A stretch of 64,000 bases of DNA from Xestospongia muta (taxonomy: Eukaryota > Porifera > Demospongiae > Haplosclerida > Petrosiidae), in the NCBI GenBank assembly GCA_963693285.1, contig OY848925.1, positions 6,674,932 to 6,738,931 on the forward strand, written 5' to 3'. The position numbers were made by a program, and so were the translations under genes. This document shows positions 1 through 64,000 of this stretch, piece after piece (within the stretch, counting starts at the first letter, position 1; every line of letters begins with the position of its first letter). The notes below the pieces were generated by a model. The model was not told the origin of the DNA and made no database searches. It saw nothing but the letters and a program-made list of their open reading frames with translations.

Positions 1-351
1 TGGTGCTTACTCGTGAGTCATTTTGGCTAGTGACAAATGAAGTCATCTTTATTGATGGCTATCTGATAGTTCAGTACCTTGTGTGCCTATCTCAGTAGTA
101 GTAGATATTGACGTCCCACATCTTAGCTCACGTCTTCTAATACAGTAAATTATTAGTATAACACTCAGTAAATTTAAGACTGTTTTGTAGAATCTGTTCA
201 TCTCTGTACATCATTGCTATAGTAACCTAACATCAGTAATGGCGTCGTCTTCTTCGTTAGGCCTTGACAATCGTAGTTGAGCATGTTAGAGTGTGTATGT
301 AGCTATTGTTGTGTGTCTAAAATATTATATAGTAACTATGTTTTATTATAG
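1..351 (+). other. Last intron (3' part) of upstream receptor copy 0
   Basis: This stretch aligns by eye with 8692-9039, 24671-25014, 33606-33948 and 49894-50239, which are the 3' ends of the last intron of receptor copies 1-4. It ends in a TATAG acceptor at 351. The window therefore opens inside a further copy of the array whose first 15 exons lie to the left. Confidence 0.75.
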
Positions 352-920
352 GAGACACTGGAAGTGTTGAGTGGTACAGTGATGGTGTTACACTTACTTC
401 ATCTACTGTGGCAGAATGTAAAGAAGTGATACGTCAATTAAAGAGAATACAACACACAACATGGAGTATTGAACTCTACTCATTATCTCCTCAAAGTTTA
501 CTTACAATATTAACTGATATTAATGGATGTCAAGTGAGGAGACTTGTTATAGAGAACACTCATTTTGATAGTAACTGTGTCAGTAAACTATCTCAAGTAC
601 TAACTTATAACCAAACAATGGAGTACCTAACTCTTTCCTCCTCACCTCTCGTACCAGATACTTACCACTTATTAACAACTGCTGTAGCTGATAATAAAAT
701 AATCAAGGAATTACACTTGTGGGATGACAGTAACATTACTGATAAAGACATACCACATCTATCTACTCTCATAACAAACACTAACACACTACAAGAACTA
801 TCTCTCTCTCACTGTCCTAATATTACTAAATTTGGTATACAACAATTACAAAATGTTGTTGTTAATAATAATAGTTTGAAGTTTTTGATTATTAATGATA
901 ATTTACTCCATTATTGTTAA
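352..920 (+). CDS. LRR terminal exon of receptor copy 0 (5' part outside window)
   Basis: This is the terminal exon of another array member: 569 nt, ending in TAA at 918-920, the same length as the terminal exon of copies 1-4. It encodes about six leucine-rich repeats of the ribonuclease-inhibitor/NLR kind (LxLxx strand followed by a helix). The exon enters at phase 1, with GDTGSVEWYSDG preceding the conserved VAECKEV. The scaffold residues match the other copies, while the strand-face residues differ (RRLVIEN where others have WGLNISH, RRLEIWN or RSLYIYN). A poly(A) signal AATAAA follows at 962-967. The likely role is ligand or self-recognition at the C-terminus of a death-fold protein; this is inferred from architecture only. 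Confidence 0.8.
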
Positions 921-1660
921 TTATTAGTTATTTTTGTACTATTGCTGTATTTTTTACTAAAAATAAATTATTTCAAATTCAAATAAGTCAATTATTAGTT
1001 AAATACTTTAGTTTCCAGTTCTTTGTCTTCTAACAAAGTTAACAATTTTTATAATTCACTTCTTCTCTAGAGAAACTATACTTCTCTACTTGACAATTGA
1101 CCACGCCTACATTATTCAATAATAAAAGCTTCAATATTGTTATTTCTAATATTTACAAATACAATTATAACAAAAAAACTAGACTAAATTGTATATTAAT
1201 AGGCCTCTAGTTAGTAGCTATATAAAATTAAATATTATCGCTACGTCTAATACCACTAATTACTACTGCTAATACAAAATCCATTAATTAAAGCCAATAA
1301 CCTAAAAACTTATTTCCTACACACACAGTTCACTTAACAAGTTATTATATTTAATAACACGTTCTATTTAATAATACACTCACTTTTAACAATTCCATGA
1401 AAGTACTGATCCATACAAGCAACATCAGAAGATTTCTTGATAACATTACAACTATTAACTTACTACTAAACAAACTTAGTTTCTATTAACAGTAGTAGAC
1501 TGTATCTAGTAGTTAGCAGTTTTGCTAGTTAGTTATCTTCTATCATTAGTAGTTTCTAGTAAAGAAGGCTTAAAGCAGTAAAGACTTAAGCAGTAAACTT
1601 TTTCTCACTGATAGCTACTGGTTTCTACAGCTGCTACTTTAATAGGTGTGGTCACTGTGG
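921..1660. other. Spacer 0-1, 3' flank of receptor copy 0
   Basis: AT-rich 3' flank shared with the spacers after copies 1-4 (for example 9609-10335 and 34518-35262). No open frame of note was seen. Around 1650 the homology stops at the point where the other spacers continue into the kinesin relic. Here the sequence jumps straight into the 28-bp minisatellite, so about 4 kb present in other spacers is missing. Confidence 0.6.
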
Positions 1661-2222
1661 TATGTAATATATACACGGTATACTACTGTATGTAATATAT
1701 ACACAGTGTACTACTGTATGTAAAATGTACACAGTGTACTACTGTATGTAATATATACACAGTGTACTACTGTATGTAATATATACACAGTGTACTACTG
1801 TATGTAAAATGTACACAGTGTACTACTGTATGTAATATATACACAGTGTACTACTGTATGTAATATATACACGGTATACTACTGTATGTAAAATGTACAC
1901 AGTGTACTACTGTATGTAATATATACACAGTGTACTACTGTATGTAAAATGTACACAGTGTACTACTGTATGTAATATATACACAGTGTACTACTGTATG
2001 TAAAATGTACACAGTGTACTACTGTATGTAATATATACACAGTGTACTACTGTATGTAATATATACACAGTGTACTACTGTATGTAATATATACACAGTG
2101 TACTACTGTATGTAAAATGTACACAGTGTACTACTGTATGTAATATATACACAGTGTACTACTGTATTTAATATATACACAGTGTACTACTGTATGTAAT
2201 ATGTACACAGTGTACTACTGTA
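1661..2222. repeat. 28-bp minisatellite, about 20 units
   Basis: Tandem array of a 28-bp unit containing TGTAATATATACACAGTGTA, with variants (TAAAATGT, TAATATGT). The same array occupies the PLEKHH intron upstream (+ strand) of the exon beginning CTTTGATCC at 14396-14562, 39331-40114 and 56046-56631, so this is a relic of that intron. The core TACACAGTGTA is self-complementary around a central base. Confidence 0.9.
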
Positions 2223-2223
2223 C

Positions 2224-2431
2224 CTTTGATCCATTCTTTGCAGTCAGCATTGCTATCAGCAACAAAATGATAGGTTCTGGTGGGTGTGGCCAGCTAACAA
2301 GGGAGGGCATGGTATAGGAATGGTAATATTGGATCGAGTCTTACTTGAAAGAAACTTGTCATTTCATGTCGAGTTATTTTACACCAAGCAGCGAGATTGA
2401 TCATGGCCTTAGCTCTGCAGTTAGGGGTTTT
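2224..2431 (-). pseudogene. PLEKHH remnant (two PH-domain exons)
   Basis: Two minus-strand exons of the PLEKHH-type gene survive. 2345-2431 corresponds to 56755-56841 (first PH domain, residues INLAAWCKITRHEMTSSF). 2224-2293 corresponds to 56634-56703 (ATPTRTYHFVADSNADCEEW). The neighbouring PLEKHH exons are absent. Just after 2437 the sequence switches to the upstream region of receptor copy 1. This is a deletion relic of the PLEKHH segment that is fuller in other spacers. Confidence 0.85.
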
Positions 2432-2609
2432 CTACATTAAACATAATATATTCAAATCACTACATTGCATGTACCATAGTATAGTATATTCGAGCTGAGA
2501 AGAGCTCCTTATTAAAAAAAGGTGTTTTATGCATGAAATGTAAGGTAGTATAGTAGTACTAATGGTGCAAGTAATAATGTAGCAGCTTGTACTTAAGCTT
2601 AATGAGCCC

Positions 2610-2709
2610 CACCCTAAAATGTCAATGGATATGAATATTGTTGTTTGTGGGTGTGCTCTACTCTCATCCTTTACGGCAACTAAAGGTCAGCGAACACAGA
2701 AACAGAACT
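2610..2709 (+). promoter_or_regulatory. Conserved block upstream of receptor start
   Basis: About 100 bp ending at the start codon is almost identical before all four complete receptor copies (about 18325-18419, 27550-27648 and 43885-43981). It includes CCACCC, GTGGGTGTGCTCTACTCTC and TTTACGGCAACTAAAGG. Further upstream the copies diverge through different junctions and indels. It is probably 5' UTR plus core promoter. No TATA box is evident in it. Confidence 0.45.
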
Positions 2710-5700
2710 ATGGCAAAGAAACAAGTTGATGCAAAGCTATTGATATCTTTTCTGAGTCAGGCTCAGCTAGGTAAGTAGATAGTTAATTGTCTTCTTTATT
2801 ATTAAGTATGAGTATTGACTGTCTGAGTCATCAATGAGTATTTTAACTTATTTCTCAGATATCTCTCACTTAAGTGCTGTGTTTGAAGCCTTGGAGAAAC
2901 ATATGTTTCCATGTCGAAGATGGTTTGAGTTAGGTCTATTGTTGGGTATACTACAACCTACACTAGCAAAAATTGAAAAGGATCATCGTGATGATGTAGT
3001 TCGATGTCTTCAGGAGTGTTTAACTTGCTGGCTGAGAAGAGTTGATCAAGTTGATGAGAATGGAAGACCGTCATGGGATGTACTAGTTAGTGCTTTGAAG
3101 AAGATGAAAGAAAATTATGTGGCTGAAAATATCACTCAAACAAGTATGATATGATTCTAAGATTATGATATTTATGATTTGTTTATTAGTGAAAGAACAA
3201 ATCCAGTCTGCTGGACAAGTTCTGATATACCCTGCACAAATGTCACAGCTGTTATATAGTGAGAGATGTATCAATGAAGTGATCCTTGATGAGGTGGAGA
3301 CACTACAGGGTGTGGTTGATAATAAGAGAACAACCCTCTTATCTGCTGTACGTGCTGCAGTGTCTTCTGATCACAAGAATATCAAAGTACTAGCTAAAGT
3401 GTTGTCTGAATTTGAAGAGACAAGAGAATTAGCCGATAAACTACTCAATGAATATAGTAAGTTCTCTGTTGTTAATTAAACATGACAATTTCTCTTGTTA
3501 ATTGTGTAGCTCAAAAGTTTCCAGAAGATAAGGACATTTCAATAATTCCTCAAAATACATGTAGTTATCAACAGTCTGCTAGTGATATTCTTCGTTGTCA
3601 CTATGCCACTTTGTCCAAGTCTCTACATGATCCTATTAGTATTGGATGGCTACTTTGTGAGCAAGACCCAACAATAATATCAGAAGAAACACTTACTAGT
3701 ACTGAGTTTATAAGGATATGTGAGTCAGAGAGAAGAGTAGTCTTGTTGAGAGCTGTACGTTGTGCTGTTCGTAGTAGCTCTAATAACTTGGAGGTATTTG
3801 TTAGTGCACTATTAAAGTTCTCTGAAAATGTGTCGTTAGCTAAAGCTATTTTGAATGACTACAGTTAGTAATTGAATTGTATTAATGAATATTTAAAATT
3901 ATGTCCATAGATAAAGAGCTTGAAAGAAAAAAGAAAGATGAAGAACCTTCAACAGATAACGGTATAGTCAATGTAATATAATAGTTATAATGGATATAGG
4001 AGGACTATAATATTTGACACTCACCTTTAAGATGAGGTGAATCAGTCCTCTTAGATCTGTTAGATGTGTTATGCCAGGAGCGCATGCGCTCCTGGTTATC
4101 CTGAGTGAGTAACATATAAAAACAATTGCATGTGAATGTTATTATAGTAAACAATATTCATAGTCCATCCACCCACTAAATAAAAATTTATAATTCAAGT
4201 ACATTATGTGTGAAATTTTGTACCAAATTTAGCTACAACAGAAGTATTGGTACCTTTGGATATGGCACCAACATTTACATCAATCAGAGGAGAATTTGCT
4301 AAAGCTGTTTTCAATATCCGTTGTTGTATTACTAAGAGCACAGCATCTGCAGAAGAAGTTAAAAGGTTACTTTATGGTTTCCCTGACCTGAAGCCAGAGT
4401 TATCTAATGCCAAAACAATGGATGATATACTGGATGTTGTACATGACAAATGTACACTGATTAATATCAATTATTTGGAAGTTGTTGTGGAGCAGTTTAA
4501 AGTTGAAGATGCTAAGGCATACATTGAAGCATACAAGGATATCATTGACAAGTTCTCTCAGAAAGTAACAATTAAATTATGTCTTGGTGAGCGCTTCCAG
4601 ATTACACAAAATCTCTCTCCTCTTAAATGTGAAACAGCCAAGTTTGTTCTCGACTGGAATCCTGACACCACCATGGCCACTTTGAATGATGTTAGAGATA
4701 TTTTAGCAGTATCATTTCAGAAATTGGAGAAGTCTGTTAAAATTGATGTCATCAAAAAAGACAACTCCATCACTGTGACCTGTACCTTTCCTCTCCATCT
4801 ACTTGTACGACTCATTGACATTGCTCAGGAGACTATTGAGCTTGTGAAGAAGAGAGGATTAATCCGACTTATAATTGGTCCTTGTATTATTTGGGATATC
4901 AGCAGTAGAGATCAGGTATATATAAAGTTACACTATAATAGTATCCATGTATTTATGATATAGGAGATGAAATCTTTGGCAATGGAGATAAAAGAGAAGC
5001 AGACACATTTTGAGAAGCAGTTGGAGACACAGTATGCAATTAGCAGGAGGAAGACTCTGGAAATTGAAGATTTGAGGGCTAAACTCAAACAGTTGGAAGG
5101 TAACAGGACTATAATTGTAAAAATCATCATTTAAAGATGGCATAGTAAGACATTGATTGACTTTGAAAAGTTTGCATAAGATATCCAGAGGCTAGCAGTA
5201 GAGAAGCAAGCTAGCTAGTTAGTACTCTAATAAGTCACACGACCTGTAATACTTGTATGCAGTAGAGGAGCTTAATCATTGAGTGTACATCTGTTGTTTG
5301 AGTACATGTAGTTAAATGTTATTAGTTTGTTGTTTTAAATTGTTATGTGCAACAATACAAGCTGGTTGTATACAAATGTATAATTACTGCATAGCTATAA
5401 ATACTGTAGGATTGTTTACATGCCAGGCAGTAAAGGTATTAATGCTTCACTATTTCTGTATATTATACTGTATTTGTTACATTATTATGTATTGTAATAT
5501 TAGTTGATAAAGTGGAATTGAAGTCAGAGGCACAAATTTCAGAATTAAAGGAGAAAGATGAGGAGATTGATACATTAAAATTAGCCCTTAAAGAAAAAGA
5601 AAGTAAGGAAACATTAAATGTCACAATATAACATGTAATATTACATAGTGGATCATTTAGACTATGCAGGATTAAATAGCAGTAGTTTTACAAATTAATT

Positions 5701-8700
5701 TAGCAAAGTTTTTACCATCACACCCACACATTATATTACACTCATTTCTCAACATGAAGTTCATAAATCATCATAATTTATCATTTCAGACACCAATTTA
5801 CGTACTTCATTACTGAATTAGCCCAACATTGATATAAATTAATGTCTATTAAAAATATTTTATTTATATAGTGTATTGGATAATATATAAGTACAATATA
5901 TTTTATAGAAACTGTTCAAGAAATATTAGAAGACAAACAAAAAGATGATGTTAAGTTGAGAACTAAACTTGAAGTACAGGAGATAACAATTAATGAGAAG
6001 ACAATGGAGATAGATGATTTAAAGTCTATTCTTGAAGACAAAGAAAGTATATAACATTACAAGTAGTACATCATAAACTATACTCTATTTTAGTTGAGTT
6101 ACATTTATTGAAGCAGACATCAGAACAGCAACAAGTAGAGATCAAAGAGTTAAAATCTATTTTTCAAGAAAAGGAAGGTATGTAATATTAAATAATCCCT
6201 CATACTAGCTCTTATGTCACTATGTATAAACATATTATAGTATATATAGTACATGTTGTATTACTATATGATAGTATTATATATTGAATATCACTCTTGT
6301 AGCTTCAGAGAAGACATTAAGATCAAATGTAGTAGAGAGAGAAGAAGAAGTAAAGTCATTACAGGAAACGATTGTATCACTTACCTCAAAATTAAAAGAG
6401 ATGGAAAAAGATACAAGTGTTCTAGAGAAGACCACAAAAAGTACCAGATATATTGATGTGATTATGTAACTACTTATTATATTTAGGTAAAGCTTTTTTG
6501 ACATCTGATACTGATGATGATACTCTCCTACCAGCTGAACCACTTCATGTATCTCCTAAAACAAAAACTACCCAAGGAGAGTCCATTACTACAAGTAAAT
6601 ACACTACATATATGTGATGATATTTTACACTATATATACTTTGTAGTGTCAAAGATCAATGTTACTGATGATGATGTAATAACAGAACCAGATGTTAAAG
6701 AAAAGTTTCCACAACATGTACAACCATTACCTTCTACTAGTGAAGGTAAATTTAATATAAATATAGCTGTACTATATTTTAGACCTCTTAATGAAATTTT
6801 TGGGAAAATAATTTTATAAATAATGCAATCAACTCTTTCGATGATGTTTATATTAAGTAGTTAGTATACCTTTGTTGTCACACCTATTTAATAGAAATTT
6901 GACATATTTCATTTCATATTATCACTAGATCTAAAGTAATGATATCATAGAAACATTTAATGTTTTATTTAGTAGAGTCAGAGATGAAAGTGTTGTCAAA
7001 AGTAACAAAAGATGACATACCAATAGAACCAGAACCAGAGGTAAAAGAGAAGCCATTAGGTTTTCTACAGTCTCTATTTACAAGAAAAAGTAAGTATATG
7101 TTATTGTTTTAACTGATATATTTAGTTTTAATGTACTCTGCATCAAAAGACCCATAGCCACAAAACACAACACTCTATTTATAGGGACATAATCATGAAA
7201 AAAAATTAAAATGAAACATAAAGATAAGAATACTATATATTATAGTCAGTATATAGAATAGTAGTGAGATCTATACTGAGGAGACCATCTTTATTTTTTA
7301 GAGTCACAGCCAATGAAAGATGACATTCCAATAGAACAAGAGGATATGGAGACGTCATCTGATCTTCTACAACTTCCAAAAGGTAGTATACATGTTATTA
7401 TTTTAGTTAACTTCATTATTGTGTTCACTATTAAAATATTCAGCATTAAAAAGCTCACAGCCATTCGTGTCATTCTCAGCCTAACATGCCCCATTGTGAG
7501 TAGTCTGGTATATTTGCTTGCTTTTCTTGGGATAAGAAATGATATACACATGGTATTGTTGTGTCCAATGAAATTGCTGTTCAAATCTTGGGAAATGAAT
7601 AATGTTATATTATCACACGGCATCTAAACGTAGAGTTACTATTTTGGAGGAACAGGACATGGGATGATATACAATATAATTGTAACATTTAAGACTTCTT
7701 GTCCCAAGACAATCAAATCAAAACACCTATGTTATGGAGTGTGATAGTTAGTTCATGTGTTTAGTTACTTAGTTACCTAATGAGTAAGTTCTGTCTTCAT
7801 ATGTGGCTGAGGTACTAACAGATTATTGTCAGCTTTAATCAAATGAACCATTCATGGTATTTGTGTCAACATATATCATAAAATATGTACAGTAGGGGTA
7901 GCTATGAATGACCAAATCTTTACTATCTACTGTTATATATAGTGTCTGCATTACATCAAACATGACTAAACTCATATTACTTGTACTACACAAAATAATC
8001 AGATCAGTAGCTATATATAGTACACTAATGATAGTAAGATCATAATATTAATAATTAGTAATAATTTAAACTAATTTCTAAACTCTTCAATTGTGGACAC
8101 TGTTTACTTACTATGTCAGTTTTGCAATTATGTGTATCAAACGTGGATTGTCTTAGCTTCTTAAAGAAAAAGATGGCAACAAATCTAGAGATTATTAAGT
8201 AGCTCCACCCACTTCATCTGCAGTGATATTTTGATTATCACATCACAACACTACATTTAATGGTTTTTTATTTTTATTTTTTTATTGACAAAATGAATAC
8301 CCAATAGCCACTGCTATTTTGAAGGGCACAAACAGAATAGAACAATAATAAATAAAACAGAATTAAGGTATTAAAGTACAGGATATGGTATCATTAATAA
8401 CACAGAGATAAAGTAAGTGACTGTTAGTATATGATAGGTTTAGTGTGATAAGTGATGGTTAGTAAAGAAATATATTTACTTTAGATTTAAAAGAGATTAG
8501 AGATGAGCTAGATTTTACATAAGGAAGTGAATTCCACAAAGAGAGAACAGAAGGAACAAATGAGTTTTTATTACATCATGATATTTGTATAGTAAAAGAG
8601 AAATGTCAACTAGGTTGATATAAACATACAAAAGACAAACCGTAAACAAAAACTTTGTTATCAGACATCATAATGATTCATGTTTGAGAGTTGGTGCTTA

Positions 8701-9608
8701 CTCGTGAGTCATTTTGGCTAGTGACAACTGAAGTCATCTTTATTGATGGCTATCTGACAGCTCAGTACCTTGTGTGCCTATCTCAGTAGTAGATATTGAC
8801 GTTCCTCATCTTAGCTCACATCATCTAATATAGTAAATTATTAGTATAACACTCAGTAAATTTAAGACCGTTTTGTAGAATCCGTTCATCTCCGTACATC
8901 ATTGCTATAGTAACCTAACATCAGTAATGGCGTCGTCTTCTTCGTTAGGCCTTGACAATCGTAGTTGAGCATGTTAGAGTGTGTGTATAGCTATTGTTGT
9001 GTGTGTAAAATATTATATAGTAACTATGTTTTATTATAGGAGACACTGGAAGTGGTGAGTGGGAGAGTGATAGAGTTACACTTACTTCATCTACTGTGGC
9101 AGAATGTAAAGAAGTGATACGTCAATTAAAGAGACGACAACACACAACATGGAGGATTACACTCAACAGATTATCTCCTCAAAGTTTACTTACAATATTA
9201 ACTGATATTAATGGATGTCAAGTGTGGGGACTTAATATATCTCACACTCATTTTGATAGTAACTGTGTCAGTAAACTATCTCAAGTACTAACTTATAACC
9301 AAACAATGGAGTACCTACGTCTTACCTCCTCACCTCTCGTACCAGATACTTACCACTTATTAACAACTGCTGTAGTTGGTAATAAAATAATCAAGAGTTT
9401 AGTGTTGTGGTATGACGATAATATTACTGATAAAGACATACCACATCTATCTACTCTAATTACAAACACTAACACACTACAACATCTATATCTCTATGAC
9501 TGTCCTAATATTACTAAATTTGGTATACAACAATTACAAAATGTTGTTGTTAATAATAGTAGTTTGAATTATTTGTTTGTTAATGGTAATGTACTCCTTA
9601 GTCGTTAA
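2710..9608 (+). CDS. Receptor copy 1: death domain, CARD-like x2, coiled coil, LRR protein
   Basis: Sixteen exons read by GT-AG sites and frame: 2710-2770, 2859-3143, 3190-3456, 3510-3863, 3911-3961, 4233-4915, 4964-5099, 5504-5602, 5909-6046, 6094-6177, 6303-6440, 6487-6594, 6647-6745, 6973-7089, 7302-7382, 9040-9608. The sum is 3270 nt, or 1089 aa. The domains in order are as follows. Exon 2 is a death domain (RRWFELGLLLGIL, CLTCWLRRVDQ, PSWDVLVSALKKM). Exons 3 and 4 are two related CARD/DED-like helical modules (LLSAVRAAV and LLRAVRCAV). Exon 6 is an unnamed alpha/beta module of about 227 aa. Exons 7-11 are coiled coil, exons 12-15 an acidic linker, and exon 16 the LRRs. There is no signal peptide, membrane segment or NTPase in the main frame, so it is probably a cytosolic sensor or adaptor. 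The exon 4 donor is GTTAGT, where other copies have GTAAGT. Confidence 0.75.
4074..4095. repeat. 22-bp perfect palindrome in intron 5 of copy 1
   Basis: CCAGGAGCGCA followed by its exact reverse complement, bordered by TTA on both sides (4069-4071 and 4096-4098 by eye). Copies 3 and 4 have the uninterrupted sequence at this point. Copy 2 carries a Harbinger-like insertion at the same TTA. The core GCGCATGCGC also matches the NRF-1 site consensus. It could be an insertion or excision footprint. Confidence 0.85.
7383..9039 (+). other. Long last intron of receptor copy 1
   Basis: A 1657-nt intron between the acidic-linker exon 15 and the LRR exon. It begins with an in-frame read-through stretch rich in hydrophobic residues (7383-7624; see findings) and contains a LINE tail at 8262-8640. 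The rest is AT-rich without coding features. Equivalent introns are 23674-25014, 32292-33948 and 48604-50239. Confidence 0.7.
8262..8640 (-). mobile_element. Non-LTR retrotransposon (LINE) 3' tail
   Basis: Read on the minus strand, 8571-8470 encodes FVPSVLSLWNSLP followed by SSSLISFKSKVNIFLY and a stop. The xLWNSLP ... L.SFK pattern is typical of the C-terminal end of CR1/L2/Jockey-type reverse transcriptase ORFs. A terminal A/T-rich tail lies at the left end (TTTTTTATTTTTATT on +), as expected for a minus-strand 3' end. The same relic sits at 33173-33535 and 49471-49830, so it entered before the array amplified. Confidence 0.6.
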
Positions 9609-10343
9609 TTATTAGTTATTTTTGTACTATTAATATTATTATTTCAAATTCAAATAAGTCAATTATTAGTTAAATACTTTAGTTTCCAGTTCTTTGTCTT
9701 CTAACAAAGTTAACAATTTTTATAATTCACTTCTTCTCTAGAAAAACTCAACTTCTCTACTTGACAATTGACCACGCCTACATTAATTAATAATAAAAGC
9801 TTCAATATTGTTATTTCTAATATTTACAAATACAATTATAACAAACAAACTAGACTAAATTGTACATTAATAGGCCTCTAGTTAGTAGCTATATAAAATT
9901 AAATATTATCGCTACGTCTAATACCACTAATTACTACTGCTAATAAAAAATCCATTAATTAAAGCCAATTAATTTGTCAAAATAACCTAAAAAAACTTAT
10001 TTCCTACACACACAGTTCACTTAACAAGTTATTATACTTAATAACACGTTCTATTTAATAATACACTCACTTTTAACAATTCCATGAAAGTACTGATCCA
10101 TACAACATCAGAAGATTTCTTGATAACATTACAACTATTAACTTACTACTAAACAAACTTAGTTTCTATTAACAGTAGTAGACTGTATCTAGTAGTTAGC
10201 AGTTTTGCTAGTTAGTTATCTTCTATCATTAGTAGTTTCTAGTAAAGAAGGCTTAAAGCAGTAAAGACTTAAGCAGCAAACTTTTTCTCACCGACAGCTG
10301 CTAGCTTCTACAGCTGCTACTTTAATAGGTGTGGTGTGTAACT
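9609..10343. other. Spacer 1-2, 3' flank of receptor copy 1
   Basis: AT-rich flank homologous to 921-1650 and to the spacers after copies 3 and 4. The segment with the AATAAA signal found in the other copies is shortened here, leaving no clear AATAAA directly after the stop. No gene was recognised. Confidence 0.6.
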
Positions 10344-11042
10344 ATGGAAAAATGCAAACCCGCGAATAAACATGGCGGTAAGCTACTTAGAAGATGGTTG
10401 TATTATGGTTTCCTATTTAAACAGACTGAAGGAGGAGATGATCTAAGATACAAATAAGAAGTAAACAATGTTGGAGTAGCTCTACAATGTCGACCAATGA
10501 ACTAGACAGAGATCAAGAACAATAACACAGTCAATATTGATTAAACAAAAGGAGAAATTATATGTACAAAATTAATATATACAATAAAAATAAGTAAGTA
10601 CTAGTTATATTACATCAACTAAAATCTGTTTATATGTCCATCTATTTAGGTAGTAAGTTGTCTGGTATTTTCTTCTTAAGGCCAAATGCCTGCCAAATAC
10701 TTTGTCATCTTGTAAAGTACTTTCTCTTACACTAAGTGAGTGGTAACACCAGATAGATACCTAGCACATATAGAAGACTTCACAAGTTAGATCTGGCCAA
10801 CCAGACTACAACCTTCATTGATGAATGGGTCATTCATACTGATTGTTCATTATTAATATTATAATCTTATATAACAAAACAGTCAATTTGCCTAATACAA
10901 AAAGTATGAGAGAAACTACATTGACTATTACTTTTGATATGGTATTTACAGCTGATACTACTCATACTAATCAGGTAGAAGTTTACAACAAGACAGTATG
11001 ACCTATTGTGGATGCTGTATTAGAAGTATATATTGGTATAAT
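10344..11042 (+). pseudogene. Kinesin motor N-terminal fragment (relic 1)
   Basis: Two separated stretches resemble the start of a kinesin motor domain. One reads VGVALQCRPMN, the usual V.VRCRPxN strand. The other reads TITFDMVFTADTT followed by QVEVYN and PIVDAVLE, the usual TFD.VF...Q...Y....P.V..VL.G segment just before the P-loop. The frame is broken by TAG right after CRPMN (10503-10505) and by TGA where an arginine is expected before PIVDAVLE. Nothing recognisable of the P-loop follows; the sequence runs into GGATGAATGG repeats. It resembles kinesin-2 motors, but the subfamily is not certain. Confidence 0.6.
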
Positions 11043-11667
11043 GGATGAATGGGTAGATGGATATATAATGGATGGATGAATGTATTAATGGACAGTATGA
11101 CATACACATTAAGAGATGAATGGTTTTGAACATTTTTCAAAGACTGGAGGTACTGGTATTAGGAGGTTTATACTTTAAGCAGCAAGTTCTTGTTCATTTA
11201 TATTAGCAGCTGCTACTTTTTTGCCTTTATGGAACTATTGTATACATTTTAATGAAATATACAGTATATTTTTGTAATATTGTTTAAACAAGTCTTTTAT
11301 ATTATATAATTATAAATGAACTTTTCATAATAATATGACTAAAATAAAATTTCATGAAAGACATTGAATGTTTTCTAGCTGCTCTTCTTTTAGTTCCTTG
11401 TCATAATTCAAGTATAGATTACTTAAACCATTTTATTATAGTTCTGTCATCCATGGAATATTACACTAGTACAGAATGTCCCCAGGTATACTGAACTTAA
11501 TTATAATTATTGTATTATATTAGATATTCTACTAAATATTATTTATATTATTGTTATTTTAATAACTAACTATTGTTTTATAATAACACAGTTAAACTAT
11601 TAGCAGATGAATCTATAATATATGACAGAAGTTAAATGATTTAAACAACTCTCTGATATTTATTATA

Positions 11668-13849
11668 TTAAGAGTCAAGGTAACTGGCCATCAAATATGT
11701 TGCTTCTCGTATCTACAGATAAAGTAATTATAAACAGAGTTGATATATCAGAGCTCCAGTTACCTTTAACTTGGGCATGGAGAGGATTATCTTCTCTGTC
11801 TGCACAGAGGGAGCAACAACCTGTTGCCTTGCATTAATAACTAACATAAAATCATCACCATGACCACCAAATGTAGCAATCTCTTTATATGAGTATGAAA
11901 TGAGGAGTTTCTATAGGACAAAAATAGTACACCAGTTATACTAGTTAAACCAGTTACACTAGTTAAACCAGTTACACTTGTTATACTAGTTACACTAGTT
12001 ACACTAGTTACACTAGTTACACTAGTTAGTACTCACCATATTTGAAGTGTGTAGAAATGATATACCATCTTCATGCACTGCCAACCATATTGATGAATTC
12101 TTCTGTGATGTTAGAGTTGAGTACTGATCCTTGCAATAAAACAATGTCGCACCAAATAAGTCCCACATTTCAGCAAATAGATTCAACAGGCCTCGAGCAC
12201 ATTTGTGACGACTCAATCCATGGTAACCCATCCATTTGTGAAGTAATCTATCTCCTAATACATTCATATCGTGAGGTAGTATGTTTTTAGTAAATTTCAT
12301 GGGACAAAAACGTCTCACTGCATCTTTTGCCATTAAATTAGGATTAGGGATGCCATCACAATCTCCATAGTCAATCTAGAGAGAGAGAGAGGGTGGGGAG
12401 AGGGAGAGAGAGAGACGAGAGGGAGAAAGAGAGAGAGAGAGAGAGAGTATTGCTGTGATTTGTATCTATATTATAGAGTTACCTGAGCCATTCTTGCTGC
12501 TATATCAAGTGCTAAATCAACAGTGTTGACAGGATAATATTCACTCAGAACATATTTACTTTTCTGCATAAATAGATAGATGGATGGATGGATGGATGTT
12601 ATCCTTAATATCCTACCTGATAAGCCAGAAGGAGTGCCTCTTTGTCACTCTCCTGACCTCTTCTGTCACGAAAGGATAACCGATTTCGATAAGTAAGGCG
12701 GATAAGACGGTTATGAGAGGAAGAAGTATTTCCTATTTCCACTAGACTGTCACTCCACATGGAAATGACATCAAACAGTTTACTGTTTGGGAAGAGATAA
12801 AAGACATCAATGTCCTCTTCACCAGGCCAGTCACTCATCAGTGCAAACCCTGTAGAATGAGTATCATGCATACCAATCTCCTGATTTATATGAGAAATAA
12901 ATTCTTGAACTGTAGTAATAGAATCACATTCAATATCCTGAGAGAGAGAGAGAGAGAGAGATCAAATACCATACATTCATACATTTATCTCACCAGTGAA
13001 CTATCATTCAATAGATGTACTGGTAACTTTATTCTAAGTTGCATTATACATGTGATGTGTATTGGACGAGACATTAAACTGTGCAATTCAAACCATGATG
13101 GTTTCTTTTCCCGTAGTCCATTTTTCTCAACACGTGTTAGACGTTGTTCACACAAGTTTGCTAACTGAGCAACAGCAGTTTGTAAAGATCCCATTGTAGA
13201 TCGCATACGAGTGAGAAAGGTTTGCAAGTACCACTGGAACAGTTTTCTTCTCGGTAGAAAATGTGGCAATAACAATGATAAGAGATACCAACTTTGTAGA
13301 ATGCAGAAATTTTCTAAGTTAGGAGGACTTGATATTTGTCTTAACATTTGACAGTAGAGCTCATCACGTAATTCAGGTTGTGTGAGACATTTGTTAGCTA
13401 ACTGTTGGACAGAATGTATGTGATAGTCAAGACAAAGTGGATCAAATTGTGTCGTGATGAAGAGATGTACAGTCTGAGGATAAGAAAAATTAAGTTTTAT
13501 AAATATCACATGACTATCACATGACCACCATTTACTTTGAACATTTGGACAGCTTCTGTACCAAGAGCAGCTGAAGGTAATGATATAAGTGGCTCATGAA
13601 TCAACTCTTTTGTGTAATTTAGTACAGGATTACACCACAGGGCAGATGCTTTAGAAGGAGAACATATAGTGTTACATTTCACTACATTTACAATACATGT
13701 ACTTACATGTAGTGACACCTTCTCGTTCAGTACGCCAAAGTCTGGCTACTAATTTCTCCGTCAGTGTGAGCTCAGGTCCTGTCTCACCACATGAAGCTGA
13801 CACTAAGTGATAGTACCATAAGTCCTATATGTGTGTGTGTGTGTGTGTA

Positions 13850-13880
<31 letters not shown>

Positions 13881-15451
13881 AAGGTGAGCACTGACTTACA
13901 ACAGACACTATAATTACTGACCTTTCCATCTTTATTTGGCAGAGATATTGAGATCCAGTCATCTCCATCACTGACTCCACCTCCTCTTTCATTTCCAGCC
14001 CCTCCCATTTCGACAACAATAGTGAACTCCTCTTTGTCTTGGCTAGAGAACAATGTTGAAGAAGAATGACCACGTTGATCTGGTACATCAACACTATGGC
14101 GAATCATAGCATCAACCAAAAGAAATTTCTGCATAGGCTGTGCATTAGGGTCCTGGTAGACCATTAATGATTGATTGACAAGGGTAATCCACATTTTTTG
14201 TGGGACATGAGACAAAATTGGGAGTTTCTAGCCAATTTTTAAAAAATTGAGTTTAAATTAAAATTAAAATTAAATTGATTATAATACTAACCACTTTAGC
14301 CCATCCAGCTGGTAAATCTTTAGTAGAAGATGACGATAAATTTGTCTGACACATTCTCATAACAGTCTGTAGTACTAGAGAATGAGTGTGTTAGAACATG
14401 TAATATATACACAGTGTACTACTGTATGTAATATATACAGTGTACTACTGTATGTAATATATACACAGCGTACTACTGTACGTAATATATACACAGTGTA
14501 CTACTGTATGTAATATATACACAGCGTACTACTGTATGTAATATATACACAGTGTACTACTGTACCTTTGATCCATTCTTCGCAGTCAGCATTGCTATCA
14601 GCAACAAAATGATAGGTTCTGGTGGGTGTGGCCAGCTAACAAGGGAGGGTATGGTATAGGAATGGCAATATTGGATTGAGTCTTACTTGAAAGGAACTTG
14701 TCATTTCATGTCGAGTTATTTTACACCAAGCAGCGAGATTGATCACACCTTTAGCTCTGCAGTTAAGGGTTTTCTACATTAGATATAAGTAAATCAGATA
14801 TCAAACTGAATTGGTCTTTTCTGACGTACTTTTGAGAAATATTTTAACTCCTTTCCTTTGAGGACAAACCAGCGTCTTGTCCAATGTTTCAAACGAGGGT
14901 CCAACTTATGCAAGTAACCTTGTTTCTCACATAGAATCTGATGTAGGAAAGTTATCCAATTATTAATTGTAATGTGATGTAATATGATGTAATATATTGT
15001 ATATAAACATATATGATGTAATGTGATGTAATGTGATGTAATATGATGTAATGTTAATATAGCATAATGTTATGTAATATCCACGTAATACATGTAATAT
15101 CATGTAATATTATGTAATATTATGTAATGTAATCATACACTGTTTCCTGATGCACCAGGTAAAGTAGTTGTGTATTTACGATCACGAGTAGAATCTAGAG
15201 GTACAGATGGATCATGTTGCACAGGTTCAACATAACCAAATGAAGCGTCTGGTGGTATTACATAATTATCGCTATCAGAATCTGAACTAACACTAGAATC
15301 TAGATGAATGGATGAATAAATAGATAAATGGATACTTCAAACCTGTTTTCTGCTGTTGTGATGGAATAGGAGACATAACAGAAGATGACACTGATGTTTT
15401 AGTATGATATAAATCAGCTGAAGGTAAGTCTGATAATGAAACTGAAGGCAT
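11668..15451 (-). CDS. PLEKHH: PLEKHH-type gene copy A, 5'-truncated (PH-PH-MyTH4-FERM)
   Basis: This copy holds the 3' two-thirds of the PLEKHH-type gene. Reading leftward, it has the acidic DSDSD exon, PH1 (about 14566-14950), PH2 (about 13925-14375), MyTH4 (about 12994-13800; QPELRDELYCQMLRQI), and FERM (12984 to 11668, ending MASYLDS-stop). All exons match 52873-57473 and appear open. Homology to the full gene ends at 15416. Beyond it lies TKFC sequence in antisense, which supplies an in-frame ATG at 15451 and about a dozen new residues (MPSVSLSDLPSAD). The result would be a protein of about 855 aa without the N-terminal coiled coil and proline-rich region. No promoter is evident, so expression is uncertain. 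Confidence 0.6.
11930..12029. repeat. 9-bp minisatellite TTACACTAG, short allele
   Basis: About 11 units of TTACACTAG and variants (TTAAACCAG, TTACACTTG, TTATACTAG) lie in the intron between two FERM exons of PLEKHH copy A. The same intron carries about 97 bp in copy B and about 500 bp in the complete gene. Confidence 0.85.
14396..14562. repeat. 28-bp minisatellite, about 6 units (PLEKHH copy A intron)
   Basis: Same unit as at 1661-2222, here only about six units and with AGCGTA variants. It sits inside the first PH domain of PLEKHH, in the intron between the exon ending at 14566 (+ coordinate) and the exon to its left. Confidence 0.9.
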
Positions 15452-16099
15452 TAAGATATTGAAACTGAAAACATTCTTTTAGCCATATTGAAGGAGTTAG
15501 ATCATATTCCATGGGATAAAGTATCTTTGGCACTTCTTGCTTTTTCCAATTTAGTTGAAAGGAATATGGGAGGGACTTCAGGAGCAGTAAGGGGTCTAGT
15601 AATAATACCAGAACTTTATTGATCACTTCTCAGATTTATACTCTGTTCTTGACATCAGCATCTGCTACCATAGGAGAAGGTGACAACCCACGGCAATGGG
15701 CACAAGCTTTATCAGCAGGTATAAACTCTATAAAACTCTATGGTGGTGCTGATATAGGAGATCGGACTATGGTAAGGATTTTATAATTTGTCTTGAAATC
15801 TCGACTGTAGTTAGATGCTCTTGTACCAGCTGGTACTACCTTACAAGATCTCCTCAGTACATCAGATACTCTGACCAATGCTGTATTAAAAAAGGCTGTA
15901 GAAGTAAGTGATAAATCTTTCATTATTAAATTGATACAAACTTTTAAAGGCTGCTAGAGAGGGGACAACTGCTACTCAGAAGATGTCAGCTCAAGCTGGA
16001 AGAGCCAGCTATGTACATGTTAGTCAGTTAACACAGCCTGATCCTGGAGCTAAAGCAGTATTAATATGGCTAGAAGCCATCTTATATGCTTTGACATGA
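15417..16099 (+). pseudogene. TKFC: TKFC (triokinase/FMN cyclase, DAK) 3' fragment A
   Basis: The C-terminal part of the DhaL (DAK2) domain of dihydroxyacetone kinase. Exons: the end of one at 15417-15423, then 15483-15586 (NMGGTSGA), 15634-15771 (YGGADIGDRTM), 15811-15903, and 15950-16099 (AGRASYVHVSQLTQPDPGA, then TGA). GG.SG., GDRTMLDAL and AGRASY..S are DhaL signatures involved in ATP binding. The kinase DAK1 domain and the 5' exons are missing: at 15416/15417 the sequence changes abruptly to antisense PLEKHH. The remaining reading frame is open, but the fragment cannot make a working kinase on its own. It ends tail-to-tail with HYLS1, 51 bp away. Confidence 0.85.
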
Positions 16100-16150
16100 A
16101 ATAAATTATTTGTGTGTGTTTCTTATCAAATTGATTATGTAATATTAATT

Positions 16151-17236
16151 TTATTTTACATGATCTGCTAACTGATGTCGTATTTCCCATCGTAAAGCTT
16201 GTCTCTTTTTCTCTGTTGGTATGACATAGTCACTAGGACGTCGGACACGATGACAGGGTACATAAAAAGGTGTGTCTTGTAGGAGGAGCTGTTCCTGTGT
16301 ACATAGTGAAGACAAAGGTCAATGTTATATACAGTCCATACTCTAATGTGCCATCTCAATTGACTTCTTGTTTTCTCCCCAGGTGCTTTTTGGTTATCCC
16401 ATATCTCTCTAAATTCATGATATCTGTAAGAAATTGATGAACACATGACTATCACATGACTGACCTCTGAACAGGATCATTTTTCTTTAGACCACGTGTG
16501 TGAGGGTGACTAGTTGGAGGTCTGATGACTATACAGTTTACAATGAAATAATCGATAAGGTGTTGTCACATGACACTCACATGATTTGACTGGGTGAGAT
16601 TTATCATGACATTTTTGAGAAGGAACACTTTCATTGTTAACCAATAATCTACAACTACCAGTAGTATCTGTTAGTAGTATAATAAGTAATCTCTATTGAT
16701 AATCACTTATATTTACCATCACTTAATATTGACGTATTAGCTGGAACTTCCCCAATTGTTTTCCTACAATAAACTCTTGTATCCATGGCAACTGTATTAT
16801 GATTACCTTAACACTTTCCTTTTCATTGGATGTCCACCTGAATGATTTATGGATACTTCTACTAATTTGTGGGTGTGGTCAACAAGGGGAGTCGATACTG
16901 TTGACATTGTACTATTTTCTCTAGAGACTCTAATCTTTGAGACAGCTGGAGTACTAGTACAAGAGCTATTTTCTATTATTATAATATATAATATAACTAC
17001 CAAATCTCTATCAAACCTTGATTTGAGCTAGAGCTTATGAAACTCTGGTCTTTTTCTTCTAGCAGCTGCAGAAATTCTATCAATATTACTCATGAAATGC
17101 GTATAACTAATAAATGTCCCTATTTACCTAAAGTGTATGCTTCAATTTCTTCTTGGGTAACATGTCTCACTCCCATAGATTCCAGTTGTTGCCTCACGTA
17201 TTCTCTAGCAACTGACAAGTCCATACTGATGGCCAT
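16151..17236 (-). CDS. HYLS1: HYLS1, centriolar/ciliogenesis protein, copy A
   Basis: Eight exons on the minus strand: 17128-17236, 17017-17088, 16807-16972, 16717-16763, 16581-16667, 16465-16528, 16342-16423, 16151-16294. The sum is 771 nt, or 256 aa (human HYLS1 is about 299 aa). Diagnostic segments are an N-terminal helix motif (VREYxxQQLESMGV-like, EEIEAY), PMKRKVLRKTIGEV, SFIRPP, YHEFREIWDNQKAPGE followed by LRW, and the C-terminal YVIPTEKKRQALRWEIRHQL. HYLS1 binds the centriole core and is needed for cilium assembly. Two in-frame ATGs (17236 and 17224) could serve as the start. Exon 2 has the weakest support because it was placed by frame only. It is almost identical to copy B. Confidence 0.85.
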
Positions 17237-18324
17237 AAATGTTTAAACTACCCCGCCACTGGCGCCCAGCATTAAAAGAGTATACGGTATAATATACTGT
17301 ACCGTTGTCGGAGTGCAGAATGTTTCCCCCGGACCCCGGACATTCTGAATTATAGTCCCTTGGGGACATCTTCCAGACTTGCACTACTGTATATGTCCCG
17401 GGGGCAAATTTAGGGGGAACAAATGCACTATGACACCGGGAGAAAGAATGTCGTTTCAGAACATTATGATGAAATAGTCTTTTCTGATCCCACAAACAGT
17501 TACATAATGTACAATCTTCTCAATAAACCTCAAGCCTCTAGTACCAGTGATCGGACATGAGGCTGGAGTGGATTATAAAGAACTTGAAGAGTGTCAGTTG
17601 ATGTCAATTCTAAGACGATCAAATTAGAAATACAAGAATTGAGCAACAGACTAAAGATGAATAAAGAAATTATACAAAAGTTACGAGACCATTTAAAGGA
17701 AGTTGAGGAAGAAGACATTGATGATCAAGTTTGAGACTAGTGCATTTAAAAGTCTCAGACTCAGATGTCCAGTCTGTTTTGGGGTTTTAGATTTCATTCT
17801 CCATTTCAATGTCTTCAAGACAAGCTACCAATTACTCACAATCAATGATATAACAGTTCTTATCACTAAATTCTATAGTTTTATATCTACTCCCAGTATA
17901 ATAATAATATTGCTAGTTGTACTATATACATTGTTTATCTTTTATTAACGTAAACTGTGATATTATTAGTCTATTAATTTACTAGGTAAAATAGTTCTTC
18001 TTTAATATGTAGTAGATAAAACAGGAGTAACCAAAACAATTAAATAACATTAGTCTATTAGAAGGCAAAACAATTGTGTTATAACTCCAAGGGATCTTCA
18101 TCCTATTAGACGTTAAAAAATATGTATATTCAAATCACTATAGTGCGTGTACTATAAGTACTTAGTAGTTTAGTAAATGTCACAATGGGGATTTAGTAAA
18201 TGTCCACTAAGTTTAGTAAATGTCCACTAAAATGAATTTTGACACAAACGGCACTCCATATTAGTAGCACTGCACAATCGTACAAGTAAGAATGTAGCAG
18301 CTTGTACTTAATGACCCACAGCCT
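17237..18324. other. Spacer with degenerate coding remnants upstream of copy 2
   Basis: This holds broken coding-like pieces on the + strand that I cannot identify. At about 17420-17560 a frame reads YDTGRKNVVSEHYDEIVFSD. At about 17595-17734 an acidic, charged helix reads LEIQELSNRLKMNKEIIQKL ... KEVEEEDIDDQV and stops. Copy B (42773-43905) has the same pieces with different breaks. The rest is AT-rich with no feature seen. Confidence 0.4.
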
Positions 18325-18419
18325 ATTATGTCAATGGAATGTAAATATTGTTGTTTGTGGGTGTGCTCTACTCTCATCCTTTACGGCAACTAAAGGTCAG
18401 CGAACACAGAAACAGAGCT

Positions 18420-21400
18420 ATGGCAAAGAAACAAGTTGATGCAAAGTTATTGATATCTTTTCTGAGTCAGGCTCAGCTAGGTAAGTAGATAGTTAATTGT
18501 CTTCTTTATTATTAAGTATGAGTATTGACTGTCTGAGTCATCAATGAGTATTTTAACTTATTTCTCAGATATCACTCACTTAAGTGCAGTGTTTGAAGCC
18601 TTGGAGAAACATATGTTTCCATGTCGAAGATGGTTTGAGTTAGGACTATTGTTGGGTATACTACAACCTACACTAGCGAAAATTGAAAAGGATCATCGTG
18701 ATGATGTAGTTCGATGTCTTCAGGAGTGTTTAACTTGCTGGCTGAGAAGAGTCGATCAAGTTGATGAGAATGGAAGACCGTCATGGGATGTACTAGTTAG
18801 TGCTTTGAAGAAGATGAAAGAAAATTATGTGGCTGAAAATATCACTCAAACAGGTATGATATGATTCTAACATTATGATAGTTATGATTTATTTATTAGT
18901 GAAAGAACAAATCCAGTCTGCTGGACAAGTTCTGATATACCCTGCACAAATGTCACAGCTGTTATATAGTGAGAGATGTATCAATGAAGTGATCCTTGAT
19001 GAGGTGGAGACACTACAGGGTGTGGTTGATAATAAGAGAACAACCCTCTTATCTGCTGTACGTGCTGCAGTGTCTTCTGATCACAAGAATATCAAAGTAC
19101 TAGCTAAAGTGTTGTCTGAATTTGAAGAGACGAGAGAATTAGCTGATAAACTACTCAATGAATATAGTAAGTTCTCTGTTGTTAATTAAACATGACAATT
19201 TCTCTTGTTAATTGTGTAGCTCAAAAGTTTCCAGAAGATGAGGACATTTCAATAATTCCTCAAAGTACATGTAGTTATCAACAGTCTGCTAGTGATATTC
19301 TTCGCTGTCACTATGCCACTTTGTCCAAGTCTTTACATGATCCTATTAGTATTGGATGGCTACTTTGTGAGCAAGACCCAACAATAATATCAGAAGAAAC
19401 ACTTACTAGTACCGAGTCTATAAGGAAATGTGAGTCAGAGAGAAGGGTAGTCTTGTTGAGAGCTGTACGTTGTGCTGTTCGTAGTAGCTCTAATAACTTG
19501 GAAGTGTTTGTTAGTGTGTTATTAAAGTTCTCTGAAAATGTGTCGTTAGCTAAAGCTATTTTGAATGACTACAGTAAGTAATTGAATTGTATTAATGAAT
19601 ATTTAAAATTATGTCCATAGATAAAGAGCTTGAAAGAAAAAAGAAAGATGAAGAACCTTCAACAGATAATGGTATAGTCAATGTAATATAATAGTTATGA
19701 TGGATATAGGAGGACTATATTATTTGACACTCACCTCTAAGATGAGGTGAATCAGTCCTCTTAGATCTGTTATCATGTGTTAAGGTGGGTTCACAAAACT
19801 ACGTTTGTATATGCGTCACGTCGGATTCTTGGCATCGCGTTACGTAGTGCAGCATCGATGCTGTTCATATAAATAAGAGGATACACGTAAATTAAACTCC
19901 ACCCTCATCATGGAGACTGAAGTGTTGCTGATTGCTTTGCTTTACAGACAACAAAGAAGGCGACAGAAACAAAGAAAAATGTGGGTGCATCCTATATTTA
20001 CTTAACGGCACCAACAAGTCTTGATAATACAATTCAAAATACCATGACAAAAGTATATTGTTTCTGTTTGCTGTTTGTTCAGTTACCTGGCTAGCCACTT
20101 CCTTCCATGCTTTTTCTTTTGCTTTTGTATCCTTGTAGCTTTGTTTGAGACTTGCCACAAGTAAGGGAAACAACAAATAAGTTATGCCTCAATAAGTTTC
20201 TCGTCTGCCATAAAACACATAGTTATTGAAATTTGATTGGCTTCACACATTGCTTGGAACATCAAGATAGAAATCAATTCTATCCTTGCATCGCGACATG
20301 TCACGTTGGTGTGTCGTGCACGCACTGTGTTAATAAATTGATGCACGTACTCAACATGATGTGACGCAAGGCTTCGCGTCATTATGTGAACCAGCCTTCA
20401 TGCTGAGTGAGTAACATATGAAAGCAATTGCATGTGAATGTTATTATAGTAAACAATATTCATAGTCCATCCACCCACTCAATAAAATTTATAATTCAAT
20501 TTGTACCAAATTTAGCTACAACAGAAGTATTAGTACCTTTGGATATGGCACCAACATTTACATCAATGAGAGGAGAATTTGCTAAAGCTGTTTTCAATAT
20601 CCGTTGTTGTATTACTAAGAGCACAGCATCTACAGAAGAAGTTAAAAGGTTACTTTATGGTTTCCCTGACCTGAAGCCAGAGTTATTTAATGCAAAAACA
20701 ATGGATGATATACTGGATGTTGTACATGACAAATGTACACTGATTAATATCAATTATTTGGAAGTTGTTGTGGAGCAGTTTAACATTGAAGATGCTAAAC
20801 CACACATCAAAAGTTACAAGAATGTTGTCGAAAAATTTTCTGATGGAGTAGCAGTTGAATTGTGTCTTGGTAAGCATTTCCACATGGCACAAATACCCTC
20901 TTGTCTGAAATCTGAGACAGCTAAATTTGTTCTCGACTGGAACCCAGACAACACCACTTTGAATGATATTCGTGATATTCTGGCAGTCTCATTAAAGAAA
21001 TTAGCCAAATCTGTTAAAATAGATGTCATCAAAAGAAGCAACTCCATCACTGTGATATGCATCTTTCCTCTCCATTTACTTGGACGACTCATTGCCATTG
21101 CTCAAGAGACTATTGAGCTTGTAAAGAAGAGAGGATTAATTCAACTCTCTATTGGTCCATGTATTATTTGGGATATCAACAGTAGAGATCAGGTATATAT
21201 AAAGTTACACTACAACAGTATCCATGTGTTGTTGATATAGGAGATAAAATCTTTGGCGATGGAGATAAAAGAGAAGCAAACACATTTTGAGAAGCAGTTG
21301 GAGACACAGTATGCAATTAGCAGGAGGAAGACTCTAGAAATTCAAGATTTAAGAGCTAAACTCAAACAGCTGGAAGGTAATAGGACTATAATTGTAAAAA

Positions 21401-24400
21401 TCATCATTTAAAAATGGCACAGTAAGACATTGACATTGAAAAGCTTACATAAAATATCCAGAGACTGGCAGCAGAGAAGCAAGCTAGTTAGAAGCTTCCA
21501 ACTCTGACAAGTAACATACATGTCCATTAATGTAATGCTTGTATATAGTAGAGTAGCTTAATCATAGAGTGCACATCTGTGGTTTGAGTACAAGTAGTTA
21601 AATGTTTTGTTGTTTTAAATTGTTACGTCCAACAATACAAACTGATAATATACAGATGTATATATTACTGCACAACACTAAATAATTGTAGGACTGTTTG
21701 CATACTAGCCAGTAAAAGTATTAATGCTAGACTATTTCTGTATATTATACTGTATTTGTTACATTATTATGTATTGTACTATTAGATGATAAAGTGGAGT
21801 TCAAATCAGAGGCACAAATGTCAGAATTAAAGGAGAAAGATGAAGAGATTGATGCATTAAAATTAGCCCTTAGAGAAAAAGAAAGTAAGGAAACATTAAT
21901 TGTCACAATATAAGATGTAATATTACATAGTGGATCATTTAGACTATGCAGGATTAAATAACAGTGGTTTTACAAATTAATTTAGCAAAGTTTTTACCAT
22001 CACACCCACACATTATATTACATTCATTTCTTAATATGAAGTTCATAAATCATCATAATTTATCATTTCAAACACCAATTTACAAGTACTTCATTACTGA
22101 TTTAGCCCAACATTGATATAAATTAGTGTCTATTAAAACTATTTTATTTATATAGTGTATTGGGTAATATATAAGTACAATATATTTTATAGAAACTGTT
22201 CAAGAAATATTAGAAGACAAACAAAAAGATGATGTGAAGTTGAAAACTAAACTTGAAGTACAGGAGATAACAATTAATGAGAAGACAATGGAGATAGATG
22301 ATTTAAAATCTATTCTTAAAGACAAAGAAAGTATATAACATTACAAGTAGTATATCATTAACTATACTCTATTTTAGTTGAGTTACAGTTATTGAAGAAG
22401 ACATCAGAACAGCAACAAGTAGAGATCAAAGAGTTAAAATCTATTCTTCGAGAAAAGGAAGGTATGTAATATTAAATTATCCCTCATACTAGTTCTTATG
22501 TTACTATGTATAAACATGTTATAGTATATAGTACATATTCTATTACCATATGACAGTATTGTATATTGAATATCACTCACTCTCATAGCTTCAGAGAAGA
22601 TATTAAGATCAAATGTAATAGAGAGAGAAGAAGAAGTAAAGTCTTTACAGGAAACGATTGTATCACTTACCTCAATATTAAAAGAGAGAGATATAGATAC
22701 AAGTGTTCTAGAGAAGACCACAAAAAGTACCTCATATATTGATGTGACTATGTAACTACTTATTTTATTTAGGTAAAGCTTTTTTGACATCTGATACTGA
22801 TGATGATACTCTCCTACCAGCTGAACCACTTCATGAATCTCCTAAAACAAAAACTACCCAAGGAGAGTCCATTACTACAAGTAAATACACTACATATAAT
22901 ATGATGATATTTTACACTATATATATACTTTGTAGTGTCAAAGATCAATGTTACTGATGATGATGTAATAACAGAACCAGATGTTAAAGAAAAGTTTCCA
23001 CGACATGTACAGCCAGTACCTTCTATTAGTGAAGGTAAATTTAATATAAATATAGCTGTACTATATTTTAAACCTCTTAATGAAATTTTTGCCAAATTAT
23101 TTTAAAAAATAATGCAATCAAGTCTTTCAATGATATGTTTATATAAGTGGTTAGTATACCTTTGTCGTCACACCTATTTAATACAAATTTGACATATTTC
23201 ATTTCATATTATCACTAGATCTAAAGTAATGATATCATAGAAACATTTAATGTTTTATTTAGTAGAGTCAGAGATGAAAGTGTTGTCAAAAGTAACAAAA
23301 GATGACATACCAATAGAACCAGAACCAGAGGTTAAAGAGAAGCCATTAGGTTTTTTACGGTCTCTATTAACAAGAAAAAGTAAGTATATGTTATTGTTTT
23401 AACTGATGTGTTTAGTTTTAATGTACTCTGCATCAAAAGACCCATAGTCACAAAACACAACACTCTATTTATAGAGACATAATCACGAAAAAAAATTAAA
23501 AATGAAACCTAAAGATAAGAATACTATATATTATAGTCAGTATATAGAGTAGTAGTGAGATATATACTGAGTAGACCATCTTTATTTTTTAGAGTCACAG
23601 TCAATGAAAGATGACAGTCCAATAGAACAAGAGGATAAGGAGACGTCATCTGGTCTTCTACAACATCCAAAAGGTAGCATACATGTTATTATTTTAGTTA
23701 ACTCCTTTATTTTGTTCACTATTAAAATATTCAGCATTAAAAAGCTCACAGACATTTGTGTCATCCTCAGCCTAACATGTCTCATTATGAAAAGTAGTCT
23801 GGTATATTTGCCTGCTTTTCTTGGGACAAGAAATGATATGTACACTGGCATTGTTGTGTCCAATGAAATTGCTGTTCAAATCTTGGGAAATGAATATTGT
23901 TATATTATCACATATGGGATGTAAAAGTAGAGTTACTACTTTGGAGGAACAGGACATGGGATGATATACAATATAATTGTAACATTTAAGACTTCTTGTC
24001 CCAAGAAAATCAACCCAAAACAGCTGTGTTATGGAGTGTGATAGTTAGTTCATGTGTTTAGTTACTTAGTTACCTAATGAGTAAGTTCTGACTTCATATG
24101 TGGCTGAGGTACTAACAGATTATTGTCAGCTTTAATCAAATGAGCCATGTATACATTGTATTTGCGTATATCATAAAATATGTACAGTAGGAATATCTAT
24201 GAATGACCAAATCTTTACTATCTACTGTTATATACAGTGTCTGCATTACATCAAACAGGACGAAACTCATATTAGTAGTACTAAACAAAATAGTCAGATC
24301 AGTAGCTATATATAGTACACTAATGATAGTAAGACCATAATATTAATAATTAGTAATAATTTAGACTAATTCCTAAACTCTTCTATTGTGGACACTGTTT

Positions 24401-25583
24401 ACTTACTATGTCAGTTTTGCAATCATGTGTATCAAACGTGGATTGTCTTAGCTTCTTAAAGGAAAAGTTACAACAAATCTATAGATTATTAAGTAGCTCC
24501 ACCCACTTCATCTGCAGTGATAATTATTTTGATTATCATATAACAGCACTACATTTAATATTTTATTACATCATGGTATTTGTATAGTAAAAGAGAAATG
24601 TAAACACACAAAAGACAAACCATAAATAAAAACTCCATTATCAGACATCATAATGATTCATGTTTGAGAGTTGGTGCTTATTTGTGAGTCATTTTGGCTA
24701 GTGACAACTCAGTCATCTTCACTGATGGCTATCTGACAGCTCAGTACCTTGTGTGCCCATCTCAGTAGTAGATATTGACATCCCCATCTTAGCTCACATC
24801 ATCTAATACAGTAAATTATTAATATAACTCAGTAAATTTAAGTCCATTTGTAGAATCCATTCATCTCCATACATTGTTGCTATAGAAACCTAACACTAGT
24901 AATGGCGTCGTCTTCTTTGTTAGGCCTTGACAATCATAGTTGAGCATGTTAGAGTGTGTGTATAGCTATTGTTGTGTGTGTAAAATATTATATAGTAACT
25001 ATGTTTTACTATAGGAGATACTGAAAGTGTTAAGTGGGAGAATAATAGAGTTACACTTACTTCATCTACTGTGGCAGAATGTAAAGAAGTGATACGTCAA
25101 TTAAAGATACTACAACACACGACATGGAGGATTACACTCATCTCATTATCTCCTCAAAGTTTACTAACAGTATTAACTGAAATTAATGAATGTCAAGTGT
25201 GGAGACTTGAGATATGTTACACTCATTTTGATAGTAACTGCGTCAGTCAACTATCACGAGTACTAACTTATAACCAAACAATGGAGGAACTATCTCTTTA
25301 CTCCTCACCTCTCGTACCAGATAATTACCACTTATTAACAACTGCTGTAGTTGGTAATAAAATAATCAAGAGATTAGAGTTGTGGGATGACAATAATATT
25401 ACTGATAAAGATATACCTCATCTCTCTAATCTCATTACAAACACTAACACATTACAATATCTATATCTCTACTGTCCTAAAATTACTAAATTTGGTAAAC
25501 AACAATTACAAAATGTGTGCATTAATAATAATAGTTTGAAGAGTTTGTATGTTAATGATAATATGGTCCTTAATCGTTATTAG
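18420..25583 (+). CDS. Receptor copy 2: death domain, CARD-like x2, coiled coil, LRR protein
   Basis: Exons: 18420-18480, 18569-18853, 18900-19166, 19220-19573, 19621-19671, 20516-21192, 21241-21376, 21786-21884, 22193-22330, 22378-22461, 22589-22726, 22773-22880, 22936-23034, 23263-23379, 23593-23673, 25015-25583. The sum is 3264 nt, or 1087 aa. The architecture is as in copy 1 and no stop or frameshift was seen. This is the most divergent copy. The second half of exon 6 (from about 20780) differs at many residues, for example NIEDAKPHIKSYKNVV where the others read KVEDAKAYIEAYKDII, although the first half is nearly identical. The LRR exon also differs in scaffold positions and lacks one residue in the fifth repeat. 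Intron 5 carries a Harbinger-like insertion at 19783-20397. The last intron lacks about 310 bp of the LINE relic. Confidence 0.75.
19783..20397. mobile_element. PIF/Harbinger-like non-autonomous element with MADF relic
   Basis: A 615-bp insertion in intron 5 of receptor copy 2, absent from copies 3 and 4. The ends are inverted repeats: AGGTGGGTTCACA at the left and TGTGAACCAGCCT at the right. The flanks are TTA (19780-19782) and TCA (20398-20400), where the empty site has a single TTA. A 3-bp TTA duplication is usual for PIF/Harbinger. On the minus strand, 20217 to about 20090 reads MADEKLIEA, then, after a frame change, SYKDTKAKEKAWKEVASQ. This resembles a MADF/Myb-like domain, the accessory ORF of Harbinger elements. 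No DDE transposase is present. Confidence 0.75.
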
Positions 25584-26110
25584 TTATTTTTGTACTATTG
25601 TTGCATTTTTTATTAGAAATAAATTATTTCAAATTCAAATAAGTCAATTATTAGTTAAATACTTTAGTTTCCAGTTCTTTGTCTTCTAACAAAGTTAACA
25701 ATTTTTATAATTCACTTCTCTAGAAAAACTCAACTTCCCTACTTGACATTGACCACGCCTACATTAATTAATAAAAGCTTCAATATTGTTATTTCTAATA
25801 TTTACAAATACAATTATAACAAACAAACTAGACTAAATTGTACATTAATAGGCCTCTAGTTAGTAGCTATATAAAATTAAATATTATCACTACGTCTAAT
25901 ACCACTAATTACTACTGCTAATAAAAAATCCATTAATTAATACCAATTAATTTGTCAAGACAACTTAAACACTCCTTTCCTACACACACAGTTCACTTAA
26001 CAAGTTATTATACTTAATAACACCTTCTATTTAATAATGCTTAAAGACATAAGCAGAAATTTTTTTCTCACTGACAGCTGCTACTTTAATGGACGTGGTA
26101 TGTAAGTAAG
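25584..26110. other. Spacer 2-3, 3' flank of receptor copy 2
   Basis: Flank homologous to the other spacers, with an AATAAA shortly after the stop (about 25618) and an internal deletion of roughly 200 bp near 26038 relative to spacers 1 and 3. Nothing else was recognised. Confidence 0.55.
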
Positions 26111-26111
26111 T

Positions 26112-26525
26112 ACTTTAATGGACGTGGTAAGTACTTAGAAGATTGCTGTATTATGCTTTCCTATTTAAACAGACTGGAGGAGGAGATAATCTAAGATACA
26201 AAGAAGAAGTATACAATGTTGGAGTAGCTCTATAATGTCTCCACATATAGGAGACTTTCACATGTTATATCTGGCCAACCAGACTATAGCCTTCATTGAT
26301 GGATGGATCATTCATACTGATTGTCCATTATTAATATTATAATCTTATATAACAAAACAGTCAATTTGCCCAATACAAAAAGTATGAGAGAAACTACATA
26401 GACTATTACTTTTGATATGGTATTTACAGTTGATACTACTCATACTAATCAGGTAGAAGTTTACAACGAGACAGTATGACCTATTGTGGATGCTGTATTA
26501 GAAGTATATATTGGTATAATGGATG
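26112..26525 (+). pseudogene. Kinesin motor fragment (relic 2), further deleted
   Basis: Keeps the start (VGVAL then a TAA where CRPMN stands elsewhere) and the TITFDMVFTVDTT ... VEVYNETV-stop-PIVDAVLE segment. The intervening 450 bp or so present in relics 1, 3 and 4 is gone. The TGA before PIVDAVLE is shared with the other relics. Confidence 0.55.
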
Positions 26526-27256
26526 AATGGATAGATGGATATATGGATGGATGAATGTATAAATGGACAGTATGACACACACATTAAGAGATGAATGGTT
26601 TTGAACATATTTCAAAGACTGGAGGTACTGGTATTAGGAGGTTTATACTTTAAGCAGCAAGTTCTTGTTTATTTATCCTTAGCAGCTGCTACTTTTTTGC
26701 CTTTATAGAACTATTATATACATTTTAATGAAATATACAATATATTTTTGTAATATTATTTAAACAAGTCTTATATTATATAATTATAAATGAACTTTTC
26801 GTAATAATATTATTAATGATGTAATTCTTAATAATATAGTTGACACTAGATATGACTAAAGTAAATTTCCTGAAAGACATTGAATGTTTTCCAGCTGGTC
26901 CTCCTTCAGCTCCTTGTCAAAATTCAAGTATAGATTACTTGAACCATTAATAGTTCTGTCATCCATGGGAACATTACACTAGTACAGAATATCCCCAGGC
27001 ACATTTTTCACTAGTGTAATATGTCCTGAGGGACAAATTTAGGGTGAAACAAATTACTATGACATTGTATACTGAACTTAATTATAATTATTGTATTATA
27101 TTAGATATTCTACTAAATATTATTATATTATTGTTATTTTTTAACTATTACTAACTATTGTTTTATAATAACACAGTTAAACTATTAGCAGATGAATCTA
27201 TAATATATGACAGAAGTTAAATGATTTAAACAACTCTCTGATATTTATTATATATA

Positions 27257-27436
27257 TTAAGAGTCAAGGTAACTGGCCATCAAATATGTTGCTTCTCGTA
27301 TCTACAGATAAAGTAATTATAAACAGAGTTGATATATCAGAGCTCCAGTTACCTTTAACTTGGGCATGGAGAGGATTATCTTCTCTGTCTGCACAGAGGG
27401 AGCAACAACCTGTTGCCTTGCATTAATAACTAACAT
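27257..27436 (-). pseudogene. PLEKHH remnant (last exon and part of the penultimate)
   Basis: 27257-27301 is the last PLEKHH exon (IREATYLMASYLDS-stop). About 27354-27436 is the start, in + order, of the next exon (VAPSVQTEKIILSMPKLK). After 27436 the sequence changes to the upstream region of receptor copy 3. This gives a second, different deletion junction between PLEKHH and a receptor promoter (compare 2437). Confidence 0.85.
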
Positions 27437-27648
27437 GATATGTATATTCAAATTGGATTGCCTGTACTAGTAATTGTACAAGTAATAAATGAGAATAATG
27501 AACATGATACTAACTATACCACGTATAGCAGCTTGTACTTAATAAGTCCCACCCTACAATGTCAAGGGAATATGAATATTGTTGTTTGTGGGTGTGCTCT
27601 ACTCTCATCCTTTACGGCAACTAAAGGTCAGCGAACACAGAAAGAGTT

Positions 27649-30600
27649 ATGGCAAAGAAACAAGTTGATGCAAAGCTATTGATATCTTTTCTGAGTCAGG
27701 ATCAGCTAGGTAAGTAGATAGTTAATTGTCTTCTTTATTATTAAGTATGAATATTGACTGTCTGAGTTATCAATGAGTATTTTAACTTATTTCTCAGATA
27801 TCACTCACTTAAGTGCAGTGTTTGAAGCCTTGGAGAAACATATGTTTTCATATCGAAGATGGTTTAAATTAGGTCTATTGTTGGGTATACTACAACCTAC
27901 ACTAGCAAAGATTGAAAAGGATCATCGTGATGATGTAGTTCGATGTCTTCAGGAGTGTTTAACTTGCTGGCTGAGAAGAGTCGATCAAGTTGATGAGAAT
28001 GGAAGACCGTCATGGGATGTACTAGTTAGTGCTTTGAAGAAGATGAAAGAAAATTATGTGGCTGAAAATATCACTCAAACAAGTATAATATGATTCTAAC
28101 ATTATGATAGTTATGATTTATTTATTAGTGAAAGAACAAATCCAGTCTGCTGGTCAAGTTCTGATATACCCTGCACAAATGTCACAGCTGTTATATAGTG
28201 AGAGATGTATCAATGAAGTGACCCTTGATGAGGTGGAGACACTACAGGGTGTGGTTGATAATAAGAGAACAACCCTCTTATCTGCTGTACGTGCTGCAGT
28301 GTCTTCTGATCACAAGAATATCAAAGTGTTAGCTAAAGTGTTGTCTGAATTTGAAGAGACGAGAGAATTAGCTGATAAACTACTCAATGAATATAGTAAG
28401 TTCTCTGTTGTTAATTAAACATAACAATTTCTCTTGTTAATTGTGTAGCTCAAAAGTTTCCAGAAGATGAGGACATTTCAACAATTCCTCAAAATACATA
28501 TAGTTATCAACAGTCTGCTAGTGATATTCTTCGTTGTCACTATGCCACTTTGTCCAAGTCTCTACATGATCCTATTAGTGTTGGATGGCTACTTTGTGAG
28601 CAAGACCCAACAATAATATCAGAAGAAACACTTACTAGTACTGAGTCTATAAGGAAATGTGAGTCAGAGAGAAGGGTAGTCTTGTTGAGAGCTGTACGTT
28701 GTGCTGTTCATAGTAGCTCTAATAACTTGGAGGTATTTGTTAGTGCACTATTAAAGTTCTCTGAAAATGTGTCGTTAGCTAAAGCTATTTTGAATGACTA
28801 CAGTAAGTAATTGAATTGTATTAATGAATATTTAAAATTATGTCCATAGATAAAGAGCTTGAAAGAAAAAAGAAAGATGAAGAACCTTCAACAGATAATG
28901 GTATAGTCAATGTAATATAATAGTTATAACGAATATAGGAGGACGATATTATTTGACACTCACTATTAAGATGAGGTGAATCAGTCCTCTTAGATCTGTT
29001 ATCATGTGTTATGCTGAGTGAGTAACATATGAAAACAATGGCATGTGAGAGTTATTATAGTAAACAATATTCATAGTCCATCCACCCACTAAATAAAAAT
29101 TTATAATTCAAGTACATAATGTGTGAAATTTTGTACCAAATTTAGCTACAACCGAAGTATTGGTACCTTTGGATATGGCACCAACATTTACATCAATCAG
29201 AGGAGAATTTGCAAAAGCTGTTTTCAATATCCGTTGTTGTATTACTAAGAGCACAACATCTGCAGAAGAAGTTAAAAGGTTACTTTATGGTTTCCCTGAC
29301 CTGAAGCCAGAGTTATCTAATGCAAAAACAATGGATGATATACTGGATGTTGTACATGACAAATGTACACTGATTAATATCAATTATTTGGAAGTTGTTG
29401 TGGAGCAGTTTAAAGTTGAAGATGCTAAGGCATACATTGAAGCATACAAGGATATCATTGACAAGTTCTCTCAGAAAGTAACAATTAAATTATGTCTTGG
29501 TGAGCGCTTCCAGATTACACAAAATCTCTCTCCTCTTAAATGTGAAACAGCCAAGTTTGTTCTCGACTGGAATCCTGACACCACCATGGCCACTTTGAAT
29601 GATGTTAGAGATATTTTAGCAGTATCATTTCAGAAATTGGAGAAGTCTGTTAAAATTGATGTCATCAAAAAAGACAACTCCATCACTGTGACTTGTATCT
29701 TTCCTCTCCATCTACTTGTACGACTCATTGGCATTGCTCAGGAGACTATTGAGCTTGTGAAGAAGAGAGGATTAATCCGACTTATAATTGGTCCTTGTAT
29801 TATTTGGGATATCAACAGTAGAGATCAGGTATATATAAAGTTACACTACAACAGTATCCATGCATGTATTTATGATATAGGAGATGAAATCTTTGGCAAT
29901 GGAGATAAAAGAGAAGCAGACACATTTTGAGAAGCAGTTGGAGACACAGTATGCAATTAGCAGGAGGAAGACTCTGGAAATTGAAGATTTGAGGGCTAAA
30001 CTCAAACAGCAGGAAGGTAACAGGACTATAATTATAAAAACCATCATTTAAAGATGGCATAGTAAGACATTAATTGACTCTGAAAAGTTTGCATAAGATA
30101 TCCAGAGGCTAGCAGTAGAGAAGCAAGCTAGCTAGTTAGTACTCTAATAAGTCACATGACCTGTAATACTTGTATGCAGTAGAGGAGCTTAATCATTGAG
30201 TGTACATCTGTTGTTTGAGTACATGTAGTTAAATGTTATTAGTTTGTTGTTTTAAATTGTCACATACAACAATACAAGCTGGTTGTATACAAATATATAT
30301 ATTACTACATAGCAATAAATAACTGTAGGACTGTTTGCATGCCAGGTAGTAAAGATATTAATGCTAGACTATTTCTGTATATATGTTACATTATTATGTA
30401 TTGTAATATTAGCTGATAAAGTGGAGTTGAAGTCAGAGGCACAAATTTCAGAATTGAAGGAGAAAGATGAGGAGATTGATGCATTAAAATTAGCCCTTAA
30501 AGAAAAAGAAAGTAAAGAAATATTAATTTGTCACGATGGAATATTACATAGTGGATCATTTAGACTATGCAGGATTAAATAGCAATAGTTTTACAAATTA

Positions 30601-33600
30601 ATTTAGCAAAGTTTTTCCCATCACACCCACACATTATATTAGATTCATTTCTCAACATGAAGTTCATAAATCATCATAATTTATCATTTCAAACACCAAT
30701 TTACAAGTACTTCTTTAGTGAATTAGCCCAACATTGATATAAATTAGTGTCTATTAAAAATATTTTATTTATATAGTGTATTGGGTAATATATAAGTACA
30801 ATATATTTTATAGAAACTGTTCAAGAAATATTAGAAGACAAACAAAAAGATGATGTTAAGTTGAGAACTAAACTTGAAGTACAAGAGATAACAATTAATG
30901 AGAAGACAATGGAGATAGATGATTTAAAATCTATCCTTGAAGACAAAGAAAGTATATAACATTACAAGTAGTATATCATAAACTATACTCTATTTTAGTT
31001 GAGTTACAATTATTGAAGAAGACATCAGAACAGCAACAAGTAGAGATCAAAGAGTTAAAATCTATTCTTCAAGAAAAGGAAGGTATGTAATAATAATCCC
31101 TCATACTAGCTCTTATGTCACTATGTATAAACATATTATAGTATATAGTACATGCTGTATTACTATATGATAGATTTATATATTGAATATCACTCTCGTA
31201 GCTTCAGAGAAGACATTAAGATCAAATGTAATAGAGAGAGAAGAAGAAGTAAAGTCATTACAGGAAACGATTGCATTACTTACCTCAAAATTAAAAGAGA
31301 TGGAAAAAGATACAAGTGTTCTAGAGAAGACCACAAAAAGTACCTGATATATTGATGTGATTATGTAACTACTTATTCTATTTAGGTAAAGCTTTTTTGA
31401 CATCTGATACTGATGATGATACTCTCCTACCAGCTGAACCACTTCATGTATCTTCTAAAACAAAAAATACACAACGAGAGTCCATTACTACAAGTAAATA
31501 CACTACATATAATATGATGATATTTTACACTATATATATACTTTGTAGTATCAAAGATCAATGTTACTGATGATGATGTAATAACAGAACTAGATGTTAA
31601 AGAAAAGTTTCCACAACATGTACAGCCAGTACCTTCTACTAGTGAAGGTAAATTTAATATAAATATAGCTGTACTATATTTTAAACCTCTTAATGAAATT
31701 TTTGGCAAATTAATTTTAAAAATAATGCAATCAACTCTTTCAATGTCAATGATGTTTATATTAAGTAGTTAGTATACCTTTGTTGTCACACCTATTTAAT
31801 ACAAATTTGACATATTTCATTTCATATTATCACTAGATCTAAAGTAATGATATCATAGAAACATTTAATGTTTTATTTAGTAGAGTCAGAGATGAAAGTG
31901 TTGTCAAAAGTAACAAAAGATGACATACCAATAGAACCAGAACCAGAGGTAAAAGAGAAGCCATTAGGTTTTCTACAGTCTCTATTTACAAGAAAAAGTA
32001 AGTATATGTTATTGTTTAACTGATATATTTAGTTTTAATGTACTCTGCATCAAAAGACCCATAGCCACAAAACACAACACTCTATTTATAGAGACATAAT
32101 CATGAAAAAAAATTAAAATGTAACATAAAGATAAGAATACTATATATTATTGTCAGTATATAGAGTATAGTAGTGAGATCTATACTGAGGAGACCATCTT
32201 TATTTGTTAGAGTCACAGCCAATGAAAGATGACATTCCAATAGAACAAGAGGATAGGGAGACGTCATCTGATCTTCTACAACTTCCAAAAGGTAGTATAC
32301 ATGTTATTATTTTAGTTAACTTTATTATTGTGTTCACTATTAAAATATTCAGCATTAAAAGTTCACAGCCATTTGTGTCATTCTCAGCCTAACATGCCCA
32401 TTGTGAGTAGTCTGGTATATTTGCTTGCTTTTCTTGGGATAAGAAATGATATACACACTGGTATTGTTGTGTCCAATGAAATCGCTGTTCAAATCTTGGG
32501 AAATGAATATTGTTATATTATCACACGGCATCTAAAAGTAGAGTTACTATTTAGGAGGAACAGGACATGGGATGATAAACAATATAATTGTAATATTTAA
32601 GACTTCTTGTCCCAAGACAATCAAATCAAAACACCTATGTTATGGAGTGTGATAGTTAGTTCATGTCTTTAGTTACTTAGTTACCTAATGAGTAAGTTCT
32701 GTCTTCATATGTGGCTGAGATACTAACAGATTATTATCATCTTTAATCAAATGAACCATTCATGGTATTTGTGTCAACATATATCATAAAATATGTACAG
32801 TAGGAATAGCTATGAATGACCAAATCTTTACTATCTACTGTTATATATAGTGTCTGCATTACATCAAACATGACTAAACTCATATAATTTGTACTGAACA
32901 AAATAGACAGATCAGTAGCTATATATAGTACACTAATGATAGTAAGACCATAATATTAATAATTAGTAATAATTTAGACTAATTCCTAAACTCTTCAATT
33001 GTGGACACTGTTTACTTACTATGTCAGAATTGCAATCATGTGTATCAAATGTGGATTGTCTTAGCTTCTTAAAAAAAAAAGATGGCAACAAATCTAGAGA
33101 TTATTAAGTAGCTCCACCCACTTCATCTGCAGTGATATTTTGATTATCACATCACAACACTACATTTAATGGAGTTTTTTATTTTTATTTTTTATTAACA
33201 AATGAATGCCCAATAGCCACTGCTATTTTGAAGGGCACAAATAGAATAGAACAATAATAAATAAAACAGAATTAAGGTATTAAAGTACAGGATATAGTAT
33301 CATAAATAACACAGAGATAAAGTAAGTGACTGTTAGTATATAATAGGTTTAGTGTGATAAGTGATGGTTAGTAAAGAAATATATTTACTTTAGATTTAAA
33401 AGTGATTAGAGATGAGCTAGATTTTACACAAGGAAGTGAATTCCACAGAGAGAGAACAGAAGGGACAAATGAGTTTTTATTACATCATGATATTTGTATA
33501 GTAAAAGAGAAATGTCAACTAGGTTGATACACACAATTGACACAAAAGAGAAACCGTAAACAAAAACTCTGTTATCAGACATCATAATGATTCATGTTTG

Positions 33601-34517
33601 AGAGTTGGTGCTTATTTGTGAGTCATTTTGGCTAGTGACAACTGAGTCATCTTTATTGATGGCTTTCTGACAACTCAATACCTTGTGTGCCTATCTCAGT
33701 AGATATTGACGTCCCCATCTTAGCTCACATCATCTAATACAGTAAATTATTAGTATAACACTCGGTAAATTTAAGACCGTTTTGTAGAATCCGTTCATCT
33801 CCGTACATCATTGCTATAGTAACCTAACATCAGTAATGGCGTCGTCTTCTTCGTTAGTCCTTGACAATCGTAGTAAAGCATGTTAAAGTGTGTGTATAGC
33901 TATTGTTGTGTGTGTAAAATATTATATAGTAACTATATTTTATTATAGGAAACACTGGAAGTGTTGAGTGGACTAGTTATAGAGTTACACTTACTTCATC
34001 TACTGTGGCAGAATGTAAAGAAGTGATACGTCAATTAAAGAGACGACAACACACAACATGGAGGATTAGACTCAAGTCATTATCTCCTCAAAGTTTACTT
34101 ACAATATTAACTGATATTAATGGATGTCAAGTGAGGAGACTAGAGATATGGAACAATCATTTTGATAGTAACTGTGTCAGTAAACTATCTCAAGTACTAC
34201 CTTATAACCAAACAATGGAGGAACTATATCTTATCTTCTCACCTCTCGTACCAGATACTTACCACTTATTAACAACTGCTGTAGTTGGTAATAAAATAAT
34301 CAAGGAATTATGGTTGTGGGATGACAATAACATTACTGATAAAGACATACCACATCTATCTACTCTAATTACAAACACTAACACACTACAAGTACTATCT
34401 CTCAATGGCTGTCCTAATATTACTAAATTTGGTATACAACAATTACAAAATGTTGTTGTTAATAATAATAGTTTGAAGTATTTGAGTGTTAATAATAATG
34501 TACTCCTTAATCGTTAA
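27649..34517 (+). CDS. Receptor copy 3: death domain, CARD-like x2, coiled coil, LRR protein
   Basis: Exons: 27649-27709, 27798-28082, 28129-28395, 28449-28802, 28850-28900, 29146-29828, 29881-30016, 30413-30511, 30814-30951, 30999-31082, 31202-31339, 31386-31493, 31549-31647, 31881-31997, 32211-32291, 33949-34517. The sum is 3270 nt, or 1089 aa. It matches copy 1 almost base for base outside the LRR codons and small intron indels. Small differences in the death domain include FSYRRWFKLG for FPCRRWFELG, and exon 1 has SQDQL for SQAQL. LRR strand faces are RRLEIWNNHF, EELYLIFS, KELWLWDDNN, QVLSLNGC and KYLSVNNN. No disabling change was seen. Confidence 0.75.
33173..33535 (-). mobile_element. 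LINE 3' tail (copy 3 last intron)
   Basis: Same relic as 8262-8640, with the same orientation and the WNSLP segment; orthologous by position in the last receptor intron. Confidence 0.55.
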
Positions 34518-35269
34518 TTATTAGTTATTTTTGTACTATTGTTGTATTTTTTTACTAAAAATAAATTATTTCAAATTCAAATAAGTCAATTATTAGTTAA
34601 ATACTTTAGTTTCCAGTTCTTTGTCTTCTAACAAAGTTAACAATTTTTATAATTCACTTCTTCTCTAGAAAAACTCAACTTCTCTACTTGACAATTGACC
34701 ACGCCTACATTAATTAATAATGAAAGCTTTAATATTGTTATTTCTAATATTTACAAATACAATTATAACAAACAAACTAGACTAAATTCTACATTAATAG
34801 GCCTCTAGTTAGTAGCTATATAAAATTAAATATTATCGCTACGTCTAATACCACTAATTACTACTGCTAATAAAAAATCCATTAATTAAAGCCAATTAAT
34901 TTGTCAAAATAACCTAAAAAACTTATTTCCTACACACACAGTTCACTTAACAAGTTATTATATTTAATAACACGTTCTATTTAATAATACACTCACTTTT
35001 AACAATTCCATGAAAGTACTGATCCATACAACATCAGAAGATTTCTTGATAACATTACAACTATTAACTTACTACTAAACAAACTTAGTTTCTATTAACA
35101 GTAGTAGACTGTATCTAGTAGTTAGCAGTTTTGCTAGTTAGTTATCTTCTATCATTAATAGTTTCTAGTAAAGAAGGCTTAAAGCAGTAAAGACTTAAGC
35201 AGCAAACTTTTTCTCACCGACAGCTGCTGGCTTCTACAGCTGCTACTTTAATAGGTGTGGTATGTAACT
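34518..35269. other. Spacer 3-4, 3' flank of receptor copy 3
   Basis: AT-rich flank with AATAAA about 45 bp after the stop; homologous to the flanks of the other copies. No gene was recognised. Confidence 0.6.
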
Positions 35270-35968
35270 ATGGAAAAATGCAAACCCGCGAGTAAACATG
35301 GCGGTAAGCTACTTAGAAGATGGTTGTATTATGCTTTCCTATTTAAACAGACTGAAGGAGGAGATAATCTAAGATACAAAGAAGAAGTATACAATGTTGG
35401 AGTAGCTCTACAATGTCGACCAATGAACAAGACAGAGATCAAGAACAATAACACAGTCAATATTGATCAAACAAAAGGAGAAATTATAGGTACAAAATTA
35501 ATATATAGAATAAAAATAAGTAAGTACTAGTTATATTACATCAACTAAAATCTGTTTATATGTCCATCTATTTAGGTAGTAAGTTGTCTGGTATTTTCTT
35601 CTTAAGGGCAAATGCCTGCCAAATACTTTGTCATCTTGTAAAGTACTTTCTCTTACACGAAGTGAGTGGTAATACCAGATAGATACCTAGCACATATAGG
35701 AGACTTCACATGTTATATCTGGCCAACCAGACTATAGCCTTCATTGATGGATGGATCATTCATACTGATTGTCCATTATTAATATTATAATCTTATATAA
35801 CAAAACAGTCAATTTGCCTAATACAAAAAGTATGAGAGAAACTACATAGACTATTACTTTTGATATGGTATTTACAGCTGATACTACTCATACTAATCAG
35901 GTAGAAGTTTACAACGAGACAGTATGACCTATTGTGGATGCTGTATTAGAAGGATATATTGGTATAAT
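35270..35968 (+). pseudogene. Kinesin motor N-terminal fragment (relic 3, best preserved)
   Basis: The first stretch is open here for 86 codons: MEKCKPASKHGGK ... VGVALQCRPMNKTEIKNNN and VNIDQTKGEI, matching the kinesin start VRCRPxN.xE ... V.VD...G.I. The second stretch reads TITFDMVFTADTT and VEVYNETV, then TGA (35925-35927), then PIVDAVLEGYIG. A TAG also precedes TITFD here and in relic 2. The missing P-loop and the shared TGA show that it is dead, although the first half could be mistaken for a novel small gene. Confidence 0.65.
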
Positions 35969-36852
35969 GGATGAATGGATAGATGGATATATGGATGGAT
36001 GAATGTATAAATGGACAGTATGACACACACATTAAGAGATGAATGGTTTTGAACATATTTCAAAGACTGGAGGTACTGGTATTAGGAGGTTTAGACTTTA
36101 AGCAGCAAGTTCTTGTTCATTTATCCTTAGCAGCTGCTACTTTTTTGCCTTTATGGAACTATTGTATACATTTTAATAAGATATACAATATATTTTTGTA
36201 ATATTGTTTAAACAAGTCTTTTATATTATATAATTATAAATGAACTTTTTGTAATAATATGACTAAAATAAAATTTCATGAGACATTGAATGTTTTCCAG
36301 CTGCTCCTCCTTTAGTTCCTTGTCGTAATTCAAGTATAGATTACTTAAACCATTTTATTATAGTTCTGTCATTCCATGGGAATATTACACTAGTACAGAA
36401 TGTCCCCAGGTATACTGAACTTAATTATAATTATTATATTATATTAGATATTCTACTAAATATTATTTATATTATTGTTATTTTAATAACTAACTATTGT
36501 TTTATAATAACACAGTTAAACTATTAGCAGATGAATCTATAATATATGACAGAAGTTAAATGATTTAAACAACTCTCTGATATTTATTATATTAAGAGTC
36601 AAGATAACTGGCCATCAAATATGTTGCTTCTCGTATCTACAGATAAAGTAATTATAAACAGAGTTGATATATCAGAGCTCTAGTTACCTTTAACTTGGGC
36701 ATGGAGAGGATTATCTTCTCTGTCTGCACAGAGGGAGCAACAACCTGTTGCCTTGCATTGATAACTAACATAAAATCATCACCATGACCACCAAATGTAG
36801 CAATCTCTTTGTATGAGTATGAAATGAGGAGTTTCTATAGGACAAAAAAATA

Positions 36853-36949
36853 GTACACTAGTTATACTAGTTAAACCAGTTACACTTGCTATACTAGTTA
36901 CACTTGCTACACAAGTTACACTAGTTACACTAGTACACTAGTTGCACTA
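36853..36949. repeat. 9-bp minisatellite TTACACTAG, short allele (copy B)
   Basis: About ten degenerate 9-bp units in the same FERM intron as at 11930-12029. Confidence 0.8.
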
Positions 36950-37316
36950 GTCTACTTCTGTTGAGCTAGTACTCACCATATTTGAAGTGTGTAGAAATGA
37001 TATACCATCTTCATGAACTGCCAACCATATTGATGAATTCTTCTGAGATGTTAGAGTTGAGTACTGATCCTTGCAATAAAACAATGTCGCACCAAATAAG
37101 TCCCACATTTCAGCAAATAGATTCAACAGGCCTCGAGCACATTTGTGACGACTCAATCCATGGTAACCCATCCATTTGTGAAGTAATCTATCTCCTAATA
37201 CATTCATATCGTGAGGTAGTATGTTTTTAGTAAATTTCATGGGACAAAAACGTCTCACTGCATCTTTTGCCATTAAATTAGGATTAGGGATGCCATCACA
37301 ATCTCCATAGTCAATC

Positions 37317-37371
<55 letters not shown>

Positions 37372-38750
37372 GCTGTGATTTGTATCTATATTATAGAGTT
37401 ACCTGAGCCATTCTTGCTGCTATATCAAGTGCTAAATCAACAGTGTTGACAGGATAATATTCACTCAGAACATATTTACTTTTCTGCATAAATAGATAGA
37501 TGGATGGATGGATGGATATTATCCTTAATATCCTACCTGATAAGCCAGAAGGAGTGCCTCTTTGTCACTCTCCTGACCTCTTCTGTCACGAAAGGATAAC
37601 CGATTTCGATAAGTAAGGCGGATAAGACGGTTATGAGAGGAAGAAGTATTTCCTATTTCCACTAGACTGTCACTCCACATGGAAATGACATCAAACAGTT
37701 TACTGTTTGGGAAGAGATAAAAGACATCAATGTCCTCTTCACCAGGCCAGTCACTCATCAGTGCAAACCCTGTAGAATGAGTATCATGCATACCAATCTC
37801 CTGATTTATATGAGAAATAAATTCTTGAACTGTAGTAATAGAATCACATTCAATATCCTGAGAGAGAGAGAGAGAGAGAGATCAAATACCATACATTCAT
37901 ACATTTATCTCACCAGTGAACTATCATTCAATAGATGTACTGGTAACTTTATTCTAAGTTGCATTATACATGTGATGTGTATTGGACGAGACATTAAACT
38001 GTGCAATTCAAACCATGATGGTTTCTTTTCCCGTAGTCCATTTTTCTCAACACGTGTTAGACGTTGTTCACACAAGTTTGCTAACTGAGCAACAGCAGTT
38101 TGTAAAGATCCCATTGTAGATCGCATACGAGTGAGAAAGGTTTGCAAGTACCACTGGAACAGTTTTCTTCTCGGTAGAAAATGTGGCAATAACAATGATA
38201 AGAGATACCAACTTTGTAGAATGCAGAAATTTTCTAAGTTAGGAGGACTTGATATTTGTCTTAACATTTGACAGTAGAGTTCATCACGTAATTCAGGTTG
38301 TGTGAGACACTTGTTAGCTAACTGTTGGACAGAATGTATGTGATAGTCAAGACAGAGTGGATCAAATTGTGTAGTGATGAAGAGATGTACAGTCTGAGGA
38401 TAAGAAAAATTAAGTTTTATAAATATCACATGACTATCACATGACCACCATTTACTTTGAACATTTGGACAGCTTCTGTACCAAGAGCAGCTGAAGGTAA
38501 TGATATAAGTGGCTCATGAATCAACTCTTTTGTGTAATTTAGTACAGGATTACACCACAGGGCAGATGCTTTAGAGGAGAACATATAGTGTTACATTTCA
38601 CTACATTTACAATACATGTACTTACATGTAGTGACACCTTCTCGTTCAGTACGCCAAAGTCTAGCTACTAATTTCTCCGTCAGTGTGAGCTCAGGTCCTG
38701 TCTCACCACATGAAGCTGACACTAAGTGATAGTACCATAAGTCCTATATA

Positions 38751-38817
<67 letters not shown>

Positions 38818-39330
38818 TGAGCACTGACTTACAACAGACACTATAATTACTGACCTTTTCATCTTTATTTGGCAGAGATATTGAGATCCAGTCATCTCCA
38901 TCACTGACTCTGCCTCCTCTTTCATTTCCAGCCCCTCCCATTTCGACAACAATAGTGAACTCCTCTTTGACTTGGCTAGAGAACAATGTTGAAGAAGAAC
39001 GACCACGTTGATCTGGTACATCAACACTATGACGAATCATAGCATCAACCAAAAGAAATTTCTGCATAGGCTGTGCATTAGGGTCCTGGTAGACCATTAA
39101 TGATTGATCGACAAGGGTAATCCACATTTTTTGTGGGACATGAGACAAAATTGGGAGTTTCTAGCCAATTTTTAAAAAATTGAGTTTAAATTAAAATTAA
39201 AATTAAATTGATTATAATACTAACCACTTTAGCCCATCCAGCAGGTAAATCTTTAGTAGAAGATGACGATAAATTTGTCTGACACATTCTCATAACAGTC
39301 TGTAGTACTAGAGAATGAGTGTGTTAGAAC

Positions 39331-40114
39331 ATATAATATATACACAGTGTACTACTGTATGTAATGTATGCACAGTGTACTACTGTATGTAATGTATACA
39401 CAGTGTACTACTGTATGTAATGTATACACAGTGTACTACTGTATGTAATGTATACACAGTGTACTACTGTATGTAATGTATACACAGTGTACTACTGTAT
39501 GTAATGTATACACAGTGTACTACTGTATGTAATGTATACACAGTGTACTACTGTATGTAATGTATACACAGTGTACTACTGTATGTAATGTATACACAGT
39601 GTACTACTGTATGTAATGTATACACAGTGTACTACTGTATGTAATGTATACACAGTGTACTACTGTATGTAATGTATACACAGTGTACTACTGTATGTAA
39701 TGTATACACAGTGTACTACTGTATGTAATGTATACACAGTGTACTACTGTATGTAATGTATACACAGTGTACTACTGTATGTAATGTATACACAGTGTAC
39801 TACTGTATGTAATGTATACACAGTGTACTACTGTATGTAATGTATACACAGTGTACTACTGTATGTAATGTATACACAGTGTACTACTGTATGTAATGTA
39901 TACACAGTGTACTACTGTATGTAATGTATACACAGTGTACTACTGTATGTAATGTATACACAGTGTACTACTGTATGTAATACATACACAGTGTACTACT
40001 GTATGTAATACATACACAGTGTACTACTGTATGTAATACATACACAGTGTACTACTGTATGTAATACATACACAGTGTACTACTGTATGTAATATATACA
40101 CAGTGTACTACTGT
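39331..40114. repeat. 28-bp minisatellite, about 28 units (PLEKHH copy B intron)
   Basis: The longest array of the 28-bp unit, highly homogeneous with TGTAATGTATACACAGTGTA in most units and TAATACATAC in four units near the right end. The homogeneity suggests recent expansion compared with 14396-14562. Confidence 0.95.
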
Positions 40115-40952
40115 ACCTTTGATCCATTCTTCGCAGTCAGCATTACTATCAGCAACAAAATGATAGGTTCTGGTGGGTGTGGCCAGCTAACAAGGGAGGG
40201 TATGGTATAGGAATGGTAATATTGGATTGAGTCTTACTTGAAAGGAACTTGTCATTTCATGTCGAGTTATTTTACACCAAGCAGCGAGATTGATCACACC
40301 CTTAGCTCTGCAGTTAGGGGTTTTCTACATTAGATATAAGCAAATCAGATGTCAAACTGAATTGGTCTTTTCTGATGTACTTTTGAAAAATATTTCAACT
40401 CCTTTCCTTTGAGGACAAACCAGCGTCTTGTCCAATGTTTCAAACGAGGGTCCAACTTATGCAAGTAACCTTGTTTCTCACATAGAATCTGATGTAGGAA
40501 AGTCATCCAATTATTAATTGTAATGTGATGTAAAATGATGTAATATATTGTGTATAAACATATATGATGTAATGTGATGTAATATGTTGTAATGTTAATA
40601 TAGCATAATGTGGTGTAATATCACATAATACATGTAATATCATGTAATATTATGTAATATTATGTAATGTAATCATACACTGTTTCCTGATGCACCAGGT
40701 AAAGTAGTTGTGTATTTACGATCACGAGTAGAATCTGGAGGTACAGATGGATCATGTTACACAGGTTCAACATAACCAAATGAAGCATCTGGTGGTATTA
40801 CATAATCATCGCTATCAGAATCTGAACTAACACTAGAATCTAGATGAATGGATGAATGAATGAATGGATACTTCAAACCTGTTTTCTGCTGTTGTGATGG
40901 AATAGGAGACATAACAGAAGATGACACTAATGTTTTAGTATGATATAAATCA

Positions 40953-41635
40953 GCTAAAGGTAAGTCTGATAATGAAACTGAAGGCATTAAGATATTGAAA
41001 CTGAAAACATTCTTTTAGCCATATTGAAGGAGTTGGATCATATTCCATGGGATAAAGTATCTTTGACACTTCTTGCTCTTTCCAATTTAGTTGAAAGGAA
41101 CATGGGAGGGACTTCAGGAGCAGTAAGGGGTCTAGTAATAATACCAGAACTTTATTGATCACTTCTCAGATTTATACTCTGTTCTTGACATCAGCATCTG
41201 CTACCATTGGAGAAGGTGACAACCCACAGCAATGGGCACAAGCTTTATTAGCAGGTATAAATTCTATAAAACTCTATGGTGGTGCTGATATAGGAGATCG
41301 GACTATGGTAAGGATTTTATAATTTGTCTTGAAATCTCGACTGTAGTTAGATGCTCTTGTACCAGCTGGTACTACCTTACAAGATCTCCTCAGTACATCA
41401 GATACTCCGACCAATACTGTATTAAAAAAGGCTGTAGAAGTAAGTGATAAATCTTTCATTATTAAATTAATACAGAGTTTTAAAGGCTGCTAGAGAAGGG
41501 ACAACTGCTACTCAGAACATGTCAGCTCAAGCTGGGAGAGCTAGCTATGTACATGTTAGTCAGTTAACATAGCCTGATTCTGGAGCTAAAGCAGTATTAA
41601 TATGGCTAGAAGCCATCTTATATGCTTTGACATGA
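40953..41635 (+). pseudogene. TKFC: TKFC 3' fragment B with premature stop
   Basis: Same four DhaL-domain exons and same truncation point as fragment A, displaced by 25536 bp. In the last exon CAG is changed to TAG at 41570-41572, so VSQLT is followed by a stop in place of QPDPGA. Being cut off from the kinase 5' half, it was already non-functional. Confidence 0.85.
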
Positions 41636-41686
41636 AATAAATTATTTGTGTGTGTTTCTCATCAAATTGATTATGTAATATTAATT

Positions 41687-42772
41687 TTATTTTACATGAT
41701 CTGCTAACTGATGTCGTATTTCCCATCGTAAAGCTTGTCTCTTTTTCTCTGTTGGTATGACATAGTCACTAGGACGTCGGACACGATGACAGGGTACATA
41801 AAAAGGTGTGTCTTGTAGGAGGAGCTGTTCCTGTGTACATAGTAAAGACAAAGGTCAATGTTATATACAGTTCATACTCTAATGTGCCATCTCAATTGAC
41901 TTCTTGTTTTCTCCCCAGGTGCTTTTTGGTTTTCCCATATCTCTCTAAATTCATGATATCTATAAGAAATTGATGAACACATGACTATCACATGACTGAC
42001 CTCTGAACAGGATCATTTTTCTTTAGACCACGTGTGTGAGGGTGACTAGTTGGAGGTCTGATGACTATACAGTTTACAATGAAATAATAGATAAGGTGTT
42101 GTCACATGACACTCACATGATTTGACTGGGTGAGATTTATCATGACATTTTTGAGAAGGAACACTTTCATTATTAACCAATAATCTACAACTACCAGTAG
42201 TATCTGTTAGTAGTATAATAAGTAATCTCTATTGATAATCACTTATATTTACCATCACTTAATATTGACGTATTAGCTGGAACTTCCCCAATTGTTTTCC
42301 TACAATAAACTCTTGTATCCACGGCAACTGTATTATGATTACCTTAACACTTTCCTTTTCATTGGATGTCCACCTGAATGATTTATGGATACTTCTACCA
42401 ATTTGTGGGTGTGGTCAACAAGGGGAGTTGATACTGTTGACATTGTACTATTTTCTCTAGAGATTCTAATCTTTGAGACAGCTGGAGTACTAGTACAAGA
42501 GCTATTTTCTATTATTATAATATATAATATAACTACCAAATCTCTATCAAACCTTGATTTGAGCTAGAGCTCATGAAACTCTGGTCTTTTTCTTCTAGCA
42601 GCTGCAGAAATTCTATCAATATTACTCATGAAATGCATATAACTAATAAATGTCCTTATTTACCTAAAGTATATGCTTCAATTTCTTCTTGGGTAACGTG
42701 ACTCACTCCCATAGATTCCAGTTGTTGCCTCACGTATTCTCTAGCAACTGACAAGTCCATACTGATGGCCAT
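41687..42772 (-). CDS. HYLS1: HYLS1, centriolar/ciliogenesis protein, copy B
   Basis: Eight exons at exactly +25536 from copy A (for example 41687-41830, 41878-41959 and 42664-42772), so no net indel has occurred between the two loci over 1.1 kb. All frames are open (256 aa). Differences are few: RHVT becomes SHVT in the N-terminal motif, IWDNQ becomes IWENQ before the LRW motif, and IRVSRE becomes IRISRE. The C-terminal HYLS1 signature VIPTEKKRQALRWEIRHQL is unchanged. Both copies may be functional. Confidence 0.85.
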
Positions 42773-43904
42773 AACTGTTTAAACTACTCCGCCACTGGCG
42801 CCCAGCATTAAAAGAGTATACGGTATATACTGTACCGTTGTCGGAGACTCGGAGTGCAGAATGTTCCCCGGACATTCTTAACTGATCCCTCAGGGAGATC
42901 TTGCACTAGTGTATGTGCCGGGGGTAAATTTATGGGGGAACAAATGCACTACGACACCGGGAGAAACAATGTTGTTTCAGAACATTATGATGAAATAGTT
43001 TTTTCTGATCCCACAAGCACAACGTACAATCTTCTCAATAACCCAAAGCTCTGGTAGCAGCGATCAGACATAAGGCTGGGGTTGATTATATTCTCAGAAG
43101 AAGATCAAATTAGAAATACAATAATTGAGCAACAGACTAATAAAGATGAGTAAAGAAATTATACAAAAGTTACGAGACCATTTAAAGGAAGTTGAGGAAG
43201 AAGATATTGATGATCAAGATTGAGAGTACTGCATTTAAAAGTTTCAGACTCAGACTTCCAGTCTGTTTTGGGGTTTGAGCTTGAGTCCACAGTATAACGT
43301 TTTGTATACAACAGTTTCAGACTCAAATTTCCATTCCAGATCAAGTTCAAACTCTATTGCATTTATTTTCTCCATGCAAAATTTGTATAATTATGCATTC
43401 TAATAATATTCATAGGAAGCTATTAATAACTACTGATAATAATTCATAGCTTTTAATTGCTACCATAAATGTATATTTTTTATAATCACAATCAATGATA
43501 TAACACTACATATCACTAAATTTTATAGTTTTATATCTACTTCCAGCATAATAATTATGTTAATAGTTGTACTATATACATTGTTTATCTTTTACTAACA
43601 TGAACTGTCATATTATTAGTTTATTAATTTACTAGGTAAAATGGTTCTTTAATATATAATAGATAAAACATGAGTAATCAAAACAATTAAATAACATTAG
43701 TCTATTAAAAGGCAAAACAATTGTGTTATAATAACTCTAGGAGATCTTCATCCTATAAGATGTTAAAAAATTATCATTCTATGATATGTATGTTCAAATC
43801 ACTACATTATGTGTACTAGTAATTGTACAAGTAAAAAATGAGAATAATGAACACGACACCACGAATCACTTAATGAGCCCCACCCTACAATGTCAATGGA
43901 ATGT
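42773..43904. other. Spacer with degenerate coding remnants upstream of copy 4
   Basis: Counterpart of 17237-18324. An open stretch at 42854-43054 reads MQNVPRTFLTDPSGRSCTS ... HYDTGRNNVVSEHYDEIVFS and stops. The acidic helix segment at about 43130-43222 is out of frame with it. I do not recognise the parent gene. Short pieces with the same wording (NITLVQNVPR) occur in the spacers near 11470, 26990, 36400 and 52680, so the parent sequence is dispersed. Confidence 0.4.
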
Positions 43905-43981
43905 AAATATTGTTGTTTGTGGGTGTGCTCTACTCTCATCCTTTACGGCAACTAAAGGTCAGCGAACACAGAAACAGAGCT

Positions 43982-46900
43982 ATGGCAAAGAAACAAGTTG
44001 ATGCAAAGCTATTGATATCTTTTCTGAGTCAGGCTCAACTAGGTAAGTAACAATTGTCTTCTTTATTATTAAGTATGAATATTGTCTATCTGAGTTATCA
44101 CTGAGTATTTTAACTTATTTCTCAGATATCACTCACTTAAGTGCAGTGTTTGAAGCCTTGAAGAAATACATGTTTCCATGTCGAAGATGGTTTGAGTTAG
44201 GACTATTGTTGGGTATACTACAACCTACACTAGCGAAAATTGAAAAGGATCATCGTGATGATGTAGTTCGATGTCTTCAGGAGTGTTTAACTTGCTGGCT
44301 GAGAAGAGTCAATCAAGTTGATGAGAATGGAAGACCGTCATGGGATGTACTAGTTAGTGCTTTAAAGAAGATGGAAGAAAATTATGTGGCTGAAAATATC
44401 ACTCAAACAGGTATGATATGATTCTAACATTATGATATTTATGATTTATTTATTAGTGAAAGAACAAATCCAGTCTGCTGGACAAGTTCTGATATACCCT
44501 GCACAAATGTCACAGCTGTTATATAGTGAGAGATGTATCAATGAAGTGACCCTTGATGAGGTGGAGACACTACAGGGCGTGGTTGATAATAAGAGAACAA
44601 CCCTCTTGTCTGCTGTACGTGCTGCAGTGTCTTCAGATCACAAGAATATCAAAGTACTAGCTAAAGTGTTGTCTGAATTTAAAGAGACAAAAGAATTAGC
44701 TGATAAACTACTCAATGAATATAGTAAGTTCTCTGTTGTTAATTAAACATAACAATTTCTCTTGTTAATTGTGTAGCTCAAAAGTTTCCAGAAGATGAGG
44801 ACATTTCAATAATTCCTCAAAGAAGATGTAGTTATCAACAGTCTGCTAGTGATATTCTTCGTTGTCACTATGCCACTTTGTCCAAGTCTCTACATGATCC
44901 TATTAGTGTTGGATGGCTACTTTGTGAGCAAGACCCAACAATAATATCAGAAGAAACACTTACTAGTACCGAGTCTATAAGGATATGTGAGTCAGAGAAA
45001 AGGGTAGTCTTGTTGAGAGCTGTACGTTGTGCTGTTCGTAATAACTCCAATAACTTGGAGGTATTTGTTAGTGTGTTATTAAAATTCTCTGAAAATGTGT
45101 CGTTAGCTAAAGCTATTTTGAATGACTACAGTAAGTAATTGAATTGTATTAATGAATATTTAAAATTATGTCCATAGATAAAGAGCTTGAAACAAAGAAG
45201 AAAGATGAAGAACCTTCAACAGATAACGGTATAGTCAATGTAATATAATAGTTATAACGAATATAGGAGGACTATATTATTTGACACTCACCTCTAAGAT
45301 GAGGTGAATCAGTCCTCTTAGATCTGTTAGATGTATTATGCTGAGTGAGTAACATATAAAAACAATTGCACGTGAATGTTATTATAGTAAACAAATTCAT
45401 AGTCCATCGACCCACTTACTAAAAATTTATAATTCAAGTATATTATGTGTGAAATTTTGTACCAAATTTAGCTACAACAGAAGTATTGGTACCTTTGGAT
45501 ATGGCACCAACATTTACATCAATCAGAGGAGAATTTGCTAAAGCTGTTTTCAATATCCGTTGTTGTATTACTAAGAGCACAGCATCTGCAGAAGAAGTTA
45601 AAAGGTTACTTTATGGTTTCCCTGACCTGAAACCAGAGTTATCTAATGCAAAAACAATGGATGATATACTGGATGTTGTACATGACAAATGTACACTGAT
45701 TAATATCAATTATTTAGAAGTTGTTGTGGAGCAGTTTAAAGTTGAAGATGCTAAGGCATACATTGAAGCATACAAGGATATTGTTGACAAGTTCTCTCAG
45801 AAAGTAACAATTAAATTATGTCTTGGTGAGCGTTTCCAGATTACACAAAATCTCTCTCCTCTTAAATGTGAAACAGCCAAGTTTGTTCTCGACTGGAATC
45901 CTGATACCACCATGGCCACTTTGAATGATGTTAGAGATATTTTAGCAGTATCATTTCAGAAATTGGAGAAGTCTGTTAAAATTGATGTCATCAAAAAAGA
46001 CAACTCCATCACTGTGACCTGTACCTTTCCTCTCCATCTACTTGTACGACTCATTGGCATTGCTCAGGAGACTATTGAGCTTGTGAAGAAGAGAGGATTA
46101 ATCCGACTTATAATTGGTCCTTGTATTATTTGGGATATCAACAGTAGAGATCAGGTATATATAAAGTTACACTATAATAGTATCCATGTGTTGTTGATAT
46201 AGGAGATGAAATCTTTGGCAATGGAGATAAAAGAGAAGCAGACACATTTTGAGAAGCAGTTGGAGACACAGTATGCAATTAGCAGGAGGAAGACTCTGGA
46301 AATTGAAGATTTGAGGGCTAAACTCAAACAGCAGGAAGGTAACAAGACTATAATTGTAAAAACCATCATTTATAGATGGCATAGTAAGACATTAATTGAC
46401 TTTGAAAAGTTTGCATAAGATATCCAGAGGCTAGCAGTAGAGAAGCAAGCTAGCTAGTTAGTACTCTAATAAGTCACATGACCTGTAATACTTGTATGCA
46501 GTAGAGGAGCTTAATCATTGAGTGTACATCTGTTGTTTGAGTACATGTAGTTAAATGTTATTAGTTTGTTGTTTTAAATTGTCACATACAACAATACAAG
46601 CTGGTTGTATACAAATATATATATTACTACATAGCAATAAATAACTGTAGGACTGTTTGCATGCCAGGTAGTAAAGATATTAATGCTAGACTATTTCTGT
46701 ATATATGTTACATTATTATGTATTGTAATATTAGCTGATAAAGTGGAGTTGAAGTCAGAGGCACAAATTTCAGAATTGAAGGAGAAAGATGAGGAGATTG
46801 ATGCATTAAAATTAGCCCTTAAAGAAAAAGAAAGTAAAGAAATATTAATTTGTCACAATGGAATATTACATAGTGGATCATTTAGACTATGCAGGATTAA

Positions 46901-49900
46901 ATAGCAGTAGTTTTACAATTTAATTTAGCAAAGTCTTTACCATCACACCCACACATTATATTACATTCATTTCTCAACATGAAGTTCATAAATCATCATA
47001 ATTTTTCATTTCAAACACCAATTTACAAGTATTTCATTACTGAATTAGCCCAACATTGATATAAATTAGTGTCTATTAAAAATATTTTATTTATATAGTG
47101 TATTGGGTAATATATAAGTACAATATATTTTATAGAAACTGTTCAAGAAATATTAGAAGACAAACAAAAAGATGATGTTAAGTTGAGAACTAAACTTGAA
47201 GTACAAGAGATAACAATTAATGAGAAGACAATGGAGATAGATGATTTAAAATCTATCCTTGAAGACAAAGAAAGTATATAACATTACAAGTAGTATATCA
47301 TAAACTATACTCTATTTTAGTTGAGTTACAATTATTGAAGAAGACATCAGAACAGCAACAAGTAGAGATCAAAGAGTTAAAATCTATTCTTCAAGAAAAG
47401 GAAGGTATGTAATAATAATCCCTCATACTAGCTCTTATGTCACTATGTATAAACATATTATAGTATATAGTACATGCTGTATTACTATATGATAGATTTA
47501 TATATTGAATATCACTCTCGTAGCTTCAGAGAAGACATTAAGGTCAAATGTAATAGAGAGAGAAGAAGTAAAGTCATTACAGGAAACGATTGCATCACTT
47601 ACCTCAAAATTAAAAGAGAGGCAAAAAGATACAAGTGTTCTAGAGAAGACCACAAAAAGTACCTGATATATTGATGTGATTATGTAACTACTTACTTTAT
47701 TTAGGTAAAGCTTTTTTGACATCTGATACTGATGATGATACTCTCCTACCAGCTGAACCACTTCATGTATCTTCTAAAACAAAAAATACACAACGAGAGT
47801 CCATTACTACAAGTAAATACACTACATATAATATGATGATATTTTACACTATATATACTTTGTAGTGTCAAAGATCAATGTTACTGATGATGATGTAATA
47901 ACAGAACTAGATGTTAAAGAGAAGTTTCCACGACATGTACAGCCAGTACCTTCTATTAGTGAAGGTAAATTTAATATAAATATAGCTGTACTATATTTTA
48001 AACCTCTTAATGAAATTTTTGGGAAAATAATTTTATAAATAATGCAATCAACTCTTTCGATGATGTTTATATTAAGTAGTTAGTATACCTTTGTTGTCAC
48101 ACCTATTTAATACAAATTTGACATATTTCATTTCATATTATCACTAGATCTAAAGTAATGATATCATAGTAACATTTAATGTTTTATTTAGTAGAGTCAG
48201 AGATGAAAGTGTTGTCAAAAGTAACAAAAGATGACATACCAATAGAACCAGAACCAGAGGTAAAAGAGAAGCCATTAGGTTTTCTACAGTCTCTATTTAC
48301 AAGAAAAAGTAAGTATATGTTATTGTTTTAACTGATATATTTAGTTTTACTGTACTCTGCATCAAAAGACCTATAGCCACAAAACACAACACTCTATTTA
48401 TAGAGACATAATCATTAAAAAAAATTAAAATGAAACATAAAGATAAGAATGCTATATATATTATAGTCAGTATATAGAGTAGTAGTGAGATCTATTCTGA
48501 GGAGACCATCTTTATTTTTTAGAGTCACAGCCAATGAAAGATGACATTCCAATAGAACAAGAGGATAAAGAGACGTCATCTGATCTTCTACAACTTCCAA
48601 AAGGTAGCATACATGTTATTATTTTAGTTAACTTCATTATTGTGTTCACTATTAAAATATTCAGCATTAAAAAGCTCACAGCCATTCTCAGCCTAACATG
48701 CCCCATTGTAAGTAGTCTGGTATATTTGCTTCCTTTTCTTGGGATAAGAAATGATATACACACTGGTATTGTTGTGTCCAATGAAATTGCTGTTCAAATC
48801 TTGGGAAATGAATATTGTTATATTATCACACGGCATCTAAAAGTAGAGTTACTATTTTAGAGGAACAGGACATGGGATGATAAACAATATAATTGTAACA
48901 TTTAAGACTTCTTGTCCCAAGAAAATCAACTCAAAACACTTGTGTTATGGAGTGTGATAGTTAGTTCATGTGTTTAGTTACTTAGTTACCTAATGAGTAA
49001 GTTCTGTCTTCATATGTGGCTGAGGTACTAACAGATTATTGTCAGCTTTAATCAAATGAACCATTCATGGTATTGTGTCAACATATATCATAAAATATGT
49101 ACAGTAGGAATAGCTATGAATGACCAAATCTTCACTATCTACTGTTATATACAGTGTCTGCATTACATCAAACATGACTAAACTCATATAATTTGTACTA
49201 CACAAAATAGTCAGATCAGTAGCTATATATAGTACACTAATGATAGTAAGACCATAATATTAATAATTAGTAATAATTTAGACTAATTCCTAAACTCTTC
49301 AATTGTGGACACTGTTTACTTACTATGTCAGTTTTGCTATCATGTGTATCAAACATGGATTGTCTTAGCTTCTTAAAAAAAAGATGGCAACAAATCTAGA
49401 GATTATTAAGTAGCTCCACCCACTTCATCTGCAGTGATATTTTGATTATCACATCACAACACTACATTTAATGGTTTTTTTATTTTTTTTATTGACAAAA
49501 ATGAATGCCCAATAGCCACTGCTATTTTGAAGGGCACAAACAGAATAGAACAATAATAAATAAAACAGAATTAAAGTATTAAAGTACAGGATATAGTATC
49601 ATTAATAACACAGAGATAAAGTAAGTGACTGATATAATAGGTTTAGTGTGATAAGTGATGGTTAGTAAAGAAATATATTTACTTTAGATTTAAAAGTGAT
49701 TAGAGATGAGCTAGATTTTACACAAGGAAGTGAATTCCACAAAGAGAGAACAGAAGGGGCAAATGAGTTTTTATTACATCATGATATTTGTATAGTAAAA
49801 GAGAAATGTCAACTAGGTTGATATAAACACACAAAAGACAAACCGTAAACAAAAACTTTGTTATCAGACATCATAATGATTCATGTTTGAGAGTTGGTGC

Positions 49901-50808
49901 TTACTCGTGAGTCATTTTGGCTAGTGACAACTGAAGTCATCTTTACTGATGGCTATCTGACAGCTCAGTACCTTGTATGCCTATCTCAGTAGATATTGAC
50001 GTCCCTCATCTTAGCTCACATCATCTAATACAGTAAACTATTAGTATAACACTCAGTAAATTTAAGACTGTTTTGTAGAATCCGTTCATCTCCGTACATC
50101 ATTGCTATAGTAACCTAACATCAGTAATGGCGTCGTCTTCTTCGTTAGGCCTTGACAATCGTAGTTGAGCATGTTAGAGTGTGTGTATAGCTATTGTTGT
50201 GTGTGTAAAATATTATATAGTAACTATGTTTTATTATAGGAGACACTGGAAGTGTTCAGTGGTACAGTGATAGTGTTATACTTACTTCATCTACTGTGGC
50301 AGAATGTAAAGAAGTGATACGTCAATTAAAGAGACAACAACACACAACATGGTGGATTACACTCAACTCATTATCTCCTCAAAGTTTACTTACAATATTA
50401 ACTGATATTAATGGATGTCAAGTGAGGAGTCTTTATATATATAACACTCCTTTTGATAGTAACTGTGTCAGTAAACTATCTCAAGTACTAACTTATAACC
50501 AAACAATAGAGGACCTACGTCTTAACTCCTCACCTCTCGTACCAGATACTTACCACTTATTAACAACTGCTGTAGTTGGTAATAAAATAATCAAGGGATT
50601 AGTGTTGTGGTATGACAGTAACATTACTGATAAAGACATACCACATCTATCTACTCTAATTACAAACACTAACACACTACAAGTACTATCTCTCTATCAC
50701 TGTCCTAATATTACTAAATTTGGTATACAACAATTACAAAATGTTGTTGTTAATAATAATAGTTTGAAGTATTTGTATGTTAATGATAATTGGCTCCTTA
50801 GACGTTAA
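43982..50808 (+). CDS. Receptor copy 4: death domain, CARD-like x2, coiled coil, LRR protein
   Basis: Exons: 43982-44042, 44126-44410, 44457-44723, 44777-45130, 45178-45228, 45472-46154, 46203-46338, 46735-46833, 47136-47273, 47321-47404, 47524-47658, 47705-47812, 47866-47964, 48192-48308, 48523-48603, 50240-50808. The sum is 3267 nt, or 1088 aa. It matches copy 3 most closely in exons 6-13. One codon of a GAA/GAG run in coiled-coil exon 11 is deleted. The death domain has ALKKYMF for ALEKHMF. LRR strand faces are RSLYIYNTPF, EDLRLNSS, KGLVLWYDSN, QVLSLYHC and KYLYVNDN. No disabling change was seen. AATAAA follows the stop. Confidence 0.75.
49471..49830 (-). mobile_element. LINE 3' tail (copy 4 last intron)
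   Basis: Same relic as 8262-8640 and 33173-33535, with the conserved LWNSLP coding segment in antisense. Confidence 0.55.
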
Positions 50809-51559
50809 TTATTAGTTATTTTTGTACTATTGTTGTATTTTTTACTAAAAATAAATTGTTTCAAATTCAAATAAGTCAATTATTAGTTAAATACTTTAGT
50901 TTCCAGTTCTTTGTCTTCTAACAAAGTTAACAATTTTTATAATTCACTTCTTCTCTAGAAAAACTCAACTTCTCTACTTGACAATTGACCACGCCTACAT
51001 TAATTAATAATAAAAGCTTCAATATTGTTATTTCTAATATTTACAAATACAATTATAACAAACAAACTAGACTAAATTCTACATTAATAGGCCTCTAGTT
51101 AGTAGTTATATAAAATTAAATATTATCGCTACGTCTAATACCACTAATTACTACTGCTAATAAAAAATCCATTAATTAAAGCCAATTAATTTGTCAAAAT
51201 AACCTAAAAAACTTATTTCCTACACACACAGTTCACTTAACAAGTTATTATATTTAATAACACGTTCTATTTAATAATACACTCACTTTTAACAATTCCA
51301 TGAAAGTACTGATCCATACAACATCAGAAGATTTCTTGATAACATTACAACTATTAACTTACTACTAAACAAACTTAGTTTCTATTAACAGTAGTAGACT
51401 GTATCTAGTAGTTAGCAGTTTTGCTAGTTAGTTATCTTCTATCATTAGTAGTTTCTAGTAAAGAAGGCTTAAAGCAGTAAAGACTTAAGCAGCAAACTTT
51501 TTCTCACCGACAGCTGCTGGCTTCTACAGCTGCTACTTTAATAGGTGTGGTATGTAACT
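50809..51559. other. Spacer after receptor copy 4, 3' flank
   Basis: AT-rich receptor 3' flank as in the other spacers; no gene was recognised. Confidence 0.6.
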
Positions 51560-52248
51560 ATGGAAAAATGCAAACCAGCGAGTAAACATGGCGGTAAGCT
51601 ACTTAGAAGATGGTTGTATTATGGTTTCCTATTTAAACAGACTGGAGGAGGAGATAATCTAAGATACAAAGAAGAAGTATACAATGTTGGAGTAGCTCTA
51701 CAATGTCGACCAATGAACTAGACAGAGATCAAGAACAATAACACAGTCAATATTGATTAAACAAAAGGAGAAATTATAGGTACAAAATTAATATATAAAA
51801 ATAAGTAAGTACTAGTTATATTACATCAACTAAAATCTGTTTATATGTCCATCTATTTAGGTAGTTGTCTGGTATTTTCTTCTTAAGGGCAAATGCCTGC
51901 CAAATACTTTGTCATCTTGTAAAGTACTTTCTCTTACACGAAGTGAGTGGTAATACCAGATAGATACCTAGCACATGTAGAAGACTTCACAAGTTAGATC
52001 TGGCCAACCAGACTACAACCTTCATTGATGAATGGGTCATTCATACTGATTGTTCATTATTAATATTATAATCTTATATAACAAAACAGTCAATTTGCCT
52101 AATACAAAAAGTATGAGAGAAACTACATTGACTATTACTTTTGATATGGTATTTACAGCTGATACTACTCATACTAATCAGGTAGAAGTTTACAACGAGA
52201 CAGTATGACCTATTGTGGATGCTGTATTAGAAGGATATATTGGTATAA
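51560..52248 (+). pseudogene. Kinesin motor N-terminal fragment (relic 4)
   Basis: As relic 1, with TAG after CRPMN at 51719-51721 and the shared TGA before PIVDAVLEGYIG. Relics 1 and 4 share the first stop and the TTG before ACTATTACT, whereas relics 2 and 3 have TAG at the latter position. This gives a branching order for the spacers. Confidence 0.6.
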
Positions 52249-52872
52249 TGGATGAATGGATGGATTTATATATGGATGGATGAATGTATTAATGGACAGT
52301 ATGACATACACATTAAGAGATGAATGGTTTTGAACATATTTCAAAGACTGGAGCTACTGGTATTAGGAGGTTTAGACTTTAAGCAGCAACTTCTTGTTCA
52401 TTTATCCTTAGCAGCTGCTACTTTTTTGTCTTTATGGAACCATTATATACATTTTAATGAAATACAATATATTTTTGTAATATTGTTTAAACAAGTCTTT
52501 TATATTATATAATTATAAATGAACTTTTTGTAATAATATGACTAAAATAAAATTTCATGAAAGACAATGAATGTTTTCCAGCTGCTCCTCCTTTAGTTCC
52601 TTGTCGTAATTCAAGTATAGATTACTTAAACCATTTTATTATAGTTCTGTCATTCTATGGGAATATTACACTAGTACAGAATGTCCCCAGGTATACTGAA
52701 CTTAATCATAATTATTATATTATATTAGATATTCTACTAAATATTATCTATATTATTATTATTTTAATAACTAACTATTGTTTTATAATAACACAAATAA
52801 ACTATTAGCAGATGAATCTATAATATATGACAGAAGTTAAATGATTTAAACAACTCTCTGATATTTATTATA

Positions 52873-61685
<8,813 letters not shown>

Positions 61686-61705
61686 CACCTCGGCCTTTAA
61701 GATAT

Positions 61706-62110
61706 CTGTGAAACGAACAGGACTTTATCAGAGTAGGGACCAGCCAACAGCAAGACAGTCATCAGCAAGTCGACTTCGTGAGCCAGTACGAGATAATTTA
61801 TTTATTTTATTAAGATTATCACTCCTTATAACTGAAAATATACAACGTATGTATATTTATACGTGTAGTATTTAGGGACACTGTGTCTATCCGTCTTTAT
61901 ATGGTAGAGAAGCCATCTGATAGTTGGCTCACATCTCAGTAGATGAATAATGTTTACTGATCACTGTGAAGAATAGCTGTATTATAATATACTACATAAT
62001 AAATGTTTAGTTTTAAAAACTAACCCAACATCCTTTTTATTGTTGACATTAGAATTGTGTTTTCGGTTATTTTATTATCTTCCTATAACGTTTTCCTCTT
62101 TATTATAGAT
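61706..62110. promoter_or_regulatory. Head-to-head interval between PLEKHH and RAD51B
   Basis: About 405 bp separate the first PLEKHH exon that I can place (minus) from the RAD51B start codon (plus). If no further PLEKHH 5' exon lies here, this would be a shared bidirectional promoter. The acceptor-like TTTCACAG just upstream of the first PLEKHH exon leaves open a short extra 5' exon in this interval. Confidence 0.4.
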
Positions 62111-63871
62111 ATGTATTGTGGAAAAAGGAAACTAGCTCAAATTAAGGACCTTGGTTCAAATGATTTACAAGATCTTCACTCTGCCCACATTACAACATGT
62201 GAGGTTAGTCAGTGTAGTGTGGTGTTGTAGAATAAACAATGCCTTACAGGATTTTTTAACCCTTTCTTCATTGGAATTAATGACTGTCTTAAGATGTAGT
62301 TATACACATTACCTGGAGTTACGTACTCTAGTGAGTACAATTATTTCTCCTCATCCTCAAACAGTGAGGTTTAATTATGCATAATTAGATAGGGTACTAC
62401 CCACCCCTCATTTAGGTACTCTCATTACATTGTATTAATAAGAGGAACTTACCCACTACATTACAACCATTGGACAGTGCTATGTTAGGTGGGCTACCAG
62501 CTGGAACTATCACGGAGGTGATATCATTAAATTTGTACTAATTAACGGAAATATTATAGGAATTTACTCACTTCCTAGGTGGCTGCACCATCAGGGTGTG
62601 GCAAAACACAACTCTGTATTATGCTGGCCATGTTAGCTTGTCTTCCATTAAAATATGGAGGTATTAATACTAACGTTATCTATGTAGATACTGAAGGTGC
62701 ATTTTCGGCACAAAGGTACATGAGAAGGGACCCAATTCCTTATATGGTCATGTTGTTCTTTTAATGTAGATTACTAGAAATGGCTAAGTCAGCATATTCT
62801 AGTTACTTCTCTACAGATAATGATATGAAATCTCTAGCTAGTAAAATACATGTTTATAAAGAATTGACTTGTATTGCATTTCAAAAAAGGTAAGTTATGT
62901 AACTAGATACTAATAATATTATTATATTGTTTGTAGATTGGAGTCATTAGATATGTTAGTAGGTATGGATAATATTGGGTTAGTTCTAGTGGACTCTATA
63001 GCTAGTTTGTTAAGAAAGGAGTATGATACACGTACTGCTAGAGGTGTGGCTGAACGCTCTACAATGTTATTACATTTAGCTACAATATTAAAGTACATCC
63101 ATCCATCCATTTCTTTATTTATACATCCATTCATTCATCCATCCATCCATCCATTTCTTTATTTATCCATCCATTCATTCATCCATCCATCCATCCATTT
63201 CTTTATTTATCCATCCATCCATTCATCTGTCCATCCATCCATTTCTTTATTTATCCATCCATTCATCTGTCCATCCATCCATTTCTTTATTTATACATCC
63301 ATTCATTCATCCATCCATCTATCCATTTGTTTATTTATACATCCATTCTTAAGGTCTGTTGCAGTAGACTATCAAATTCCAGTAAGTCAATTACAACACA
63401 ATAAATTAATTATTGTTGTTGTTGTTGTTGTTATTATTATTAAGGTTGTAGTAACAAATCAGATTACAACAAAATTCATGGCCACAAACTGTTCTGAATT
63501 ACTTGATACTGACAAAGTTATTACAGCATCATTGGGAAACATTTGGACACATTGTATTAACACAAGACTCATATTGGAATTTTGGGAAAAAAGCAAGAGA
63601 AAAGTAAGCCACACCCATCCATTACTCATGCTGTTGTTTGTAGTTGAGTATAGTAAAGAGTCCTGTCTGTTCTCCTATCAGTATGATCATTAATTTAGAA
63701 GAAAAGGGATTTGTTGTTGACTGGACAGAAACAAGTAAGATCTAATAATCATAAATGACCCCTCCCTCCATCTCTTCCCCTCCCCTTTCTCTCTCAGATA
63801 AACTAGTACCTCCTTTTGATGGAGATCCTACAACATATTCACTTACTGTTAAAACTGATATCACAAATTAA
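62111..63871 (+). CDS. RAD51B: RAD51B, RAD51 paralogue (homologous recombination)
   Basis: Ten exons: 62111-62203, 62250-62363, 62416-62517, 62579-62715, 62770-62889, 62937-63092, 63354-63381, 63445-63603, 63644-63734, 63798-63871. The sum is 1074 nt, or 357 aa (human RAD51B 350-384 aa). Assignment rests on co-linear segments: N-terminal [13 protein letters not shown], Walker A region [36 protein letters not shown], Walker [43 protein letters not shown], and [12 protein letters not shown]51B acts in the BCDX2 complex, loading RAD51 on single-stranded DNA. The first Walker A residue is Ala (APSGCGKT) where RAD51 proteins have Gly. It follows the PLEKHH 5' end head-to-head. Confidence 0.9.
63093..63350. 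repeat. CCATCCATTTCTTTATTTAT repeat in RAD51B intron 6
   Basis: About five to six higher-order units mixing CCATCCATCCATTTCTTTAT and CCATTCATTCATCC. It fills most of the intron between exons 6 and 7 and is spuriously open as a Ser/Ile/His/Pro-rich frame. Confidence 0.85.
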
Positions 63872-63904
63872 AAGACATTATTAATTTATGTTGTATTATG
63901 TCTG

Positions 63905-63988
63905 TCATATTAGATACCAACTAGACGAGGGTCTTGTTTTAATCTCCTCTCTAATTCCAAATATTTTTGAGGAGCAGTCATCTTGTGT
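63905..63988 (-). CDS. Possible last exon of a convergent gene
   Basis: On the minus strand an AG acceptor (TATATCTAG) is followed by 84 nt open to TGA, reading about TQDDCSSKIFGIREEIKTRP and a few more residues. It lies 33 bp beyond the RAD51B stop, in convergent orientation, at the window edge. I cannot identify it, and another frame is open over part of the same stretch. Confidence 0.25.
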   Translation of the reverse strand, partial: TQDDCSSKIFGIREEIKTRPSSSWYLI

Positions 63989-64000
63989 CTAGATATAAAA

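What the first reader, a model, noticed from the sequence alone, without database searches (positions are those of the whole stretch)
352..50808. LRR strand-face codons hypervariable among otherwise near-identical tandem receptors
Seen: comparing the five LRR exons (352-920, 9040-9608, 25015-25583, 33949-34517, 50240-50808), differences cluster in six short patches at the xLxLxx strands. Numbered from the conserved VAECKEV, these are about residues 20-25, 44-50, 73-78, 101-107, 130-135 and 159-169. Patch 2 reads RRLVIEN / WGLNISH / WRLEICY / RRLEIWN / RSLYIYN, often with two or three base changes per codon. The helices and loops between patches, most of the introns and exons 1-15 are almost unchanged (copy 2 excepted). 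Known: these positions line the concave ligand face of LRR proteins and are the diversified positions in VLRs and plant and animal LRR receptors. Inference: strong diversifying selection, or a mechanism that swaps short strand cassettes, acts on a recognition surface.
Basis: partly seen in the sequence, partly recalled or inferred. Interest (0 to 1): 0.88.

Follow-up and report, generated by a model that had tools for sequence, protein, structure and literature searches.

The report
Hypervariable face on shared LRR exon
An animal-like genome carries many near-identical copies of one small protein module in which mainly the residues of its presumed binding face differ, and those differences look shuffled codon by codon between genes, as in a combinatorial library of recognition surfaces.

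Summary
The five intact exons differ most at alternate codons of six parallel strands of an RI/NLR-type LRR domain (AlphaFold2 pLDDT 93.8). The genome has at least 151 related places; I compared the best 71. Joint omega is about 16 at 26 hypervariable codons and 0.3 elsewhere; silent differences between same-residue codons are not raised. Eight exons of a second, about 42% identical family vary at the same columns.

New points: the exon with its flanks is a nearly homogenised module on at least three Death-domain architectures; strands are not inherited as cassettes; a residue at a site almost always uses one codon, which substitution-only simulations cannot match together with the observed diversity and lack of linkage.

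Best reading: a large receptor-like family with a homogenised scaffold, strong diversifying selection on the binding face, and fine-scale reshuffling of shared codon variants, probably by ectopic gene conversion. It works like Podospora NWD and zebrafish NLR-B30.2 genes. Ligand, function, and germline or somatic timing are untested.

The parts
352..920 (+). terminal LRR exon, copy 1 (its upstream gene lies outside the window)
   Evidence: open to stop, AG acceptor; no Death domain upstream in the window
9040..9608 (+). terminal LRR exon, copy 2
25015..25583 (+). terminal LRR exon, copy 3 (divergent)
33949..34517 (+). terminal LRR exon, copy 4
50240..50808 (+). terminal LRR exon, copy 5 (reference; codon c starts at 50242+3(c-1))
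50263..50280 (+). variable N-terminal hairpin, codons 8-13 of copy 5 (hypervariable 8, 11)
   Evidence: strands 5-7 and 11-15 in the model
50350..50367 (+). strand 1, codons 37-42; hypervariable 38, 40, 42
50422..50442 (+). strand 2, codons 61-67; hypervariable 62, 63, 65, 67
50512..50526 (+). strand 3, codons 91-95; hypervariable 91, 93, 95
50596..50613 (+). strand 4 and next codon, codons 119-124; hypervariable 119, 121, 123, 124
50683..50700 (+). strand 5 and next codon, codons 148-153; hypervariable 148, 150, 152, 153
50767..50793 (+). strand 6 and C-terminal hairpin, codons 176-184; hypervariable 176-179, 182, 184 (176 does not reach LR 10.8)
49769..51598 (+). homogenised module (intron flank + LRR exon + 3' flank), 89-96% DNA identity in the long loci that share it; edges differ between copies (often 49769 or 49960 on the left, 51598 on the right)
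44110..44400 (+). Death domain of the gene that ends in copy 5
   Evidence: Pfam PF00531 22.8 bits, cut-off 22.6; tblastn
45468..46139 (+). middle domain of unknown fold (224 aa)
   Evidence: conserved across copies; model pLDDT 74.6, no PDB match at E<=0.001
2843..3133 (+). Death domain, gene ending in copy 2
   Evidence: tblastn 95%
18553..18843 (+). Death domain, gene ending in copy 3
   Evidence: tblastn 96%
27782..28072 (+). Death domain, gene ending in copy 4
   Evidence: tblastn 93%

Best explanation
The five exons belong to a genome-wide family of terminal exons that each encode a complete small RI/NLR-type LRR domain. The strand-face codons (alternate codons of six strands plus an N-terminal hairpin) are under strong diversifying selection. 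The rest of the exon and its intron flanks are kept nearly identical by exchange between copies. Variant codons look shared by descent between copies and chromosomes and are reassorted between copies down to a few bases, most likely by frequent ectopic gene conversion and recombination, so each gene carries its own combination. The exon is also exchanged as a unit between genes with different N-terminal Death-domain architectures, so a recognition surface can be joined to different signalling parts. Shown here: family size (lower bound), variable sites, dN/dS, near linkage equilibrium, codon sharing, module on several architectures. Inferred: that the face binds ligands, that the proteins are intracellular immune or allorecognition receptors, and that gene conversion is the exchange mechanism.
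For: 151 related places in the genome (482 candidates, 150 scored); an exon 36-mer is found 77 times with up to 3 mismatches, reversed control 0. In 71 exons pN is 0.49 at the first 20 hypervariable codons and 0.055 at background codons. Joint omega 16 at 26 hypervariable codons, 0.3 at 158 others; 31 sites with omega>1 at LR>10.8 (49 copies). Silent differences among same-residue pairs 2.6% at hypervariable, 4.2% at background codons. Two copies with 6 of 736 flank differences differ at 14 of 20 hypervariable codons. Normalised excess information within strands 2.8%. Codons per residue 1.05 observed against 1.18-1.81 in substitution-only simulations; none of the five omegas and two tree scales tried fits diversity, codon economy and linkage together (similar with 49 copies). 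C9 and C3 clusters share 78 of 84 and 75 of 86 common codon variants; 100 of 104 C9 codons whose residue also occurs in C3 occur there as the same codon. Mosaic pair L016/L024, codons 73-156, Bonferroni p 4e-7. Module on different architectures with left ends of homology from -103 to -3392. Second family: 3.52 against 1.30 residues per column, p 1e-14. Fold and profile matches to NLRP3, NLRP1, NOD2 and ribonuclease-inhibitor LRRs.
Against: Only 1 of 2485 pairs shows a Bonferroni-significant shared tract, and near-equilibrium between codons six bases apart demands very fine exchange, which gene conversion does not obviously give. Counted by pathways, pS is higher at hypervariable codons (0.10-0.13) than in the background (0.069); I ascribe that to multi-step codon changes. 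Two recent duplicate pairs (L002/L004, L035/L040) show no hypervariable change. The N-terminal and C-terminal variable blocks do keep some linkage (41 combinations against 45.7 expected, 61 against 68.4), and C9 strands keep 6.2%. Decay of linkage with distance is weak (Spearman -0.10, p 0.18 in all copies; -0.14, p 0.05 in C9). Omega rests on a tree that exchange violates: upstream-flank columns on the downstream-flank tree fit best at rate 1.5 while downstream columns on their own tree fit at 0.5, so tree error may inflate rates two- to three-fold. No expression, population or ligand data.
Confidence: 0.69

Rival explanations
1. Diversifying selection alone: recurrent point substitutions at exposed codons in ordinarily duplicating genes, with no important exchange between copies.
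For: High omega, low same-residue silent change, codon sets at 18 of 26 hypervariable sites fully connected by single-base steps (one search lists the 8 that are not).
Against: Simulated on the backbone tree, omega 64 gives the diversity but 1.33-1.39 codons per residue and 10.6-14.9% silent difference, against 1.05 and 1.7% observed. The same module sits behind different upstream genes.
Confidence: 0.12
2. Strand cassettes: short blocks (one strand each) are swapped between copies as units.
For: Mosaic pairs; normalised linkage within strands is 6.2% in C9 against 1.0% between strands, p 0.004; some linkage in the N- and C-terminal blocks.
Against: Distinct strand combinations are close to the number expected for independent codons in strands 1-5 (for example 54 observed, 54.6 expected in strand 1); within-strand linkage is only 0.7-6% of the maximum.
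Confidence: 0.06
3. The exon module is, or was, carried by a mobile element that inserts it behind different genes.
For: Shared edges near 49769 and 51598 in many copies; downstream flanks beyond the module fall into 11 groups among 30 copies (15, 5, 2 and eight single).
Against: Upstream flanks fall into two main groups (38 and 10 of 50, two single); left ends of homology vary from pair to pair. Terminal repeats and target-site duplications were not searched for.
Confidence: 0.04
4. A dedicated targeted diversification machinery (deaminase-initiated or reverse-transcription-templated) acts on these exons.
For: Near-independent codons; a tandem cluster of 8-10 AID/APOBEC-like deaminase matches on C13.
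Against: Same-residue silent change is not raised; variable codons of the form NNA keep their A, unlike adenine-directed mutagenesis; WRC hotspots are rarer near hypervariable codons, 0.235 against 0.394 of G/C bases.
Confidence: 0.07
5. Assembly or copy-collapse artefact.
For: Near-identical tandem copies are hard to assemble.
Against: Each of the 70 loci fetched for this family holds an open exon and none was dropped; 47 of 120 database proteins match one of my 71 exons at 99-100% (the one mismatch was the start Met in the two 99% pairs read), though that set may come from the same individual; changes keep frame and strand geometry.
Confidence: 0.02

Closest known systems
Podospora anserina NWD (het-d/het-e) WD-repeat genes (PMC1805685, passages read)
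   Same: Repeats homogenised within and between ten genes (concerted evolution); a few exposed codons flanking conserved ones under positive selection; many standing combinations (55 in 69 repeats).
   Different: WD40 propeller repeats in fungal NACHT genes; here a six-strand LRR exon in an animal-like genome, no NACHT found with it. I saw no codon-linkage analysis in the passages read.
Zebrafish NLR-B30.2 family (PMC4852459, passages read)
   Same: Animal family of nearly 400; the C-terminal recognition exon is converted across groups whose NACHT domains have diverged; positive selection in that exon; the authors propose spreading of recognition modules.
   Different: Recognition module is B30.2, not LRR; proteins have NACHT.
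Plant highly variable NLRs (PMC8226289, abstract and outline seen)
   Different: Variation was measured between alleles in populations; NB-LRR proteins of plants.
Lamprey variable lymphocyte receptors (recalled; start of an abstract, PMC3900441, seen in the listing)
   Same: Variable residues on concave LRR strands of a conserved scaffold (recalled).
   Different: Assembled by a gene-conversion-like process mediated by cytosine deaminases (listing), in lymphocytes (recalled); here complete exons lie in the assembly.

Membership tests
RI/NLR-type LRR domain | alternating strand-helix repeats with the RI-like fold | tested here: met
   pLDDT 93.8, strands and helices alternate; Foldseek to NLRP3, NLRP1, NOD2, RI; profile hit to RI E 1e-14. 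Pfam LRR_1 alone did not reach its cut-off.
bona fide NLR (NACHT + LRR) | NACHT domain in the same gene | tested here: not met
   None of 98 NACHT matches in the genome lies on C9 (155 candidates, 102 scored); nine window ORFs scanned gave only Death, MyTH4 and PH over Pfam cut-offs. A very diverged NACHT would be missed.
variable lymphocyte receptor | somatic assembly from partial cassettes into an incomplete germline gene | tested here: inconclusive
   The assembly already holds complete open exons; separate germline and somatic DNA not available.
variable lymphocyte receptor | LRRNT/LRRCT caps and secretion or membrane anchor | tested here: inconclusive
   Pfam reports no cap model for the exon; signal peptides and anchors were not predicted.
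concertedly evolving, diversifying recognition family (NWD / NLR-B30.2 kind) | backbone homogenised across members with diverged partner domains | tested here: met
   Module 89-96% identical behind different Death-domain architectures.
concertedly evolving, diversifying recognition family (NWD / NLR-B30.2 kind) | dN/dS above 1 at exposed sites | tested here: met
   exposure inferred from the LRR fold, not measured on coordinates
concertedly evolving, diversifying recognition family (NWD / NLR-B30.2 kind) | shown role in self/non-self or pathogen recognition | not testable with these tools
   needs experiment
diversity-generating retroelement target | variation limited to template adenines (recalled) | tested here: not met
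   NNA-type variable codons keep the third A: 68 of 71 at codon 40, 69 of 71 at codon 119.
mobile element cargo | terminal repeats and target-site duplications | not tested
   only edges and flank groups were compared

The most novel reading that the evidence does not exclude
The exon family is a codon-resolution combinatorial library maintained by an active exchange system with very short tracts (perhaps deaminase-initiated templated repair) that reshuffles binding-face codons between well over a hundred LRR genes, in the germline or even in the soma: a VLR-like solution in an invertebrate, with exchangeable Death-domain signalling parts.
Probability: 0.12. Interest if true: 0.96.

Novelty: new variant of a known kind. 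Interest (0 to 1): 0.82.

Why it matters
It would show that an animal probably lacking antibodies keeps a very large, structurally focused recognition repertoire in plain LRR exons without NACHT, which NLR counts based on NACHT + LRR (the definition in the Dysidea survey PMC12909245, passages) would not include. Many near-identical copies in one genome give the statistical power to ask how binding-face diversity is made: by selection on mutations, by exchange, or by a dedicated process. The near-absence of linkage between codons six bases apart is an open, directly testable puzzle.

Tried and rejected
Local hypermutation: not supported, because same-residue silent change is not raised (2.6% against 4.2%) and conserved codons within two of a hypervariable one are no more silent-variable than far ones (pS 0.059 against 0.072); the pathway-counted pS at the hypervariable codons themselves is higher (0.10-0.13), which I ascribe to multi-step changes. 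Adenine-templated mutagenesis: rejected. AID hotspot footprint: absent. Strand cassettes: rejected as main unit. Mobile element: thought less likely, kept as a rival; upstream flanks form two main groups but downstream flanks form 11 among 30 copies. First simulation with all codons allowed was too permissive and was replaced by simulations limited to observed residues. Middle-domain fold: model of moderate confidence, no significant match. Viral contigs and phage records searched for the exon: no relative. Middle-domain figures of gene 2 are spoiled by an indel and not used. Allele-like database variants: three pairs with 4-6 differences (16 in all, 7 at hypervariable codons) and one pair with a single difference elsewhere; too few to use and possibly paralogues.

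Death, WW and APOBEC-like domains suggest an animal; a sponge is my guess from recalled gene content, not tested.
Full report
What is there. They are last exons of tandem genes with a Death domain, helical repeats, a middle domain of unknown fold and coiled-coil-like stretches (the last is my reading of the ORFs) upstream. Four complete genes of this layout lie in the window; the gene of exon 352-920 begins outside it. The units are tandem duplications with about 96% DNA identity over 9-12 kb, except the unit near 18.3-25.6 kb.

Family size. The window is part of an unnamed 158 Mb genome in 28 contigs. A protein search with the copy-5 exon finds 151 places at E<=1e-5, a lower bound because 150 of 482 candidates were scored. 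Most close ones lie on C9 (5.8-6.7 Mb) and C3 (0.3-2.1 Mb), some on C12, C14, C1 and C2; six of the roughly 150 listed rows on the way down to 40% identity have stops inside. An exon 36-mer occurs 77 times with up to three mismatches, reversed control 0. I hold 71 distinct complete exons, the 71 best rows: five from the window and 66 others (70 loci were fetched, four of which repeat window copies). More distant copies are therefore not represented.

Hypervariable codons. With amino-acid entropy of 1.7 bits or more, 26 codons stand out: 8, 11, 38, 40, 42, 62, 63, 65, 67, 91, 93, 95, 119, 121, 123, 124, 148, 150, 152, 153, 176-179, 182, 184. In the AlphaFold2 model (39 rows, pLDDT 93.8) the strands are 37-42, 61-67, 91-95, 119-123, 148-152 and 177-180, so in strands 1-5 variable codons alternate with conserved Leu/Ile codons. 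That they point to the concave face follows from the LRR fold; I did not measure exposure on coordinates. Foldseek's top match is NLRP3, with NLRP1, NOD2 and ribonuclease inhibitor among the 68 matches at E<=0.001 (50 rows shown); a profile search gives ribonuclease inhibitor at E 1e-14.

Selection. Mean pairwise pN and pS are 0.49 and 0.10 for the first 20 hypervariable codons (0.50 and 0.13 for all 26), 0.055 and 0.069 for the background. On a tree of 49 copies built from non-coding flanks, the joint ML omega on the grid tried is 16 for the 26 codons and 0.3 for 158 others; 31 sites have omega>1 at LR>10.8, 25 of them in the set. Exchange breaks tree methods, so I scored flank columns on each other's trees: upstream columns on the downstream tree fit best at rate 1.5, downstream columns at 0.5 on the upstream tree and at 0.5 on their own. 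Tree error may thus inflate rates two- to three-fold, not sixteen-fold. Silent differences between copies with the same residue are 2.6% at hypervariable and 4.2% at background codons (27 C9 copies: 1.3% and 2.3%). The pathway-counted pS is higher at hypervariable codons than in the background; I read that as a by-product of multi-step codon changes. Copies with nearly identical flanks differ as much as distant ones: six of 736 flank bases go with 14 of 20 hypervariable codons; Spearman between flank and hypervariable difference is 0.17, against 0.59 for background (51 copies, 1275 pairs). Two duplicate pairs with 0 and 2 flank differences show no hypervariable change.

An independent replicate. 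Eight exons of a second family on C4, about 42% identical to the window exon, are 79-89% identical to each other and vary at the same columns: 3.52 distinct residues per column at the 25 aligned hypervariable columns against 1.30 at 156 others, p 1e-14. A search with one of them gives 150 matches, with 150 of 559 candidates scored, and a 36-mer of that family occurs 101 times, control 0. Only eight copies were read.

Linkage. Information shared between hypervariable codons beyond chance is small: normalised 2.8% within strands and 1.2% beyond in 69 copies, 0.7% and 0.4% in 42 C3 copies, 6.2% and 1.0% in 25 C9 copies (the last difference p 0.004). Distinct combinations are close to independence in strands 1-5; the N-terminal block (41 against 45.7 expected) and the C-terminal block (61 against 68.4) keep some linkage. 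As a control, polymorphic background codons 1-2 apart are clearly linked in the 69 copies (mean z 8.5, against 1.2 for hypervariable codons), partly because C3 and C9 differ; in 27 C9-type copies background codons are not linked either. Strand cassettes as units are therefore excluded as the main process.

Codon economy. At most variable sites each residue has one codon, for example Arg only AGG (22) and Ser only AGT (28) at codon 38. I simulated codons on the backbone tree, allowing only observed residues. With 43 copies (two near-duplicates and six longer-branched rows dropped from 51), the data show diversity 0.738, 1.05 codons per residue, silent difference 1.7% and excess information 0.033. 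Omega 64 gives the diversity (0.74-0.77) but 1.33-1.39 codons per residue, 10.6-14.9% silent difference and 0.07-0.12 excess information; omega 128-256 approaches the lack of linkage (0.01-0.05) but with 1.5-1.8 codons per residue and 18-37% (five omegas, two tree scales; with 49 copies observed 1.07 against 1.36-1.81). So independent mutation in each lineage does not fit; codon variants look shared by descent and reassorted. In agreement, C9 and C3 copies (25 and 42; four others left out) share 78 of 84 and 75 of 86 common variants, and 100 of 104 C9 codons whose residue also occurs in C3 occur there as the same codon. One pair, L016/L024, is plainly mosaic (codons 73-156 identical, Bonferroni p 4e-7), but it is the only one of 2485 pairs that passes; the sum of longest identical runs exceeds all 200 shuffles (35572 against a mean of 29582), part of which reflects family structure.

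A shared module. In loci with long flanks, DNA identity of 89-96% extends from about 49769 or 49960 to about 51598 in copy 5 terms, in copies whose upstream DNA has no match, or only pieces at 65-73%, to the window gene. Of 20 loci with long upstream sequence (L031-L050), three have the window's Death type (L032 at 43%, L034, L037), ten have another Death type, five of these with a WW domain, five have a third N-terminus with its own Death domain (two of them, L035 and L040, near-duplicates), and two carry the third type's Death and middle domains without its N-terminus, one of them with the second Death type instead. Middle domains of the second type are 35-49% identical to the window's, while the LRR part is 81-85% identical in protein in all 20. 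Homology between architectures begins at several distances from the exon (about -103, -170, -280, -470, -580, -830, -1220, -3392; some may be indels), so exchange probably happened more than once. On a quick tree of the module the two upstream types need four changes, at least three forced by starred branches (49 labelled copies).

Mechanism. I take the family to be Death-domain LRR receptors whose binding-face codons are under strong diversifying selection, with exchange between copies both keeping the scaffold uniform and mixing variants. Ectopic gene conversion is the likeliest route, but near-equilibrium over six bases is more than I would expect from it, and this is the main unexplained point. 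The genome has a cluster of 8-10 AID/APOBEC-like matches on C13, an enzyme class that serves gene-conversion-like assembly in jawless vertebrates (abstract start in the listing); no hotspot footprint is seen, so this is only a lead.

Comparison. The nearest matches in kind are the Podospora NWD family (passages) and, in animals, zebrafish NLR-B30.2 (passages); plant hvNLRs share the variable LRR surface (abstract). The genes are not NLRs in the strict sense: none of 98 NACHT matches lies on C9. Eight literature searches in the open PMC library listed no paper whose title or shown abstract lines describe such a Death-LRR family; papers outside that library were not seen.

Noticed in passing
G000 C13:4423835-4440266: Tandem cluster of AID/APOBEC-like deaminase matches: 8 to PF08210 and 10 to PF18778, all over the Pfam cut-offs; none in the 14 control genomes.
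   Followed up: partly
G000 C4 (about 6.3-10.4 Mb, and 0.4-7.0 Mb): A second and, at about 63% identity to it, a third large LRR exon family; the second has the same hypervariable columns in eight copies read.
   Followed up: partly
window 37905-38513 and 40345-40620, - strand; similar DNA near 12-17 kb and 53-58 kb: MyTH4 and PH domain ORFs on the opposite strand in the spacer between receptor genes; the spacer DNA is duplicated with the units.
   Followed up: no
window 39331-40115, 1660-2222, 56046-56632: Tandem arrays with a 28-base period in the spacers of the gene units.
   Followed up: no
G000 C3:966963 and 970706 (L003, L022); C9:6486828 and 6489237 (L011, L035): LRR exons only 2.4-3.7 kb apart on the same strand, too close for a 7 kb gene between: alternative last exons or truncated genes.
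   Followed up: no
G000 C12 2.8-4.9 Mb, C2 12.3 Mb, C3 1.31-1.38 Mb and others: 98 NACHT matches, many in open frames over 1000 aa; the C3 group lies inside the C3 LRR exon cluster.
   Followed up: no
L036, L039, L043, L045, L050 upstream of the LRR exon: A WW domain between the Death-type N-terminus and the LRR exon, not found in the window genes with the same query.
   Followed up: partly
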